From: Winogradskyella eckloniae
GTDB lineage: Bacteria; Bacteroidota; Bacteroidia; Flavobacteriales; Flavobacteriaceae
Direction: 5' to 3'
Length of the DNA: 64,000 nucleotides
NCBI RefSeq assembly: GCF_013249045.1
Contig: NZ_JABRWP010000002.1
Span: forward strand, 186,001-250,000
Position numbers and translations under genes: made by a program. Shown in pieces: positions 1 through 64,000 of this stretch (position 1 is the first letter of the stretch; each line of letters opens with the position of its first letter). The notes beneath the pieces were generated by a model. It did no database searches, had not been told where the DNA came from, and was given only the letters and a program-made list of their open reading frames with translations.

Positions 1-113
1 TTTTTAAATTCAACAGACGTTAGTGTTTATAATTTTGGATTAGATGGTATTTAACAAAGATAAACCTAAAATGTTTGCTTAATTTTACCAAAATATTAAT
101 AAATCTATAACTA

Positions 114-788
114 GTGGGAAGTAAAAATAAACAGAAACGCTTTAGAGAAAATGAAACCTTTCATAATGTATATCAGCCAACTCGCGAGGAATTAGTTGAT
201 GCCACCTATAAACTAAAAGGAAAATGGAGATCAGATGTGTTTAAAAACAATAATCCGTTAGTTTTAGAGCTTGGATGTGGTAAAGGAGAATATACGGTAG
301 GTTTAGCCAAACGATACCCAACAAAAAACTTTATTGGTATAGATATCAAAGGTGCGCGTTTTTGGAGAGGCGCAAAAACAGCGATAGAAGAAGAGATTCC
401 TAATGCCGCCTTTATAAGAACTCAAATAGAATTAATTGAATCTGTTTTTGAAGAAAACGAAGTAGATGAGATATGGATTACATTTCCAGATCCTCAAATA
501 AAATACCAACGTACTAAACACAGAATGACCAATTTACAGTTTTTAGAGCGTTACAAAAAAGTACTAAAACCTGGTGGATTGATGCACTTAAAAACCGATA
601 GTGAGTTTATGCATGGCTACACATTAGGACTGTTACACGGATCTGGTGATGAGGTATTATATGCTAATCATAATGTTTATAAATTAGAGGGTAGTCCGGA
701 GGATGTTACAGAAATTCAGACTTTTTACGAAAATCAGTATTTAGAAAAAGACAAAGCAATTACGTATATTAGATTTAAAATAAACTAA
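114..788 (+). CDS. trmB: tRNA (guanine-N7-)-methyltransferase
   Basis: TrmB transfers a methyl group from S-adenosylmethionine to N7 of G46 in the tRNA variable loop. The 224-residue protein has the SAM-binding stretch LELGCGKGEYTVGLA near residue 50 and the family motif FPDPQIK near residue 125, followed by the basic KHR segment. Length is normal for bacterial TrmB. The start is a GTG; no in-frame ATG lies upstream. The next gene begins 3 bp after its stop, so the two are probably co-transcribed. Identification is by motif and is firm. Confidence 0.93.
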   Translation: MGSKNKQKRFRENETFHNVYQPTREELVDATYKLKGKWRSDVFKNNNPLVLELGCGKGEYTVGLAKRYPTKNFIGIDIKGARFWRGAKTAIEEEIPNAAFIRTQIELIESVFEENEVDEIWITFPDPQIKYQRTKHRMTNLQFLERYKKVLKPGGLMHLKTDSEFMHGYTLGLLHGSGDEVLYANHNVYKLEGSPEDVTEIQTFYENQYLEKDKAITYIRFKIN

Positions 789-790
789 TC

Positions 791-1420
791 TTGAGCATTA
801 CCGTTATTTTCTTTCTAGGGCTTCTTGTGGCAATAATTGGTGTTGTGCCACCAGGACTGCTAAACATGACAGCAGCACGAATTAGTTTAAAAGAAGGCGC
901 AGGCCGAGGTATTATGTTTTCAACAGGTGTGTGTATTGTTGTGTTTATTCAAACTTATTTGGCTGCGATTTTCGCGAGGTATTTATCAAAAAATCAAGAT
1001 ATTGTAGAGATACTTCAGCGTGTAGCATTTGTGATTTTTGTATTAATTACCATTTATTTTCTAGTATTAGCATCAAAACAAAAACCAGCCAAAAAAGAAA
1101 CGGAAATTAAAAGTAAACATGGCAGATTATTACATGGTATGTTGTTGTCTGCGCTTAATGTTTTTCCTATTCCGTATCAAGCCTATATGACCATTACTTT
1201 AGTTTCTTTTGGGTGGATGAATTTTGAAAGACTAAGTATTGTTACATATGTCACGGGAGCGGCAACAGGTACATTTGTGACGTTGTATTTTTATATTTTC
1301 TTTTTTGATAAAATTAAAGATCGCAATTTTACGTCTCAAAAAAGTATGAATTTAAGTATAGGAATCATTACTGGTATTGTAGCCTTAATAACATTTATAA
1401 ACATTATAAGAGAATTATAA
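791..1420 (+). CDS. LysE family transporter
   Basis: A 209-residue integral membrane protein with about six hydrophobic segments, and the PPGLLNMTAAR stretch near residue 20 typical of the LysE/RhtB amino-acid exporter superfamily. It would sit in the inner membrane and export an amino acid or related compound; the substrate cannot be read from sequence. A TTG start at 791 is used because it gives the full first membrane helix. It lies between trmB and the alkyltransferase-like gene with almost no spacing, so all three probably form one transcript. Confidence 0.8.
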   Translation: MSITVIFFLGLLVAIIGVVPPGLLNMTAARISLKEGAGRGIMFSTGVCIVVFIQTYLAAIFARYLSKNQDIVEILQRVAFVIFVLITIYFLVLASKQKPAKKETEIKSKHGRLLHGMLLSALNVFPIPYQAYMTITLVSFGWMNFERLSIVTYVTGAATGTFVTLYFYIFFFDKIKDRNFTSQKSMNLSIGIITGIVALITFINIIREL

Positions 1421-1753
1421 ATGAAGCCTGAAACTTTAGGATTTTTTGAAAAAGTGTACGAAGTTGCCAAGCAAATCCCTGTCGGTAGAGTTACATCTTA
1501 TGGTGCCATAGCTAAATATTTAGGTGCCAGTAAAAGTGCGCGAATTGTAGGATACGCAATGAATGGTTCTCACGGAAAAGACGTGCCTGCACACCGAGTT
1601 GTAAATAGAAAAGGACTATTAACAGGTAAGCATCATTTTGAAGGTACCAATCTTATGCAACAGTTATTAGAAAGTGAAGGAATTGAAGTCATAGAAAACC
1701 AAATTCAAAATTTAGAATCAGTGTATTGGGATCCGGTTAAGGAACTTAAATAG
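1421..1753 (+). CDS. MGMT-family alkyltransferase-like protein (ATL, no active-site Cys)
   Basis: A 110-residue protein made only of the DNA-binding domain of O6-methylguanine-DNA methyltransferase (PVGRVTSYGAIA near residue 20). In true transferases the active site reads PCHRV; here residues 56-60 read PAHRV, so the alkyl-accepting cysteine is alanine. This is the signature of ATL proteins, which bind O6-alkylguanine in DNA and flag it for nucleotide excision repair rather than removing it. The ATG follows the LysE gene stop directly. Family assignment is firm; the repair role is inferred from known ATL proteins. Confidence 0.88.
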   Translation: MKPETLGFFEKVYEVAKQIPVGRVTSYGAIAKYLGASKSARIVGYAMNGSHGKDVPAHRVVNRKGLLTGKHHFEGTNLMQQLLESEGIEVIENQIQNLESVYWDPVKELK

Positions 1754-1871
1754 TTGACGTCTTACTCATGTTTTTTATGCATAGAATTAAAGAGGGTATT
1801 TAATATTCATAAACTAAATCCATCTATTATACAATTCAATTTAACTACTTCAAAATCTAGATTTTTAGCAG

Positions 1872-1879
1872 TATCTTTG
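1872..1879 (+). promoter_or_regulatory. Candidate -7 element for the Mrp-NifU operon
   Basis: TATCTTTG matches the Bacteroidota -7 consensus TAnnTTTG and lies 73 bp before the Mrp start in a 199-bp gap. No clear TTTG is seen about 19 bp upstream, so this rests on the -7 match only. Confidence 0.4.
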
Positions 1880-1952
1880 CGTTTAGAATTAATCTTAATA
1901 AGAAAATAGAATCTTTACGTAAAGCTCTAATTTTCATGTCTTATTCGTTAAT

Positions 1953-3092
1953 ATGAAATTAAATAAACAAGATATACTTAACGCACTAAAAACGATCACA
2001 GCACCAGGTGAAGGTGAAAATATGGTAGATAGTGGTGCAGTAACTAATGTTGTCACCTTTGCAGATGAAGTCATTGTAGATATTACTATAAAAAATCCAA
2101 GTCTACAAGCAAGAAAAAAGACCGAAGTAGAAATTTTGCAAACCATTCATAAATTGGTTTATGAAAAGGCTAAAATTAAAGTCAACGTTAAAGTTGAAGC
2201 CGCTGCAACGCAACCTAAAAATGAGATAAAAGGAAAGGCAATACCTGGAATTAAAAATATTGTCGCCGTAGCTTCAGGAAAAGGTGGTGTTGGTAAATCT
2301 ACAGTCACAGCGAATTTGGCAGTTTCCTTGGCGAAAATGGGATTTAAGGTTGGTGTACTAGATGCAGACATTTACGGTCCTTCAATTCCAATTATGTTTG
2401 ATGTCGCCAATGAACGACCATTGTCAGTCAACGTGGATGGAAAATCTAAAATGAAGCCAATAGAAAATTATGGTGTAAAAGTGTTATCTATCGGTTTTTT
2501 TACAAAACCAGATCAGGCTGTTATTTGGAGAGGACCAATGGCATCTAAGGCTTTAAATCAAATGATTTTTGATGCTGCTTGGGGTGAATTAGACTTTTTA
2601 CTTATTGATTTGCCACCAGGAACAGGTGATATTCATTTAAGTATCATGCAGGCCTTGCCGATTACAGGAGCGGTTGTGGTAAGTACACCACAAAATGTAG
2701 CTTTGGCAGATGCTAAAAAAGGTGTCGCAATGTTTCAGCAAGATAGTATTAATGTGCCAGTATTAGGTATCATTGAAAACATGGCTTATTTTACACCTGA
2801 AGAGTTGCCTGAAAACAAATATTATATCTTTGGAAAAGAGGGAGCTAAACACTTGTCAGAAGATTTAAAAGTGCCATTTATTGGAGAAGTACCAATAGTA
2901 CAAAGTATCAGAGAGGCAGGAGATATAGGGAGACCAGCTGCTTTGCAAACAGCAACTCCAATAGAGGAAGCCTTTGAAGCTATCACTAGAAATGTAGTGG
3001 AACAAGTGGTCTATAGAAATGAAGACTTACCTGCTACAGAAGTAATAAAAATCACAACAATGGCAGGTTGCTCTGCAGTAAAAAAGAATTAA
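1953..3092 (+). CDS. Mrp/NBP35 family ATP-binding Fe-S carrier protein
   Basis: Mrp (ApbC) family P-loop ATPases carry iron-sulfur clusters to target proteins. The 379-residue protein has an N-terminal MIP18/DUF59-like domain (about 1-75), then a deviant Walker A GKGGVGKST at 109-117 and DLPPGTGD near residue 220. The CxxC that usually follows 'ENMSYF' is absent: the text reads ENMAYFTPEELPENKYY. The only clear C-terminal cysteine is in MAGCSAV, so cluster binding may differ from the E. coli protein. The NifU gene starts on the very next base, which supports a shared Fe-S role. Confidence 0.92.
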   Translation: MKLNKQDILNALKTITAPGEGENMVDSGAVTNVVTFADEVIVDITIKNPSLQARKKTEVEILQTIHKLVYEKAKIKVNVKVEAAATQPKNEIKGKAIPGIKNIVAVASGKGGVGKSTVTANLAVSLAKMGFKVGVLDADIYGPSIPIMFDVANERPLSVNVDGKSKMKPIENYGVKVLSIGFFTKPDQAVIWRGPMASKALNQMIFDAAWGELDFLLIDLPPGTGDIHLSIMQALPITGAVVVSTPQNVALADAKKGVAMFQQDSINVPVLGIIENMAYFTPEELPENKYYIFGKEGAKHLSEDLKVPFIGEVPIVQSIREAGDIGRPAALQTATPIEEAFEAITRNVVEQVVYRNEDLPATEVIKITTMAGCSAVKKN

Positions 3093-3332
3093 ATGAACTC
3101 AGAAGATCTAAAATTAAATGTTGAAAAAGCCTTAGATGAAATCCGTCCGTTTTTACAGAGTGATGGAGGAGATATTAATTTAATATCTATTGATGAAGGT
3201 AAGTTGGTAACGGTTCAGTTAGTCGGTGCATGCACATCTTGTAGTGTTAACCAGATGACCTTAAAGTCTGGTGTAGAAATGACCATTAAAAAGTACGCAC
3301 CTCAAATAGAAAAAGTTGTTAATGTAGAGTAG
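3093..3332 (+). CDS. NifU C-terminal domain Fe-S scaffold protein
   Basis: A 79-residue stand-alone NifU C-terminal domain. Cys47 and Cys50 (GACTSC) form the conserved CxxC that holds a transient 4Fe-4S cluster, preceded by the typical DEIRPFLQSDGGDI segment. It would act in the cytoplasm as an Fe-S scaffold or carrier. The start codon directly abuts the Mrp stop, so Mrp and NifU are almost surely translated from one message. Confidence 0.93.
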   Translation: MNSEDLKLNVEKALDEIRPFLQSDGGDINLISIDEGKLVTVQLVGACTSCSVNQMTLKSGVEMTIKKYAPQIEKVVNVE

Positions 3333-3397
3333 TTGTGTAATGTTAGTCACATTCTAATTGCATATACATTGTTAACTTAGTATTCAATTTTATTTTC

Positions 3398-4459
3398 ATG
3401 ATTAAAACAGATATACTTATTATTGGTGCAGGACCTACTGGCCTTTTTACGGTATTTGAAGCCGGACTGTTAAAACTAAAATGTCATCTTATAGATGCTT
3501 TGCCACAAGCAGGCGGACAATGTTCAGAAATATATCCTAAAAAACCAATTTACGACATACCTGCTTATCCAGAAATATTAGCGGGTGATTTAACTGATAA
3601 ATTGTTAGAACAATGTCAACAATTTGAGCCTGGTTTTACATTAGGCGAACGCGCAGAAACAATTGAGAAACAAGAAGACGGTACTTTTATTGTTACTACA
3701 AATAAAGGGACGAAACATGCAGCACCAGTAGTTGCTATTGCAGGCGGATTAGGTAGCTTTGAACCTCGTAAACCTTTAATACATAATATTTCTGATTTTG
3801 AAGATAAAGGTGTTGAATACATTATTAAGGATCCCGAAATTTATAGAGATAAAAAAGTAGTCATAGCAGGTGGTGGAGATTCGGCTTTAGATTGGAGTAT
3901 TTTTTTAAGTGACGTGGCCTCAGAGGTAACTTTAATCCACCGACGTAACGAATTCAGAGGGCATTTAGATTCCGTAGAAAAAGTACAAGAGCTAAAAAAT
4001 TCAGGTAAAATAAATTTAATTACACCAGCCGAAGTTGTAGGTATTGTTGGTGATCAAAAAGTGAAAGCTGTTGTTGTTAAACAAGCACAACATATTGAAA
4101 AAGAATTTGAACTTAACTGTGATCATTTTATCCCTTTATTTGGTTTATCTCCCAAGTTAGGTCCTATTGCTAATTGGGGTCTAGAGATTGAAAAAAATGC
4201 AATTAAAGTAAATAACGCACTCGATTATCAAACTAATATTCCTGGTATTTATGCTATTGGTGATGTAAATACGTATCCTGGGAAATTAAAATTAATCTTA
4301 TGTGGATTTCACGAAGCGACTTTAATGTGTCAATCGGCTTATCAAATTATTAATCCTGGTAAACGCTTTGTTTTAAAGTATACAACGGTTTCTGGTGTAG
4401 ATGGTTTTGATGGTACACGTAAAGAAGCTCCTAAAGCCGTTGTTAAAGCAATTAAGTAA
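3398..4459 (+). CDS. Ferredoxin-NADP reductase type 2 (thioredoxin-reductase-like flavoprotein)
   Basis: A 353-residue FAD/NAD(P)H oxidoreductase. The FAD site IIGAGPTG is at the N terminus, GGGDSALDW (NAD(P)H fold) lies near residue 155, and AIGDVNTYPGK near residue 290 is the second FAD motif. No CxxC redox pair of thioredoxin reductase is present, which points to the YumC-like ferredoxin-NADP reductases. The next gene is a 2Fe-2S ferredoxin overlapping by one base, a good match for its redox partner. Confidence 0.88.
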   Translation: MIKTDILIIGAGPTGLFTVFEAGLLKLKCHLIDALPQAGGQCSEIYPKKPIYDIPAYPEILAGDLTDKLLEQCQQFEPGFTLGERAETIEKQEDGTFIVTTNKGTKHAAPVVAIAGGLGSFEPRKPLIHNISDFEDKGVEYIIKDPEIYRDKKVVIAGGGDSALDWSIFLSDVASEVTLIHRRNEFRGHLDSVEKVQELKNSGKINLITPAEVVGIVGDQKVKAVVVKQAQHIEKEFELNCDHFIPLFGLSPKLGPIANWGLEIEKNAIKVNNALDYQTNIPGIYAIGDVNTYPGKLKLILCGFHEATLMCQSAYQIINPGKRFVLKYTTVSGVDGFDGTRKEAPKAVVKAIK

Positions 4460-4794
4460 TGGAAGACTTAGATGTAAATATTACTATTATTGATCGGGCA
4501 GGTGTAGAGCATCAAATTGCAGCACCAACTGATATGGCAATGAACCTTATGGAAGTTGTGAGGTCTTATGAATTGGCAGAAGAAGGAACTATTGGTGTTT
4601 GTGGAGGTATGGCTATGTGTGCATCTTGTCAGTGCTACGTATTAAGTGAAACAGACTTGCCAGAAATGCAAGATGATGAGGAGGCTATGCTTTCTGAAGC
4701 CTTTGATGTTAAGGATAATTCGCGTTTAGGTTGTCAAATTCAAATAACTGCAGAAATGGAAGGTTTGGTTGTGGAGTTGGCTCCTGAAAGTTAG
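4459..4794 (+). CDS. 2Fe-2S ferredoxin (adrenodoxin type)
   Basis: A 111-residue ferredoxin with the plant/adrenodoxin cysteine pattern: Cys48, Cys54, Cys57 and Cys92 (C-x5-C-x2-C, then C). It carries single electrons in the cytoplasm, probably received from the reductase just upstream, whose stop codon overlaps this start (TAATG). The actual acceptor enzyme is not shown by the context. Confidence 0.92.
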   Translation: MEDLDVNITIIDRAGVEHQIAAPTDMAMNLMEVVRSYELAEEGTIGVCGGMAMCASCQCYVLSETDLPEMQDDEEAMLSEAFDVKDNSRLGCQIQITAEMEGLVVELAPES

Positions 4795-4801
4795 AGGTTC
4801 A

Positions 4802-5698
4802 TCATTCTGTTATGTAATCGGTTAACTTGGTAGGTCCTTCAAGTAAAAAGCGATCTATTTTTAAATTGCCATCTTCTGTTGTTACAATTTGCCATTTAAT
4901 TAATGAAATCGTTCCATTTTCTATTTCAATACCTGTAATGCTTCTTGGGTGAACGCAACTACCATCATTAAAATAAGCAATATCTCCTGGTTCAGGAAAT
5001 CGTGGTCTGTGTGTATGGCCAACGATGGTAATGAGGTTGTTGTTTTCTGTAATCCAACGTTTGGTTCGTCGTTCTATTTTAATGAGTTCTTTATAATTTT
5101 TTGCAGGACTTGTAGGATCTGCAATACCCATTACATTTAACGGTTTCCATAAAATACGAACCATAAATCGGCTCCATTTCCAAAATAAAAAATTCCACCA
5201 ATCTGCCTGATGACCATGTGATAAGAAAATGTTTTGTTTTGTTTCGGAATGTTCTAAAACGATACCTTCATGGTAGTTGATACCACAAAACAAATCTTCA
5301 TCATTTCCAGTTTTTGGATCAAAAAAAGTAGATAAATGTTTCTCAACATATTTTGGGTCGCGATACACCATATCATGGTTGCCCCAAATCATGTGTAAAC
5401 GGCCTTCATCATGAAATTGTTTCATGAGCATATAAACATTTTTATGCGCGTAGAAAATAGATTCAAATGATAGATTTTCCCATAACTCATCACCATCACC
5501 AAGTTCACAGTAATCAAAACCTTCAGAATAATAGTGTCTTAAGGCATGAAAATAGATATTTCTATTATTCGCAAAATCATCAGCAAAACTATTGTCTCCA
5601 CGATGACAGTCACTAAATAATATAAATTTTGAAGAATCGTTAAACGATATACGTTTGGCATTTTTATAAGCACGATCTAACCTGGTTTTTGATGACAT
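4802..5698 (-). CDS. Metallophosphoesterase
   Basis: A 298-residue calcineurin-like phosphoesterase. The metal-binding motifs are in order: SDCHRGD near residue 30, GDGDELWE near 68, GNHD near 106, HGHQADWW near 160 and GHTHRPRF near 228. The order and the HRGD version resemble UDP-2,3-diacylglucosamine hydrolase-like and related phosphatases, but overall length is larger than LpxH and substrate is not certain. It is convergent with the ferredoxin gene, 7 bp apart. Confidence 0.8.
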   Translation of the reverse strand: MSSKTRLDRAYKNAKRISFNDSSKFILFSDCHRGDNSFADDFANNRNIYFHALRHYYSEGFDYCELGDGDELWENLSFESIFYAHKNVYMLMKQFHDEGRLHMIWGNHDMVYRDPKYVEKHLSTFFDPKTGNDEDLFCGINYHEGIVLEHSETKQNIFLSHGHQADWWNFLFWKWSRFMVRILWKPLNVMGIADPTSPAKNYKELIKIERRTKRWITENNNLITIVGHTHRPRFPEPGDIAYFNDGSCVHPRSITGIEIENGTISLIKWQIVTTEDGNLKIDRFLLEGPTKLTDYITE

Positions 5699-5846
5699 GG
5701 ATTTACTTTTAACTAAAATAGGAAGAAAATAGAAATGGCAATGCTATTGTATTCGCTTTTTTAATAAACAGTCCTGTAAACAAAGTTTATACTATTAAAT
5801 CTATGATTAGCAATGATACGTTAACCTTTATCATTGTTGAGTCTTA

Positions 5847-7025
5847 TTATTTAAAAGCATTCAAGCCTGTAATGTCTAAACCAGTAATTAGTAAATGAAT
5901 ATCGTGGGTGCCTTCATAAGTGATTACACTTTCAAGGTTCATTGAATGACGCATAATGCTATATTCACCAGATATTCCCATACCGCCTAACATTTGCCGA
6001 GCTTCACGAGCTATGTTAATGGCCATTTCAACATTATTTCGTTTTGCCATTGAAATTTGTGCTGAGGTAGCCGTACCTTTTTCACGCATTACACCAAGAC
6101 GCCAAGCTAATAATTGGGCTTTAGTGATTTCCGTAATCATTTCTGCAAGTTTCTTTTGTTGTAGTTGAAATTGTCCAATTGGTTTTCCAAATTGCAATCG
6201 TTCTTTGCTATATCTCAATGCGGTGTCATAACAATCCATTGCGGCACCAATTGCGCCCCAAGCAATTCCAAAACGAGCAGAATCTAAACAGCCTAATGGT
6301 GCGCCTAGTCCAGATTTATTAGGTAATATGTTTTCTTTAGGCACTTTTACATTGTCAAAAATAAGTTCACCTGTTGCACTAGCTCTGAGCGACCATTTAT
6401 TATGGGTTTCTGGTGTGGTAAAACCTTCCATACCGCGTTCCACGATAAGCCCATGGATTCTTCCCTCTTCATTTTTAGCCCAAACTACCGCAACATTACA
6501 GAATGGCGCGTTAGAAATCCACATTTTGGCACCATTTAGAAGGTAATGATCTCCCATATCTTTAAAATTAGTCACCATGCCACCTGGATTAGAACCATGG
6601 TCTGGTTCTGTTAGGCCAAACGAACCTATCCATTCTCCAGAAGCTAATTTAGGTAAGTATTTTTGACGTTGTGCTTCGTTTCCATACTTCCAAATAGGAT
6701 ACATAACTAAAGAAGATTGCACAGACGCCGTACTGCGAACACCAGAATCACCACGTTCAATTTCTTGCATAATTAATCCATAAGAAATTTGATCTAGGCC
6801 AGCGCCTCCATATTCTACAGGAATATAGGGTCCGAAAGCACCAATTTCAGCTAAACCATTTACAATTTGTTTTGGGAATTCTGCATTTTGTGCATAGTCT
6901 TCTATTATAGGAGAGACATCGCGCTTTACCCATTCTCTTGCAGCATCTCTTACTAATTTATGCTCTTCTGTAAGTAATTCATCAAGATTATAATAATCTG
7001 GTGCTTCGAATAAATCTGGTTTCAT
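5847..7025 (-). CDS. Acyl-CoA dehydrogenase, glutaryl-CoA dehydrogenase-like
   Basis: A 392-residue flavoprotein of the acyl-CoA dehydrogenase family. Near the C terminus, ITYEGTHDIHLL carries the catalytic glutamate, and GLTEPDHGSNPGGM near residue 140 is the FAD/substrate segment. The end of the protein (YEGTHDIHLLITGLDITGLNAF-type) closely follows glutaryl-CoA dehydrogenases, which oxidise and decarboxylate glutaryl-CoA to crotonyl-CoA in lysine and tryptophan breakdown. It stands alone; no other pathway genes flank it. Confidence 0.87.
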   Translation of the reverse strand: MKPDLFEAPDYYNLDELLTEEHKLVRDAAREWVKRDVSPIIEDYAQNAEFPKQIVNGLAEIGAFGPYIPVEYGGAGLDQISYGLIMQEIERGDSGVRSTASVQSSLVMYPIWKYGNEAQRQKYLPKLASGEWIGSFGLTEPDHGSNPGGMVTNFKDMGDHYLLNGAKMWISNAPFCNVAVVWAKNEEGRIHGLIVERGMEGFTTPETHNKWSLRASATGELIFDNVKVPKENILPNKSGLGAPLGCLDSARFGIAWGAIGAAMDCYDTALRYSKERLQFGKPIGQFQLQQKKLAEMITEITKAQLLAWRLGVMREKGTATSAQISMAKRNNVEMAINIAREARQMLGGMGISGEYSIMRHSMNLESVITYEGTHDIHLLITGLDITGLNAFK

Positions 7026-7136
7026 TCTTGTGTTAATATTTATGGCTTCTTATTTTGAGGATTTATCAAAATTGAAGGTGTTATTTTATGACTTTAACAA
7101 AAGTAACGAAATCGTGAGCATTGCCCAACAATAGAC

Positions 7137-7850
7137 TTACATTTTCAAATAAAAATCTTGAGTTAATTGTATGTATTGCTCTGTATAGTGATGTCGATTC
7201 GTTTCTATAGTTAAAGCTGACCGTTCAATGTCTCGATGTTTAAATGAAAATTCAATCAAACTGCGTTTTATGTCAGATTTTGGATTGCCTCTAACCTGAA
7301 GAATACGGTTTGCGTATAAGCCAGATTTTAAGGCTAATTCAATAAAATTTGCTTCTTCTTTTACTGGTATTATGACTGAAAATATACCAGTTGGCGATAG
7401 TAAATTTGCGACGGCAAAGATGATATGCTCAAAAGGCATCGCGTCATTAAAACGGGCTAAATCTCTTGAAGTATTGTCGGTTTTATAATTTTCTGAATAA
7501 AATGGAGGATTGCAAATAATAAGGTCAAACGTATCGTCTACTTCTTCTACAAATTCTAACAGTGAGGCATGATAGCAAAATACACGATCAGCCCATGGTG
7601 AGTTTTCAAAATTTTCGGCACATTGCTCAAAAGCATCACTATCAATTTCTATAGCTTCTATGGATTCGGCAAAACAGCGTTGTGCTATCATTAAAGACAA
7701 AACACCAGTACCTGCTCCAATATCTAGAACGGTATTTGGGTTGTGATCTACTGTAGTCCATGCGCCAAGTAAAACACCATCTGTACCAATTTTCATTGCA
7801 CATTGATCTTGGTTTATGGTAAACTGCTTAAATTTAAAAACCTGATTCAT
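7137..7850 (-). CDS. tRNA1(Val) (adenine(37)-N6)-methyltransferase
   Basis: A 237-residue SAM-dependent methyltransferase. DIGAGTGVLSLM near residue 43 is the SAM site and ICNPPFYS near residue 113 is the NPPF motif of N6-adenine methyltransferases. The N-terminal MNQVFKFKQFTINQDQCAMKIGTDGVLLGAW-like start is typical of the TrmN6 (YfiC) group. It is transcribed with rimM just upstream (51-bp gap, same strand). Confidence 0.88.
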   Translation of the reverse strand: MNQVFKFKQFTINQDQCAMKIGTDGVLLGAWTTVDHNPNTVLDIGAGTGVLSLMIAQRCFAESIEAIEIDSDAFEQCAENFENSPWADRVFCYHASLLEFVEEVDDTFDLIICNPPFYSENYKTDNTSRDLARFNDAMPFEHIIFAVANLLSPTGIFSVIIPVKEEANFIELALKSGLYANRILQVRGNPKSDIKRSLIEFSFKHRDIERSALTIETNRHHYTEQYIQLTQDFYLKM

Positions 7851-7900
7851 GGATACGTAAACCTGTATTTAATATGTATAAATGGGTGTGTTTGGTTATT

Positions 7901-8431
7901 TTATGCTTCGAGATATAAGTCTATTAAACCTTCAGGCGTATTTACATTAATGGTTTTATGGGCTCTATCTACCTTAACAATAAATTCGTCATTCATAGGT
8001 ATTAAAATTTCAATACCGTCGCGATCAATTTCAAATAAGGATTGCGCTGTGGTATCATTAATTCCTGTAATGGTGCCCACCAATCCGAAGTTTTGGTCGT
8101 GAATGGTAAACCCTATGACTTCATGAAAATAAAATTTATTGCCTTCTAATTTAGGTAATAATTCTAGTGGTAGAAATAATTCTGTTTTTATTAAGGCATC
8201 CGCATCTGCTTCTGAGTTAACATCTTCAAATTTTAAGCGTAATAAATCCGATTTGTGTAATTGAGAAGACTCAATAAAAAAAGGCACTAAATTTCCTCTC
8301 AGATCTATAAAAATAGCTTCTAAATTATCATACAAATCAGGTTCGTCAGTGTCTAGTTTTGCTAACAGTTCGCCTTTAAAGCTGTACTTTTTTACGATTT
8401 TGCCTAAATAAAAACAATCTTCTTTTTTCAT
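7901..8431 (-). CDS. rimM: Ribosome maturation factor RimM
   Basis: A 176-residue RimM. The N-terminal segment YLGKIVKKYSFKGELLAKLDT and the PRC-barrel-like half with IPMNDEFIVKVD near the C terminus are both recognisable. RimM binds S19 and helps 16S rRNA processing in 30S assembly. It follows rpsP as usual, but a strong hairpin terminator lies between them, so its expression is probably lower than that of S16. Confidence 0.9.
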   Translation of the reverse strand: MKKEDCFYLGKIVKKYSFKGELLAKLDTDEPDLYDNLEAIFIDLRGNLVPFFIESSQLHKSDLLRLKFEDVNSEADADALIKTELFLPLELLPKLEGNKFYFHEVIGFTIHDQNFGLVGTITGINDTTAQSLFEIDRDGIEILIPMNDEFIVKVDRAHKTINVNTPEGLIDLYLEA

Positions 8432-8554
8432 TACAAATCTTGGATTTGTTGTTTCCCAATATTAACGGGAATCTTATAATGGTTATTACAATTCTTTAAG
8501 GAATCCTCATTTTTATGAGGTTAACTATATAACAGCACTATAGCGTTTATATAA

Positions 8555-8590
8555 TAAAAAAACCCAGACTAGTTTAGTCTGGGTTTAAAA
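8555..8590 (-). terminator. Rho-independent terminator of rpsP
   Basis: A perfect 12-bp stem (arms 8560-8571 and 8575-8586, 3-base loop) is followed on the minus strand by a T run at 8559-8555. It lies 22 bp after the rpsP stop and before rimM, so it probably attenuates read-through. Confidence 0.85.
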
Positions 8591-8607
8591 GTATAAAAAA
8601 TATTTTT

Positions 8608-9120
8608 TTATTCTTCTTCATTAGAAGCTGATGCTTCTTCTGTAGCAGCTTCTTCAGCTACTTCTTCAACAACAGGCGCTGCTGCTGCGATACGTGCTTC
8701 ATTTACTGCTTTTTCTGCTTCTAATGCTTTAGCTTTTGCTTCAGCATCTGCTTTAGATAAACCATCAGTTTTAGCTGCGATTTTAGCTGTTTTTTCTTCT
8801 AACCAAGCGTTGAATTTTTCTTCAGCTTGCTCTTCCGTTAAAGCTCCTTTTCTAACACCACCAGCTAAATGATTTTTCAACATAGCGCCTTTATAAGATA
8901 AAATTGCTTTTGCTGTGTCAGTTGGTTGTGCACCATTTTGTAACCAAGTTACGGCACCATCAACGTCTAATTCAATAGTTGCAGGATTAGTGTTAGGATT
9001 GTAAGCACCTAATTTTTCTAGGTATTTACCATCTCTTTTAGCGCGTGAATCCGCGGCTACGATCCAGTAATAAGGTTTTCCTTTTTTACCGTGTCTTTGT
9101 AATCTAATTTTTACAGGCAT
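8608..9120 (-). CDS. rpsP: 30S ribosomal protein S16
   Basis: Residues 1-80 match S16 (MPVKIRLQRHGKKGKPYYWIV start, RAKRDGKYLEKLGAYNPN). The total of 170 residues is about twice the E. coli length because of a C-terminal Ala/Glu/Lys-rich, strongly acidic tail; such tails are common in Bacteroidota S16. The start ATG is fixed by the conserved N terminus. A promoter-like element and a small leader hairpin lie just upstream. Confidence 0.95.
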   Translation of the reverse strand: MPVKIRLQRHGKKGKPYYWIVAADSRAKRDGKYLEKLGAYNPNTNPATIELDVDGAVTWLQNGAQPTDTAKAILSYKGAMLKNHLAGGVRKGALTEEQAEEKFNAWLEEKTAKIAAKTDGLSKADAEAKAKALEAEKAVNEARIAAAAPVVEEVAEEAATEEASASNEEE

Positions 9121-9134
9121 AATAATTAATTAGT

Positions 9135-9174
9135 GAGGTTCTCGACCTCTGTTATTAATGAGGGCGCAAAGATA
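9135..9174 (-). promoter_or_regulatory. rpsP promoter element and leader hairpin
   Basis: On the minus strand TATCTTTG (9174-9167) matches TAnnTTTG. Between it and the rpsP ATG, 9135-9149 forms a 5-bp inverted repeat (GAGGT/ACCTC, 5-base loop). The hairpin could be a simple 5'-end structure or a feedback site; the sequence alone does not decide. Confidence 0.45.
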
Positions 9175-9313
9175 ATATAATTTTTTAATATACAGCCATT
9201 TATTGCGTTTTAGCGAAAAGAAAAATTCAACATGCTAGTATTTTAAAAAAAATTATACTTTTGACATTCTTGTTTCGTTATATTTGAGGCATAGATAAAA
9301 GACCAATTTACAC

Positions 9314-10537
9314 ATGAAGAAACTAATCCTCTTATCTCTTGTTTTTTTAACAGTATTTAGTTGTGGTGATGAAGTGCAATTTAATTCCCCTGCTTTTCAA
9401 GGTGATCGTGAAAATGCACTATGGAGAGCTAGTGCTTTTTCTGCCAGTATTGATGCTAATGGATTCTTAACAATTATAGGGACTAATAATTACGAAGTCG
9501 TTAAACTAATGGTGCCTTCTGCTATTGAAACACCAGAAGATGATCCTTTTATAGTTGGCGATGTAAGCGCTGTTGAGGCACAATATATAGATGCTTTTGG
9601 AACGATTTATTCCACAAGCAACAGGCCAGATGAAAGCGTTTCAATTTATCCAGAACTAGGCGAGATTTTTATAAGCGATATCGATCTGGTAAACAAAACG
9701 TTTACAGGTTCTTATAGATTCTTAGCTTTTGATGATGAGGGCTTAAATTCTGTAGGGTTTACTAATGGGATTTTTTACAAAGTGCCTTTAGTATCAGGAG
9801 AGATACCTGCAAATCCAATTACTTGTGCTGATATAGAGCTGTCAGTAGACGCTGCGTTATTAGCCTATGAGGCAACAACAGCATCAACCTTAACGTTTAT
9901 ATCTAGTGATGATTTTACTGCGGCTTGTAATAATTATATTGAAGCATTAATTAGTCAACAAAATTATTGTGGTGATCAAAATGATGTGATACAGACCCAA
10001 ATAGAAAGTTTAGGTGATTGTACCATAACGTGTGACCATGCTACAGCAAATGTAGAGGAGGCAAATATCCAATATTCAAATGCTGTTATTGGTAACTTTA
10101 ATGAAAAGTGTGCTCAATACGAATTTTATTTATTAGAGCAAATTGAGATTTGTGGTGATGAAGATGGAAGTATACAAGCTGAAATAGATGCTTTAGATTG
10201 TGGTGATGATGACAATGATGGTGTGCCAAACGTATTTGAAGATTTTAATGGTAATGATGATTTTGAAGATGATGATACCGATGGTGATGGTGTGCCAAAT
10301 TATTTAGACAATGATGACGATGGTGATGGTGTATTAACACAATACGAAGCTGTTGATGCTGATGGAAACCCATTGGATACAGATGGTGATGGAGATGTGG
10401 ATTACCTTGATAATGATGATGATGGTGATGGCGTTCTAACAATTAACGAAGACGCAGATCCAAATGCAGATGGAAATCCTGATGATGCTGTAGATACTGA
10501 CGCCAACGGAATACCAGATTATTTACAGCCACTTTAG
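9314..10537 (+). CDS. DUF6252-like lipoprotein with calcium-binding TSP3-type repeats
   Basis: A 407-residue predicted lipoprotein: signal sequence ending LTVFSC with the lipid-bearing Cys17. Residues about 25-160 resemble the DUF6252 domain of Bacteroidota (LWRASAFSASIDANGFLTI). A Cys-containing helical middle follows (170-290). The C-terminal 110 residues are Asp/Gly repeats of the form DxDGDGVPNYLDxDDDGDGV, as in thrombospondin type 3 calcium-binding repeats. It probably sits on the outer membrane surface. No function is known to me. A terminator follows 23 bp after the stop. Confidence 0.75.
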   Translation: MKKLILLSLVFLTVFSCGDEVQFNSPAFQGDRENALWRASAFSASIDANGFLTIIGTNNYEVVKLMVPSAIETPEDDPFIVGDVSAVEAQYIDAFGTIYSTSNRPDESVSIYPELGEIFISDIDLVNKTFTGSYRFLAFDDEGLNSVGFTNGIFYKVPLVSGEIPANPITCADIELSVDAALLAYEATTASTLTFISSDDFTAACNNYIEALISQQNYCGDQNDVIQTQIESLGDCTITCDHATANVEEANIQYSNAVIGNFNEKCAQYEFYLLEQIEICGDEDGSIQAEIDALDCGDDDNDGVPNVFEDFNGNDDFEDDDTDGDGVPNYLDNDDDGDGVLTQYEAVDADGNPLDTDGDGDVDYLDNDDDGDGVLTINEDADPNADGNPDDAVDTDANGIPDYLQPL

Positions 10538-10560
10538 AAGCGCAATTAAACTAATTTTAT

Positions 10561-10594
10561 AAAAGTGTTATTGTAAAAAATAACACTTTTTTTT
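10561..10594 (+). terminator. Rho-independent terminator after the TSP3-repeat lipoprotein
   Basis: Twelve-base perfect stem (10561-10572 with 10579-10590), 6-base loop, followed by a T run to 10594. It ends the lipoprotein transcript. Confidence 0.85.
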
Positions 10595-10688
10595 GTTTAC
10601 AAATATTGACAACTTCGCTTTTAAAAAGTACAAATTCTATGTAATTTTATAGACTAACTTTTTCGAGTTATTCCAAAATACGTAACCG

Positions 10689-10737
10689 GTTTCAGTGGCT
10701 GTATACAAAGTATAGACCTTACGCTGAAACAGATTTT
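10689..10737 (+). other. Nested inverted repeat upstream of dnaE
   Basis: GTTTCAG (10689-10695) pairs with CTGAAAC (10724-10730); inside lies a second hairpin, TATAC/GTATA around AAA (10703-10715). A T-rich stretch follows at 10733-10739, so the RNA could act as an attenuator in the dnaE leader. It could also be a protein-binding palindrome. Function is not known. Confidence 0.35.
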
Positions 10738-10769
10738 TTAAGACCATAACTAAAACAACGAAATACTAA

Positions 10770-13700
10770 ATGTATTTAATATTCGATACCGAAACTACAG
10801 GATTGCCAAAACGTTGGGATGCACCAATTACAGATACAGATAATTGGCCTAGATGTATACAAATTGCATGGCAATTGCATGATGGTTTGGGAAACTGTAT
10901 TGAACATCAAGATTATTTGGTACAACCAGAAGGTTTTAATATTCCATATGATGCTGAGAAAATTCATGGTATTTCTACAGAATTAGCGCAAGAGCAAGGT
11001 GTACCTTTGGCTGAAGTTTTAGAGAAATTTAATGTTGCTTTATCTAAAACTAAATTTGTTGTTGGGCAGAATGTTAAATTCGATTTAAATATTATGGGTG
11101 CCGAATTTGTTCGTGAAAACGTTACAAATCCATTGCAAGAGTTACCCGTTTTAGATACCTGTACAGAACATACAGCAGAATTATGTCAGTTGCCAGGTGG
11201 ACGCTATGGTAAATTTAAATTACCAACCTTAACAGAGTTACACGAGTATTTATTTAATCAGCCATTTGCAGAAGCACATAATGCCACAGCCGATGTTGAA
11301 GCGACTACACGTTGTTTTTTAGAATTAATAAGACGTAAGCAATACACCAAAGAACAGTTAGATGTTGAGCCAGATTATTTTGAAAAGTACACACAAGAGA
11401 ATCCTGCTGAGATTCAACTGATAGGCTTAAAACATGTTAATCTTAAGCGAGAAAGTGCTAAAATTAATGCTCGACTTCAAAAAGAACAAGCCGATACAAC
11501 ACCAACCGTTGTAGATAAAGAAACGGCATCGCAAATCAAAGATGTTGATTTTGCGCATCTGCATAACCACTCGCAGTATTCCATTTTGCAATCTACTATC
11601 AGTGTTAAGGATTTAGTAGCTGCAGCAGCTAGAGAAAATATGCCAGCCGTTGCCATGACGGATCATGGTAATATGATGGGGGCATTTCACTTTGTTAGTG
11701 CCGTTTCGGGTCATAACAAAAAAGTAAAAGCACAACATAAGGAAGCAGTAGAAGCTGGTTTAGAGAAGAAAGGCAAACTTATAAAACCTATTATAGGTTG
11801 TGAGTTTTTTGTCTGTGAAAACCATGCAGATAAGACCAGAAAGGACAATGGGTATCAAATTGTACTCATGGCCAAAAATAAAAAGGGCTATCATAATTTG
11901 GCAAAATTATCGTCTGCAGCGTTTACAGATGGTTTTTATTATGTGCCTAGAGTAGATAAAAAACTCATTGAGAAATACAAAGAAGATTTAATTTGTTTAA
12001 CAGGAAATCTTTATGGTGAAGTACCAAGTAAGGTCTTAAATGTTGGGGAAAACCAAGCCGAAGAAGCATTGTTGTGGTGGAAAGAGACCTTTCAAGACGA
12101 TCTGTATTTAGAGATCATGCGTCACAATCAGGAAGATGAAAACCGTGTGAATCCTGTGCTAATTCAGTTTTCAAAAAAGCATAACGTTAAGTTGGTGGCG
12201 ACAAATAACACCTATTATGTTGATCAAGAAAATGCCAATGCTCACGATATTTTACTCTGTGTAAAAGATGGAGAAAAGCAAGCCACACCAATTGGTCGTG
12301 GACGTGGTTACCGTTACGGTTTACCTAATCAGGAATACTATTTTAAGTCTTCAGAAGAAATGAAGGCTTTGTTTAGAGATGTACCTGAAGCGATTGTAAA
12401 TATTCAAGAAGTCGTTGATAAAATTGAACCGTACGAGTTAGCAAGAGATGTACTATTACCTGCGTTTGATATTCCGGAAGAATTTAAGCACGAAGAAGAT
12501 GAAGTCGATGGCGGAAAACGAGGCGAAAATGCATTTTTAAGACATTTAACTTACAAAGGTGCCAAAATTAGATATGGTGATATTACACCAGAAATCGAAG
12601 AACGTCTCGATTTTGAGTTAAACGTTATTGAAAAAACAGGGTATCCAGGTTACTTTTTAATTGTTGAAGATTTTATTCGCGAAGCCAGAAATATGGATGT
12701 TTCCGTTGGTCCTGGTCGTGGTTCTGCAGCAGGTTCTGTGGTGGCTTATTGTTTATGGATTACGAATATTGACCCAATTAAATACGATTTACTTTTTGAG
12801 CGTTTCTTAAATCCAGATCGTGTAAGTATGCCAGATATCGATATCGATTTTGATGATGAAGGTCGTGGTCGAGTTATGGATTATGTTATTGAAAAATATG
12901 GTGCTAACCAAGTTGCTCAGATTATTACTTACGGAACAATGGCTGCAAAATCATCGATTAGAGATACAGCCAGAGTTTTAGATTTACCTTTAAATGAAGC
13001 GGATCACATTGCAAAACTAATTCCGTTAATGTCTAAACTCGGAAAGATTTTTGGTTTAGATGAAAAAGAACTCGCTAAAAAATTTAGAGCCGAGGATCTA
13101 GAAAAAATTAATGAGTTATTAAATATTTCAGATGGTGACGATTTACAAGCCGAAACCATCAACCAAGCCAGAATCCTAGAAGGTTCAGTAAGAAATACTG
13201 GTATCCATGCATGTGGTGTAATTATTACGCCAGGTGATATTACCAATTATGTTCCGGTATCGTTAGCAAAGGATTCCGATTTATATGTGACCCAATTTGA
13301 TAACTCAGTAGTAGAAAGTGCTGGTTTATTGAAAATGGATTTCTTAGGATTAAAAACCCTAACCTTAATTAAAGATACGGTTAAGATTGTAAAAGCCAGA
13401 CATGATATCACCTTAGACCCAGAGAATTTTCCGTTAGATGATGTAAAAACGTATGAGTTATTCCAACGTGGAGAAACGGTTGGTGTGTTTCAGTATGAAT
13501 CGCCAGGCATGCAAAAACACATGAAGAATCTTAAACCAACGGTTTTCGATGATTTAATTGCCATGAATGCCTTGTATCGTCCTGGTCCAATGGAATATAT
13601 TCCAAGTTTTATTGCGCGTAAACATGGTGATGAGGAGATTGTGTACGATTTACCAGAGATGGAAGAGTACCTCAAGGAAACCTACGGCATTACTGTTTAC

Positions 13701-15155
13701 CAAGAGCAAGTAATGTTATTGTCTCAAAAGTTAGCCGATTTTACTAAAGGTGAAGCCGATGTTTTGAGAAAAGCGATGGGTAAAAAGCAGATTGCGGTTT
13801 TGGATAAAATGAAACCCAAATTTATTGAGCAAGCAGGTGCAAAAGGTTTAGATAAATCGAAGTTAGAAAAAATCTGGAAGGATTGGGAAGCCTTTGCAAG
13901 TTACGCCTTTAACAAATCACACTCAACGTGTTATGCCTGGATTGCGTATCAAACAGCTTACTTAAAAGCCCATTATCCTGCAGAATATATGGCTGCGGTA
14001 TTATCTAATAATATGAATGATATTAAATCTGTTACCTTCTTTATGGAAGAATGTAAACGGATGCGATTACCTGTTTTAGGACCAAGTGTAAATGAAAGTT
14101 TTTATAAGTTTTCTGTAAACAAAGATAATGCGGTTCGTTTTGGGATGGGAGCCATAAAAGGCGTTGGTCATGGCGCTGTACAAACCATTGTAGATAACCG
14201 AAAAGAAGGTGGAAATTACAAATCTATATTCGATTTGGCCAAGCGTATTGATTTAAGAGCCGCAAATAAAAAAGCTTTTGAAGGCTTAGCAAATGCAGGT
14301 GGATTTGATTGTTGGCCAGAAACCCATAGAGCACAATATTTCGCGCACGATGGTGATGGCATAACCTTTTTAGAGAAAGCTGTAAAATACGGAGCTAAAC
14401 ATCAAGAGAATGAAAATTCTGCACAAGTGAGTTTGTTTGGAGAAGCTAGTGATGTGCAAATAGCTGAACCAGTAGTTCCGCCTTGCGACGATTGGGGCAC
14501 TATGGAAAAACTATCGCGCGAACGTGAAGTGGTAGGTATTTATATTTCTGGGCATCCTTTAGATGATTTTTCCATAGAAATGAAAAACTTTTGCAATGGC
14601 GTGGTAGCGCATTTTAATGATTTAGAAGCTATTGTCAATAAGGAAGTTACCTTTGGAGGTGTGGTTACTGATGTACAGCATCGCGTGAGCAAACAAGGTA
14701 AAGGTTGGGCGATTTTTACGATTGAGGATTATACCGATAGTCATGAATTCAGAATTTTTGGTGAAGATTATTTAAAGTTCAGACACTTTTTTGTCATTAA
14801 TTCATTTGTCTATGTAAGAGCCTTTGTAAGAGAGGGCTGGGTGAATAGAGACACTGGTAAAAAAGGAGATCCAAGAATTCAATTTAATAGTTTTCAATTG
14901 CTGCATGATGTCATGGATACATATGCCAAGAAACTTTCCATACAACTTAATATTAGAGAGCTAGAAAAGGATACTATTACGGTTCTGTATGATTTAATAA
15001 AGTTTCACGAAGGCAATCAAACCTTAAATTTTATAGTTTACGATAATTCTGAAAAAATAAAGGTGGTTATGCCAAGTCGTAAAAATAAAATTAAGATTTC
15101 TCAGGAGTTATTAAATGGTTTGAAGGAGCATGATGTTGTTTATAAGTTGAATTAA
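10770..15155 (+). CDS. dnaE: DNA polymerase III alpha subunit with N-terminal proofreading exonuclease
   Basis: A 1461-residue replicative polymerase. Residues 1-190 are a DnaQ-like DEDDh 3'-5' exonuclease (IFDTETTGLP at the start, HNATADVEAT near residue 172). A PHP domain starts near 265 (HLHNHSQYS, then TDHGNM). The polymerase core carries PDIDIDF at 688-694 with the catalytic aspartates. QVSLF at 1219-1223 fits a sliding-clamp-binding motif, and a C-terminal OB fold follows. In the PHP domain the usual TNDxHY reads TNNTYY, so metal binding there is probably impaired and proofreading likely falls to the fused exonuclease. Confidence 0.95.
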   Translation: MYLIFDTETTGLPKRWDAPITDTDNWPRCIQIAWQLHDGLGNCIEHQDYLVQPEGFNIPYDAEKIHGISTELAQEQGVPLAEVLEKFNVALSKTKFVVGQNVKFDLNIMGAEFVRENVTNPLQELPVLDTCTEHTAELCQLPGGRYGKFKLPTLTELHEYLFNQPFAEAHNATADVEATTRCFLELIRRKQYTKEQLDVEPDYFEKYTQENPAEIQLIGLKHVNLKRESAKINARLQKEQADTTPTVVDKETASQIKDVDFAHLHNHSQYSILQSTISVKDLVAAAARENMPAVAMTDHGNMMGAFHFVSAVSGHNKKVKAQHKEAVEAGLEKKGKLIKPIIGCEFFVCENHADKTRKDNGYQIVLMAKNKKGYHNLAKLSSAAFTDGFYYVPRVDKKLIEKYKEDLICLTGNLYGEVPSKVLNVGENQAEEALLWWKETFQDDLYLEIMRHNQEDENRVNPVLIQFSKKHNVKLVATNNTYYVDQENANAHDILLCVKDGEKQATPIGRGRGYRYGLPNQEYYFKSSEEMKALFRDVPEAIVNIQEVVDKIEPYELARDVLLPAFDIPEEFKHEEDEVDGGKRGENAFLRHLTYKGAKIRYGDITPEIEERLDFELNVIEKTGYPGYFLIVEDFIREARNMDVSVGPGRGSAAGSVVAYCLWITNIDPIKYDLLFERFLNPDRVSMPDIDIDFDDEGRGRVMDYVIEKYGANQVAQIITYGTMAAKSSIRDTARVLDLPLNEADHIAKLIPLMSKLGKIFGLDEKELAKKFRAEDLEKINELLNISDGDDLQAETINQARILEGSVRNTGIHACGVIITPGDITNYVPVSLAKDSDLYVTQFDNSVVESAGLLKMDFLGLKTLTLIKDTVKIVKARHDITLDPENFPLDDVKTYELFQRGETVGVFQYESPGMQKHMKNLKPTVFDDLIAMNALYRPGPMEYIPSFIARKHGDEEIVYDLPEMEEYLKETYGITVYQEQVMLLSQKLADFTKGEADVLRKAMGKKQIAVLDKMKPKFIEQAGAKGLDKSKLEKIWKDWEAFASYAFNKSHSTCYAWIAYQTAYLKAHYPAEYMAAVLSNNMNDIKSVTFFMEECKRMRLPVLGPSVNESFYKFSVNKDNAVRFGMGAIKGVGHGAVQTIVDNRKEGGNYKSIFDLAKRIDLRAANKKAFEGLANAGGFDCWPETHRAQYFAHDGDGITFLEKAVKYGAKHQENENSAQVSLFGEASDVQIAEPVVPPCDDWGTMEKLSREREVVGIYISGHPLDDFSIEMKNFCNGVVAHFNDLEAIVNKEVTFGGVVTDVQHRVSKQGKGWAIFTIEDYTDSHEFRIFGEDYLKFRHFFVINSFVYVRAFVREGWVNRDTGKKGDPRIQFNSFQLLHDVMDTYAKKLSIQLNIRELEKDTITVLYDLIKFHEGNQTLNFIVYDNSEKIKVVMPSRKNKIKISQELLNGLKEHDVVYKLN

Positions 15156-15222
15156 ATTTTTATTCTCATTTCTAATTTATGTCATTAATTATCTATTTTG
15201 AAAGTGAATCGAATAAAAATAG

Positions 15223-15260
15223 ACAGACCTGTCTGTTTTTAAAAATAATTTATATATTTG
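15223..15260 (+). promoter_or_regulatory. TetR-type operator and promoter of the TetR gene
   Basis: ACAGACCTGTCTGT (15223-15236) is a perfect 14-bp palindrome. TATATTTG at 15253-15260 matches the -7 consensus and lies just 4 bp before the ATG, so the message would be leaderless or nearly so. The palindrome sits where the -33 contact is expected, which suits repression. The same core recurs before the dehydrogenase gene. Confidence 0.7.
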
Positions 15261-15264
15261 CATT

Positions 15265-15828
15265 ATGAAACATGCCGAAGTTAAAAATAGAATTACCGAA
15301 ACGGCCTCATTTTTATTTTATAAGAATGGGTATAATTCTACAGGTATTAATCAAATTATTGCAGAAGCAGGTATAGCTAAGGCTACGCTTTATAATCATT
15401 TTAAATCTAAAGAAGAGATTTGCCTGGCTTATCTTCAGCATAAGAATATCAATTTTTTAAAAGATTTTGAAGCGTTCACAGCGTCAAAACCGAAAGGGAA
15501 AGCACAGATTTTGGCGATATTCGATTTTTTACAATTGTTTTATCAAGATAAAGATTTTAACGGCTGTTGGTGTATAAAAACCGTTTCAGAAATTCCAAAA
15601 GATGACGAGCGTATTAGAAACGAAATACAAGCGCAAAAGAATAGTTTTATTACCCTTATTGCAAAGCTTATTGCATTCAATTTGGAGGATGTTAATGAAC
15701 ATCAAGTTCAAACGTTAGCACGACAAGTATATCTATTGTATGAAAGTGCGGTAGGAGAGAGTCACTTACATCAAGAAGATTGGCCAATTGTAGAATCTAA
15801 AAATTTATGTGAAAAAATAATAATTTAA
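15265..15828 (+). CDS. TetR/AcrR family transcriptional regulator
   Basis: A 187-residue repressor. Residues about 8-55 form the TetR helix-turn-helix (TASFLFYKNGYNSTGINQIIAEAGIAKATLYNHF region, ending in FKSKEEI). The C-terminal ligand domain is not diagnostic. A palindrome overlaps its own promoter and a second, longer copy lies 19 bp after its stop, before the SDR gene. This suggests that it represses both itself and the dehydrogenase, with an unknown inducer. Confidence 0.88.
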   Translation: MKHAEVKNRITETASFLFYKNGYNSTGINQIIAEAGIAKATLYNHFKSKEEICLAYLQHKNINFLKDFEAFTASKPKGKAQILAIFDFLQLFYQDKDFNGCWCIKTVSEIPKDDERIRNEIQAQKNSFITLIAKLIAFNLEDVNEHQVQTLARQVYLLYESAVGESHLHQEDWPIVESKNLCEKIII

Positions 15829-15846
15829 AAAAATTTACAAAAACAA

Positions 15847-15864
15847 AGACAGACTTGTCTGTCT
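15847..15864 (+). promoter_or_regulatory. Second TetR-type operator, before the SDR gene
   Basis: AGACAGACTTGTCTGTCT is a perfect 18-bp palindrome sharing its core with the site at 15223-15236. It lies 26 bp before the SDR start. Confidence 0.72.
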
Positions 15865-15889
15865 AATTTAACAATTAAATAAAAATAGA

Positions 15890-16636
15890 ATGAAAGAATT
15901 TGAAAACAAAGTAGCCTTAGTTATAGGCGGAACAAGTGGAATAGGTGCGGCGACAACAAATGTACTTTTAGAAGGAGGAGCAACTGTACATATTGTAGGT
16001 AGAAATACGGCAAAAGTAACTGATGCACCCAACTTAGTAAAGCATACGGCCAATATTTCTATTGTCTCAGATGTTGATGCATTGGTAGAAAAAATCGAAG
16101 GCTTAGATAATTTAGATTACTTAGTAAATGCGTCAGGTATTTTTGGACCTAAGCCTTTCTTAGATCATACGATGGAAGATTATAATTCGTATTTAGACTT
16201 AAATAGAGGTTTCTTTTTTCTTACTCAAAGTGCAGCAAAAAAGATGAAAGCTACCAACGGTGGCTCTATTGTTAATGTTGGGTCTATGTGGGCAAAACAA
16301 GCGGTAAAAGCGACGCCATCGTCTGCATATTCTATGCAGAAGGCAGGTTTACATTCGCTAACACAACATTTAGCTATGGAATTGGCAGACGCAAATATTC
16401 GTGTTAATGCAGTATCGCCAGCTTTAGTAAATACACCAGTTTATCATGGTGTTTTTGGAGGCGAAGAAGCAGCTAAAGAGGCCTTAGTTGGTTTTAACGG
16501 TTTTCATCCTATAGGTCGTTTTGGAGAATCTGAGGATATTGCGAATAGCATTGTCTTTTTATTGTCAGATAAAGCTGCTTGGGTAACAGGTGCTATTTGG
16601 GATACCGATGGTGGTGTTATGGCAGGTAGAAACTAA
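15890..16636 (+). CDS. Short-chain dehydrogenase/reductase (SDR)
   Basis: A 248-residue classical [11 protein letters not shown] near residue 14 is the NAD(P)-binding glycine motif, NASG near residue 80 matches the NNAG motif, and the active site is Ser in NVGSMW with Tyr147 and Lys151 (YSMQK). Substrate is not known. It follows the TetR gene, with its own operator in the gap, so it is probably the repressor's target. A strong terminator ends the unit. Confidence 0.9.
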
Positions 16637-16657
16637 AAACTAAAATTATAAGTAAGG

Positions 16658-16697
16658 AGCCATAACCTCAGTTGCTTAGGTTATGGCTTTTCTGTTT
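16658..16697 (+). terminator. Rho-independent terminator of the TetR-SDR unit
   Basis: Eleven-base perfect stem (16658-16668 with 16678-16688), 9-base loop, then a short T-rich tail. It separates the SDR gene from the hydrolase pair. Confidence 0.75.
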
Positions 16698-16740
16698 TAC
16701 AAGTATCACAAAATCTTGATGCTTTAAATAAAATTAAACT

Positions 16741-17721
16741 ATGAAAAAGTTATTATTAATAAGTAGTATGTTGTTACTTTCTGTCTCATGTAATGATCAA
16801 GAAGTTCCAAAAGAAAGTCAGTTGTCTCCTTCTGTAAAGATAGAAGAGACGAACAAAACATCAAGGCTTAAATATAAAACTCGTGAGGTTAATGGAATAA
16901 ATATCGCATATAGAGAAGCTGGTCATCCTAAAAATCCAACCATTGTTTTGTTACATGGTTTTCCGGCATCCTCGTATCAGTATCGTAAAGTATTAGCACA
17001 ACTTTCTGATGCGTATCACTTAATAGCGCCAGATTATCCTGGATTCGGCAATAGTGATTTTCCCGATCCTAAAACTTTTAAGTATACCTTTGACCATATC
17101 GCTGAAACAGTTGATGCCTTTTTGGAGCAGATAAATGTAAATTCTTATGCGATAATGATGCAAGATTATGGAGCGCCAATTGGGTTTCGTTTAGCGACGG
17201 CTCATCCCGAACGTATTACTGCTATTATTAATCAAAATGGTAATGCTTATGAGGAAGGTTTAGGTGAAGCTTGGGCTGGTATTAGAGCGCTTTGGAAAGA
17301 CAGAACCAAAGCCAATGAAGACGCATTGCTACCTGCTTTTTCATTAGAAGGATTGAAATGGCAATACACACATGGTGTTAGAGATATTGAAACCGTAGAT
17401 CCTGATACTTATAATTTAGATTTCTTGCGGTTGTCTAGACCAAACGCACATGCCGTGAATTTAGATTTGTTTTATGATTATCAGAATAACGTGAAATTGT
17501 ATCCCAAGTGGCAAAAATATTTAAGAGATTATCAACCTTCACTACTAATTGTTTGGGGTAAGAATGATGCGTTTTTTCCTGAAAGAGGTGCTGAAGCATT
17601 TAAAAAAGACGTAAAACATATAGATTACAATATATATGATACAGGTCATTTTGCGCTTGAAGAAGAAGGTGATGCTATTATTGAAAACATTAGAACTTTT
17701 ATGAACGCTCAAAATAAATAG
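16741..17721 (+). CDS. Alpha/beta hydrolase lipoprotein, haloalkane dehalogenase-like
   Basis: A 326-residue lipoprotein (signal ending LLSVSC, Cys17). The hydrolase fold shows HGFPASS (oxyanion region), DYPGFGNSD, the nucleophile elbow MQDYGAP with Asp142 in place of the usual Ser, and His303 in DTGHFA. An Asp nucleophile is typical of haloalkane dehalogenases and epoxide hydrolases. The enzyme would be anchored in the periplasm or outer membrane. A paralogue follows 9 bp later. Substrate cannot be assigned. Confidence 0.82.
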   Translation: MKKLLLISSMLLLSVSCNDQEVPKESQLSPSVKIEETNKTSRLKYKTREVNGINIAYREAGHPKNPTIVLLHGFPASSYQYRKVLAQLSDAYHLIAPDYPGFGNSDFPDPKTFKYTFDHIAETVDAFLEQINVNSYAIMMQDYGAPIGFRLATAHPERITAIINQNGNAYEEGLGEAWAGIRALWKDRTKANEDALLPAFSLEGLKWQYTHGVRDIETVDPDTYNLDFLRLSRPNAHAVNLDLFYDYQNNVKLYPKWQKYLRDYQPSLLIVWGKNDAFFPERGAEAFKKDVKHIDYNIYDTGHFALEEEGDAIIENIRTFMNAQNK

Positions 17722-17730
17722 ATTTTAAGA

Positions 17731-18699
17731 ATGAAATATTTAATTATACTTCTTGCAGCTTGTTTTAGTTTTTATGGTTGTGAGACGGCTACTAAAACAA
17801 CTGAAAAACAATTTTTTTTACCACCTGTTACAACTTATAACTATGTAGATATAGATGGTGTCAAATTATTTTATAGAGCGGCAGGTGATAAAAATAATCC
17901 AACTATAGTATTATTACATGGTTATCCGTCCTCATCACATTCGTATAGGCATCTAATTCCTATGTTAGCAACTCATTATTATGTCATTGCACCCGATAAT
18001 TTGGGTTCGGGTTATAGTACGCATTTGGACCCAACTGTCACTACATATACCTTTGATCTATTAGCTGATTATACCCAAAAGCTAATCGATACCTTACAAA
18101 TTGACACTTACGTAATGTATATGCAAGATTTCGGTGCTCCTGTAGGCTACAGAATGATGATGAAAGATCCCACTCGGATAACCGCATTAATTGTGCAAAA
18201 TGCCAACGCTTATTTAGATGGTTTAACACCAAAACGACAAGAGTTTTTTAGAACAGCACAGAGTGATACTTCGCAAACCAAGCACGATTTCTTATACAAT
18301 CTTACAGGTAAAGAGGCTATTATTAATCAACAATATTTATTTGATTTAGACAGTACTAATATTAATATACAAAGTCCTGATGCATGGACACATGATTTGG
18401 CGTTTCTGAGATCTGAGAAAGATAGAGAAATACAAGTACAGTTGTTTCAAGATTATAATACGAACTTAATTCGTTATCCTAAATGGCAAAATATGTTGAG
18501 AACCTACCAACCTAAAACTTTAATTGCTTGGGGCAAAAAGGATATAAAATTTAATGCTAATGGTGCAAAGGCTTATTTAAGAGATTTGCCAAATGCAGAA
18601 ATACATCTATTGGATGCAGGTCATTTTGCTGCTGAAGAAAAAACAAGAGATATTGGGCAATTAATTTTAGAATTTTTAGCTAAATATAATATTGAATAA
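17731..18699 (+). CDS. Alpha/beta hydrolase lipoprotein, tandem paralogue
   Basis: A 322-residue protein with the same layout as its upstream neighbour: lipobox near FYGC (Cys17), HGYPSSS, DNLGSGYS, nucleophile Asp133 in MQDFGAP and His298 in DAGHFA. The two genes are a clear tandem duplication, 9 bp apart and probably co-translated, but have diverged widely in the cap domain region, which suggests different substrates. Confidence 0.82.
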   Translation: MKYLIILLAACFSFYGCETATKTTEKQFFLPPVTTYNYVDIDGVKLFYRAAGDKNNPTIVLLHGYPSSSHSYRHLIPMLATHYYVIAPDNLGSGYSTHLDPTVTTYTFDLLADYTQKLIDTLQIDTYVMYMQDFGAPVGYRMMMKDPTRITALIVQNANAYLDGLTPKRQEFFRTAQSDTSQTKHDFLYNLTGKEAIINQQYLFDLDSTNINIQSPDAWTHDLAFLRSEKDREIQVQLFQDYNTNLIRYPKWQNMLRTYQPKTLIAWGKKDIKFNANGAKAYLRDLPNAEIHLLDAGHFAAEEKTRDIGQLILEFLAKYNIE

Positions 18700-18834
18700 T
18701 ACGACTAAACGAGTATAATGAACCACAAGTTTCTTATAAACAACATAAGTAAATCGTCTAAATTTTACAGTAATATACGCAATAGCAGTTTACTATCTCT
18801 ATTATATATAGTGGAACTAAATATTGGTTGTAAA

Positions 18835-20406
18835 CTACTTGGAGATAGCTAGTTCATTACAGAACTTCACTAAATCGTCTATGTTATTTTTAAAACCATT
18901 AGCATTCACTTTTTCTATTAATTCTGGATGTCCTTCTGCAAGTTTTACTAGGTTTTGATTAAACCCAAATGCAAAAGAATTAGATAAGGTTGATGTGCCA
19001 TGATTACTGTCTGGAGATACAATTACGGGTTCCTCATTATTAAAGAGATATAAGTTTATTTTATCTGATTCTAACAAAACTTTACATAGTTTTTCTTGAG
19101 TTCCATTAACAGCTTCTTGGTTTAAGTTCGAGGATTTAAAATCAATGTTTTTATAACGTGTGCCATCGACTATTAAAATTTCTCTTAGTTCATTTGCGCT
19201 TCTTACTTCGGTACCAATTGGTGTGCCGTTATCTGCATATCTTACAGTATTTAATTTGTAGGCTATGTTTTTAATATCTTTTGTGTCCATATCAACTAAA
19301 GTGGTATCATTGGTTTTAGTGATTAAATAGACCTTTATTAATTCAAGATTTAAGGATGAAGATTCTTCTTCTGCTTCTTCTACAATAGGTTCTTCTATGA
19401 TATTGCTTAAATCTTCAGTCAATACTTCAAAGTGTCTTGTGTTAGATTGGTTAGCGTTAAACTTTGCTATTAAATCATCAGCGATACGTATAAAATATTT
19501 GCCATCCGATTTATCGTAGTCATTGTCAATTAATTTTTGAGCATATACTTTAGTTTCATTTGGCATGTCTAGATAGTAGTACATTTTAGCAATGTTATAA
19601 TAACTAGCATATCTCATTTTTACATCTTTCTTTTTAGAACCTGTGTATTTTGAAATTAAACTATTAAAGTAGTCTATAGTTGGCGCTAATTCATTTTTTA
19701 GTTGATCTATGGGTTCGTTAGATTTCATTTTAGAAAAAGCGACTTTCATGGCTTCAAAAGCATCCATATGTTTATTGTATTCTGGGTGTTTTTTTTTGCC
19801 TAAAATCCAAAAATGGTCACTTTTCGCATTCAAAGGTTGATAGCCATAAATGTTGTTGAGTTGCCCATTGATATCATGTATAATTTGTTGTTGATGGTCT
19901 GAAGAATGACGCTTTCTAATAGTATTACGGTTGTTGTTATAATAATCTTCTGCGGCTTTATAAGAATTGAATTTTTTACTTTTATAGTTTTCTTTTTCTG
20001 AAAATTCATTCTCATAATCATTGCTCATATTTTCAGAATTACTAACCGCAACTCTTGCAGATGAAGTATAAGTAACATGTATTCTGTAAGAATAGGTTGT
20101 AGAGATCACATTACCATCGTCATCTTTTTTTTCGTGTTTGGTCTTTTTTATTTCTACTTCTCCAACATTTGTACCATGAAATCTGTAGTTAATATCTAAA
20201 GTTCCATTTTCTCTAACTCTAGAAAATCCAGATAAAGAAATGGCTCTTTTATTTGTGGAAAAGGTTCTATTAATATCATTTAAAACAGGGTCAGTAGGTA
20301 GCTTAACATAAGATACTGTAAAGTATTCTCTGTCTAAATTTGCATTTTGACTAAAGGCAAAGGAAAAAGTGAATAATAGAACCAGGAGCGTAATTGTACT
20401 TTTCAT
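18835..20406 (-). CDS. Exported protein of unknown function
   Basis: A 523-residue protein not recognised. It has a signal peptide (hydrophobic run, cleavage after about FAFSQ), so it is exported. The middle region (about 190-310) is helical and may contain TPR-like repeats (ASYYNIAKMYYYLDMPNETKVYA). A low-complexity acidic patch (EEPIVEEAEEESSS) lies near 345 and the C-terminal third is of mixed structure. It is transcribed alone, converging on the hydrolase pair. Confidence 0.6.
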   Translation of the reverse strand: MKSTITLLVLLFTFSFAFSQNANLDREYFTVSYVKLPTDPVLNDINRTFSTNKRAISLSGFSRVRENGTLDINYRFHGTNVGEVEIKKTKHEKKDDDGNVISTTYSYRIHVTYTSSARVAVSNSENMSNDYENEFSEKENYKSKKFNSYKAAEDYYNNNRNTIRKRHSSDHQQQIIHDINGQLNNIYGYQPLNAKSDHFWILGKKKHPEYNKHMDAFEAMKVAFSKMKSNEPIDQLKNELAPTIDYFNSLISKYTGSKKKDVKMRYASYYNIAKMYYYLDMPNETKVYAQKLIDNDYDKSDGKYFIRIADDLIAKFNANQSNTRHFEVLTEDLSNIIEEPIVEEAEEESSSLNLELIKVYLITKTNDTTLVDMDTKDIKNIAYKLNTVRYADNGTPIGTEVRSANELREILIVDGTRYKNIDFKSSNLNQEAVNGTQEKLCKVLLESDKINLYLFNNEEPVIVSPDSNHGTSTLSNSFAFGFNQNLVKLAEGHPELIEKVNANGFKNNIDDLVKFCNELAISK

Positions 20407-20623
20407 GAGTAAGATGTTGGTTATAAAATATATAACAAATATAAATATATTAGTAAAAGTTATGTTATCAATTTGAAGAGATACAACTAACTGATGTATC
20501 TACTACTATGTTTTAAAGATAAATTTAGTTGAGAAAGCTCATTTTTATAGGTTAATAAGTCTAGAAAATACATCTATAGTCAAATCCTATGTAGCCAGTG
20601 TAAGGTATGCCAATTATTTTGAC

Positions 20624-20631
20624 TAATTTTG
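20624..20631 (+). promoter_or_regulatory. Candidate trxA -7 element
   Basis: TAATTTTG matches TAnnTTTG, 60 bp before the trxA ATG, in a 284-bp gap between trxA and the divergent exported-protein gene. The rest of the gap shows nothing else clear. Confidence 0.45.
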
Positions 20632-20690
20632 TACCTCTATCGGAAGACTGATAGAAAAAAATAAAGTAGAATACAATAAAAATAAATATT

Positions 20691-21008
20691 ATGGCATTAG
20701 AAATAACAGATGCAAATTTTGACGAAACCGTATTAAAGAGTGATAAGCCAGTGATGGTTGATTTTTGGGCAGCATGGTGTGGACCATGTCGAATGGTTGG
20801 GCCTATCATTGACGAAATCAGTACAGAATACGAAGGTAAAGCTGTAGTTGGTAAGGTAGATGTTGATGCAAACCAAGAATTTGCGGCTAAGTATGGTGTG
20901 AGAAATATTCCTACAGTTTTGATTTTTCAAAATGGAGAAGTTGTAGGTCGCCAAGTTGGTGTTGCGCCAAAAACGGCATATTCAGACGCCATTGATGCGC
21001 TATTATAG
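20691..21008 (+). CDS. trxA: Thioredoxin
   Basis: A 105-residue thioredoxin with the redox-active WCGPC (Cys30, Cys33) and the cis-proline segment NIPTVLIF near residue 72. It is a cytoplasmic dithiol-disulfide reductant of normal length. A hairpin terminator follows the stop, so it is probably monocistronic. Confidence 0.95.
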   Translation: MALEITDANFDETVLKSDKPVMVDFWAAWCGPCRMVGPIIDEISTEYEGKAVVGKVDVDANQEFAAKYGVRNIPTVLIFQNGEVVGRQVGVAPKTAYSDAIDALL

Positions 21009-21043
21009 TCAGAAGATAAAATAAGTTTCTAAAAGAAATGATA

Positions 21044-21074
21044 AAAGGTTTGCCAATATGGTGAACCTTTTTTA
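21044..21074 (+). terminator. Rho-independent terminator after trxA
   Basis: Stem AAAGGTTTGCC (21044-21054) with GGTGAACCTTT (21060-21070), 5-base loop, two G-U pairs, then a T run. It lies just before the DUF58 gene. Confidence 0.75.
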
Positions 21075-21087
21075 GTTTCGGTAACTG

Positions 21088-22017
21088 ATGGATTTACAAA
21101 AAGAACTTAATCAAACCGGCAGTTTTAAGAACCTCGGATTATTGGCCAAACAGGTAGTGGAAGGCTTTATTGCCGGAATGCATAAAAGTCCATTTCATGG
21201 ATTTTCTGCAGAGTTTGCGGAGCATAAGGTGTATAATCCTGGCGAAAGCACAAAACACATTGATTGGAAATTGTATGCCAGAACTGATCGTTTGTATACT
21301 AAGCGGTATGATGATGAAACCAATTTGCGTTGTCATATTATTTTAGACAATAGTCGATCTATGCATTATCCAGTAAAAACCAATGTCACACTAAATGATT
21401 TAAATAAAATAGCGTTTTCAGCCTTAGCAAGTGCCTCATTAATGCATATATTAAAAAAGCAACGCGATGCTGTTGGACTAAGTATATATAGTGATCAGTA
21501 TGACTTTTATGCTCCAGAGAAAGGAAGTGAAAGGCACCATCAAATGCTGTTAACTAAATTAAGTGAAGCAGTAAGTTCTAACGCAGCAACTAAGTCTACA
21601 GAAACGTATAAGTATTTACATCAGATTGCGGAGAAAATTCATCGTAGATCATTAATTTTTGTGTTTACAGATATGTTTCAAACTTCGGAAGACGATGAAA
21701 AACTTTTTGAAGCCTTAAGGCATTTAAAACATAATAAACATGAAGTTGTATTGTTTCATGTTATAGATAAAGACAGAGAAGAAGCATTTAATTTTGATAA
21801 TAGACCAAAGCGATTTATAGATGTAGAAACAGGTGATTATATAAACTTATATGCAGATAATGTAAAAATAAATTACGAAAAAGCAGTAAAGGCCTACTTT
21901 AATGACCTAAAATTAAAGTGTGGACAATATAGAATTAAGTATGTTGAGGCTGATATAAATGCTGGTTTTAATAGTGTATTAACCACCTACATGATAGAAC
22001 GGCAAAAATTTGTTTAG
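21088..22017 (+). CDS. DUF58 domain protein (von Willebrand A-like)
   Basis: A 309-residue protein of the DUF58 family. GFSAEFAEHKVYNPGESTKHIDW near residue 33 leads into the conserved KLYARTDRLYTKRY segment, and LDNSRSM near residue 90 is a degenerate MIDAS (DxSxS) metal site. DUF58 proteins usually sit with MoxR ATPases and BatA/BatB; here those partners are absent. Confidence 0.85.
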   Translation: MDLQKELNQTGSFKNLGLLAKQVVEGFIAGMHKSPFHGFSAEFAEHKVYNPGESTKHIDWKLYARTDRLYTKRYDDETNLRCHIILDNSRSMHYPVKTNVTLNDLNKIAFSALASASLMHILKKQRDAVGLSIYSDQYDFYAPEKGSERHHQMLLTKLSEAVSSNAATKSTETYKYLHQIAEKIHRRSLIFVFTDMFQTSEDDEKLFEALRHLKHNKHEVVLFHVIDKDREEAFNFDNRPKRFIDVETGDYINLYADNVKINYEKAVKAYFNDLKLKCGQYRIKYVEADINAGFNSVLTTYMIERQKFV

Positions 22018-22044
22018 ATAATTATTTATTTTTTTTGTTTTTTG

Positions 22045-22075
22045 TTTGTCAAATTAAAAATGCGATGTATATTTG
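22045..22075 (+). promoter_or_regulatory. tRNA-Asp promoter
   Basis: TTTG at 22045-22048, a 19-bp spacer, then TATATTTG at 22068-22075: a full match to the Bacteroidota -33/-7 consensus, 18 bp before the tRNA. It is the clearest housekeeping promoter in the window. Confidence 0.8.
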
Positions 22076-22093
22076 CCATCGCAATTAAGCAAC

Positions 22094-22167
22094 GGTCTGG
22101 TAGTTCAGTTGGTTAGAATGTCGCCCTGTCACGGCGAAGGTCGCGGGTTCGAGTCCCGTCCAGACCG
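22094..22167 (+). tRNA. tRNA-Asp (anticodon GTC)
   Basis: A 74-base cloverleaf. The acceptor stem GGTCTGG pairs with CCAGACC, the anticodon stem is TCGCC/GGCGA around loop CTGTCAC with anticodon GTC, and the T arm GCGGGTTCGAGTCCCGT is standard. The discriminator base is G. CCA is not encoded. A promoter lies upstream and a terminator downstream. Confidence 0.97.
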
Positions 22168-22180
22168 CAAAAATTGCAAG

Positions 22181-22208
22181 AAGCTTCAAGAAATTGAAGC
22201 TTTTTTTT
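22181..22208 (+). terminator. Rho-independent terminator after tRNA-Asp
   Basis: Nine-base perfect stem (22181-22189 with 22194-22202), GAAA loop, T run to 22208. Confidence 0.88.
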
Positions 22209-22698
22209 AGCAATGTAAAGACGTTGTGTTGTCTCAGAGAAATCTGAGAAGTAGTTTACCATAGTAATTTGGTATTCCAATGAGAAGCTTTCCTTTTTTC
22301 TGAATAAGAAAATCGGGATGCTTTTTTGTTTTTAGGTACCTTCAATTTAAGTTTTGTGCGCAAACAATAGCTTATATATTTTTTTAATTTTTTTTGATAA
22401 TATTAAGTTGTTGAATGTCAGTTTGTTTTGTGTATATCGCATGAAAAATTTACTATATGTTTATCAAAATATGTGACTCTTCTTACAAAGTAGTGTCTTA
22501 TAAGTGCTATTAATCATTAGGGAAATTGGATTACAAGAAATTGTAGTCCTTTTTTATTTTATAAAAAAAAATTATATAGCATCATTAAATTAGCATAATC
22601 ATCATATTTGTAGCGATTTAGGTTAATTTTATATTGTTTTTAATCGGTAAAAAAACGCTCTTTATCGGTGTTAAATTAGGAAAATATAAAAAAATGCT
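22209..22698 (+). other. Gene-poor stretch with hairpins
   Basis: No coding region is seen. It holds a 7-bp perfect hairpin with GAAA loop (22232-22249), a degenerate AAGC...GC-T-run terminator remnant at about 22281-22328, and a good terminator-like hairpin at 22528-22556 (9-bp stem with one G-U pair, GAAA loop, T run). A terminator with no visible gene before it may mean a small RNA or peptide between 22210 and 22527, but I can support no specific one. Confidence 0.4.
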
Positions 22699-22706
22699 TA
22701 TATTTG
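22699..22706 (+). promoter_or_regulatory. Candidate -7 element with a long leader
   Basis: TATATTTG matches TAnnTTTG and is 214 bp upstream of the small exported peptide gene. If used, the message has a leader of about 205 bases, long for a 58-codon gene and rich in pyrimidine blocks (22830-22860). Confidence 0.45.
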
Positions 22707-22920
22707 TACTCCTTCGTAAGACCTCAAATCGCTTATTTAGGAAATTTTTAATCCATTTTACTAGTTAGACCAATCGTCTAGAAAACATCCCTCGTTTTTA
22801 ATTTAGTATCGTTTTAGTGTTTTAACTAAAACCGTTAATAGTCCATTCCCTTCCCTCATTGTATCGCTTTGCGTTACACATTATAGTATTGATTAAACTT
22901 TAACCCTAAATTAAATATTT

Positions 22921-23097
22921 ATGAAAACCCTAAAAATTGTTTTTGCTGTAGCAGCCGTGTCATTATTAACTGTATCTGGAGTACAATCAGAGAATGTAGT
23001 TACAACAACTGCTGAAAACCAAGACATTAAGCAACCTACAAAAATTGAATTAATCGCACACGTAAAAACTAAAATAAAGAAACCAACTCATAGTTAA
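22921..23097 (+). CDS. Small exported peptide, unknown function
   Basis: A 58-codon gene. The peptide starts MKTLKIVFAVAAVSLLTVSG, a good signal sequence, with likely cleavage near VQS-E (residues 21-24). The mature part is about 35 residues, Thr/Gln-rich and then basic (AHVKTKIKKPTHS). Support comes from the signal sequence, an AT-rich leader ending AAATATTT before the ATG, and a terminator 24 bp after the stop. It precedes a two-component system that could be functionally linked, but this is only proximity. Confidence 0.6.
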   Translation: MKTLKIVFAVAAVSLLTVSGVQSENVVTTTAENQDIKQPTKIELIAHVKTKIKKPTHS

Positions 23098-23120
23098 TTA
23101 TAAAGATATTAAATCGATTA

Positions 23121-23155
23121 AAAGGTCCTTATCATTATGATGAGGACTTTTTTTG
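23121..23155 (+). terminator. Rho-independent terminator after the small peptide gene
   Basis: Stem of up to 14 pairs with two G-U pairs around loop TTA (23135-23137), followed by a T run. It supports a real short transcript at 22713-23150. Confidence 0.8.
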
Positions 23156-23197
23156 TTTGTTATTTTTAGTTTAGCGTAAAAAGAGAAGATTTTATTT

Positions 23198-23205
23198 TAA
23201 CTTTG
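23198..23205 (+). promoter_or_regulatory. Candidate -7 element of the TPR kinase operon
   Basis: TAACTTTG fits TAnnTTTG and lies 24 bp before the TTG start at 23229, which supports that start over later ATG codons. Confidence 0.5.
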
Positions 23206-23228
23206 AGAGACATATTAAAATCTAAATA

Positions 23229-25265
23229 TTGAGATTAAGTGTATTAATGATTCTACAATTGGTGTTTTTCGTTACTTTGGGTAGCGCTCAAACAACAGCT
23301 AAAAAAACGTTATCAGATAGTGTTTTTGAATTGATAAGAAATTCCAAAAACGAAAATATTTCCGAAGAAGATAGGTTTGCTTTTGCGAAAAGTGCTAATG
23401 CGCTTGCAAAGAAAGTTAATGAAGATTCACTTGCGTTAATAACAAATAAAAATTTGCTTGGTTTCTATTTTGACAACGAACCAATGGCGTATATTCAAAC
23501 GAACCAAAGGATTGTTAAGCTATCTAAAACTTTAAAAGATTCTCTTTCTCTAGGCAACGCAAATTATGCACTTGGCTATTCCTACCATGTAAAGCAATTA
23601 AATGATAGTGCCTATTATTACTATTCTAATGCAGTTAAAATTTTTGCTGGCTTGAGTAATATGAAACAACTTTCTTATAGTTTAGGTAGTTTGTCTGCGT
23701 TACAGTTTGAAAGTAAAGATTATTATGGTGCCGAGGAAAATACAGTTAGAGCTATTAAAGCCTTAGATGATGTAGAAGAAACCAATGATATTCTAGATCA
23801 AAAATGGATCTTAAAAACGAATTTAGGAAGCATTGCAGGCTCCTTAAATAATTATGATAAATCTTTAGAATATCATGAGGATGCTGTAGAGATAGCAAAT
23901 CGCATGGATGAGGATTTTAACAATGGTCTTTATAGTCTAAATAACATTGCATTTGTTAAAAGAGAGCAAGGGCATTATAATGAAGCGAAGGAAATATTTG
24001 CCAACGTTTTAGAAAGCAAAAATTTACAGCAAGAAGACCCTTCATTTTATGCACTAATACTCGAGAATTTAGCATTTACAATGTACTTAACTGGGACTTA
24101 TAATAAAGACAATGTCATTGCACTTTTTGATAAATCTATTAAAATAAGTGATAGTATTAATGATAGAATTACAAAAACTGGCGCTGTTGTTAGTATGTCA
24201 AAATTTTATGAAGGTATTGGAAATACTGATAAGGCAAAACTATATGCGAAGGAAGCTTACGATTTAGCAAAAGAAACAGTGTCTAATGAAATTTATTTAG
24301 AGTCAATGACCATTCTTTCTAAGTTAAACGAAGGAGAGGAAGGGAAACATTATCTATACGAGTATATAAATGTTAGTGATAGTCTATTGCAAGTAGAACG
24401 AAACGTAAGAAATAAATTTGCAAGAATTGAGCTAGAAACAGATCAGTTAGAAGCAGAAAACGAGCAAATTTCAAAAAAAAATGTATATCTCATCTTTATC
24501 TCCTTTGGTTTATTCATTACGGCCATTTTAACGTACCTATTTATTTCTCAGCGTGCTAAAAATAGAAAGTTAAAACTGATTCAAGTGCAGCAAAAGGCCA
24601 ATGAAGATATCTATAATTTAATGTTGGTGCAACAAGATAAGGTAGACGAAGCTAGAGCTAAAGAAAAAATTAGAGTATCTGAAGAACTTCACGATGGTGT
24701 TTTAGGACGACTTTTTGGCGTTCGGTTGAGCCTAGACAGCATTAACTTTAATGAAGGTAAAGATGCTATGATGACGCGTGCAAAATACATAAGTCAATTA
24801 CAAGACATTGAGCAAGACATTAGAAAGATATCTCACGATTTAAGCGTCGATTTTGAATCTGGCTCTAGTTTTATAGATATTGTTACAGAACTTATTGATA
24901 CCCAAACACAAGCGTATGGATTAGAACACGAGTTTAATTATGCAGAAACAATTAATTGGGATTTGGTACCTAATAAAACTAAAATAGATATCTACAGAAT
25001 TATACAAGAATCCATGCAAAACATCTATAAACACGCTAATGCAAAAACTATTAAAATTAGTATTTCATTAGAAAAAGCATTAATTTGCTTGTGCATTATT
25101 GATGATGGCGAAGGGTTTGATACCACAAAAAGTAAAAAAGGCATTGGATTGAAAAACATGAGGTCTCGTGTAGAAGATTTAGATGGCGAAATTACATGGA
25201 CGTCACAATCTGGTAATGGAACAGAAGTTAATGTTAAGATTCCCTATACAAATCAATCAACTTAA
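23229..25265 (+). CDS. TPR sensor histidine kinase (NarL-type HisKA_3)
   Basis: A 678-residue kinase: signal peptide (1-20), periplasmic tetratricopeptide repeats (about 90-350), a short coiled segment, one membrane helix (about 418-438), a HisKA_3 phosphoacceptor region with His488 (EELHDGVLGRLFG) and an HATPase_c domain with DDGEGFD and GIGLKNM. A TTG start gives the full signal peptide. It is 3 bp from the response regulator gene, a standard pair. The signal sensed is unknown. Confidence 0.9.
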   Translation: MRLSVLMILQLVFFVTLGSAQTTAKKTLSDSVFELIRNSKNENISEEDRFAFAKSANALAKKVNEDSLALITNKNLLGFYFDNEPMAYIQTNQRIVKLSKTLKDSLSLGNANYALGYSYHVKQLNDSAYYYYSNAVKIFAGLSNMKQLSYSLGSLSALQFESKDYYGAEENTVRAIKALDDVEETNDILDQKWILKTNLGSIAGSLNNYDKSLEYHEDAVEIANRMDEDFNNGLYSLNNIAFVKREQGHYNEAKEIFANVLESKNLQQEDPSFYALILENLAFTMYLTGTYNKDNVIALFDKSIKISDSINDRITKTGAVVSMSKFYEGIGNTDKAKLYAKEAYDLAKETVSNEIYLESMTILSKLNEGEEGKHYLYEYINVSDSLLQVERNVRNKFARIELETDQLEAENEQISKKNVYLIFISFGLFITAILTYLFISQRAKNRKLKLIQVQQKANEDIYNLMLVQQDKVDEARAKEKIRVSEELHDGVLGRLFGVRLSLDSINFNEGKDAMMTRAKYISQLQDIEQDIRKISHDLSVDFESGSSFIDIVTELIDTQTQAYGLEHEFNYAETINWDLVPNKTKIDIYRIIQESMQNIYKHANAKTIKISISLEKALICLCIIDDGEGFDTTKSKKGIGLKNMRSRVEDLDGEITWTSQSGNGTEVNVKIPYTNQST

Positions 25266-25268
25266 AAC

Positions 25269-25937
25269 ATGAATCACATCAGCATTTTAATGGTAGACGA
25301 TCACCCAATAATAATTGAGGGCTATCAAAATGTACTAATGGCAACTAAAAAGGAGGATCAAGAACTCCATATAGACACAGCAAATAATTGCGACGAAGCA
25401 GTTGCTATGATAGAACGAGCTTCAAAAAAATACCCTTATAACATCTGCTTTTTTGATATTAGTTTACCAGGATCTAAGGATGGGAAATACGCATCTGGTG
25501 AAGATTTAGCATTATTGGCAAAAGAATTAATGCCTAGAGCAAAAATTGTAATTCTAACGATGTTTAATGAAACGTTTAGAATTCATAATATTATAAAAGA
25601 AATAGATCCTGATGGGTTTTTAATTAAAAGTGATTTGACCTCAATGGAGTTAGCCGATGGTTTTCAGCAAATATTAAAATCGCCTCCTTATTACAGTTCT
25701 ACCGTTAATAATTACCTTAAGAAAACAATTTCTAGTGATATTTATGTAGATGATATTAACCGAAAAATTTTGCATTTATTATCTCAAGGTGTAAAGACAA
25801 TTAACCTAAGTGAGTATATTGGTATTTCTAAAAGTGCCATTGAAAAGCGCAAAAAACACCTCAAATTATTGTTTGCAATAGAAGATGGTAAGGACGAATC
25901 TTTGTTAAAAGAAGCGCGAGAAATGGGTTATTTGTAA
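25269..25937 (+). CDS. Response regulator with C-terminal HTH
   Basis: A 222-residue regulator. The receiver domain has Asp10/Asp11 and the phosphoacceptor Asp63 (FFDISLPG); note the SKDGKYASGED insertion just after. The C-terminal part (about 155-222) has a helix-turn-helix (KTINLSEYIGISKSAIEKRKKHL) resembling LuxR/NarL types. It is the partner of the kinase 3 bp upstream. Confidence 0.88.
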   Translation: MNHISILMVDDHPIIIEGYQNVLMATKKEDQELHIDTANNCDEAVAMIERASKKYPYNICFFDISLPGSKDGKYASGEDLALLAKELMPRAKIVILTMFNETFRIHNIIKEIDPDGFLIKSDLTSMELADGFQQILKSPPYYSSTVNNYLKKTISSDIYVDDINRKILHLLSQGVKTINLSEYIGISKSAIEKRKKHLKLLFAIEDGKDESLLKEAREMGYL

Positions 25938-25998
25938 TAAATACGCTATTTCTGAGTAAAAAAAACAAGCTTCAAAGTACCGTAAAATAAGGAAAGTA

Positions 25999-26037
25999 CG
26001 GTTTTACCACAGCAAGTGTGCGGTTTTACCACAGCAA
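25999..26037 (+). repeat. Two direct copies of a 17-bp sequence
   Basis: CGGTTTTACCACAGCAA occurs at 25999-26015 and, exactly, at 26021-26037, a 22-bp period or about two helical turns on one DNA face. It follows the response regulator stop and precedes the terminator. It looks like a tandem protein-binding site; the TTTTACC core also occurs in the LytTR-like sites near 40 kb. No gene is clearly served. Confidence 0.5.
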
Positions 26038-26126
26038 AAAAAGATTCTACTTACATATATTTACCGCATCAACAAGAATTAATTGATCCCTCATTAAGTA
26101 TTTGTTGAATTAATAGCAAGAAGATT

Positions 26127-26160
26127 AAACCTAGTTACAGCAATGTAATTAGGTTTTTTT
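26127..26160 (+). terminator. Rho-independent terminator after the response regulator
   Basis: Thirteen-pair stem with one G-U pair (26127-26139 with 26144-26156), GCAA loop, T run to 26160. It ends the kinase/regulator transcript, about 190 bp after the stop. Confidence 0.78.
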
Positions 26161-26186
26161 CTTTTACACGTTTTGTGCCTCTTTGG

Positions 26187-26684
26187 TTAATACCATGCCG
26201 CATTATGTTGCGAAAGTTTTACAATAAAAAATCCTAAGTAAACGATAGCGACAATAAATTTCATAAATGTTGAAGCAATAAAGCCTAGAAAAGAACCAAA
26301 AGCAGCTCTAAGTGCTTTGTCTATATCGTTTCTATGAATCATTTCTCCAATAAGAGCACCAAAAAAAGGGCCAATGATTATACCAAAGGGTATTGGCGAA
26401 AACAGGCCAACAATTAAGCCAAGCGTTGTGCCAATCATTCCGGCTTTACTACCACCAAAACGTTTGGTGCCTATGGCAGGAATGATATAGTCTAAAACAT
26501 ATATAAATATGGCAAAGATGAGCGTAGCGATTAAAAACGTATCGCTCATGTCTACACCGTCAGTAAAATGTAATACTAGTAGACCAGCCCAACTCGTTAG
26601 TGGTCCAGGTAAAATGGGTAAAAAACTACCAACTATACCTAAGACGATTAAAATAAGTGATACGAGCACTAAAAATATTTCCAT
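26187..26684 (-). CDS. DUF456 membrane protein
   Basis: A 165-residue protein, almost all membrane helices, matching the DUF456 family: SFLPILPGPLTSWAGLLVLH near residue 20 and the Gly-rich FFGALIGEMI segment near 128. Its function is not established. It is transcribed alone, away from the BlaI gene. Confidence 0.85.
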   Translation of the reverse strand: MEIFLVLVSLILIVLGIVGSFLPILPGPLTSWAGLLVLHFTDGVDMSDTFLIATLIFAIFIYVLDYIIPAIGTKRFGGSKAGMIGTTLGLIVGLFSPIPFGIIIGPFFGALIGEMIHRNDIDKALRAAFGSFLGFIASTFMKFIVAIVYLGFFIVKLSQHNAAWY

Positions 26685-26732
26685 ATAATGTATTAATTAA
26701 ATTCATTTATATGACGCAAAAAGTAGACCAAA

Positions 26733-26786
26733 GTTACAATTTTGTAACTAAGAAATTAGTTTAAACTAAATTTTTAGTTATATTTG
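26733..26786 (+). promoter_or_regulatory. BlaI promoter with two palindromic operators
   Basis: TTAGTTTAAACTAA (26756-26769) is a perfect 14-bp palindrome and GTTACAATTTTGTAAC (26733-26748) a perfect 16-bp palindrome; TATATTTG (26779-26786) is the -7 element. The first palindrome covers the expected -33 position, as for an autorepressed BlaI operon. Confidence 0.65.
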
Positions 26787-26806
26787 AAAAAGATAAAGAA
26801 CAAATT

Positions 26807-27166
26807 ATGAAGCAATTAACAAAAGCAGAAGAGGAAATTATGCAAATCTTATGGCAATTGCAAAAGGCCAATGTTAAAACTATTATTGAAAAATTACCCG
26901 AAACAAAACCAGCATATAATACGGTTTCTACAATAGTTAGGATTCTAGAAAGTAAAGGGTTTGTGGATTATGAAAAGCAAGGTAAAGGGCATGTGTATTT
27001 TCCAATAGTAGCTAAAGAATCCTATAGCAATCAATCTTTAAATAAATTAGTAGATAATTACTTTCAAGGCTCTTTTAAAAGTATGGTGTCATTTTTTGTA
27101 AAAAAGAACGATGTAGATGTAAAGGATATTGAAACATTATTAAATGAAATTAATAAAAACAAGTAA
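26807..27166 (+). CDS. BlaI/MecI/CopY family repressor
   Basis: A 119-residue winged-helix repressor. The N-terminal two thirds (LTKAEEEIMQILWQLQKANVKTI, then YNTVSTIVRILESKGFVDYE) is the DNA-binding domain; the C-terminal helices dimerise. Members are inactivated by proteolysis triggered by the M56 partner, whose gene starts 3 bp later. The palindromes in its promoter are its probable operators. Confidence 0.92.
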   Translation: MKQLTKAEEEIMQILWQLQKANVKTIIEKLPETKPAYNTVSTIVRILESKGFVDYEKQGKGHVYFPIVAKESYSNQSLNKLVDNYFQGSFKSMVSFFVKKNDVDVKDIETLLNEINKNK

Positions 27167-27168
27167 TT

Positions 27169-29571
27169 ATGCTGTATACAATTCTTCAAGTTAGTGCTTT
27201 TCAGGCCTTGTTTTTATTGGTGTATGATATTTTTCTTAAGCGAGAAACCTTCTTTAATTACAATAGAGCATATCTCATCCTAACCGCAATATTATCTTTA
27301 GTATTGCCTTTTGTTAAATTTCCAGAATTAAAGACTATGACTACTAAAGATGTAGTTATAAGATTACCAGAAGTTTTTATTGGTACAAAAACACCATCAA
27401 ATTACGATATACAAATTGCCGAGCATGCAGGCATTATTATAGAGCAGCCGCAAACACCAATTTGGCAAATAGTAGCCATTGTAGGTATGGTCATTACCGC
27501 GCTAATTTTTCTAGTAAAAATTACAAAGATTTATAGGTTAAAACACCAAAATCCAAAACGTTGGAATGGCAATATTCTCGTCGTAAACCTAATAAAAAGT
27601 AGTGCTGCATTTTCGTTTTTTAACACCATATTTTTAGGCGATCATATTTCTGCAACTGAAAAACCTACTATATATAAGCACGAGATGGTTCATATTAAAG
27701 AATTACATACGGTAGATTTATTATTCTTTGAGTTGTTAAGAATAGTGTTTTGGTTCAATCCTTTAGTTTATATGTATCAAAAAAGAATAAAGGAATTACA
27801 CGAGTATATCGCAGATGCCAAAGCCGTAAAGCAAACCGGAAAATCTGAATATTACACCAGTTTACTCAATCAAGTATTAGACGTTAATCATGTTTCATTT
27901 ACAAATTCATTTTTCAACAAATCATTAATCAAAAAACGAATTACCATGTTGCAAAAATCAAAATCAAAACAACTCAATCTTATAAAATACGCTTTATTAC
28001 TGCCTTTGGTTTTTGGGATGTTAATTTATACATCAACTGAAGTTAGAGCGCAAAAGAATGATACTCCAAAGCAAGAATTATCTCAAGAATTAACAGATGC
28101 TGAGTTAATTAAAAAATATTATGATGAATATGTAGCCATGGAGAAAAATGGCTCTACGTTTTTTGAAATTACAGAGCATGCAGGATTTAGTAATAGAGAT
28201 AATGTGAAATATTTAAGCTCAAGAACTGAATTCTTAAAGTTGAAAGCATATATGGAATATATAGCAGATGGTATATTAAAACATAAATCAATTAAAGGCA
28301 CTTTAACTCGAAAAGACCTGGAGACCACTGACCTTATGAGGCTATCAAAATTTGAAACTTATAATGACTATAAGACTTACAAAAACACAAAAGAAGCGAA
28401 AGAACGTTGGGAAGCTAATGCAAGAGATGGTATTTTAAGATTATTTGTAGAAGAATTAGGTAACCAAACAACCAAAGATAAAGCCCGTTTAGATGGTTTC
28501 TTAAAGCAGTTAGAAAATGGTGATTATGAAAAAATTGTAATGACAGATGGTGCGTCTACATTTATAATTGAAGATTACCAAAGTCCTAAAGGATATAAGG
28601 AAGAAAAAGTAGAAATTGAAGTGCCATTTTCAATAGTAGATGAAACACCAACCACCATAGATTGTAAAGATTTAGAAAGCAATGCAGATAGAAAAAACTG
28701 CATGAATATGTTTGTAAACAAGCATATTGCTAAACATTTTAATACAAGTATTGGAGATAGTTTGCCTTCTGGAAGAAAGCGCATTTTTGTACAGTTTAAA
28801 ATAGGTAAAGATGGTATCGTTAAAGATGTAAAGGCAAGAGGACCAAGTGAAGCACTAGAAGTAGAGGCGAAACGTGTTATTGCAACGTTACCGCAGTTTA
28901 TTCCTGGTAAACAAAGAGGAAAAGTGGTTACAGTTCCTTTTTCTATTCCTATTGTTTTTCAGGTTAATGGTAATGATAAAATTAGTCAAGAAACCAAAAC
29001 TTACAGAGAACTTGTTGCTAAGAGAGATCGCATTTTGCAAACTTCAGAAGATGGAAATCCTGTTGTAATTCAATTAAATAAACAGATTTCAGAATTAGAG
29101 CAAAATTTAGAACGCGATATGGATAGTACCTATTTAGAAACCTTAAGAAAGCGTGAAGAAAAATTAATTGAAAGAAGCCTAAAAGATGGCTCTGTAGATA
29201 TTCCTTTTAGTGAGGTAGAAATCGCTCCAATGCATCCAGATTGTGATGCAATGGTCTTAGAAGAAGACAAAAGAAATTGTTTTGCAACAGCCATTAATAA
29301 ACATGTTGGACAGAATTTTAACATGAAACTCGCAGATTCGCTAGGTTTAACGCATGGAAAAAAACGTATCTATACCTATTTTACAGTTAACAAAAAGGGA
29401 GTTGTAGACCATATCGTTGCCAAAGGGCCACATCTAAAATTAGAAGAAGAAACGGTTAGAGTTTTAAAATTACTGCCACAATTTAAGCCAGGGAAACAAG
29501 ATGGTAATGCGGTAGATGTGCGTTATTCATTGCCAATTGTCTTTCAAATTAATGATATTAAAAACGATTAA
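27169..29571 (+). CDS. M56 (BlaR1-type) metallopeptidase with two TonB C-terminal-like domains
   Basis: An 800-residue inner-membrane protein. Four or so helices frame the zinc site HEMVH (171-175) with the downstream ELHEYIADA. After a last helix near 285 come about 500 periplasmic residues, with two similar domains ending LPxFxPGKxxGxxVxVxxSxPIVFQxN (about 510-600 and 695-800), as in TonB C-terminal domains. No penicillin-binding sensor domain is present, so the signal is unlikely to be a beta-lactam. Partner of the BlaI gene upstream. Confidence 0.88.
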   Translation: MLYTILQVSAFQALFLLVYDIFLKRETFFNYNRAYLILTAILSLVLPFVKFPELKTMTTKDVVIRLPEVFIGTKTPSNYDIQIAEHAGIIIEQPQTPIWQIVAIVGMVITALIFLVKITKIYRLKHQNPKRWNGNILVVNLIKSSAAFSFFNTIFLGDHISATEKPTIYKHEMVHIKELHTVDLLFFELLRIVFWFNPLVYMYQKRIKELHEYIADAKAVKQTGKSEYYTSLLNQVLDVNHVSFTNSFFNKSLIKKRITMLQKSKSKQLNLIKYALLLPLVFGMLIYTSTEVRAQKNDTPKQELSQELTDAELIKKYYDEYVAMEKNGSTFFEITEHAGFSNRDNVKYLSSRTEFLKLKAYMEYIADGILKHKSIKGTLTRKDLETTDLMRLSKFETYNDYKTYKNTKEAKERWEANARDGILRLFVEELGNQTTKDKARLDGFLKQLENGDYEKIVMTDGASTFIIEDYQSPKGYKEEKVEIEVPFSIVDETPTTIDCKDLESNADRKNCMNMFVNKHIAKHFNTSIGDSLPSGRKRIFVQFKIGKDGIVKDVKARGPSEALEVEAKRVIATLPQFIPGKQRGKVVTVPFSIPIVFQVNGNDKISQETKTYRELVAKRDRILQTSEDGNPVVIQLNKQISELEQNLERDMDSTYLETLRKREEKLIERSLKDGSVDIPFSEVEIAPMHPDCDAMVLEEDKRNCFATAINKHVGQNFNMKLADSLGLTHGKKRIYTYFTVNKKGVVDHIVAKGPHLKLEEETVRVLKLLPQFKPGKQDGNAVDVRYSLPIVFQINDIKND

Positions 29572-29582
29572 TTTAGTTAGGT

Positions 29583-30713
29583 ATGAGATTACTTGGGTTG
29601 TTATTCAGCTTGGTTTTTGCTTTTAGTATAAATGCACAAAACCTAAAAGACAAAGCCGATCATTTATATGCAAGCGGAAATTTTTCTAAAGCTATAGAGA
29701 CGTACAAATCGATGCGTAATTTAGATGATGTTTATGATGAAATAGCTAAGGCATATATAGCTATTGGAAACTATGGCAAGGCTTTAGAGTTCTATGAAAA
29801 AGCAAACAAAGCCAATGAAGATAACCTTCTCATTCAGTATGAATATGCTAAACTATTAGCCAAAACTAAAAAGTATGATCTCGCTAATGAGATGTTTTTA
29901 AACTTAATAAAATCAGATAGTATTAACCCTAATTATTATTACGAATTGGGTGTTGTTTTAGAAAAACAAAAAGATACAACAGCGTTGCGGCAATTTATTA
30001 AAACCTATGACTTAGATAATACACATCAAAAAGCAATCTTTAAAATTGCAAAGCATCATTTGCGAAAACGAAATTTTACAGAAGTTCATGGTTATGTAGA
30101 TAAAGGTCTTGAGCGTTATGAGCATAATGTAGAACTTATAAGTTTAAAGGCTCAAACGTATTATCATCAAGAATTTTATACACATGCTATAGATTGGTTT
30201 AAAAAATTACTAGCCTTAGGAGAGAAATCAGAATTTATTCACGAAAAATTAAGTTTGAGTTATGCTCAAAATTCAGATTATCAAGACGCTATTTACCACA
30301 GAAAACAAGCTTTAAAATATAACCCTTACGATGCTAATGCCATGTATGTAATTGGTACATATTACGAGAGTTTAAAGCAATTTGAAACCGCTGAAGATTA
30401 CGTTAAAAAATCACTATTTATTAAAGATCAACCACTTGGTAGAGAATATCAAAAGCTAGGAATACTATTAAATAGGCAAAAAAAATACGACGAGGCTATA
30501 AAAGCGTTTCAAAAATCTTTAAAAGAAGATCCGACTAATACTATGGTTGAGTTTTATATTCTGAGAACAAAAGATGAATATTATGCCGATTTAGATAGCA
30601 AAATTAAACTCTATGAGCAATTTATAGTCAAGCATAAAAAAAGCTTCTTTGTTAAATATGCAGAAGCGCGCTTGCAAGAATTAAAACGCGAAAAACTCTT
30701 AGAGGAAAATTAA
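29583..30713 (+). CDS. Exported tetratricopeptide repeat protein
   Basis: A 376-residue protein with a signal peptide (cleavage after about INAQ, residue 19) and TPR units across most of its length (for example KAIETYKSMRNLDDVYDEIAKAYIAIGNYGKALEFYEKA start, and YDEAIKAFQKSLKEDPTN near 325). It lies 11 bp after the M56 gene on the same strand, so it is likely part of the same transcript and may be an interaction partner of the periplasmic part. Confidence 0.82.
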   Translation: MRLLGLLFSLVFAFSINAQNLKDKADHLYASGNFSKAIETYKSMRNLDDVYDEIAKAYIAIGNYGKALEFYEKANKANEDNLLIQYEYAKLLAKTKKYDLANEMFLNLIKSDSINPNYYYELGVVLEKQKDTTALRQFIKTYDLDNTHQKAIFKIAKHHLRKRNFTEVHGYVDKGLERYEHNVELISLKAQTYYHQEFYTHAIDWFKKLLALGEKSEFIHEKLSLSYAQNSDYQDAIYHRKQALKYNPYDANAMYVIGTYYESLKQFETAEDYVKKSLFIKDQPLGREYQKLGILLNRQKKYDEAIKAFQKSLKEDPTNTMVEFYILRTKDEYYADLDSKIKLYEQFIVKHKKSFFVKYAEARLQELKREKLLEEN

Positions 30714-30827
30714 ATTAAGGCATATAATTACGGAAACATAGTTGTCTAAGTGATTGATTCTAAAAGCGAAGCGATCTAGCACGTTTTAAATAAAATATTC
30801 GTACTTTTCGGCATCAGAATTCTATAA

Positions 30828-31304
30828 ATGAACCGAATTGTTTGTCTTTTAATCTTACTTTTTGCAACCTCTTGCAATTACTTTGAAAAGAAGAAAGTCT
30901 ATCCTGAAGATTTAATTGAGGAGGAACTGCAGGCAATTAATTGGACTGAAGTAGATACCTACCCAACCTTTGCGAGTTGTGATTCTATAACCGTAAAAGA
31001 AGAGAGTAAAGTATGTTTTCAAAATACACTTATTACGAGTGTAAATCAGTATTTAGCAGAACAAAATATTGTAGTAACTAATGATGTTTTTGATACTATA
31101 AAACTGAATATTATTATTGACAAGCATGGATTATTAGAGATAGAATCTATAAAAATACATCCGGAAACAGTTGTAGAAATTCCGGAAATAGATAGTCTTT
31201 TAAGACAAAGTTTAAAACATATTCCTAAAATCTATCCTGCAATAAAGAGAGGACAGCAAGTTACTACAGCTTTTCAATTGCCAGTAATTGTACAAATCAA
31301 TTAA
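30828..31304 (+). CDS. Small lipoprotein resembling a TonB C-terminal domain
   Basis: A 158-residue predicted lipoprotein (lipobox LFATSC, Cys16). The body matches the pattern of the two repeats in the M56 protein: a Cys pair (SCDSIT, KVCFQN), a conserved hydrophobic core and an ending of PVIVQIN. It has no membrane helix apart from the signal. It therefore looks like a detached single domain from the M56 protein. It is 114 bp after the TPR gene. Confidence 0.65.
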   Translation: MNRIVCLLILLFATSCNYFEKKKVYPEDLIEEELQAINWTEVDTYPTFASCDSITVKEESKVCFQNTLITSVNQYLAEQNIVVTNDVFDTIKLNIIIDKHGLLEIESIKIHPETVVEIPEIDSLLRQSLKHIPKIYPAIKRGQQVTTAFQLPVIVQIN

Positions 31305-31311
31305 TGTGTCA

Positions 31312-32049
31312 TTAAAACCGAACGGCAAACTTCTGCAATAGTCTAAGGACTTCGATATATAACCAAATAAGGGTGGCTAAAAGTCCCCAAGTTGCAATCC
31401 ATTCCTTGTATTTAGGCGCTTTATTTTTGTAGCGTTCTATATAATCAAAGTCGAGTAACAATGCAAAGGAAGCAACAATGGCAGCCAAAACATTAAAAAT
31501 GATAGCCAACCAAGACGTGCCCCAAATATAAGTTTTGATACCAAAAAAACTTAGAATCCAGGATATTAAATAGACAAGCATAATACTAACGGTTGCTGTA
31601 ATCACAACACTTCTTAGCTTTTTAGTAACAACAATAATTCTAAGTTGATATAGAAACAACATCACAAAAAACGTCACGATAGTTACACCAATAGCTTGGT
31701 AAGGCAATTCGGGATAATGACGATGCCCATAAGCAGAAAAGCCACCAAGAAAGCAGCCTTTTGCAATAATATAAAACGGAACCAAAATAGGCGACCAATG
31801 TTGTCTTACAGAAATTAACACGCTAATAATAGCGGCTGCAAGCATACCTCCTAATGTAAACCATTGCATAGAAATGCCAGCTTCATTGAGCTTCCATAAA
31901 TATGTAGTAATAGCAGCAATGACAATTATCCCGAAAATAGACTTAAAAAAAATACCAGAAACGGTCATTTTTTTGGTAGTCGATTTTCTGTCATCCCAGA
32001 AATAACGATTAAATACAGGATTAGAAGTTTTTAAATTGCGTAATGCCAT
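31312..32049 (-). CDS. Bax inhibitor-1/YccA family membrane protein
   Basis: A 245-residue protein with about seven membrane helices. The pattern MALRNLKTSNPVFNRYFW at the start and the helix pair with FDYIERYKNKAPKYKEW near 205 match the Bacteroidota branch of the YccA/Bax inhibitor-1 family. E. coli YccA interacts with FtsH; whether this one does is not shown. It abuts the next gene upstream by 3 bp. Confidence 0.85.
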   Translation of the reverse strand: MALRNLKTSNPVFNRYFWDDRKSTTKKMTVSGIFFKSIFGIIVIAAITTYLWKLNEAGISMQWFTLGGMLAAAIISVLISVRQHWSPILVPFYIIAKGCFLGGFSAYGHRHYPELPYQAIGVTIVTFFVMLFLYQLRIIVVTKKLRSVVITATVSIMLVYLISWILSFFGIKTYIWGTSWLAIIFNVLAAIVASFALLLDFDYIERYKNKAPKYKEWIATWGLLATLIWLYIEVLRLLQKFAVRF

Positions 32050-32052
32050 TCA

Positions 32053-32913
32053 TTATAAATTAAACTTATAACCTATAGATAAATCAGTAGAAAAATTACC
32101 CTGATTTTTTAGGAACGCAGCAAATAATTCACCATAAGTTATGGTAAGGTAGCTATTTTTTCCAACTTTTATATCAGAGCCAATACCAAAAATAAAAGGG
32201 ACATCTAAAGACGTTGCGCTATTGTCTACATCGTTATTATTAGCATCTTTTAGCGTAGAGTTAAACATATTAACGGTCACTAATTTCACTTGTCCATAAA
32301 CTGAAAAACAAGATTTATTAACCAATCTATAGCGATAGCCCAATGCAAATTCTGTAGTGCTATAATTAAATTCATCTGTATCAAAAGCATGTCTTGCTTG
32401 TAAAATTCCGGAATGTCTTGGTAAAGAATCAGCTTCAAAAAATTCTAATTCTCCTCCCAATAGAAGGCCTAACGCGTTTTCCGGGTTTTCAACAAACGGA
32501 CTGTTTGTAAAACCTCCAAAAGCGCCTAATCGTAACCCAATTTTACCTTTTTTAACGGCACTATTATAGGCATTGTCTTCAGATAAATTATAGGCATCGA
32601 TTAAAGATTTTATATCGTATAATCTAAACTTTAAAGATTCAGTTTCTTTACCATTTGTAAGATTACTCAACGTAGTTTTGTATTCTGCAAGATAATTTTT
32701 GTCTTTACCTTTAGAGTTAATTAACTCGGTAATAGTATTGTTTTTTTTAACAAAGTATCTAAAACCACCGTTTTCACTGGTCCATAGTAAACTTAGTTTT
32801 CCTTTTACTTCAGTGTTGAGTTCTAATGTTTCACCATTAATAGTGTAGTTTTCTTGGGAGAAATTAAATTGAAAAGTAAAAAGCAATAAAATAAAAAAGT
32901 AAAACGTTTTCAT
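32053..32913 (-). CDS. Exported beta-barrel-like outer membrane protein
   Basis: A 286-residue protein with a signal peptide (to about NFSQ, residue 19). The first 120 residues resemble a small exported domain (INGETLELNTEVKGKLSLLW). The rest alternates short aromatic strands (RLGAFGGFTN, FALGYRYRL, FSVYGQVKL, SIGYKFNL end), as in an outer-membrane barrel of eight or so strands. Function unknown. It lies 51 bp from the GT2 gene on the same strand. Confidence 0.7.
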   Translation of the reverse strand: MKTFYFFILLLFTFQFNFSQENYTINGETLELNTEVKGKLSLLWTSENGGFRYFVKKNNTITELINSKGKDKNYLAEYKTTLSNLTNGKETESLKFRLYDIKSLIDAYNLSEDNAYNSAVKKGKIGLRLGAFGGFTNSPFVENPENALGLLLGGELEFFEADSLPRHSGILQARHAFDTDEFNYSTTEFALGYRYRLVNKSCFSVYGQVKLVTVNMFNSTLKDANNNDVDNSATSLDVPFIFGIGSDIKVGKNSYLTITYGELFAAFLKNQGNFSTDLSIGYKFNL

Positions 32914-32964
32914 GCGTTACGAGATTTGGTTATCGTAAAACTATATGAAATCGACATAGTGACA

Positions 32965-34098
32965 TTATTTTTTCGATGTTCTACCTTTCCAACGGTATGA
33001 TTTAAAGAATGATAGGATAAAGATACCAATATTAAAGACAGGATAGAGTAGGCTAGATATTATAAATGAAGGTAAAATAGCTTCTTGTTTAAAGAATCGC
33101 AACGTTTTAAATACTAATAAAAAGTCGATACTAAATTTAATAATCAGTAAAGCTAGCACTGATTTTATGGAAATAAGGCCTAGAAAATAAGTTGGTAATA
33201 ACGAAAGACACATTACATTTTCTAATATTACCAAAGCACCTATTATTTTTGTCGTCTTTTGAGCTAAGCTGCTGGTTTTAGAAGCCCATCGTATACGCTG
33301 ATGTAGTAATGCATCTAAATTTTTGGCAGCATGTGTGGTTACAATTGCTTGCTTACATTTTAAATAATGGACGTTTTTCTTATTCTTTTTTACTAATTTT
33401 TCTAAAAGAAATACATCGTCACCACTCGCTATAGTGGTATTACCATCAAAACCACTGACATGGTAAAATGCTGTTTTTAAATATGCAAAATTAGCACCAT
33501 TGCAAAGCATTGGTTTTTGTATGCCAAAACTACCAATAGTTACACCTTGTAGACTTAAGAAATCTAAGGTTTGAAAGCGATTAAAAAAGGAAGATACGCC
33601 TTTGTAAGTCACAGGTGCGACTATTGCTTGTGTTTCATGGTGTTGAATAAATTCATCAAAACTATCTAACCAATATTTTGGTAAAATACAATCTGCATCT
33701 GTGGTTACAATCCACTCGTTTTTTGATAAAGAAACACCTAAGGTAATAGCATCTTTTTTTGCAGCATTAGACCTTCTTTGATTGTCTATAATTTGAAGAT
33801 TTAGACTAGAGAATGATTTTTTAGATATTATTTTCTCAATAATTTCTACTGACTTATCTTCAGATTTATCGTTGATTAAAACAACTTCAAAATAAGAAGG
33901 CGGATAATTAAGTTGTTCTATAGACTTTAATAAGTTAGTAAGATTCTCGGCTTCATTTCTAAACGGAATAATTAATGAAAATTTAGTGCGAGCAGGTACA
34001 TCTTGAAGATTAAATTCTTCGACCTTATCAAAACCTAGTAGAATTACACCAATAACGACTAAGTAACTAATACTAATAACAATAAATAAAGTTAGCAT
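32965..34098 (-). CDS. Glycosyltransferase family 2
   Basis: A 377-residue GT2 enzyme: an N-terminal membrane helix, SLIIPFRNEAENL near residue 44, the metal-binding TTDADCILP near residue 130 (DxD), the acceptor segment SGDDVFLLEKL near 227 and RIRWASKTS (R..RW motif) near 270, then C-terminal membrane helices. The arrangement is that of processive or lipid-linked GT2 enzymes. It overlaps the YbhN-like gene by 7 bp, an operon pair. Confidence 0.85.
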   Translation of the reverse strand: MLTLFIVISISYLVVIGVILLGFDKVEEFNLQDVPARTKFSLIIPFRNEAENLTNLLKSIEQLNYPPSYFEVVLINDKSEDKSVEIIEKIISKKSFSSLNLQIIDNQRRSNAAKKDAITLGVSLSKNEWIVTTDADCILPKYWLDSFDEFIQHHETQAIVAPVTYKGVSSFFNRFQTLDFLSLQGVTIGSFGIQKPMLCNGANFAYLKTAFYHVSGFDGNTTIASGDDVFLLEKLVKKNKKNVHYLKCKQAIVTTHAAKNLDALLHQRIRWASKTSSLAQKTTKIIGALVILENVMCLSLLPTYFLGLISIKSVLALLIIKFSIDFLLVFKTLRFFKQEAILPSFIISSLLYPVFNIGIFILSFFKSYRWKGRTSKK

Positions 34099-35066
34099 TG
34101 CGATATAGGTTTAGGAAATTTAAAGTTAAGTACAAAATAACTACCAATAACACTAGGTAATACAAAATTTAAGAGCCACATTAAGGTGGTTATTGATAAA
34201 ATGGTCAATTCATCAATACCAAGATAACCAAATAAATAAACGGCAATACCACCTTTAACAATAACATCGAAAATAGCTATTGTTGGGATGATTGAAGATA
34301 ATAAATAGAAACTAGAGATAACAATCATAGCGTTCATGTAGCTGATATCTACACTAAAAATTCTTAATAAAACGAAAAACTGAAATGAGAAAATCGCATA
34401 ACGAAGTAGAGACAATAATAGAGTTAAGCGCTTCGTTGTTATAGAAATTGATTTGGTAAATGCTACAATGGTAGCCATTGAAAATCCTTTTATTTTAAAG
34501 TGTTTTTGCTTTGTGCCTAAAAAGGTAAACAAAATCACGATTATAAAGAATAGAGTGATTTTGGCGATTTTAAAATAATTAAGGTCAATATGATATCGAT
34601 TGGTAAAGAGCAAAAAGCAAATAGAACCAGTTATCATCGTAATAGACATTTGAGACAAATTGCCAATGAGGTTTAGCAGTATTATTTTTGTTCTTAAAGG
34701 TTTTGAATAGTACATAGCTTTAGCGCCATAATCACCAATTCGGTTTGGTGTAATTAGGGATGTTGTAAGTGCTGCGAAACTTTGAACAAAAGCAGAATTA
34801 AAGGAAATGGAGTTTATTGTTTTAACTAAATGTTGCCATTTTAAAATTTCGAAAAACCAATTAAAAAAGCTTAAAAAGATTAAAAAAATGATGTTTTGAA
34901 CCGAAAAAGTGTCGTTTTGCTTTAAAAATGAGATAAAATCGAGAAATTTTAAATTCTCATTTGCAATAACTTTAGAATAAATAAAATAAAATGCACCAAC
35001 TACAATGCTTATCTTAATAAGGACAAAGAAGAATTGTTTAGCTTTGTAATGCAAGGATACATTCAT
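34092..35066 (-). CDS. YbhN-type lysylphosphatidylglycerol synthase transmembrane domain protein
   Basis: A polytopic protein of the UPF0104/YbhN family with about eight helices. A reading frame extends to 35135, but this would overlap the divergent barrel gene at 35095, so I place the start at the ATG at 35066, giving 324 residues that begin MNVSLHYKAKQFFF. The family signature TPNRIGDYGAKA lies near residue 111 from this start. Such proteins are often coupled to GT2 enzymes, as here. Confidence 0.75.
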   Translation of the reverse strand: MNVSLHYKAKQFFFVLIKISIVVGAFYFIYSKVIANENLKFLDFISFLKQNDTFSVQNIIFLIFLSFFNWFFEILKWQHLVKTINSISFNSAFVQSFAALTTSLITPNRIGDYGAKAMYYSKPLRTKIILLNLIGNLSQMSITMITGSICFLLFTNRYHIDLNYFKIAKITLFFIIVILFTFLGTKQKHFKIKGFSMATIVAFTKSISITTKRLTLLLSLLRYAIFSFQFFVLLRIFSVDISYMNAMIVISSFYLLSSIIPTIAIFDVIVKGGIAVYLFGYLGIDELTILSITTLMWLLNFVLPSVIGSYFVLNFKFPKPISQC

Positions 35067-35094
35067 AAGTACAAATAAAATCAAAAACTTAGAG

Positions 35095-35736
35095 ATGCGA
35101 TACAATTTTAAACAATACCTTTTCTTTTTTATCATCGTTTTTATAACCTTTGGTAGTGCGGCACAATTAAGAGATACTGCAAAATGGAAGGCACTTTTTG
35201 CACTTGGTGTTAATTACCCAACTACAGATGGTTTTGTAAATGGTTCTTATGCACAGGCAGTAAATTTTCCAACGGTAAATTTAGGCGTTCAGCATATGTT
35301 AAAAAGGGAATATGGTGTAAAATTAGATTTTGGATTTAATCGGTTTAAAAGCCACGAAGACACGCCAGAATTTAAGATTAATTATTCAAGAATTAACGCT
35401 CAGTTTGTATTTGATCCTTCTAATTATATAGGGTTTTTACCTTCGCGATTACGAACAGTTTTGCATGCAGGACCAGGAGTGTCTTTTGCCAAACCATTAG
35501 GTACATTGAAAGAAAATAAACAAACCTATTTAAATCTGCTTGGTGGTTTAGAAATTCATTATGCTATTAATGAAAAGGTGTCTGTGTTTACTGATGTAGC
35601 ATATATTTACGGATTTACAAGCTTAGAAGATTATAATCCTGCATTGCCAAATGGTTTAGGAGCCTTTAATGGTAGTGTTTTTAACCTTACCTTTGGTTTG
35701 GCAGTTTCGTTAAGTGGTTGTCAATATTGTGACTAA
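35095..35736 (+). CDS. Exported outer-membrane beta-barrel protein
   Basis: A 213-residue protein with a signal peptide (cleavage after about GSAAQ, residue 24). The rest is a run of amphipathic strands (GVNYPTTDGF, GVKLDFGFNRF, GGLEIHYAI, VFTDVAYIYGF, FNLTFGLAVSL), suggesting a barrel. It is 12 bp from ruvC. Divergent from the YbhN gene, with only about 28 bp between the starts chosen here. Confidence 0.72.
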   Translation: MRYNFKQYLFFFIIVFITFGSAAQLRDTAKWKALFALGVNYPTTDGFVNGSYAQAVNFPTVNLGVQHMLKREYGVKLDFGFNRFKSHEDTPEFKINYSRINAQFVFDPSNYIGFLPSRLRTVLHAGPGVSFAKPLGTLKENKQTYLNLLGGLEIHYAINEKVSVFTDVAYIYGFTSLEDYNPALPNGLGAFNGSVFNLTFGLAVSLSGCQYCD

Positions 35737-35748
35737 CCTATAGCAAAA

Positions 35749-36309
35749 ATGAGTAAAGAAAAAATTATTTTAGGCATTGATCCAGGTACAACCATTATGG
35801 GTTTTGGGCTCATAAAAGTGGTTGGTAAAAAAATGGAATTTATGCAACTTAATGAGCTAATACTCAAAAAGTACGATGATCATTATCTAAAATTAAAACT
35901 CATTTTTGAACGGACTGTAGAGCTTATTGATACGTATCATCCAGATGAAATAGCAATTGAAGCACCATTCTTTGGGAAAAACGTACAAAGTATGCTTAAG
36001 TTAGGACGCGCACAAGGTGTTGCTATGGCAGCAGGTTTATCTCGCGAAGTACCAATTACGGAATATGCGCCTAAGAAAATTAAAATGGCCATAACGGGAA
36101 ACGGAAATGCAAGTAAAGAACAAGTAGCTAAAATGTTACAAAGCATGTTGGGACTAAAAACAATTCCTAAAAACCTCGATTCTATGGATGGTTTAGCTGC
36201 TGCAGTTTGTCATTTTTATAACCAAGGTAGAGTAGAGGTTGGTAAAAGTTATTCTGGTTGGGCTTCTTTTGTAAAGCAGAATGAAGGACGTGTAAAAAAA
36301 GCCCCTTAA
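35749..36309 (+). CDS. ruvC: Crossover junction endodeoxyribonuclease RuvC
   Basis: A 186-residue Holliday-junction resolvase. GIDPGTT near residue 10 carries the first catalytic Asp, IAIEAPFFGKN near 66 the Glu, and DSMDGLAAAVCHF near 145 the C-terminal acidic residues. The last four residues (KKAP) and stop codon are read from a dispersed repeat inserted at 36299-36398, so the native C terminus may have been altered slightly. Confidence 0.93.
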   Translation: MSKEKIILGIDPGTTIMGFGLIKVVGKKMEFMQLNELILKKYDDHYLKLKLIFERTVELIDTYHPDEIAIEAPFFGKNVQSMLKLGRAQGVAMAAGLSREVPITEYAPKKIKMAITGNGNASKEQVAKMLQSMLGLKTIPKNLDSMDGLAAAVCHFYNQGRVEVGKSYSGWASFVKQNEGRVKKAP

Positions 36310-36398
36310 TCCCCAAAGGGGAAAATAATACGTAATGATAAATGAACCAAAACGTATGAGTAAGAATTCTTCCCTTTTGGGGAAGTTAGAAGGGGCTT
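36299..36398. repeat. Dispersed inverted-repeat element at the ruvC-hemW junction
   Basis: An element of about 100 bp with imperfect terminal inverted repeats: 36299-36323 (AAGCCCCTTAATCCCCAAAG core) and 36370-36398 (CCCTTTTGGGGAAGTTAGAA core). Elements of this kind are common and dispersed in Flavobacteriaceae. The left arm provides the ruvC stop; the right arm is read as protein, LLGKLEGAS, in the hemW N terminus. Confidence 0.72.
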
Positions 36399-37534
36399 CT
36401 GGTGGCATCTACATTCACATACCATTTTGCAAACAAGCATGTCATTATTGCGATTTTCATTTTTCAACATCACTGAAGAAAAAAGATGAACTCATAAATG
36501 CATTAGCAAAAGAGATGCAGCTTAGAAAAACTGAGTTTAAAAATACAACGGTTGAAACCATTTATTTTGGAGGCGGCACACCTTCATTATTAACCAATGA
36601 GGAGTTGCAATTTTTAATCGATGAGGTTTATAACAACTATCAAGTTTCAGAGGATCCAGAAATCACTTTAGAGGCCAACCCAGATGATTTATCTGTAGAT
36701 AGAATCGTCAAACTATCTAAAAGTAAAATCAATCGTTTATCTATAGGTATTCAATCTTTTTTTGAAGCCGATTTAAAACTGATGAATCGTGCGCACAATG
36801 CAAGCGAAGCAAAAGCCTGTTTAGAGGAAGCTACGAAACATTTTAGTAATATTTCTTTAGATTTAATTTACGGCATTCCAGGCGCATCAAACGCGCAATG
36901 GATTCAAAATATAGAAACAGCTTTACGTTTTGGTGTGCCTCATATTTCTAGTTATGCGCTAACGGTTGAGCCCAAAACAGCATTAGCGTCGTTTATAGAA
37001 AAAGGTGTCATAAAAGATGTAAATGATGAGCAAGCACATGAGCAATTTCATATATTAAAAGAAAAGTTAGAAGCTTCAGGTTTTATGCATTATGAGTTGT
37101 CTAATTTTGGTAAAGATGGTTATTTTAGTAAAAACAATTCGGCATATTGGCAAGGGAAATCTTATATCGGTATTGGACCTTCAGCACATTCTTTTAACGG
37201 AACGCAACGTGGCTGGAATGTGAGGAATAATTCAAAATATATAAAAGCATTAGACCTAAATGAGCTACCCATAGAAATTGAAACGTTAACAAAAACAGAT
37301 CAATATAATGAGTATATAATGACAGGTTTACGAACTATTTGGGGCGTTTCTATTGAAAAGGTAGAAAGCGATTTTGGCTTAGATGATAAAGATTATTTAA
37401 TTGAGCAGGCAGAAGTTTTTATAAATCAACAATTATTGTATATTGAAGATAAGCACATACGTGTCACTAAAAAAGGACAATTTTTATGTGATGGTATTGC
37501 ATCAGAATTATTTAAAATCAACGCGACGTGTTAA
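36335..37534 (+). CDS. hemW: HemW-like radical SAM heme chaperone
   Basis: A 399-residue radical SAM protein of the HemW (formerly HemN-like) family, with Cys32, Cys36 and Cys39 (CKQACHYC) for the 4Fe-4S cluster, GGGTPSLL near 70 and the C-terminal HemN domain. Family members usually begin close to GIYIHIPFCK. Here about 23 residues precede it and include sequence translated from the inserted repeat, so the start may be 36335 or the ATG at 36356. It overlaps the cyclase gene by 7 bp. Confidence 0.9.
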   Translation: MINEPKRMSKNSSLLGKLEGASGGIYIHIPFCKQACHYCDFHFSTSLKKKDELINALAKEMQLRKTEFKNTTVETIYFGGGTPSLLTNEELQFLIDEVYNNYQVSEDPEITLEANPDDLSVDRIVKLSKSKINRLSIGIQSFFEADLKLMNRAHNASEAKACLEEATKHFSNISLDLIYGIPGASNAQWIQNIETALRFGVPHISSYALTVEPKTALASFIEKGVIKDVNDEQAHEQFHILKEKLEASGFMHYELSNFGKDGYFSKNNSAYWQGKSYIGIGPSAHSFNGTQRGWNVRNNSKYIKALDLNELPIEIETLTKTDQYNEYIMTGLRTIWGVSIEKVESDFGLDDKDYLIEQAEVFINQQLLYIEDKHIRVTKKGQFLCDGIASELFKINATC

Positions 37535-38277
37535 CAACCATACAATACAATTCAAGAAAATTAAAGATAGATTTATCTCAACCTTTAGACATTTCCATAG
37601 CTATAAAAAATGGAGTGTCTAATGTAAATGCGTGGTATTTAGGACCTCCTAAAATTGAGCCAGAAGTAATGGATGGCGAAACCATTAGTGTAGAAAAAGG
37701 TGCTGTTGTTAATTTTAATACCATAAATTTTAATCCACATTCTCATGGTACACATACAGAAACCGTAGGTCATATAACAGAGAAAGTCTATTCTATAAAT
37801 AAACATTTAACCCAATTTTTCTTTTTAGCGGAAGTAATTACAGTTGCACCAGAAAAGTTAGGCGATGATTATGTGATTTCTAAAAAGCAATTGCAATTTG
37901 CCTTAGGTAATAAAAAACGCGACGCTGTAGTAATAAGAACAATCCCAAATACAAGGGAAAAATTAACTAAGCAATATTCTCACACCAATCCTACGTACTT
38001 AAAAGTAGAAGCGGCAGAATATTTAAAAACAAAAGGTGTAAAGCATTTACTCATAGATTTGCCAAGTGTAGATAAAGAACAAGACGAAGGCGAATTATTA
38101 GCACATAACGCGTTTTGGAATACGCGTGGGAAATTGAGATTGGACGCAACAATTACAGAATTTATCTATGTGTCTAACAAAATAGATGACGGTTGCTATA
38201 TGCTTAATTTACAGATAGCACCTTTTGAGAACGATGCTAGTCCAAGTAAACCTATATTATATAAAATCATTGCTTAA
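37528..38277 (+). CDS. Cyclase family protein (kynurenine formamidase-like)
   Basis: A 249-residue metal-dependent hydrolase of the cyclase superfamily. NPHSHGTHTETVGHI near residue 70 corresponds to the HxGTHxD metal motif, with Glu in the last place. Known members include kynurenine formamidase and isatin hydrolase; the substrate here is open. The start is a GTG inside the hemW stop region (7-bp overlap), typical of coupled translation. Confidence 0.82.
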   Translation: MLTTIQYNSRKLKIDLSQPLDISIAIKNGVSNVNAWYLGPPKIEPEVMDGETISVEKGAVVNFNTINFNPHSHGTHTETVGHITEKVYSINKHLTQFFFLAEVITVAPEKLGDDYVISKKQLQFALGNKKRDAVVIRTIPNTREKLTKQYSHTNPTYLKVEAAEYLKTKGVKHLLIDLPSVDKEQDEGELLAHNAFWNTRGKLRLDATITEFIYVSNKIDDGCYMLNLQIAPFENDASPSKPILYKIIA

Positions 38278-38287
38278 TCTATTGGTT

Positions 38288-38638
38288 ATGAAAACGTTAT
38301 TGAAATTAGAAGAACTTATGATGTTCGCATTAGGCCTTTATCTTTTTAGCTTATTAGATTTTAATTGGTGGTGGTTTGTAGGTTTGTTGTTAGCGCCAGA
38401 TATAGGCGCCTTAGGTTATTTGGTTAACCCTAAAATTGGAGGTATTGGTTATAATGTTTTTCATCATAAAGGGTTAGCAATATTAATTTATCTTATTGGT
38501 ATATATTATAACTTGGAAGTCTTAAAACTTATAGGTGTTATATTATTTTCGCACGCCTCAATAGACAGAGTATTTGGTTATGGATTTAAGTATTTAGATA
38601 ACTTTAAACGTACACATTTAGAAAAATTAGGCGATTAA
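38288..38638 (+). CDS. DUF4260 membrane protein
   Basis: A small membrane protein of the DUF4260 family, with APDIGALGYLVNPKIGG and the SHASIDRVFGYGFKY ending that mark it. An in-frame start exists at 38225, but that would overlap the cyclase gene by 53 bp; the ATG at 38288 begins MKTLLKLEELMMFALG, the usual family start, giving 116 residues. Function unknown. Confidence 0.82.
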   Translation: MKTLLKLEELMMFALGLYLFSLLDFNWWWFVGLLLAPDIGALGYLVNPKIGGIGYNVFHHKGLAILIYLIGIYYNLEVLKLIGVILFSHASIDRVFGYGFKYLDNFKRTHLEKLGD

Positions 38639-38709
38639 TACAACAATGTTAATATGTGACAATACACAGAGCTCAGTGTCATATAGTAAAGTGAAATAAA
38701 ATTTATTAC

Positions 38710-39330
38710 ATGGAAACTTTCTTTATCATCATCATTAGTATTCTTGTGACTTTGGGTATTGTTACTATCTATAAACAATGGAAAACAAAAAAAGTAACGA
38801 ATGAACAGTCTATTCTAATTTTAGATAAAATTAAGCGTGTGTGTAAATTTGTAACTGTAGAAGGTGATTTTGCAGAAATTTACCATTATGAAGACGTAAA
38901 AGAGAAATTCTTAAAACTTATTTCAAGCCGAAAAAAAGCTTTGGTTGTTATCAATGCTAAAGCGCATGTTGGTTTTGATTTGGGTAAAGTGCAGATGGCT
39001 TCAAACCCTAAAACAAAAACTGTTAGTTTAACTCATTTTCCCCAACCCGAAGTCTTATCAATAGAGAGCAATATTAATTATTACGACAAACAAGATGGTA
39101 TGTTTAATAAGTTTGAAGCTTCAGATTTAACAGATCTTCATACAAAAGCTAAAGCCCATATTATGGAGAAAATACCAGAAAGTGGTTTGTATAATGTGGC
39201 AAAGCAAGAAGCCTTGGAAGCGATTCATCTTATAGAAAATTTAGTCGAAACCATTGGTTGGCGATTAGATTACACAGCATTAAAAATAGAAGATGGTGAA
39301 GACCAAAAACTATTGAAAAAAGAGCATTAG
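38710..39330 (+). CDS. DUF4230 domain protein, membrane-anchored
   Basis: A 206-residue protein with one N-terminal membrane helix (2-20) and a DUF4230 domain (about 45-200: VEGDFAEIYHYED, ALVVINAKAHVGFDLGKV). The domain is widespread in Bacteroidota, with no established function. It lies 17 bp before the MmcQ/YjbR gene. Confidence 0.83.
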   Translation: METFFIIIISILVTLGIVTIYKQWKTKKVTNEQSILILDKIKRVCKFVTVEGDFAEIYHYEDVKEKFLKLISSRKKALVVINAKAHVGFDLGKVQMASNPKTKTVSLTHFPQPEVLSIESNINYYDKQDGMFNKFEASDLTDLHTKAKAHIMEKIPESGLYNVAKQEALEAIHLIENLVETIGWRLDYTALKIEDGEDQKLLKKEH

Positions 39331-39347
39331 TCTACAATACAGCAGTT

Positions 39348-39707
39348 ATGAATATAGAAGACTTTAGAAACTATTGCATGAAAAAAAAGAAAGTAACCGA
39401 GCACTTTCCTTTTGATAATGATACGTTAGTTTTTAAAGTCTGTGATAAAATGTTTGCTTTAGCATCTTTAAAGCGTTGGGAAAACGGTGAAGCCTTTATA
39501 AATTTAAAATGCGACCCAGAATACGCTCAAGAACTCAGAGCTGAGTATCATAGTATAAAACCAGGCTATCATATGCACAAAAAGCTATGGAATAGTGTGT
39601 ATGTGCTAACAGGAGAACTCTCACCAACACTAATTACCGAATTAATCGATCATTCTTATGGCATGGTTATCAGAGGTTTACCTAAAAAGCTCAGAGCGCA
39701 ATTGTAA
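39348..39707 (+). CDS. MmcQ/YjbR family protein
   Basis: A 119-residue protein of the MmcQ/YjbR family (MNIEDFRNYCMKKKKVTEHFPF start; MFALASLKRW; NLKCDPEYAQELR; the HMHKKLWNSV and DHSYGMVIRGLPKKLR segments). The fold is of the CyaY type with a putative DNA-binding face; function in the cell is unknown. It is the last gene before the LytTR-site-rich gap. Confidence 0.87.
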   Translation: MNIEDFRNYCMKKKKVTEHFPFDNDTLVFKVCDKMFALASLKRWENGEAFINLKCDPEYAQELRAEYHSIKPGYHMHKKLWNSVYVLTGELSPTLITELIDHSYGMVIRGLPKKLRAQL

Positions 39708-39745
39708 AATATATTCGCTTATTTTCACTTATGGAAAGAAATTGA

Positions 39746-39814
39746 CCACGCAACACACGAAATGGTCCACTCGTCGAAAAACACAGAAAAGCATGCATGT
39801 AAACTTTAATTTTG
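39746..39814 (+). promoter_or_regulatory. LytTR-like site pair and promoter in the gap before the sensor operon
   Basis: CCACGCAAC (39746-39754) and CCACTCGTC (39767-39775) are 21 bp apart; TAATTTTG (39807-39814) begins 61 and 40 bp after them. It has the same -7 sequence and the same 61-bp spacing as the operon and T9SS-protein promoters. No protein gene starts nearby: the next is at 40281. Confidence 0.55.
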
Positions 39815-39821
39815 TAGTAGT

Positions 39822-40080
39822 TAATTTATTTATCCCTCAAATTAAAAACTAAAACGATGATGTACAATCAATTGAAATTTTAAAATTAAAATGAATTAAA
39901 GAAAATAAGACGTAAAATTCTCACTGATAGGGTTAGAAACGAAAATTGTTAGGTAATGCCTAATACTATTGTGTTGGAATACCATAAGAATTGAATGCGT
40001 TGAATAATGCAATTACCGCTTAAGTTGTTTGTTTTTAATAAACTACTGTAAAAAGATTGCAAGCCTCAACAAATGTAGAA
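39822..40080 (+). ncRNA. Possible small RNA or long leader
   Basis: A transcript from the promoter at 39807 would run through about 260 bp with no coding region. It contains a 5-bp hairpin with TAATG loop (39949-39963) and complementary stretches GGTAATGC (39952-39959) and GCAATTACC (40009-40017). No terminator is evident, so it might simply be read into the 40281 operon. Confidence 0.25.
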
Positions 40081-40085
40081 TTTTA

Positions 40086-40135
40086 CCGTTTATCGACGAT
40101 ATTCTTAAAATATCGATTAGTGAGCTTAAAATATC
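40086..40135 (+). promoter_or_regulatory. 21-bp ladder of LytTR-like half sites
   Basis: CCGTTTATC at 40086, AAAATATC at 40107 and AAAATATC at 40128 follow one another at exactly 21 bp; the latter two sit inside exact copies of CTTAAAATATC (40104-40114, 40125-40135). The first nonamer shares TTTTACCGTT with the site at 40161-40170. Confidence 0.45.
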
Positions 40136-40165
40136 CGTGTAGCCCACGTAAATACAACAATTTTA

Positions 40166-40255
40166 CCGTTCGTCGATAGTAAATTGCCATCCACCTAAAC
40201 TAAAGTACGCTCAAACGAAATCTACTAAGATTATAGAGATTTCTGAATAATTTTG
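40166..40255 (+). promoter_or_regulatory. Promoter of the sensor operon with LytTR-like site pair
   Basis: CCGTTCGTC (40166-40174) and CCATCCACC (40187-40195) are 21 bp apart and begin 82 and 61 bp before TAATTTTG (40248-40255). CCGTTCGTC equals the core of the AlgR box reported for the LytTR regulator of Pseudomonas. No TTTG -33 is seen, as expected for an activator-dependent promoter. The first ATG is 26 bp after the -7 element, so the operon is probably autoregulated by its LytTR product. Confidence 0.7.
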
Positions 40256-40280
40256 ACCTTGATAAATAAACAACGCAATT

Positions 40281-40691
40281 ATGAGTAACTTAAATATTTT
40301 ATTAATTGAAGATGATATGATAGAAGTTATGAAGCTGAATAGAGCAGTTTCATCATTAAAACTTCAGCATAATATTGTAGAAGCAAATAATGGAGAAGAA
40401 GCTTTAAAAGTTTTAGAGCAAAAAGATAAATTACCAGACGTTATTTTATTGGATTTAAATATGCCTAAAATTAACGGTATTGAGTTTTTAAAAATATTAA
40501 AGAGTGACGAACGATTAAAGTATATACCTACCATTATTTTAACAACATCTAGTAATAAAAGAGATTTATTGGCCTGTTTTGAGATAGGAATAGCAGGTTA
40601 TGTATTAAAACCGTTAAAATATGAAGATTATGTTTTTAAAATTGAAAAATTATTGTCATATTGGAGCATCAATGAGTTAATCACGGCATAG
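40281..40691 (+). CDS. Receiver-only response regulator
   Basis: A 136-residue single receiver domain: Glu10-Asp11-Asp12 acidic pocket, phosphoacceptor Asp58 (ILLDLNMPK), Thr in ILTTSS and Lys in VLKPLKYEDY. There is no output domain. In an operon that also encodes an HPt protein and two kinases, it fits as the intermediate phosphate carrier from kinase to HPt. It overlaps the H-NOX gene by one base. Confidence 0.9.
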   Translation: MSNLNILLIEDDMIEVMKLNRAVSSLKLQHNIVEANNGEEALKVLEQKDKLPDVILLDLNMPKINGIEFLKILKSDERLKYIPTIILTTSSNKRDLLACFEIGIAGYVLKPLKYEDYVFKIEKLLSYWSINELITA

Positions 40692-41230
40692 TGAAAGGAA
40701 TAATATTTACAGAATTCTTAGATTTAGTAGAAGAAAAATTTGGTTTAGCCATGGTTGATGAGATCATCAATCAATCAAATTTAGAGTCAAATGGTGTCTA
40801 CACTTCAGTAGGCACTTACGAGTTTTCTGAAATGTTACAATTAATATCGCATCTTAGTGAAAACACCAGTATTTCTGTAGATGATTTATTGTTGGTGTAT
40901 TCAGAACACTTATTTAAAGCCTTAATAAAATCTCATCCTAATTTAGTGGAGCACTACAAAGACCCATTAAATTTATTGGCTTCAATAGAAAATCATATTC
41001 ATATAGAAGTTCAAAAAATTTACCCAGAAGCACAATTACCAACATTTGTTTTAGAAGAAAAAACTAACGACAAATTGGTTATGGTATACAAATCCGAAAA
41101 GGCCTTGTATATGTTAGGCAAAGGGTTAATGTTAGAAACCTTTAAACTCTTTAAAACACCAGTAGATATAAAGTTTGAAAAACTGAATGATGCAGGTAGT
41201 GAAGTAAGATTCTTTATAGAAAAGATATAA
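40691..41230 (+). CDS. H-NOX heme nitric-oxide-binding sensor protein
   Basis: A 179-residue single H-NOX (HNOB) domain, the usual length. MKGIIFTEFLDLVEEKFGL, then GTYEFSEMLQL and the IHIEVQKIYPEAQLP segment match the family; His104 in HIHIEV is the expected proximal heme ligand. The heme-propionate motif YxSxR reads Tyr133-Lys-Ser135-Glu-Lys137, so the arginine is replaced by lysine. H-NOX proteins bind NO through heme and commonly control an adjacent histidine kinase, here the next gene. GTG start, one-base overlap on each side. Confidence 0.88.
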   Translation: MKGIIFTEFLDLVEEKFGLAMVDEIINQSNLESNGVYTSVGTYEFSEMLQLISHLSENTSISVDDLLLVYSEHLFKALIKSHPNLVEHYKDPLNLLASIENHIHIEVQKIYPEAQLPTFVLEEKTNDKLVMVYKSEKALYMLGKGLMLETFKLFKTPVDIKFEKLNDAGSEVRFFIEKI

Positions 41231-42831
41231 TGAAACAAACCCTTAAGGACGAAATAGAAATCTACAAAAGAGCCTTAAAAAGGGAAAAAGCTGCTAGAAA
41301 AGCTGCCGAAGAAATTCTAGAGCAAAAATCTACAGAGTTATTTGATATAACTCAAGAGTTAAAAAAAGCAAATTCTAAACTTCAAAAAACAGTTAAAGAA
41401 CAGAATACAGAACTGCAAGGTGTATTCGAAAATATTATTGACGCCTATATTGTAATGGATTTATGGGGCAACGTTCTAAAAATGAACGAAGCCGCTATTA
41501 GTCTTTTGGGTTATAATCACAGTAACAACGATTTTAATTTATTTGCAATTGCAGATAAAGACGAAATAGATAATGTCATGAGTACCTTTGAAGTGCTAAT
41601 GTCAGAAGGTTCGGTTACAGATTTTAAAGTAAAATTAAACACAAAATCCGGAAAACAAATCATAGCTCAAGTCAATGCAAGTGTCATTTTAGACGAAAAC
41701 AATAAAGCAATTGCAGCGCAAGGTATAATTAGAGATGTCACTTATGAAAATAAGTACAGACAAGCCATAGAAGCAGAAAAGCAAAAATACAGCCGTATTA
41801 TAGCAAACATGCATTTAGGTTTGGTTGAGTTAGATAAGGACGAAAAAATAATGATGGCCAACCAAAGCTTTTGTAAGATGACAGGTTTTACAGAAGAAGA
41901 ATTAATTGGTATTGTCGCAAAAGAAATATTACCAGCAGAAGAAGACAAGGACTTAGTTCACGAAAAAACAATAGAACGAAAAAGTGGTAAAAGTAACGCG
42001 TATGAAGCGCGCGTTAAAATGAAAAATGGCGACTTAAGATATTGGTTAATTAGTGGTGCACCTAATTACGATTTAAACGGCAACATTATTGGATCTATAG
42101 GTATAAGCTTTGATATCACAGATTTAAAAAATCTTCAACTTCAAAAAGAAGGGTTGTTAAAAACTTTAGAAACCAGAAACAATGAGTTGCATGAGTACGC
42201 ACATATTGTATCACACGATTTAAAATCACCTTTAAGAAGTATCAACGCATTAGTAAGTTGGCTAAAAGAAGATAATAAGTCTATTTTAGATGAGGTTAGT
42301 ATGCAAAATTTTGCACACATAGAAACGACCTTAGAAAAAATGGAGCAACTCATCACAGATATTTTAGCCTACTCTAGCGCTGGCTCTGAAGATAAAGAAA
42401 AGGCAGATGTAGACTTAGATGTCTTAGTCAATGATTTGGTTAAAATTTTATACGTGCCAGAACATGTTGAGGTTGTAATACCACATAAATTACCAGTAGT
42501 AAAGGGAGATCAAACAAAGTTGCAGCAACTCTTTCAAAATCTTATCAGTAATGCCGTAAAATTTATAGATAAGCCAGAAGGACTTATACGTATAAAAGTT
42601 AAAGAATTACCTAGTTATTATGAATTTTCGGTTTCAGATAATGGCATCGGAATTGATAAAAAATATCACGATAAAATATTTAAGATTTTTCACTCATTAA
42701 AGAAAAGTAAAGACTCAACAGGCATCGGTTTATCAATAGTTAAAAAAATTGTTGATCTCCATGAAGGGGAAATATGGTTAGATAGCCAAGTTGATTTAGG
42801 TACTACATTTTACTTCACAATAAAAAAATAG
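41230..42831 (+). CDS. PAS-domain histidine kinase, probable H-NOX partner
   Basis: A 533-residue cytoplasmic kinase with no membrane helix. Order: N-terminal coiled coil (1-60), two PAS domains (about 62-178 and 188-308), HisKA with His329 (AHIVSHDLKSPLRS), HATPase_c with DNGIGID and STGIGLSIVKK. No fused receiver. Its start overlaps the H-NOX stop (TAATGA), which suggests that the H-NOX protein acts on this kinase. The catalytic half is close to that of the second kinase at 43967, so they are probable paralogues. Confidence 0.9.
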   Translation: MKQTLKDEIEIYKRALKREKAARKAAEEILEQKSTELFDITQELKKANSKLQKTVKEQNTELQGVFENIIDAYIVMDLWGNVLKMNEAAISLLGYNHSNNDFNLFAIADKDEIDNVMSTFEVLMSEGSVTDFKVKLNTKSGKQIIAQVNASVILDENNKAIAAQGIIRDVTYENKYRQAIEAEKQKYSRIIANMHLGLVELDKDEKIMMANQSFCKMTGFTEEELIGIVAKEILPAEEDKDLVHEKTIERKSGKSNAYEARVKMKNGDLRYWLISGAPNYDLNGNIIGSIGISFDITDLKNLQLQKEGLLKTLETRNNELHEYAHIVSHDLKSPLRSINALVSWLKEDNKSILDEVSMQNFAHIETTLEKMEQLITDILAYSSAGSEDKEKADVDLDVLVNDLVKILYVPEHVEVVIPHKLPVVKGDQTKLQQLFQNLISNAVKFIDKPEGLIRIKVKELPSYYEFSVSDNGIGIDKKYHDKIFKIFHSLKKSKDSTGIGLSIVKKIVDLHEGEIWLDSQVDLGTTFYFTIKK

Positions 42832-42833
42832 CT

Positions 42834-43967
42834 ATGAAAACAGTTCAATTAATTAAGCGCAAAAATGAAAATTGGAAGTACTTATCTAAAAAAATGAACT
42901 TAAAAGAACCGTTAATATTAGTTTTTGGAAATCGTTATCTGCTAGAAGAAGAAAATGTATATACAGATTTAAAGGCAAAGTTTCCAGATGCTCATATTGT
43001 ATTTGGTTCTACTAGTGGAGATATTACCGCTTATTTTGTAACTGATGATAGCATGGTTGCCACTGCAATTGAATTTGAAAAAACGAAATTTGAGATAAAA
43101 ACGAGTAATGTTATCAATTCAGATTTAGACAGTTTTGTTACAGGCAAAAATTTAATAAATCAGTTTACAAAGGAAGGCTTAAAACATGTTTTTGTCATTT
43201 CAGAAGGCAGTTTTATAAACGGAAGTGAACTAACCAAAGGAATGAATGCTGCGGCCGAAAATAAAGTGTTAATAACAGGAGGTCTTTGTGGTGATGCAGC
43301 ACGTTTTGAGAAAACATTAGCCGCTTACAATGAGAATCCAAAACAAGGTGAAATTGTGGCCATTGGGTTTTATGGAGCAACTTTTGAAGCCTCTTTTGCC
43401 ATATATGGTGGTTGGTCGCCTTTTGGACCAGAACGTGTGGTTACCAAATCAAAATCAAATGTTTTGTATGAGCTCGACGGGCAACCAGCACTAGACTTAT
43501 ATAAAAAGTATTTAGGAGACAAATCTAAAGAGTTACCAAGCGCAGCATTATTGTATCCATTAAATGTAAAATCAGAAGAAGAAAAACAGTCTTTTGTACG
43601 TACAATTTTAAACATTGAAGAAGATACAAATGCCATGATCTTGGCTGGAGATATACCAGAAAATTCCAAGGTTCAATTAATGATGACCAACATTGATAAT
43701 ATTGCCAATGCATCAGAATTAGCAGCGACTCAAGCCTCAGAAAAAAGAAAAAACAAACCGCAATTGGCTATTTTAGTGAGTTGTATTGGTCGTAAACTTG
43801 TATTAGATCAGCGCATAGAAGAAGAAATAGAAGAAGTGGTGTCTGTTGTAGGCGATGATGTGGTGATATGTGGATTGTATTCTTACGGTGAAATAGCACC
43901 ATTTAATACAGAGATCAATTGCCAGTTGCATAACCAAACCATGACAATAACCTTAATTAGCGAATAA
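42834..43967 (+). CDS. FIST domain protein (NosP-like sensor)
   Basis: A 377-residue protein with FIST N-terminal (about 25-215: VFGSTSGDITAYF, VITGGLCGDAARFE) and FIST C-terminal (about 220-375: ALDLYKKYLG, YSYGEIAPF, HNQTMTITLI) domains. FIST proteins include NosP, a heme NO sensor usually coded beside a histidine kinase. Here a kinase gene follows with a one-base overlap. Heme binding cannot be confirmed from sequence; other FIST proteins may bind small molecules such as amino acids. Confidence 0.88.
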   Translation: MKTVQLIKRKNENWKYLSKKMNLKEPLILVFGNRYLLEEENVYTDLKAKFPDAHIVFGSTSGDITAYFVTDDSMVATAIEFEKTKFEIKTSNVINSDLDSFVTGKNLINQFTKEGLKHVFVISEGSFINGSELTKGMNAAAENKVLITGGLCGDAARFEKTLAAYNENPKQGEIVAIGFYGATFEASFAIYGGWSPFGPERVVTKSKSNVLYELDGQPALDLYKKYLGDKSKELPSAALLYPLNVKSEEEKQSFVRTILNIEEDTNAMILAGDIPENSKVQLMMTNIDNIANASELAATQASEKRKNKPQLAILVSCIGRKLVLDQRIEEEIEEVVSVVGDDVVICGLYSYGEIAPFNTEINCQLHNQTMTITLISE

Positions 43968-45019
43968 TGTCTTCATTATTAAAACGACAAATAAAAAAAT
44001 TTTTAAGCAAAGATATCGCCGAAAGTAAGTTATTGGTAGATTTTTTAGATGCTGTGAAGCGCTCATATACTAATTTTGAAGATCAGTATAAAATGCAACA
44101 ACGAGCAATGTCTATTAGTTCTGAAGAATTATTTGCCGCAAATAAGCAACTAAGAGAAGAAGCCGATTCTCAGAAGAAAATTATAGATAAACTAAGACGA
44201 GTAGTTGACACCATAACAGATTCTAATTCTAAAGATGGTAATGCCTTAACTCTAGAAAAAGATTTAGATGAATTAAAACTTATTGAGTTAATTGACAACC
44301 AAACTAAGGAGATAGTAAAAATTAATAAACAACGCGAAACACTTTTATCAGAATTAGAGCATCAAAACCAGGAGTTAAGTGATTATGCACATATGGTTTC
44401 ACATGATTTAAAGTCGCCTCTACGCAGTATTGAAACCTTAACAACATGGCTAAGTGAAGACTATAGAGGTTCATTTGATGATAATGGCAATAAAACACTA
44501 AATCTCATAAAGTCTAATGTCGAAAAAATGGATGGCCTCATTACAGGCATCCTAGAATATTCAACAATAGGCAAAAACAATATAGAATTTTACGATGTTG
44601 ATTTAAATAACTTGCTAGACAATATTTTAACGATTATCCATATACCAGATCATATCACTGTGAAGCGGTCAGAATTACCAACCGTTTCTGGAGATAAATA
44701 CAGATTGCAACAGTTGTTTCAAAATTTAATAGGAAATGGTATTAAATATAATGACAAAGAAGAAGGTCGCATAGAAATAGGTGTAACCGAAAAGGATGAG
44801 AATTGGGAGTTTTATATAAAGGATAATGGTGTCGGTATAGAAGAGGTTTATTTTGAAAAAATATTTAAAACCTTTGAAAAACTCGAAAACACAGTAGATT
44901 CTACAGGAATTGGACTTTCAATTGTAAAAAAAATAGTTGATCTATATGGTGGAAAAATCTGGTTAACTTCAAAAGTTAATGAAGGAACCACCTTTTACTT
45001 TACCCTAAAAAAGCAATAA
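43967..45019 (+). CDS. Cytoplasmic histidine kinase, probable FIST partner
   Basis: A 350-residue kinase without membrane helices. The N-terminal region (about 1-130) is helical and coiled (SSEELFAANKQLREEADSQKK), a type often seen in kinases paired with FIST proteins. HisKA has His146 (AHMVSHDLKSPLRS) and HATPase_c has DNGVGIE and STGIGLSIVKK. It lacks a receiver. It is separated from the HPt gene by one base. Confidence 0.9.
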   Translation: MSSLLKRQIKKFLSKDIAESKLLVDFLDAVKRSYTNFEDQYKMQQRAMSISSEELFAANKQLREEADSQKKIIDKLRRVVDTITDSNSKDGNALTLEKDLDELKLIELIDNQTKEIVKINKQRETLLSELEHQNQELSDYAHMVSHDLKSPLRSIETLTTWLSEDYRGSFDDNGNKTLNLIKSNVEKMDGLITGILEYSTIGKNNIEFYDVDLNNLLDNILTIIHIPDHITVKRSELPTVSGDKYRLQQLFQNLIGNGIKYNDKEEGRIEIGVTEKDENWEFYIKDNGVGIEEVYFEKIFKTFEKLENTVDSTGIGLSIVKKIVDLYGGKIWLTSKVNEGTTFYFTLKKQ

Positions 45020-45020
45020 A

Positions 45021-45338
45021 ATGGAACAACCTAATTTATCATATATACACAGCATGTCTGGTGGAGACGAAGCTTTTGAAAAGCAGTTAATAAGCATTAT
45101 AAAAGCAGAATTCCCAGAGGAGAAAAGCGTATATTTTAAAAACATGGCAGAAAAGAACAATAAACTTTCTGCAGATAACGTTCATAAACTTAAGCATAAA
45201 ATTAGTATTTTAGGCCTTGAGAAAAGTTATGATGTAGCCGTAGCATTTGAAAATAATTTAATAGAAGGCAGTACAGAACTGCAAGAAGAATTTGAAATGA
45301 TATTGCAAACTATGACCAACTTTTTAGAACAGTTATAA
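45021..45338 (+). CDS. HPt phosphotransfer protein
   Basis: A 105-residue helical protein with the HPt motif VHKLKHKISILGL; His55 is the likely phosphate carrier (compare AHxLKGSSxxLG). It would relay phosphate between the receiver protein (40281) and the LytTR regulator (45348), and perhaps to the receiver-GT2 protein at 62372. The gene lies between the second kinase and the LytTR gene, gaps 1 and 9 bp. Confidence 0.85.
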   Translation: MEQPNLSYIHSMSGGDEAFEKQLISIIKAEFPEEKSVYFKNMAEKNNKLSADNVHKLKHKISILGLEKSYDVAVAFENNLIEGSTELQEEFEMILQTMTNFLEQL

Positions 45339-45347
45339 AAAACATGT

Positions 45348-46064
45348 ATGAATTGTATTATTATTGATGATGAAGCTACAGCAAGAGCTATTATTGGGCA
45401 GTTATGTGCTAATGTAGATAGTTTAAATGTTTTAGAAGCGTTTCCTAATGCAATGCAGGCCATAAAGTATCTCAACCAAAATGAGGTTGATTTAGTGTTT
45501 TTAGATATTCATATGCCAGACTTTACAGGTTTTGATTTTATAGAAACTATAAAAAATCCGCCTAAAACAATACTAACCACGTCAGATCCTAATTTTGCAA
45601 TTCAAGCTTTTGAATACGATTGTATTGTAGATTACTTAGTAAAGCCAATTACACCAGAGCGTTTTCAGAAAGCGATTTTAAAAGCCGAGGCTGCAACTGT
45701 TACAACGTCTGAAGCAGAAGAACCATCCGTTGAGAAAGTAGAAGGAAGTTCTGGGAATGATTTATATGTAAATATAGATAGACGTTTAATAAAGATAGAT
45801 ATACCTAGTATTTATTTGGTTGAAGCCAAAGGAGATTACATTCTTGTAAAAACCGAAGAAAAAAATTACACAGTACATTCTACACTAAAAAAGATTGAAG
45901 AAAAGCTACCAGATGATTTATTTTTAAAAGTACATCGTTCTTATATTATAAATGTAGATAAAATTATTGATATTGAGGACAATAGCGTGCTTATTAAAAA
46001 AGATGTGATTCCTGTAAGTCGTTCTAACCGTCCGGAGTTAATGAAGCGACTTAATTTACTTTAA
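45348..46064 (+). CDS. LytTR family response regulator
   Basis: A 238-residue regulator: receiver domain with Asp7/Asp8 and phosphoacceptor Asp53 (VFLDIHMPDFTG), an acidic linker (about 122-135), and a LytTR DNA-binding domain (about 138-238: YLVEAKGDYILVKT, LPDDLFLKVHRSYIINVDKI, VIPVSRSNRPEL). LytTR proteins bind direct repeats about two helical turns apart. Pairs of such sites at fixed distance from -7 elements surround this operon and the following glycan locus, and I propose that this protein binds them. Confidence 0.93.
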   Translation: MNCIIIDDEATARAIIGQLCANVDSLNVLEAFPNAMQAIKYLNQNEVDLVFLDIHMPDFTGFDFIETIKNPPKTILTTSDPNFAIQAFEYDCIVDYLVKPITPERFQKAILKAEAATVTTSEAEEPSVEKVEGSSGNDLYVNIDRRLIKIDIPSIYLVEAKGDYILVKTEEKNYTVHSTLKKIEEKLPDDLFLKVHRSYIINVDKIIDIEDNSVLIKKDVIPVSRSNRPELMKRLNLL

Positions 46065-46067
46065 ATA

Positions 46068-46157
46068 CCATTCGTCGACAGAGAACGGTTGTTTAAAAGC
46101 CGAATCGGCATAGTGAACGAAAAACAAATAATCTCAAGACATGCCTTCTTAAATTTG
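46068..46157 (+). promoter_or_regulatory. LytTR-like site and promoter after the LytTR gene
   Basis: CCATTCGTC (46068-46076), 4 bp after the LytTR stop, begins exactly 82 bp before TAAATTTG (46150-46157), the same spacing as at the operon promoter. The 61-bp position (46089-46097, TTGTTTAAA) is degenerate. No TTTG -33 is seen. The next protein gene begins at 46395, after a terminator, so the product would be a short RNA. Confidence 0.55.
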
Positions 46158-46163
46158 CATCAG

Positions 46164-46243
46164 AAATACGAGTTAGGACGTGTTTTAAAGAAAATGGATT
46201 AGTAGTATAACTAGAGGCAAAAATTTTATTTTTGCCTTTTTTT
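46164..46243 (+). ncRNA. Candidate small RNA between the LytTR gene and the T9SS gene
   Basis: Bounded by the -7 element at 46150-46157 and the strong terminator at 46215-46243, giving an RNA of about 75-80 bases with no credible coding region. If the upstream CCATTCGTC works as proposed, it would be made under control of the LytTR regulator. The exact 5' end is estimated from the promoter. Confidence 0.42.
46215..46243 (+). terminator. Rho-independent terminator of the sensor operon / small RNA
   Basis: Ten-base perfect stem (46215-46224 with 46228-46237), TTT loop, T run to 46243. Confidence 0.85.
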
Positions 46244-46279
46244 ATACCTCTATTTTTCTGTGCTGCAAGCGCTACTAAT

Positions 46280-46369
46280 CTACTCGTCGACACTAAAATG
46301 CAATCCATCGTGGTTTGGGTTGTAACAAACGAAAAAGTAAAAATGCCGCCCTTTTATCAAGTAATTTTG
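46280..46369 (+). promoter_or_regulatory. Promoter of the T9SS protein gene with LytTR-like site pair
   Basis: CTACTCGTC (46280-46288) and CAATCCATC (46301-46309) are 21 bp apart and begin 82 and 61 bp before TAATTTTG (46362-46369), identical in geometry and in -7 sequence to the 40248 promoter. The ATG is 26 bp after the -7 element, also as in that promoter. Confidence 0.68.
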
Positions 46370-46394
46370 ACTCAGAATCAAATACGATTACAAG

Positions 46395-48995
46395 ATGAAA
46401 ACACTTTACACTTTTAGAAACCAACTATTTATTTTTGCTTTAGCCCTTTGTGGGTTTTCAACTCAAGCGCAAAACGATCCGTTTAATTGTGATTATAATG
46501 CCTATTTATTTCAGTATAACGATGTATATGCGATTGACTTAGCATCAGGGAATTCGTATCAGGTAGCCGCAGATGTTACGCCAGGTAGTATTAATGCGGC
46601 AGCATATAATCCTGCAGATGGTTTTATTTGGGGTTCATTAAGTACACCAGCAAAATCTATTGTTAGAATAGGTAATGACTTTACAACAACTACGTATTAT
46701 ATAGATGAGTTACCAAATAGCAATCGTTATGTAGGTGATGTGAGCGCAGATGGTATTTATTATTTAAAAGGTGGAGGAACAACATATTATAAAATTGATT
46801 TAAATCCTGAATCTGTAAATTATACACAGTTTCAATCTACTGGGACTTTATCGCAAAACCTTAGTATACATGATTGGGCTTTTAATGCAGTAGATGGTAA
46901 CATATATGCCGTTGAAAAAAACACCAATATTTTATATCGTATTAACCCAGAAAATGGTGTCGTAACAGCCTTAGGAGAAGTGCCAATTTTATCGGGATTA
47001 AATTACACCTATGGTGCTGTTTATTTTGATAATGAAGGGCGTTTCTATGTGTCTTCAAATCAAACCGGAACGATATACGTTATTCAAGCAGTTCAAACAG
47101 TATCTACAGCAGCAGATATAGAATCTAACTTATTTGCTTTCGGACCATCTAGTGCAAGTAATGATGGTGCACGTTGCCCAACAGCTCCTGTGTTACAAGA
47201 AATTTGTGATAATGGTATTGATGATGATGGCGACGGACTAATAGATTGTGAAGATCCTTCTTGTTCTGGTTTTGGTTCTTGTGAAGTGATTGCAGCACCA
47301 ACATCGAGTTCTAATAATGGAGGTTTAGAAAGTAACAACAGATTAGCTGAGCAAATAAATGCACGTAATTTTAAAAGAGCTAAAACAGGTTATAAGTTTG
47401 ACCCAACAACAGCACCAAAAGCTGTAAAAAGATCTAACTATGCGACTAAAAGTGCGAATTCAAATTTTACATTAGAAGATTTTATCCCTTTAACAACAAT
47501 TAATGAAGATGAGGCTGTAGAAGCGTCGCCATCAGACTTAATAGGTATTACAAACGCTACAGAAATTTACGCTGTAGATTATATTAAAAACAATAGTCCT
47601 ATTGCTTCTGTATTAGCGTTAAAAACAGAAAATGGTGTTTACGAGCACACTAAATATATCTGTGATCGTCTATTAGGTGGAGAACTAGTTAATGTCTCTA
47701 CAATGGATATTAACGAACAACAATTTATAAAATCTATTATTAAGAACGAAGACGGAACCTTTGAGTTTGTCTTAAGTCTATCTGCAAAAGTGGTTAATAA
47801 CGATGCGAACTTTGCTATAGAAAGCCACTGGAATTTAGATCAGTATGAAGCTAACGTAACGTTCTATAATTTTCAAATATGGTCTAACTCTATAGATGAT
47901 TTATATGCCTTAGGACAAGAGCTTTTAAATTTATTAGAAGTAGAGAAACCAATTACATCTTATAATATCTCTACACCACCAACAGTGTTTGTAAAAAGTG
48001 GAGGTTACTCAGATGGAGGGCTAGATTTACAGATTGTAAATACAAATGGCACACAAAGCATTACATTAGACGCAGGTTATAGAACTACAGAAACAGAGCC
48101 TTTTCAAAATTTAAATTATACAATTAACCTTAACGGAAACTATATTACAAACCTTAGAGTAGAAACAGGTAATTTGTTTGATATAGGATTTAGAATTGGC
48201 GATGGTATTGCCACACCAGACGATTTGTTTATGTCTGATGGTCCTTGGGGAATTGATGACTCTCAAACTGGTACTAACGTAAGTCTTTACGAGGTGTCTA
48301 CAAACTCAAATACCTTTGCTGCGGAAGATTATCCAATAGAAAGAAACGTAACATTAAATGCAACTACAGATACTTACGTTGCCGCATATAGAGCTTTAAC
48401 ACCGAGATTTCAGGCTGTAGACGTATCAGAGTACACAAGTTTTCAATTTAGTGCACAAGGTACAGGTGATTTAGAAATTACTTTTGTAAAAGAAAGTGTA
48501 ACAAACTGGGAAGAACAGTTTAAGGCAATCGTGTCTTTAACAGACCAATTACAAGCGTATACATTACAGATTGAAGACTTGGAAAACAATGCTTTTGATA
48601 CTGCAGAATTAAATGATGTGGTCACTATAGTATTTACTATGGTTGCAGAAAACGGAACAATGACTTCAAAATCATTAAATATTAGCGACCTACGATTCTC
48701 AGCACCAGAGGCATTATCCATAGATGATTACTCAAAGGATTTAGAGACTTTAACTGTTTTTCCTAATCCTATGAGCTCAAAAGCTACAATTAACTTCGCT
48801 GTTGACCAAAGTGAAACAGTACGTTTTGAAATGTATAACCAACTAGGTAAGCGCGTATATAGCACAATATATACTACAATACCAGGAAACAATAGCATAG
48901 AAATAAATAGAGAACGCTTAAGTTCTGGACTTTACTTCTGCAAAATTATAAGCAATCATTACAATTTTACACCAGTAAAACTCATTATAAAATAA
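46395..48995 (+). CDS. T9SS-exported protein with C-terminal sorting signal
   Basis: An 866-residue exported protein: signal peptide (to about STQAQ, residue 25), a repeat-rich beta domain (30-275) with a putative propeller-like fold, a short motif CDNGIDDDGDGLIDCEDPSC near 276-295 of the kind found in MopE-type and other Bacteroidota surface proteins, a large central region, and a type A type IX secretion signal (about 790-866, with LTVFPNPMSSKATINF and a GLYFCKI end). It is probably secreted or fixed to the surface. Function is not known. Its promoter matches that of the sensor operon. Confidence 0.85.
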   Translation: MKTLYTFRNQLFIFALALCGFSTQAQNDPFNCDYNAYLFQYNDVYAIDLASGNSYQVAADVTPGSINAAAYNPADGFIWGSLSTPAKSIVRIGNDFTTTTYYIDELPNSNRYVGDVSADGIYYLKGGGTTYYKIDLNPESVNYTQFQSTGTLSQNLSIHDWAFNAVDGNIYAVEKNTNILYRINPENGVVTALGEVPILSGLNYTYGAVYFDNEGRFYVSSNQTGTIYVIQAVQTVSTAADIESNLFAFGPSSASNDGARCPTAPVLQEICDNGIDDDGDGLIDCEDPSCSGFGSCEVIAAPTSSSNNGGLESNNRLAEQINARNFKRAKTGYKFDPTTAPKAVKRSNYATKSANSNFTLEDFIPLTTINEDEAVEASPSDLIGITNATEIYAVDYIKNNSPIASVLALKTENGVYEHTKYICDRLLGGELVNVSTMDINEQQFIKSIIKNEDGTFEFVLSLSAKVVNNDANFAIESHWNLDQYEANVTFYNFQIWSNSIDDLYALGQELLNLLEVEKPITSYNISTPPTVFVKSGGYSDGGLDLQIVNTNGTQSITLDAGYRTTETEPFQNLNYTINLNGNYITNLRVETGNLFDIGFRIGDGIATPDDLFMSDGPWGIDDSQTGTNVSLYEVSTNSNTFAAEDYPIERNVTLNATTDTYVAAYRALTPRFQAVDVSEYTSFQFSAQGTGDLEITFVKESVTNWEEQFKAIVSLTDQLQAYTLQIEDLENNAFDTAELNDVVTIVFTMVAENGTMTSKSLNISDLRFSAPEALSIDDYSKDLETLTVFPNPMSSKATINFAVDQSETVRFEMYNQLGKRVYSTIYTTIPGNNSIEINRERLSSGLYFCKIISNHYNFTPVKLIIK

Positions 48996-49019
48996 CCCTA
49001 ATTAATAGCAGTAAGAATC

Positions 49020-49054
49020 AGGCAAAAGCGAAAGCTTTTGCCTTTTCTTTTTTG
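49020..49054 (+). terminator. Rho-independent terminator after the T9SS protein gene
   Basis: Perfect stem (49021-49029 with 49034-49042, plus an A-T pair), GAAA loop, then TTTTCTTTTTT. Confidence 0.88.
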
Positions 49055-49186
49055 TGGTGGTTTTAATTTTATTAGTATATTTATATTTTAGTAATCTTTT
49101 GTTTTTTAAGGAATTAGATAAAAATAATTTAGGAGCGCTTTTAAAATATTATAACCAAGTAGGCTTTGACCACAAACCGCTAATCC

Positions 49187-49933
49187 ATGATAAAATTCTT
49201 TAGAAAAATTAGACAAAACTTACTTTCGGAAGGCAAAACAGTTAAGTATCTTAAATATGCCATTGGTGAAATAATCCTTGTTGTTCTAGGAATTTTAATT
49301 GCCTTACAACTAAACAATCTTAATGATGAACGGAAAACTGAAAATTTAAGGCAAGTTTATTATAAACAATTACTACAAGATTTTGAGAATGACAAAGCAT
49401 ATATAAAAGAGCATTCTTCAAGAATAGATTCAAATATGGTAAAATTTAGAGCTTTTAAAGACATCTATAATCAGCCAAATTTACCATTAAACAAAATAAT
49501 TTCTGAAAATAGAAAATTAGCTTGGAAATTTTATAATGTTCAATTCAAATCTAACACGATACAAACATTACAGAATACGGGTGACATCAAATTAATACCA
49601 CCTATTATTAGAGAACAATTAATCCGTTTAGAAAAATATAAAGAACAAACAGAAAACGTTTCTAAATATAATAATGATCGAGCTGGCGAAGCTACATCTA
49701 CAGCAGCTAATAGGTTTGGAAATGAAGAATTTGCCTTTAAAAACATACAAAATCAGCCCAAACTATCAGAATATGTATTTGAAGAAAAAAACTTAATCGA
49801 GCTTGTTGTTATATTAGAAAGGAGTCAATTTATGAAGGTTGAATCGGAAAAAGGTAGTCTTATAAGATTCAAGAAAATTTTATCTGACATGGATGAAATT
49901 GAAATTCTTATTAATAAGGAATTAAAAAAATAA
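49187..49933 (+). CDS. DUF6090 family membrane protein
   Basis: A 248-residue protein. The N terminus MIKFFRKIRQNLLSEGKTVK and the single helix GEIILVVLGILIALQLN (about 32-50) are the DUF6090 hallmark, followed by a helical domain with the LQNTGDIKLIPPIIREQLI segment. It is probably anchored in the inner membrane with most of the protein in the periplasm. Function unknown. A longer paralogue follows. Confidence 0.83.
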   Translation: MIKFFRKIRQNLLSEGKTVKYLKYAIGEIILVVLGILIALQLNNLNDERKTENLRQVYYKQLLQDFENDKAYIKEHSSRIDSNMVKFRAFKDIYNQPNLPLNKIISENRKLAWKFYNVQFKSNTIQTLQNTGDIKLIPPIIREQLIRLEKYKEQTENVSKYNNDRAGEATSTAANRFGNEEFAFKNIQNQPKLSEYVFEEKNLIELVVILERSQFMKVESEKGSLIRFKKILSDMDEIEILINKELKK

Positions 49934-49976
49934 TGAAACGTAACTATGTGCACGATGCTAGTGAAAACCAAAACAT

Positions 49977-50077
49977 TTTGTTATTCCTGCGAAAGCAGAC
50001 CAACCAATAGGTTCAGTTCTGCACATCCAAAAGTTAAATTAAACTTTAAAATGGTTTCCTAAGTACGGAATGACAAA
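49977..50077. repeat. Degenerate dispersed palindromic element
   Basis: TTTGTTATTCC (49977-49987) and GGAATGACAAA (50067-50077) are 11-bp inverted ends with one mismatch, and TTCCTGCGAAAGCAG lies just inside the left end. This is the pattern of the REP-like 'ATTCCTGCGAAAGCAGG' elements scattered through flavobacterial genomes. It fills the gap between the two DUF6090 genes. Confidence 0.55.
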
Positions 50078-50088
50078 CTGAGAATATT

Positions 50089-51234
50089 ATGATAAAGTTT
50101 TTTAGAAAAATAAGATACAACCTTATGGAAAAAGGTAAAATACGCAAGTATCTTAAATACGCCTTAGGCGAAATCATCCTTGTGGTTATTGGAATTGTAA
50201 TTGCACTTCAAATAAACAATTGGAATGAAAAACGGAAAAGCGATGCTATTTTAGAAAATTATTACCATCAAATAATAACAGAATTAGCAAAAGATTACAA
50301 CCGAATACATTATGATATCTATAATTTGGAAGCAAATTACTTATCATCATACAATGAATTTGTAAAAAAATTAGCCACTCATAGCAGTCCTAAAGCAATA
50401 ATATTAAGTTCTGAAAAACTTAATTATACAACGACTTCTTATGCTAACTTTAATACCAATACTATAGAAACTTTACAAGCCACAGGTGATATAAAAATGA
50501 TACCTACGGAAATTAGAAATAAACTTATAGAACTAAAAACGGACCAAGATAGGTCTCATACCGCAAGTAAAGATAATTACGATAATTTTTTGAATGAAAT
50601 CAGTAGAGCTACAGCCCTAGGGTATAACCCAAATCTTATTCCAATAAATGGCACAAAGAATATATCAGAGGAACTTTATAAAAATTTAGAAATAGAAGCT
50701 AATTATCCAGAAATAGCACTAATTGTAGTGTCGTCCTATTTTGCAAAGAATTTAGGAGAACTTGATATGTTTAGGAATTTAAAATCAATACAAGAAGATG
50801 CCAATAGTTTATTTCTGTTAATCAATGAAGAGTTAGGTAATCCTTACAAGGACATTGAAAGGGTTACAAGTGACTATAAAACGTTGAATAAGCTGTTAAA
50901 TACAGGTAAAACAGTAGACGAAATTATTGCGGTAATAAATGCCCAAGACAGAGACAATCCTGAATATAATATTTCAGAAGGCTACATAAATTCTTTAGGG
51001 TATTATTACTTAAATACACTAAATCAGCCAGAAGATGCTATAAAAATTTTCAAGCTTAACATAGAATTGTATCCAGAGTCTTGGAATCCTTACGATAGTT
51101 ATGGTGAGTGCTTATTACGTATTGGAGATAAAGAAAACGGCATTAAATATTACAAAACATCGCTTCAACTCAATCCGGAGAACGAAAATGCCATAAACGT
51201 GTTAAAGGAGTTGGGAATAGACCTATCTCAGTAG
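50089..51234 (+). CDS. DUF6090 family protein with C-terminal TPR
   Basis: A 381-residue relative of the protein at 49187, with the same N-terminal membrane segment (GEIILVVIGIVIALQINNWNE) and the LQATGDIKMIPTEIRNKLI segment. It then adds a C-terminal part (about 265-375) with TPR-like repeats (LNQPEDAIKIFKLNIELYPESW, GIKYYKTSLQLNPENENAI). The two are probable tandem duplicates separated by a palindromic element. It converges with the TPR-barrel gene, 5 bp apart. Confidence 0.82.
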   Translation: MIKFFRKIRYNLMEKGKIRKYLKYALGEIILVVIGIVIALQINNWNEKRKSDAILENYYHQIITELAKDYNRIHYDIYNLEANYLSSYNEFVKKLATHSSPKAIILSSEKLNYTTTSYANFNTNTIETLQATGDIKMIPTEIRNKLIELKTDQDRSHTASKDNYDNFLNEISRATALGYNPNLIPINGTKNISEELYKNLEIEANYPEIALIVVSSYFAKNLGELDMFRNLKSIQEDANSLFLLINEELGNPYKDIERVTSDYKTLNKLLNTGKTVDEIIAVINAQDRDNPEYNISEGYINSLGYYYLNTLNQPEDAIKIFKLNIELYPESWNPYDSYGECLLRIGDKENGIKYYKTSLQLNPENENAINVLKELGIDLSQ

Positions 51235-51239
51235 GCTTA

Positions 51240-53300
51240 TTAATTTCTAAAAATAGCCTTCTTCATAAATTGCCATTTAAAACGTATACCAATTTCAGTA
51301 AAGGTAAAACCAGCTGCTGTTGCAGCAGCTATGTTACTACGAGTGCCATAAATGTTAAGTAAACTTCGTTCAGAGAATTTGTAGCCTAAAGCGCCTTGTA
51401 TTCTATACGCTGTTTGTTTAGGGTCGTCTTCTATAAATTGGTAACCAAAAGCCGCTGTTGCGTTATAAAACCAGGCTTTAGGTTTTGCTATGGCTTCGTC
51501 TTTAATGAGGTTAATAAAGAGTTCGTAATTATTAAATTTTTCTGGGCTAAAATAAATGGTTGGTACTTGATCTTTAAAGGTTATGTATTGATAATTAAAA
51601 CCAACTTTTACCGATGGTTTGGGTAAAATATTGTAGTACAATGACGTAAATAATAGATTTCTTTTATTGCCATCATTTTGTGAGGTATACATTAATTGTG
51701 TAAACCAGCCTAGGTTAAAATTAGTTCCTAAATTGTAATTGGCGTAGTAATTGTTTTGCACCAATTCACGGTCTAATAAATCGGCATTAAAACTTTCAAT
51801 TTGTCTTTTATATCCAATATCTAAAGTTTGAAGTTTAAAGGATTTTATATGAAAAGACAAGTCGGTTAAAAGTTGTGTGTAATCTTCTGTTTCTGCTTTT
51901 GCAGACGTTATGCCTGCTGTTCCTTTAAAGGTAATACTCGGTATAAATTTATAGGATAATCCTAAAGAAAGATTGTTAGACGTTGCACTATTGTTGGTAA
52001 CTGTGTTATTTGTGGTTCTGTAATTATAGTTTCCTAATAAGGCAAATTTTGTAGACAACGGAAATACAACATTATTGTTAAAAGCAAAAGCCTTATTGTC
52101 GCCATTATCAAAAGTGTGAGAGGCTTTTGTTTCTAGAGTAGGTGCAAAGCTATTATTTAGCTGGTTAATAAAGTTGGTTGCATCTTTTTGTTTGTCGTAA
52201 AATTTTAAAGTGTTTTCTGCTGAGGTATACGCTTCATCTGTATAACCTAATGCTTTCAGCACATTTGCTTTTCCGAGGTTACCATCGAAAGACGTACTGT
52301 CGTTTACTAATATTTGGTTGTAATCGTTTAAACTCTTTTTAAAATTACTCTTATAAATGTTTAAAGTAGCTCGCAACGATAAAACCCAGTTTTCGTTTGG
52401 GTGTTCTGTAATAAGCTGATCGATTAAGGTTGTTGCCGATTTAAATTTTTTATTCCAAATTAAAGCTTGTGCATATCGCTCTGTGGTTTGTCTGGTGATC
52501 GCTTTGTCTGTAGTCTCATTAATGCTGTTATAAGCTTCTGTACTTAAGCTTAGTGCTTTCTTTTCCTTACCATTTAAGTGTTCTACTAAGGCCAAACCAT
52601 TTAAAGCAATGACTTTATGTTCTGGTTGTTCAGCTAACCTAGCGTAAATAGCTTTGGCGTTGTCTAATTGGTTCCAAATTAAATATAAGTTGGCTAAATT
52701 TAATAAGGTGTCTTTATCGTCTCCAAATAATTCTAGGTTTTTAGTTAGTAGTGTTTCTGCCTTGTCATAATTTTGAGCTTGTTGATTTTGGTAGGCATAG
52801 CCTAAATAGATGTATTTTTTTGAAACCATGGCATTTGGGTTTCCAGGTGATACATCTAAAGCTTTGTTTACTGTTGTAAGTGCATCTTCATATTCTTTTA
52901 GATTAGACAGCGTATTTGCAAAACCTAATAATGCCGCAAAACTTTTAGGGTCTTCTGCGACTAAACTTTTGTAATAAACCTTAGCGTCTTTAAAGTTACT
53001 GTTCCATAATAAAGATTCGCCGTAGTTTAGCTTTACTTCAAAATCGTTAGGGTAATCGGCAAGTAAATTTGTAAATAAGGCATTGGCTTCTTTTGGTTGA
53101 CCATTAAGTCCAATAGCACGTCCATAACACAAGCGTGCTGTTTTATTATCTGGATTGTCTTTTAATATGCCACTAAAAAAGGTCTCTGCCTTACTGTAAT
53201 TTCCGGTTTCTAAATACGTAAATCCTTCTTGCATGTCTTGCGCAGAAGCACTTAAAATAATAAAGAAAAAGGCAATATTAATAAATGATTTTAAAGTCAT
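51240..53300 (-). CDS. TPR protein with C-terminal outer-membrane beta-barrel (YaiO-like)
   Basis: A 686-residue exported protein: signal peptide (to about SASA, residue 20), a TPR superhelix (about 22-385, with repeats such as GNYSKAETFFSGILKDNPDN) and a C-terminal barrel (about 390-686) of alternating strands ending RFKWQFMKKAIFRN. The plan is that of polysaccharide-export porins (BcsC, PgaA, PelB types): periplasmic TPR scaffold and an outer-membrane channel. It heads the glycan locus and is divergent from the flippase gene, so it is a good candidate for the export pore. Confidence 0.8.
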   Translation of the reverse strand: MTLKSFINIAFFFIILSASAQDMQEGFTYLETGNYSKAETFFSGILKDNPDNKTARLCYGRAIGLNGQPKEANALFTNLLADYPNDFEVKLNYGESLLWNSNFKDAKVYYKSLVAEDPKSFAALLGFANTLSNLKEYEDALTTVNKALDVSPGNPNAMVSKKYIYLGYAYQNQQAQNYDKAETLLTKNLELFGDDKDTLLNLANLYLIWNQLDNAKAIYARLAEQPEHKVIALNGLALVEHLNGKEKKALSLSTEAYNSINETTDKAITRQTTERYAQALIWNKKFKSATTLIDQLITEHPNENWVLSLRATLNIYKSNFKKSLNDYNQILVNDSTSFDGNLGKANVLKALGYTDEAYTSAENTLKFYDKQKDATNFINQLNNSFAPTLETKASHTFDNGDNKAFAFNNNVVFPLSTKFALLGNYNYRTTNNTVTNNSATSNNLSLGLSYKFIPSITFKGTAGITSAKAETEDYTQLLTDLSFHIKSFKLQTLDIGYKRQIESFNADLLDRELVQNNYYANYNLGTNFNLGWFTQLMYTSQNDGNKRNLLFTSLYYNILPKPSVKVGFNYQYITFKDQVPTIYFSPEKFNNYELFINLIKDEAIAKPKAWFYNATAAFGYQFIEDDPKQTAYRIQGALGYKFSERSLLNIYGTRSNIAAATAAGFTFTEIGIRFKWQFMKKAIFRN

Positions 53301-53346
53301 AATTAGTCTTTGTTAAACTTATTGCAAGTTACGTCGCATTTATGTT

Positions 53347-53416
53347 CCATTCATCTACAGCAACTTGTCATCCATCGAAATAGAAAGCGCATACGCGGAA
53401 ATGTTAAAGATATTTG
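53347..53416 (+). promoter_or_regulatory. Flippase promoter with LytTR-like sites
   Basis: CCATTCATC (53347-53355) begins 62 bp before GATATTTG (53409-53416, -7-like); TCATCCATC (53368-53376) lies 21 bp further on. This differs from the operon promoter in using the 62/41 positions, but stays on the same helical face. A weaker AGTTACGTC occurs at 53327. The message would carry a leader of about 165 bases before 53588. Confidence 0.5.
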
Positions 53417-53587
53417 TGTCAGATTTAACCGCATACAAATTAAGAAACTATATTTTTTTGATTCGCATTTTTAAAGAAAACCACATCAAAATTATAGTCA
53501 AAAATGGTTGCAAGGCGATCTACCAAGACAATATTAATCATATAGAAGCTGCTTAAAACCTTACTTTAAAACATATACCAACTCATC

Positions 53588-54835
53588 ATGCAAATATTAA
53601 CAGCAATTAAATCTAAAAAGTTATCGCCAGAACAATTATTTATGGTTAGTGTTTTAGCGGTCAATGGAGGTAACTATTTATACAATCTAATACTAGGTCG
53701 TATTTTAGGACCAACAGCCTTTGCAGATGCAGCCGTATTAATTACGTTTTTATTAGTATTATCTTTTGTTGCAATGACATTTCAGTTAGTGACGGCAAAA
53801 TTTTCAGTGTTATTTGAAAATCAATTATTTAAAAATTTTATAGCCAAAGTATACCAGCAAGCTTTTGTATTTGGTTTAGGTTTTGGTGTTTTAATTATTG
53901 CCTTTTCAACGCAACTTAAAGCTTTATTTAATACCTCATCTTCCACGATGTTTGTCATTTTTGGCTGTGGTGTTCCGCTTTATTTCTTAATGAGTATAAA
54001 TCGAGGAGCTTATCAAGGCAAAAAAGCATTTAAATCGTTATCTATAACCTATCAATCCGAAATGTTAAGCCGTTTGCTAATTACATTAGGTTTAATCCTT
54101 TTATTTCAATTTCAATCTGCACCAGTTATTGCTGTTGGTATTTTATTATCCTTTGTTTTTGGTTTGTTTCCTTTTAAAATGAAACAAATTAGTTTTAAAA
54201 AGACGGCTAAATTAGATGCGAAGTATAGTAAGCAAATCAGAAACTTTTTTCTACTTACAGCGTTTTATGAACTCACACAGATTATTATAAACAATAGTGA
54301 CATTCTATTGGTTAAACATTATTTTGAATCTTACGAAGCAGGTTTGTATGCATCATTAGCATTAATCGGAAGAATAGTATATTTCATTGCTTGGATGTTT
54401 GTTATGTTGTTATTGCCAGCTGTTGTAGAATTGAAAAAAGAAGGTAAAGAAACCTCTTCAATATTATTTAAATATGTTGGTTATATCGCTGTAATTTCTG
54501 CTGTGATTGTGTTAGGATGTTTAATTCTTCCTGAATTAATAATTAATATCCTTTTTGGTGAAGACTATATTGCAATGGCACCTTTACTTTGGAAATATGC
54601 TATTGCTACATCAATGTTTGCAATCTCTAACATTTTCGCTTACTACTATTTGTCTTTAGATAGATATGTGCCTGTAATTATTTCTGGAGTCTTTGGAGTG
54701 TTGCAAATGTTTTTAGTCATTTTTTATCATGCTAGTTTAGAGCAAGTCGTGCATATGCAAATCGTAGCAATGTTTTTATTGTTAATTATTCAAGTGAGTT
54801 TCTTTGTATTCGATTCTAAATTAAAAAAGCAGTAA
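53588..54835 (+). CDS. Wzx/MATE-like oligosaccharide flippase
   Basis: A 415-residue protein with about 12 membrane helices, of the polysaccharide-flippase superfamily (VLAVNGGNYLYNLILGRILGPTAFADAA start; GEDYIAMAPLLWKYAIAT near 320). It would move a lipid-linked or other glycan intermediate across the inner membrane. It lies between the TPR-barrel gene (divergent) and the GT4 gene. Length and context are compatible with PelG-like transporters, but no specific identification is made. Confidence 0.85.
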   Translation: MQILTAIKSKKLSPEQLFMVSVLAVNGGNYLYNLILGRILGPTAFADAAVLITFLLVLSFVAMTFQLVTAKFSVLFENQLFKNFIAKVYQQAFVFGLGFGVLIIAFSTQLKALFNTSSSTMFVIFGCGVPLYFLMSINRGAYQGKKAFKSLSITYQSEMLSRLLITLGLILLFQFQSAPVIAVGILLSFVFGLFPFKMKQISFKKTAKLDAKYSKQIRNFFLLTAFYELTQIIINNSDILLVKHYFESYEAGLYASLALIGRIVYFIAWMFVMLLLPAVVELKKEGKETSSILFKYVGYIAVISAVIVLGCLILPELIINILFGEDYIAMAPLLWKYAIATSMFAISNIFAYYYLSLDRYVPVIISGVFGVLQMFLVIFYHASLEQVVHMQIVAMFLLLIIQVSFFVFDSKLKKQ

Positions 54836-54999
54836 TCTCTGACGCTCATCACTCTAAAAAACAAGTGTAAATTCTACACTGAGATCGTCTCATACCTTTT
54901 TGGTTCAAAAGCGTCAATTCATCTGTCTAAATCTTAACTATCTACACTAAAATCATGCATTTAGCTTTTTTTTACGCGTTATTAATGGAAGTTTAAAAA

Positions 55000-55090
55000 A
55001 GCCTTGTCTAAAGATTAATTCCATTCGTCTACAGTAAAAGTCGTCTTACCGAAGCTGGCTAAGAATTAGAAAAATAAAACATCAAATTTG
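55000..55090 (+). promoter_or_regulatory. GT4 gene promoter with LytTR-like site pair
   Basis: AGCCTTGTC (55000-55008) and CCATTCGTC (55021-55029) are 21 bp apart and begin 83 and 62 bp before CAAATTTG (55083-55090). A weaker CAATTCATC is at 54915. The rest of this 291-bp gap (54836-54999) is AT-rich with no gene. No TTTG -33 is seen. Confidence 0.6.
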
Positions 55091-55126
55091 TATTGTAATT
55101 AAAAAGAATATTAAAAATTATTAAAT

Positions 55127-56332
55127 ATGAAACTAGCAGTTGTAACAGCATATCCACCAAGTAAAGTAACATTAAATGAATATGCATATCATTTAGTAAA
55201 GCAGTTTAGACAAAACCAAGACGTAACAGAACTTATTTTGTTAACAGACAGAACGGAAGGTGCTAAGGATATTCAGTTTACAGAGGCTGGTTGTAAGATT
55301 ACAGTGAAAGAATGTTGGTCTTTTAATAGCTATAGAAATATATTATCAGTGACTAAAGCAATTAACCAAACACAACCAGATTCAGTATTGTTTAACTTAC
55401 AATTTATGAAATTTGGAGATAAGAAAATTGCAGCGGCTTTAGGTTTAATGTTACCACTGGTATGTAAGTTAAAGAAAATCCCTAATATCGTTTTATTGCA
55501 TAATATTCTTGAAGAGGTCGATTTAGGAAGTGCAGGTTTTACATCAAATAAACTAATGCAAAGCATTTACGGATTTATTGGCACCACACTCACAAAGTTA
55601 ATCCTAAAAGCAGATGTAGTGGCTGTAACAATGCAGAAATATGTGGATATTTTAGAGGGTAAATATGGAGTAAATAATGTGAAGTTAATTCCACATGGCA
55701 CATTTGAAATTCCAGAAGAGCCAGATTATTCACTACCTAAAGGACCATTACAAATTATGACTTTCGGAAAATTTGGAACCTACAAAAAAGTAGAAGGCAT
55801 GATTGAAGCTGTAGAAATGGTAAGAGCTTCTACAGGTTTAGATCTTGAAGTTGTAATTGCAGGAACAGACAACCCAAATGTACCTGGTTATTTAGCAAAA
55901 GTACAAGAAGATTATAAGCATGTGCCACAAGTTCGTTTTACGGGTTACGTAGAAGAAGTAGAAGTACCAGTATTATTTAATGAAAGTGCTGTAGTTGTAT
56001 TTCCTTATACATCGACTACAGGAAGTTCTGGAGTTTTACACCAAGCAGGAAGTTACGGTAAAGCTGTGGTTATGCCAGATTTAGGTGATTTAGCTTTACT
56101 AGTACAAGATGAAGGTTATAAAGGCGAGTTTTTTGAGCCGACTAGTGTAGCGAGTTTAGCAAAAGCCATTGAAGCTATTGTTACTAATGATGCTTATAGA
56201 TTAGAATTAGCAAAGACCAATTATAAAGCCGCTACTGCGCATCCTATGTCTCAAATTGCAGACATGTATTTAGAGCGTTTTAAGCAGATAATTGCTAAGA
56301 GATCTAAAGATGTAGCGACTGTATCTGCATAA
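55127..56332 (+). CDS. Glycosyltransferase family 4
   Basis: A 401-residue GT-B enzyme. PHGTFEIPEEP near 195 and the C-terminal GT4 block (LQIMTFGKFGTYKKVEGMIEA at about 210; FPYTSTTGSSGVLHQAGSYGKAVVMPDLGDL at about 287-320) are clear; the E-x7-E stretch is modified. It would add a sugar from a nucleotide donor at the cytoplasmic face. The promoter has a LytTR-like pair at the same positions as the receiver-GT2 gene. Confidence 0.87.
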   Translation: MKLAVVTAYPPSKVTLNEYAYHLVKQFRQNQDVTELILLTDRTEGAKDIQFTEAGCKITVKECWSFNSYRNILSVTKAINQTQPDSVLFNLQFMKFGDKKIAAALGLMLPLVCKLKKIPNIVLLHNILEEVDLGSAGFTSNKLMQSIYGFIGTTLTKLILKADVVAVTMQKYVDILEGKYGVNNVKLIPHGTFEIPEEPDYSLPKGPLQIMTFGKFGTYKKVEGMIEAVEMVRASTGLDLEVVIAGTDNPNVPGYLAKVQEDYKHVPQVRFTGYVEEVEVPVLFNESAVVVFPYTSTTGSSGVLHQAGSYGKAVVMPDLGDLALLVQDEGYKGEFFEPTSVASLAKAIEAIVTNDAYRLELAKTNYKAATAHPMSQIADMYLERFKQIIAKRSKDVATVSA

Positions 56333-56370
56333 TAAAGGGAAAGTACTATTTTATTGAAATCGGTTAAAGT

Positions 56371-57888
56371 CTACTGATTAGAAATATATTTAAACGCCTC
56401 CTTTTTTACGCCTTTAGAATCAATAAACCCAAATCTTTTTTGGGTATTGCGACGCCAAGGCCTGCTACCCACAACATCTTTAGGGACATCAGTAAAATCG
56501 TATAAAGTCCAAGACATAAATTGTAAATTATTAGCTACAATTTGTTCTTGGATTTTTTTGTGATAGTTGGCTTGGTCTTCTTCTGAAGATCCAAAAGGTT
56601 TCCAAAAACCAGAATATGACGATAATCCAAACTCTTGAAGAACCAGAGGCTTATTAGGTATTTCTGTTTTTAAAGCTGCTACTGCTGCATCAAAATTTTC
56701 TAAATCTTCATAATAATGAAAGGATATAAAATCGACTTTGTCTTTTAAGATAGTAGCACTTTCGGTATTAGACCAGCCTATAGTTACAGGATGTATGGAA
56801 TCTGTGGTTTTTACCAAATCAATCATATTGTCTAACCAGGCAATTACATTGTCTTTTCCTCGCGATTCAAAATCTAAATTTGGTTCGTTTTTAATATCCC
56901 AAGCCAATAAAGCATTGTGATCTTTTACAGCATTAACAACCGTTTCTGCGTGTCGCTGATTTAAGGTCCAGTTCATTATAGAATAATCTCCAAAAAAATC
57001 AAACAAGGTTAATACGACTTTTAATTCGTTGGCTTCTGCAGCATCTAGGGTTTGTTTTAGCTTTTCAATTTTTTTAGCGTCAACATGTTCTTTTCCAAAG
57101 TCTTCATATTGGACAAAAAGACGTACCGAGTTTAAACCAGCCTCTTTTATAATTTTAAAATCTTTAGAAATGGTGTCTTTTGAAAATGCATCCCCAAACA
57201 TATTCCAAGGATTAGCTTGTGGATAGTAATTGATACCTTTAATATTTAGACTATCTACATTGATTTGTTGCGGTTCATTGTTATAAATACCAGCACTATC
57301 TTTTACTAAATGTCTAATGCGCCAAAAGCCGTCTTCTAATAAAAATACCATTTGGTAAGTAGCCGTTTCTTTGGTTTCTAGAATGAGATCTTTTGCTTTA
57401 AAAACACGCTTGTATTCTATAACGTTACGGTCTGTAATTACGGCTAATTGACCATCTTGACTAAAATATTCTAACGTAGGATTATGACTTAACGTTGTCG
57501 CCTCAATACTTATGTCTTGCGCTTTGTTTAAATCTATGAATGCAAATAAGTTTTCTCTTGCACTGTCTGTATAATAGTCTTTAATTCCGGCTGTTTTATT
57601 ACTCTTGTAGGCAATTTGTTTAACGTACCAAGCATCTAAATAATCATGCTGAATAGCATTTAGCGTTTGGTCGTCCATGGGTCTACCTTCATTTTGCAAG
57701 GGTTCCCAATTCATTTTTGGTGCGTATTGGTCTACTTTTTTAATTTCGGTATGTAGCATGGTGCTGCGGTCGGCACCTGTATTTAGGTAACTAAATAGTG
57801 CACTTACACCAGAAATAATTAAGGCTACAATCATAATATATGAGGCAATTAAAATGGTACGTAATATGTTTTTGTTAAGACTTACCAT
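56371..57888 (-). CDS. Membrane-anchored GH5-like glycoside hydrolase
   Basis: A 505-residue protein with one N-terminal membrane helix (about 10-32), an NTF2-like domain (about 70-205, ending LLEDGFWRIRHLVKD), and a TIM-barrel hydrolase (about 225-505). The acid/base Glu is in DIKNEPN near residue 336 and the nucleophile Glu in LQEFGLS near 425, as in clan GH-A cellulases and mannanases. A catalytic enzyme facing the periplasm in a glycan locus often trims or releases the product. It overlaps the next gene upstream by 7 bp. Confidence 0.82.
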   Translation of the reverse strand: MVSLNKNILRTILIASYIMIVALIISGVSALFSYLNTGADRSTMLHTEIKKVDQYAPKMNWEPLQNEGRPMDDQTLNAIQHDYLDAWYVKQIAYKSNKTAGIKDYYTDSARENLFAFIDLNKAQDISIEATTLSHNPTLEYFSQDGQLAVITDRNVIEYKRVFKAKDLILETKETATYQMVFLLEDGFWRIRHLVKDSAGIYNNEPQQINVDSLNIKGINYYPQANPWNMFGDAFSKDTISKDFKIIKEAGLNSVRLFVQYEDFGKEHVDAKKIEKLKQTLDAAEANELKVVLTLFDFFGDYSIMNWTLNQRHAETVVNAVKDHNALLAWDIKNEPNLDFESRGKDNVIAWLDNMIDLVKTTDSIHPVTIGWSNTESATILKDKVDFISFHYYEDLENFDAAVAALKTEIPNKPLVLQEFGLSSYSGFWKPFGSSEEDQANYHKKIQEQIVANNLQFMSWTLYDFTDVPKDVVGSRPWRRNTQKRFGFIDSKGVKKEAFKYISNQ

Positions 57889-59102
57889 AGCTGTATTGAT
57901 TTAAATTCTTTTGATAAGCCAGCGGTTTCAATCTTAAAATTATAACTGCCGTTTTTATAAATAGCTGGTTTTAGTTTAAAACTAGTGTACCCGTTAAAAG
58001 ATGTTTTGGTTAATGTAGTAATAAGCGAATGGTCTTGGTAAATATGAAGTTTTATATGCAAACCATCTGGTATCATTTGTCCCATAAAACTTTGCAATGG
58101 TCCAATGTTGATTTGTCGGTTATGTTCTAAAAATTCAACATCAAAATCTTTAACAACTTGTTTGTAGCTTACAGTAATGCTATTACTCTCAGACATACCA
58201 TCTACGTAGGCTTTAACACTCCATTGATCTGCAAAATCTGGATGGATAATTTTTGAATTTGCAATACCATCAATCGTCGTTCCTGTGGTTTTTAAAATAT
58301 TTCCTTTTCCGTTTTTAATAAAAAATGTTACAAAAGTCCCATCGCTTACCACATTGTTTTGTTCATCTTTGATAATGGTAGTCCAAAATGTCGTTACCTG
58401 ATTGCCGTCTGCATAATCGTGTGGTCGCGTGGCAGAGATTTTAAAATCTGTAGGAATGGCTGGCATAACATTAATGGTGTATTCTTTAGAATTAATACCA
58501 AGACTTTCTGATGACACCAACATCCTTCCGCTTTCTTTTTTGGAATATATATTTCGGTAGGCAATTAAATTTTTAGTGAATATATCAAAACCTTCTTCTG
58601 AATCTAAAAACTGAAATTTAGCATCTACCAAAGTATGTGTTGGTACAGGATTGTCTAAAGAATCCGTTGGAATAACCACCAATGTGGTATAATCTTTTCC
58701 GCCTGCTTCAATACTTGGTGGACCAATATAAGTTTCCATTGTGGCTACTTCTGGTTTTGGTAAAATGTTTAGTTTTCCTGAAAGTGATTTGCTATCATCT
58801 AATAAAGTCCAGTTAACAGCACCAATTTTTTTAGTGATATTTTCAGGAATAATAAATTCTAAGGTGTTGTTTTTTAAGCTTGAAGATATAACGGTTGAAC
58901 CATAACTATTAGAACAGTATAAATCAAATGGAACATCACCTGAGGTTGAAAATCTTAGCATAACAGGTTGACCAACTTCAAATTCGGTTTGCGTAGAAAT
59001 TAATGTTATTTCAGTTGAAACAACTTTAGTGTGTTGCACAACAGCGAAGGATGATAATAACATCAACCCTAAAAGTAAAAGGTATGTGCGTTTTATTTGC
59101 AT
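57882..59102 (-). CDS. Exported protein with Ig-like domains
   Basis: A 406-residue protein with a signal peptide (hydrophobic 7-22). The rest is beta-rich with at least three Ig-like or invasin-like modules (about 30-115 TQTEFEVGQPVMLRFS; 125-215; 220-310 GTFVTFFIKNGKGNILKTTGTTIDGIANSKI). The last stretch (about 310-406) is another small beta domain. No catalytic motif is seen. It overlaps both neighbours by one to seven bases, so the three genes from 62191 to 56371 are one operon. Confidence 0.65.
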   Translation of the reverse strand: MQIKRTYLLLLGLMLLSSFAVVQHTKVVSTEITLISTQTEFEVGQPVMLRFSTSGDVPFDLYCSNSYGSTVISSSLKNNTLEFIIPENITKKIGAVNWTLLDDSKSLSGKLNILPKPEVATMETYIGPPSIEAGGKDYTTLVVIPTDSLDNPVPTHTLVDAKFQFLDSEEGFDIFTKNLIAYRNIYSKKESGRMLVSSESLGINSKEYTINVMPAIPTDFKISATRPHDYADGNQVTTFWTTIIKDEQNNVVSDGTFVTFFIKNGKGNILKTTGTTIDGIANSKIIHPDFADQWSVKAYVDGMSESNSITVSYKQVVKDFDVEFLEHNRQINIGPLQSFMGQMIPDGLHIKLHIYQDHSLITTLTKTSFNGYTSFKLKPAIYKNGSYNFKIETAGLSKEFKSIQLW

Positions 59103-62100
59103 TAATTAGGACTTCCTATATATGTGTTAATTTCAATTTTAATTCCACTAAAATCGAGATGGTCAATGGGTTGTAATTCCGCATTGGTATGATTTTTAAT
59201 TCTATTTGGTACTATTTTATCTGAAATATCTTCGTTTGGTAAACCGTTTACAAAGATGTTTTTCATATCATCGTTTATAATTTTCACATCACCATCAATT
59301 ATAATCGGATATTCAAAATGTTGCTTACGTTGTTGTCGCACACCAGCTTTTACAAACATATGGTCTACCCAAACCATATTTTGGTTATTATCGTAATAGG
59401 TTATTAATAATTGCGGAATGGTTATTTCTTGAATGCCACTATTAAACAAATTACCATTAAGCATACAGTCTTTAATATTCACATCACTTAACACAACATT
59501 TTTATACAAATCAGAACCAGACACATTTCCGGCAACTTGTAAGTTGAATTTTGTGGGTTGTTCTTCAAACTCTACAGGTGTAAATTCATCAGGATTAAAG
59601 GTATCTGGAATAGAATCTTGGGTTTTAGACCAGGCAATGCCTTCAAAATTAATTCTAAAACTACTCGATTCCTTAGGCATTAATTTGTGCTTTACGTGAT
59701 ATTTGGCATTATACGTAGCTAATTCTTTGTTATCTTCGTTGTAAAGAGTCCCTTTTAAAATAACATCTGCAGGTACATTATCTATATTTTGAACTTCGCC
59801 AATAATAGCATAACTACCATCAAACTGAACCAGTTTTGCTTGTATAACTTCTAAAACAGGTTGTTTTAAAATATCTTCGTGGTGTGTAGCTTCGGTTGTA
59901 ATTCTACGTCGACCTTGGTTAAAATATTTAGTCACATTATCAGAATACAACTGGTCTGGTGGTAAATCGTTGTTTAAATCATCGGGTTGTAAAAACCATT
60001 TGCCTTTTATTTTAGACAAGGATTTGTAATCTACTTTTTCAATTTTTTCTAATGGTGTAATCCATTGACTGGTCACTTTTGCCGAAACTGTACTATCGTT
60101 AAGTGCTGTGATTTCGGTTTCAATCGCGTCCATTTTTGCATAGCTACTTAATAAACCATCCGTTACCGAAATCTCTAACATGTATTGCGCAATTGGCACA
60201 TTGCTATTTGGGTCTATTAAGCTATGGGCTTTTTCAAATTCTTTAAAATCTAAAGCATCATAATAGGCCACAATAGCGTTTTCCGGACTGCGTTGTGAGT
60301 CGTTTTTTAGATAGAATAGATAGATGCCGTAAAAGACTATTATTGCTAAAACTAGAGACCAAAGGTGTGTAAGGCGTAACACATTGCTATTAAACTTGGT
60401 GTATGCCGTTGGGAATTTTAGAAAATCTGGTAATGGTTTTATTCGTGTTTTTAATGCCAATACAAATAGCATTTGTATGTTTAGAACAAAGGCCACCAGA
60501 ACCGTTAAAAACGGCATAATTCCCCAATGAATTTTTAACCATTTAGCAACATCTTCCTTTGGTAAAATAGCAGAAACTGGCGGAATGTTAAGGCGTTCCC
60601 AAACCATAATACCATTTTCTAATTGACGTAAACGTTGCCAACCACAGAAATAGAGAATGGGGTCGTAAAATTTATCGTTAGAGAAAATGTATTTAAGATT
60701 ATATTTTTCTGGTGTGGTTAAAAATTGCTGTAACGAACCAATACCAGCAACACCTTTAAATTTTGAATTTTCTAAGCGTTCTATTGGTCTTGTCGTTAAT
60801 TCTGGCAATCGCCTTGCAGAATGGTAATTACCATCTACCGTCATTGCATCGGTTTGCGCACTAAGCCAAGCCATTTGGTCACCAAAACCAAGGGTTAAAA
60901 ATCGCCATTTATCGTGGTCATCTTGGTTTAAGAAATTTACAATAGGCAACATTTTTATTTTCTGCGGTTGCGATGGTCTAAAGTAATTTAAACTCATGGT
61001 AAACACCACCATAAAAACCGCCAAACCAGCAAGTATGCCACCAATTATTCTATGATATACAGCACCAAATTTAGTTTGGATGAGAGTTTTTAAATCGCCT
61101 TCCACAAAGCGATAGGCAAATTCACCCATTAATGGTATTGATAATATAGAAGCCCAAAGCGTAAACCGGTCTAAGGTTAAGATGTTAAATGCCGTTTCGC
61201 CTAACATTTTTAACGGAATTGGTGTAGTGCCACCAGTACCTAAAACAAAACATATGGTTACGGATAAGCCAAAAAACAAATAACGTTTACTGTAATATCT
61301 ATAAAATATATAAGGCAATAATATGAGTAAAATTCCCCAAGGAATTAAAAAGAATACCAAACCTGAAGATGTGATTTCTAAAAAATTATCACGAGAACCA
61401 TGCGGAATTGGAACTTGGGTTATTGGGTTGGCTTTAGAGTTGAGCCAATACGGAAAAATACAACCTATAATTAATACTAAAGACAGCATGCCAAAACTCA
61501 CAATGCGCTTAAAGAGTTTGAAAAAGGTATTTAAGAATATTTTGAAAGTGACTTCTTTCATACTATTGACCTGTTCTCTTGAGACATCCATGAGCACCAT
61601 TCCTATTAAAGGAAAGATAAAAAAGACCATTCCAAAAATTGGTGTCACATGATGTGAGGTTACAGTCACTGCAATAAGAGATAAGCTGGTGGCTAAATAC
61701 CATTTTCGTCCTGTTTTTAGCCATAGATAGATTTCTGGCAAGGCATGCATTAATACCGAAACACCAACAATACTTGGTAATTGCCCAAAGATGTGAAGGG
61801 TTTCTATAAACGACGATGAAAATACGGCAAGCAGACAAGCATAACCTGCAACGGTTTTGTTACTCGTCATTAATAAAGAAAAACGATACGTCCCAGTTAT
61901 AAAAAGAACAATGGCTATTAAGGCCACACTAAACATACCAAACTTTAAGCCTCCAATTAAGGACAGTAAGCCAATGGACTGATGCACCAAAGGCGGATAA
62001 CTCTGTACAGTAAAGCCTGTGTACCACTCATAGTTCCATGGCTCAAACCAACTGTTCGCATAATGGTCTGCAAAAAACAAGTGGATTAAGGCATCATACG

Positions 62101-62191
62101 TAGTTTCTAAAGTAAAAAAGATAGCACTACCATGAAACGCTAAACCTAAGAGGAGCGCAGATATTAAGTATTTGTTAGAGGTTTCCTTCAT
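59102..62191 (-). CDS. Large polytopic membrane protein (PTPS-related, GT-C-like)
   Basis: A 1029-residue protein. The N-terminal half (about 1-580) has some 12 membrane helices and matches the family called 6-pyruvoyl-tetrahydropterin synthase-related membrane protein: ETTYDALIHLFFADHYANSW at about 29-48 and YPPLVHQSIGLL. The luminal acidic loop after the first helix is reminiscent of GT-C glycosyltransferases. After the last helix (about 620-640) comes an NTF2-like module (about 645-750) and two beta modules (about 780-1025). It could be a sugar or lipid-sugar transferase; this is inference. Confidence 0.65.
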   Translation of the reverse strand: MKETSNKYLISALLLGLAFHGSAIFFTLETTYDALIHLFFADHYANSWFEPWNYEWYTGFTVQSYPPLVHQSIGLLSLIGGLKFGMFSVALIAIVLFITGTYRFSLLMTSNKTVAGYACLLAVFSSSFIETLHIFGQLPSIVGVSVLMHALPEIYLWLKTGRKWYLATSLSLIAVTVTSHHVTPIFGMVFFIFPLIGMVLMDVSREQVNSMKEVTFKIFLNTFFKLFKRIVSFGMLSLVLIIGCIFPYWLNSKANPITQVPIPHGSRDNFLEITSSGLVFFLIPWGILLILLPYIFYRYYSKRYLFFGLSVTICFVLGTGGTTPIPLKMLGETAFNILTLDRFTLWASILSIPLMGEFAYRFVEGDLKTLIQTKFGAVYHRIIGGILAGLAVFMVVFTMSLNYFRPSQPQKIKMLPIVNFLNQDDHDKWRFLTLGFGDQMAWLSAQTDAMTVDGNYHSARRLPELTTRPIERLENSKFKGVAGIGSLQQFLTTPEKYNLKYIFSNDKFYDPILYFCGWQRLRQLENGIMVWERLNIPPVSAILPKEDVAKWLKIHWGIMPFLTVLVAFVLNIQMLFVLALKTRIKPLPDFLKFPTAYTKFNSNVLRLTHLWSLVLAIIVFYGIYLFYLKNDSQRSPENAIVAYYDALDFKEFEKAHSLIDPNSNVPIAQYMLEISVTDGLLSSYAKMDAIETEITALNDSTVSAKVTSQWITPLEKIEKVDYKSLSKIKGKWFLQPDDLNNDLPPDQLYSDNVTKYFNQGRRRITTEATHHEDILKQPVLEVIQAKLVQFDGSYAIIGEVQNIDNVPADVILKGTLYNEDNKELATYNAKYHVKHKLMPKESSSFRINFEGIAWSKTQDSIPDTFNPDEFTPVEFEEQPTKFNLQVAGNVSGSDLYKNVVLSDVNIKDCMLNGNLFNSGIQEITIPQLLITYYDNNQNMVWVDHMFVKAGVRQQRKQHFEYPIIIDGDVKIINDDMKNIFVNGLPNEDISDKIVPNRIKNHTNAELQPIDHLDFSGIKIEINTYIGSPN

Positions 62192-62250
62192 TTATAAGCC
62201 TAAGCAGTAACATATTGGTAAAGATATATAATTTAATAGAGGTTCACATT

Positions 62251-62341
62251 TTAATTATCTACAGCAATCTACCATTCGTCTACACTAAATATTAAGTTCA
62301 GCTAAATTTAAAATTTAATAGCCTAATCCCTAGTACTTTTG
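62251..62341 (+). promoter_or_regulatory. Receiver-GT2 promoter with LytTR-like site pair
   Basis: TTAATTATC (62251-62259) and CCATTCGTC (62272-62280) are 21 bp apart and begin 83 and 62 bp before TACTTTTG (62334-62341), the same positions as at the GT4 promoter. No TTTG -33 is seen. The gap is shared with the divergent 59102-62191 operon, whose own promoter is not clear. Confidence 0.65.
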
Positions 62342-62371
62342 AACTGTAATTAACAAAGAAAATAATTTATT

Positions 62372-63556
62372 ATGAAAATTTTAGCCATTGACGATCAACA
62401 ATTAGTTTTACTGCCTTTGCAAAAAAGATTAGCAGAATTAGGTTATGAAGTAAAAATTGAAACTGATGCTCAGAAAGGATTAGATTTATATGAATCGTTT
62501 AATCCAGATTTGGTTATTGTAGATATCAATATGCCAAAAATTTCAGGTCTGGAAGTGGTTTCATATATAAGACATAGTAAAAACCCAAAAACTTCAATTA
62601 TGGTGTTGTCTGGCGATACACAAGATGATACAATTACACAAGGTTTTGAATTGGGTATTGATGATTACATGAAAAAGCCATTGAGTTTAAACGAGATTAG
62701 TGCTCGTGTAAAACGTTTAATTGGTGCGCCAGAAATACAAAATTCTGTAGCCAAAAGTGAAGTAATGATCCAAGAACGATGTGTAGGTGTGGTTATTCCT
62801 TGCTATAATGAAGAAGAACGTTTATTAAGTGATGAATTTTTAAGTTATATAGATAAAAACTCTGGTTATCATTTATGCTTTGTAAATGATGGAAGTAAGG
62901 ATAGAACCTTAGAAGTTCTTCAAAATTTACAAAAAGGACGCGAAGATTTTATAACAGTTTACGATTGTGAGAAAAATGGAGGAAAGGCTGAAGCGGTTCG
63001 TTTAGGAATGTTGCACATGGCTAAAAAGACCGACTTAGATTACATTGGATTTTTAGATGCCGATTTATCAACAGATTTAGCTGATTTTGATGACCTAGTA
63101 AAAACGATTGAAACTTCAGATTTTAAAATTGTGAGTGGCTCAAGAATATCTAGAATGGGAGCAGACATTACAAAGGAATCCGCTAGAAAAATTATTAGTT
63201 TAACCATTAACTTTATTATTCGAAAGATTTTAAAAATGGATTTTAAAGACACGCAATGTGGAGCTAAAATTTTTCATAAAGATGTCATTGATATTGCTTT
63301 TGGAGAAAAGTTTGTAACACAATGGATCTTTGATGTTGAAATCTTTAAAAGAATGAGTATCCACTTCGGATTGAAAAAAGCTAAAGAAATGCTTTGTGAA
63401 CAACCGTTAAAACGATGGATACATGCAGATGGTTCTAAATTATCTATGAAAGACTCCGTAAAAATTGTTGCGCAGCTAGGTCAAATAGCTTGGGTATACA
63501 GATCAAAAAAATCTTATACAAAGGTATCTACTAACAGCGATTTAGAAATTGCTTAA
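62372..63556 (+). CDS. Receiver domain fused to a GT2 (DPM1-like) glycosyltransferase
   Basis: A 394-residue protein. Residues 1-118 are a response-regulator receiver: Asp7-Asp8, phosphoacceptor Asp51 (IVDINMPKISG), Ser80 and Lys102 (KKPLS). Residues about 138-370 are a polyprenyl-phosphate-mannose-synthase-like GT2: VVIPCYNEEERL, FVNDGSKDRT, FLDADLSTD (metal-binding DxD) and QCGAKIFHKD. No DNA-binding domain is present, so phosphorylation may control sugar transfer directly. The gene carries a LytTR-like promoter, and the HPt and receivers of the 40-46 kb operon are possible phosphate sources. Confidence 0.88.
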   Translation: MKILAIDDQQLVLLPLQKRLAELGYEVKIETDAQKGLDLYESFNPDLVIVDINMPKISGLEVVSYIRHSKNPKTSIMVLSGDTQDDTITQGFELGIDDYMKKPLSLNEISARVKRLIGAPEIQNSVAKSEVMIQERCVGVVIPCYNEEERLLSDEFLSYIDKNSGYHLCFVNDGSKDRTLEVLQNLQKGREDFITVYDCEKNGGKAEAVRLGMLHMAKKTDLDYIGFLDADLSTDLADFDDLVKTIETSDFKIVSGSRISRMGADITKESARKIISLTINFIIRKILKMDFKDTQCGAKIFHKDVIDIAFGEKFVTQWIFDVEIFKRMSIHFGLKKAKEMLCEQPLKRWIHADGSKLSMKDSVKIVAQLGQIAWVYRSKKSYTKVSTNSDLEIA

Positions 63557-63577
63557 AAATTTCTGAAAACATAAAAA

Positions 63578-64000
63578 ATGAAGCTAGGAATCATTATTAT
63601 ATTTTATAACAATGGTGCGCAAATAGATAAGAAATTCTTTAGAGAATATATAAAATCAAACCATAATGTAGAACTATGTTTGGTAGATAATAATAGTTCA
63701 GATAATACCTTAAGTCAATTAGAAGAGATTAAAGAATGGAGTTTATCGCGAGTGTCAGTTATAGAAATTAAAAAGAAAACTACTGAAAATGCCGCTAAAA
63801 AAGCAGGCGCAAGATATATGTTTAATCAATTTAATCTTAAGCATATAGGGTTTATAAGTGTCAATACTATTTATAAAAACGGAGATTCTTTAAATTCAGT
63901 AGTGCAAAGTGTGTGTGAAAATTACGAGTCAATTATAGATGAAAATCTAAAGACTATTGCTAAACAAGATATAAAACAGACCTTATTTAAAAGTATTTTT
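63578..64000 (+). CDS. GT2-like protein, truncated by the window end
   Basis: An open frame from the ATG at 63578 to the end of the window (141 codons, no stop). It starts MKLGIIIIFYNNGAQIDKKF and has LVDNNSSDNTLSQLEE near residue 42, the GT2 nucleotide-binding pattern. Where the DxD would stand (after KHIGFI near residue 100) the text reads SVNTIY, so the metal site seems lost. It starts 21 bp after the receiver-GT2 gene and is probably co-transcribed with it. Confidence 0.65.
   Translation, partial: MKLGIIIIFYNNGAQIDKKFFREYIKSNHNVELCLVDNNSSDNTLSQLEEIKEWSLSRVSVIEIKKKTTENAAKKAGARYMFNQFNLKHIGFISVNTIYKNGDSLNSVVQSVCENYESIIDENLKTIAKQDIKQTLFKSIF

Follow-up and report, generated by a model that had tools for sequence, protein, structure and literature searches.

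The window analysed here, 64,000 nt of Winogradskyella eckloniae (GCF_013249045.1, contig NZ_JABRWP010000002.1, positions 186,001-250,000, forward strand), holds a set of promoters whose upstream boxes are probably LytTR boxes (we put this at roughly 80%), bound by the response regulator encoded at 45348, which would thereby activate its own operon and nearby polysaccharide genes, with nitric oxide (NO) as the likely signal. Judged by its genes, the operon looks like a case of NO signalling, common across Flavobacteriaceae, in which a LytTR response regulator passes the signal to polysaccharide genes. To our knowledge, few transcription-factor sites are known in the phylum Bacteroidetes. The regulon described here is defined by sequence, is testable, and comes with exact positions of boxes, registers and promoters, while it also connects predicted NO sensing with genes for surface polysaccharide through a pathway other than cyclic-di-GMP.

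The initial annotation had described seven promoters with boxes at fixed distances from a -7 element, and all of its box and -7 starts were re-found where it had placed them. TAnnTTTG is exact in five of the seven (40248, 46150, 46362, 62334 and 39807) and has one mismatch in the other two (55083, CAAATTTG; 53409, GATATTTG). All features given here lie on the + strand, with matrix scores in brackets. At the operon promoter, a box at register -82 (CCGTTCGTCGATAGTAAA, 40166..40183, score 21.9) is followed, 21 bp further on, by a box at register -61 (40187..40204, score 15.7), and then by a register -40 element, CTCAAACGAAATC (40208..40220), whose ACGAA is conserved at that register in relatives. 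The -7 element TAATTTTG (40248..40255) starts at +82 from the first box. The same register -82 and +82 distance are found at both promoters of a T9SS-sorted protein, the first with a box at 46068..46085 (22.7) and TAAATTTG at 46150..46157, the second with a box at 46280..46297 (21.0) and TAATTTTG at 46362..46369. Boxes at register -61, with the -7 element at +62, mark the promoters of a STAS remnant and flippase (53347..53364, score 23.0; GATATTTG, 53409..53416), of a GT4 gene (55021..55038, score 27.7; CAAATTTG, 55083..55090, which is also the consensus -7 element in relatives) and of a receiver-GT2 gene (62272..62289, score 28.3, the best in the window; TACTTTTG, 62334..62341). The STAS remnant/flippase promoter has a further box at register -40 (53368..53385, score 5.8), a register kept in relatives, and a promoter lying 5' of the operon has a weak box at register -40 (39767..39784, score 9.4) with TAATTTTG at 39807..39814 (+40).

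The short core of the box is, by itself, no proof of real sites. CCRTTCGTCGA with up to two mismatches has 13 matches in the window as against 8.2 expected, a count to which 6 of 100 shuffles also came, and TTCGTCGA with up to one mismatch shows no excess in the window (20 matches, 23.8 expected). The conserved unit is longer than the core, about YCATTCRTCKACASTWAA. For CCRTTCGTCKACANNAAA with up to three mismatches, the own genome of W. eckloniae has 85 matches versus 123 for the reversed pattern, so that an overall excess is absent there; the sites of the initial annotation account for all four matches with 0-1 mismatch and for two of the eight with two. A held-out matrix, trained on the operon promoters of 60 relatives with the window excluded, placed 62272, 55021, 46068, 46280, 40166, 53347, 40187 and 39767 at the top of both window strands. 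The five highest scores (19.4-26.9) exceed the top score reached in any of 20 random 128-kb sequences (8.8-17.6 per sequence), whereas 53347 (15.5), 40187 (12.4) and 39767 (9.8) fall below some of the random maxima and are thus, by score alone, within chance. The little or no excess of the short cores is what would be seen if a reader seeking a degenerate motif had matched one by chance, a reading that the held-out prediction from relatives and the family-wide geometry refute at the level of conservation and to which we assign next to no probability.

Geometry was measured in 160 box-bearing upstream regions from 61 loci and five gene classes, and in 125 of these a -7 element (TAnnTTTG, at most one mismatch) stands at 61/62 or 82/83 bp, counted from where the box begins. 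Control offset pairs reach a mean of 2.9 of the 160 regions, and one control pair, starting at 35, reaches 21. A box is present in 61 of 61 operon promoters, at the corresponding place in relatives; a -7 element is missing at the four offsets in 22/61 boxed operon promoters and in 9/34 boxed GT4 promoters, and is present at one of them in 24 of the 27 boxed flippase regions of relatives. As for the 21-bp pairs, the second copies in the window mostly score poorly (46301, 55000 and 39746 are negative, 62251 and 53368 reach about 5.5-5.8), 40187 (15.7) being the only well-scoring one, so that the pairing is persuasive solely when relatives are included. There it stands family-wide, with 47 of 51 same-strand secondary boxes of operon promoters at +21 or -21, the spacing of LytTR direct repeats (9-bp repeats, 11-13 bp between, step ~21). 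Relative to the -7 element, boxes occupy three 21-bp registers, at about -82, -61 and -40; the 21-bp steps at fixed -7 distances had been recognised correctly, but the registers are three rather than two.

The 60 relative genomes and the own genome represent 45 genera, and mean pairwise identity in the operon promoters is 0.68 and 0.62 for the boxes and 0.41 for the spacer. As the spacer is conserved less than the boxes, position has been kept beyond mere recent descent, and the pairs being an artefact of recent ancestry was rejected on these grounds. A second sample, 80 loci retrieved via the LytTR protein, showed a box ahead of the operon in 75 of the 76 loci in which the first gene was found, with a -7 element (at most one mismatch) at 48 of these 75 boxes; sites scoring above 18 number 289 on the strand of the LytTR gene and none on the opposite strand.

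None of the 125 aligned promoters carries a TTTG at -33 (shuffle expectation 3.2), in line with the initial annotation. Upstream boxes combined with a missing -33 TTTG are typical of activator-dependent promoters. The sign of regulation is unreadable from sequence, and the LytTR protein could instead be a repressor of these promoters; this is distinctly unlikely, since the boxes are placed 5' of the -33 position with none overlapping the -7 element, the -33 TTTG is absent throughout, and LytTR systems of like layout are described as positively autoregulated (PMC6193735). As an activator, the 45348 regulator would bind the boxes either as one direct-repeat dimer or as a pair of dimers across the -82/-61/-40 registers, and would switch on weak promoters that have no -33 element.

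The sites published for LytTR proteins consist of 9-bp direct repeats, in most cases separated by 12 bp, and 9 bp plus a 12-bp spacer make 21 bp, so that the step seen in the window agrees with published repeats (PMC6193735, PMC4064291). AgrA and AlgR combine a receiver with a LytTR domain, as does the 45348 product; the sites of AgrA, ComE, AlgR and the streptococcal LytTR Regulatory Systems (LRS) share with those described here the 9-bp repeats and the 21-bp step upstream of a promoter, and the autoregulation of known LytTR systems is likely in the 45348 operon as well (PMC6193735, PMC4227749, PMC4064291). What differs here is the box of about 18 bp, the three registers and the Bacteroidetes -7 promoter. 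While LRS pair their regulator with a membrane inhibitor, a phosphorelay would take that place here: the regulator has a receiver, and its neighbours encode kinases, H-NOX, FIST and an Hpt-like protein. With the Pseudomonas AlgR site CCGTTCGTC, the boxes share 8 or 9 of the 9 core bases; the identity that had been claimed for the best copies holds for 40166 alone, CCATTCGTC being one base off. Both systems are linked to exopolysaccharide, the link here being a predicted one. AlgR sites, however, are not necessarily direct repeats with a 12-bp gap (PMC4064291), whereas the boxes described here keep to the 21-bp step as a rule, and the likeness to the AlgR regulon is confined to the box core.

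The regulator (45348..46064, +) was confirmed as a LytTR protein by Pfam, with 75.9 bits for LytTR and 66.2 bits for Response_reg, both above cut-off, and Asp53 and Lys99 are present in 60/60 sequences. A search of solved structures with this protein returned mostly receiver domains, with no useful LytTR-DNA complex among the matches. The boxes follow its gene: in five genomes the LytTR gene and the H-NOX operon occupy separate loci, and there boxes mark the promoter of the receiver-LytTR unit (best score 25-28, with a second copy 21 bp on), while no box scoring at least 12 was found at the H-NOX operon promoter of these five genomes. These separate loci led us to reject the box as an H-NOX-linked rather than a LytTR-linked element. 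Of 156 genomes with a LytTR orthologue, 104 contain the exact CCATTCGTCKACA, as do 22 of the 241 that have none (p 3e-34), a difference that makes this motif usable for finding further members; the corresponding counts for its reversed pattern are 14/156 and 14/241. Among genomes lacking H-NOX the link is weak, with the exact motif in 4/16 with LytTR versus 21/233 without (p 0.06), and 4 of the 12 LytTR loci examined among these 16 genomes have no box scoring at least 12, one of the four having masked upstream DNA.

The 45348 protein is the best candidate for binding the boxes, and we infer such binding from these data. The binder might instead be a different factor, for instance a LytTR paralogue encoded at another locus, with the 45348 gene a mere neighbour; LytTR matches at E <=1e-40 number three in the own genome and up to seven in related genomes, and two H-NOX operons that have no adjoining LytTR gene are boxed nonetheless (scores 18 and 13). 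We regard such a binder as very unlikely, as the boxes accompany the 45348 orthologue to its separate loci in the five genomes and also in view of the own genome, where 30 loci out of the 85 three-mismatch matches were checked: of the 79 sites outside the window 24 were examined, and a -7 element at a fitting distance was seen at just one of them, inside an 861-nt open frame, so that a wider regulon of a paralogue is not indicated. The LytTR-type regulon proposed earlier around the 45348 product is supported by geometry, upstream location, the missing -33 TTTG, published repeats and LytTR-linked boxes. In a class-level search, the regulator (E up to 1e-65) was found in 2 of 247 genomes, both Flavobacteriaceae, and it is also present in loci of Portibacter lacus and of an uncultured Saprospiraceae bacterium, which we take to lie outside Flavobacteriaceae.

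Upstream of the regulator gene, the operon encodes, all on the + strand, a stand-alone receiver protein (40281..40691, Pfam Response_reg; Asp58 in 61/61), an H-NOX haem domain protein (40691..41230, Pfam HNOB, 124.7 bits), the PAS histidine kinase HK1 (42831 being its end and 41230 its start; Pfam), a FIST protein (42834..43967, Pfam FIST and FIST_C), the histidine kinase HK2 (43967..45019, Pfam) and an Hpt-like phosphotransfer protein (45021..45338; Pfam Hpt, 17.1 bits against a cut-off of 24.6). The initial annotation was silent on the H-NOX and FIST genes. H-NOX proteins are defined by a haem His and YxSxR; besides the HNOB domain, His102, Tyr133 and Ser135 are kept in 60/60, and the third YxSxR position is Arg in 55/60 and Lys in 5/60, including the window protein. 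The FIST protein reaches 60 bits with the NCBIfam NosP model, far under its cut-off of 450, and with FIST and FIST_C present we therefore limit its label to NosP-like. The Hpt-like protein is predicted to fold as a helical bundle (pLDDT 93), for which Foldseek finds Hpt domains as the best matches (TM about 0.79, best E merely 0.024), and its His55 is invariant in 22 aligned sequences.

The H-NOX and NosP-like genes suggest what the operon's signal may be. NO would be sensed by H-NOX with HK1 and, where present, by the NosP-like FIST protein with HK2, and these pairs would control how phosphate passes, by way of the stand-alone receiver and the Hpt-like protein, to the LytTR regulator. The regulon might be real and its signal another one, such as oxygen, redox state or another haem ligand, or none passing through H-NOX: boxes are kept in 8 of the 12 examined LytTR loci that lack H-NOX, and H-NOX can answer other cues, oxidative activation being named in the title of PMC7108781. 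This appears possible but rather unlikely, given that 140 of the 156 genomes having a LytTR orthologue also encode H-NOX, versus 8 of 241 others, that the haem-ligand residues of H-NOX are retained, and that the same operon encodes another probable NO sensor, one resembling NosP. Proteobacterial H-NOX and NosP sensors act on histidine kinases, receivers and Hpt proteins to steer biofilm, and similar parts are predicted here; in most cases, however, their output is a cyclic-di-GMP enzyme or quorum sensing, with Shewanella HnoC a transcription-factor output, and a LytTR output such as that proposed here is not described among these pathways in the accessible part of PMC8738867. Our literature search, mostly without subscription journals, found no recognisable report of a pathway from H-NOX to LytTR or of the flavobacterial boxes.

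Beyond the operon, the regulated units would be the T9SS-sorted secreted protein (46395..48995; Pfam Por_Secre_tail and DUF6923), a STAS-flippase unit, the GT4 glycosyltransferase (55127..56332, Pfam) and a fusion of a receiver domain with a GT2 glycosyltransferase (62372..63556; Pfam Response_reg and Glycos_transf_2; Asp51 in 6/6), all on the + strand. The genes assigned earlier to these promoters stand for the operon, the T9SS-sorted protein, GT4 and receiver-GT2, but the 53347 promoter, given to the flippase, precedes a STAS gene in relatives. Behind it the window has a 46-codon remnant frame (53416..53556, +), whose C-terminus resembles the ~92-aa STAS ORFs of relatives and which itself has no match in a Pfam search, and then the flippase-like polysaccharide protein (53588..54835, +; Pfam Polysacc_synt_3). 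A 346-nt leader at this promoter was rejected, as the region is a STAS gene in the relatives examined.

A fuller reading, held tentatively at a little short of an even chance, is that a two-sensor NO phosphorelay feeds a LytTR activator, which would use three helically phased 21-bp boxes to drive a self-contained surface-polysaccharide programme of Flavobacteriaceae. It would act twice, by transcription and directly on enzymes, the latter via the STAS protein and the receiver-GT2 fusion that its own target promoters would produce. SypA of Vibrio fischeri is a STAS protein. It acts as a further regulator below transcription in the syp system, and HnoX-HahK-SypG, like the system proposed, lets an NO sensor and a kinase steer transcription of a polysaccharide locus (PMC12369376). 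The output in V. fischeri, a different phylum, is SypG, whereas here it would be a LytTR response regulator, and, unlike in V. fischeri, NO sensors, regulator and targets share one cluster. Ahead of the operon, the counterpart of the 39767 promoter in relatives precedes a small unnamed gene of which the window has no intact copy, and in 12 relatives boxed promoters with a -7 element (at most one mismatch) precede the operon box by 385-619 bp.

The operon at 40281-46064 opens with genes for a receiver protein, an H-NOX protein, a PAS kinase, a FIST protein, a second kinase, an Hpt-like protein and a LytTR response regulator (45348). H-NOX is present in 148 of 397 family genomes; 60 of these 148 loci, of at most 20 kb apiece, were taken for comparison. 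The order receiver, H-NOX, kinase, often FIST and the second kinase, Hpt-like and LytTR is kept, with LytTR found in 59 of the 60 loci. Past LytTR, many loci continue with a T9SS-sorted protein, a TPR protein on the opposite strand, a flippase and GT4, and some add glycosidase-like, Big-domain and 1029-aa proteins together with receiver-GT2. The 1029-aa protein (59102-62191 in the window) has no Pfam or NCBIfam match and is kept in the clusters of several relatives. One locus (L143, genome G131) carries two Hpt-like and LytTR gene pairs in tandem in one operon.

Judging from sequence, a phosphorelay fed by two haem-type sensors, H-NOX and a NosP-like protein, is the likeliest mechanism; it would end at the LytTR activator, and this would act on promoters via phased direct repeats. 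His102, Tyr133 and Ser135 of H-NOX are kept in 60/60 sequences; at the conserved position that follows, 55 have Arg and 5, including that of the window, have Lys. Both FIST domains are present in the FIST protein, although the NosP model gives just 60 bits. The 105-aa protein is called Hpt-like on the basis of a conserved His, a predicted helical bundle and fold matches, each of which is not strong alone. The closest functional parallel is HnoX-HahK control of syp in Vibrio fischeri (PMC12369376), where the output regulator differs from the LytTR protein considered here. The LytTR site type is already known; the literature searched held no description of the long box, the three registers or H-NOX/NosP-like coupling for such sites.

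The initial annotation placed boxes and -7 elements at seven promoters (39746-62341), and every coordinate proved right. The TAnnTTTG-like element is exact in five of the seven and has one mismatch in the other two. As for the proposed sharing of CC[A/G]TTCGTC-like sites spaced by 21 bp, the 21-bp step is seen in relatives, but the evidence from the window by itself is moderate, because the short core occurs at about chance level and the second copies are mostly weak. Training a matrix on the DNA 5' of genes in the five target classes, with 158 of 174 regions contributing, gave YCATTCRTCKACASTWAA. With a held-out matrix, made of the 60 relatives' operon promoters only and excluding the window and the other target classes, the top eight matches in the window were the annotated sites, among them those of the GT4, receiver-GT2, T9SS and flippase promoters, all outside its training set; by score alone, the three lowest-ranked of these eight fail to outscore every random sequence.

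The fixed distance between box and -7 element holds in relatives. The element (at most one mismatch) lies at 61/62 or 82/83 in 125 of 160 boxed regions (receiver 39/61, T9SS-sorted 31/31, flippase 24/27, GT4 25/34, receiver-GT2 6/7), as compared with a mean of 2.9 and a maximum of 21 of the 160 regions for 84 other offset pairs. Same-strand secondary boxes in 61 operon promoters stand at +21 in 35/51 and at -21 in 12/51. When aligned on the box, promoters show three registers, near -82, -61 and -40, whose strength differs by class, and the spacer is less conserved than the boxes in all classes. TTTG occurs at the -33 place in 0/125 aligned promoters. In Flavobacterium psychrophilum, the TAnnTTTG box occupies -12 to -5 (PMC9723704), by which the registers would fall near -94, -73 and -52 relative to the transcription start. 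The AgrA repeat nearest the promoter is centred at about -60 (PMC4227749).

Exact CCATTCGTCKACA is found in 104/156 genomes with a LytTR orthologue vs 22/241 without, while the reversed pattern, used as a control, is found in 14/156 and 14/241, respectively. By H-NOX, the counts are 101/148 with and 25/249 without. Since H-NOX is present in 140 of the 156 LytTR-orthologue genomes, those separating the two are the informative ones. In five (G172, G347, G382, G227 and G011), the H-NOX operon is without a LytTR gene and no box scoring at least 12 stands in its promoter, whereas a separate receiver-LytTR locus has boxes scoring 25-28 and, after a 21-bp step, a second copy. Against this, two H-NOX operons that likewise have no LytTR neighbour within the DNA compared (G320 and G179) have boxes scoring 18 and 13; a third such operon (G197) has none. 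Of 12 H-NOX-less LytTR loci fetched, from 16 such genomes, eight have a box of at least 16 somewhere in the fetched stretch and four have none of at least 12, one of these with masked upstream DNA and two with diverged 21-bp repeats. In 80 more loci from a LytTR-protein search of named genomes, mostly Winogradskyella, Psychroserpens, Algibacter, Lacinutrix and allies and partly overlapping the first set in organisms, the operon promoter is boxed in 75/76, with the -7 element in place for 48, and sites scoring above 18 number 289 on the LytTR gene's strand and 0 on the opposite strand. The regulator also occurs in two records, one labelled Portibacter lacus (L255; 81 percent identity) and one labelled uncultured Saprospiraceae (L246; 79 percent), the former with the entire operon, box and exact -7 element, possibly by interfamily transfer or misbinning.

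Within the genome itself, all four sites with 0-1 mismatch lie in the cluster, as do two of eight with two mismatches; the other six are within open frames 495-3015 nt long. The -7 element stands in the geometry at one of 24 non-window sites examined (of 79), and that site is inside an 861-nt open frame.

The proposed target genes code for a T9SS-sorted protein, a flippase-like protein, a GT4 enzyme and a receiver-GT2 fusion. In the 13 relatives inspected (L098, L099, L121 and L126 among the loci), the flippase box promoter is separated from the flippase by a STAS gene of about 92 codons, and four of four ORFs tested match Pfam STAS; a 46-codon frame at 53416-53556 is all that remains of it in the window. 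In 12 relatives a further promoter, followed by a small ORF, lies 385-619 bp 5' of the operon box. The protein behind it (about 90-130 aa) has the core NLKxLEFI, found in 14/61 loci (relatives with the gene include L093, L114, L120, L128, L133-L135, L140, L147 and L150), and gave no accepted Pfam family in four tested; 39815-40165 holds no intact copy of its gene. In the window, the two small genes seem to have been lost or disrupted, with their promoters still there. In receiver-GT2 (62372-63556), the phosphorylatable Asp of the fused receiver domain is kept, and the fusion may place polysaccharide synthesis under direct phospho-control.
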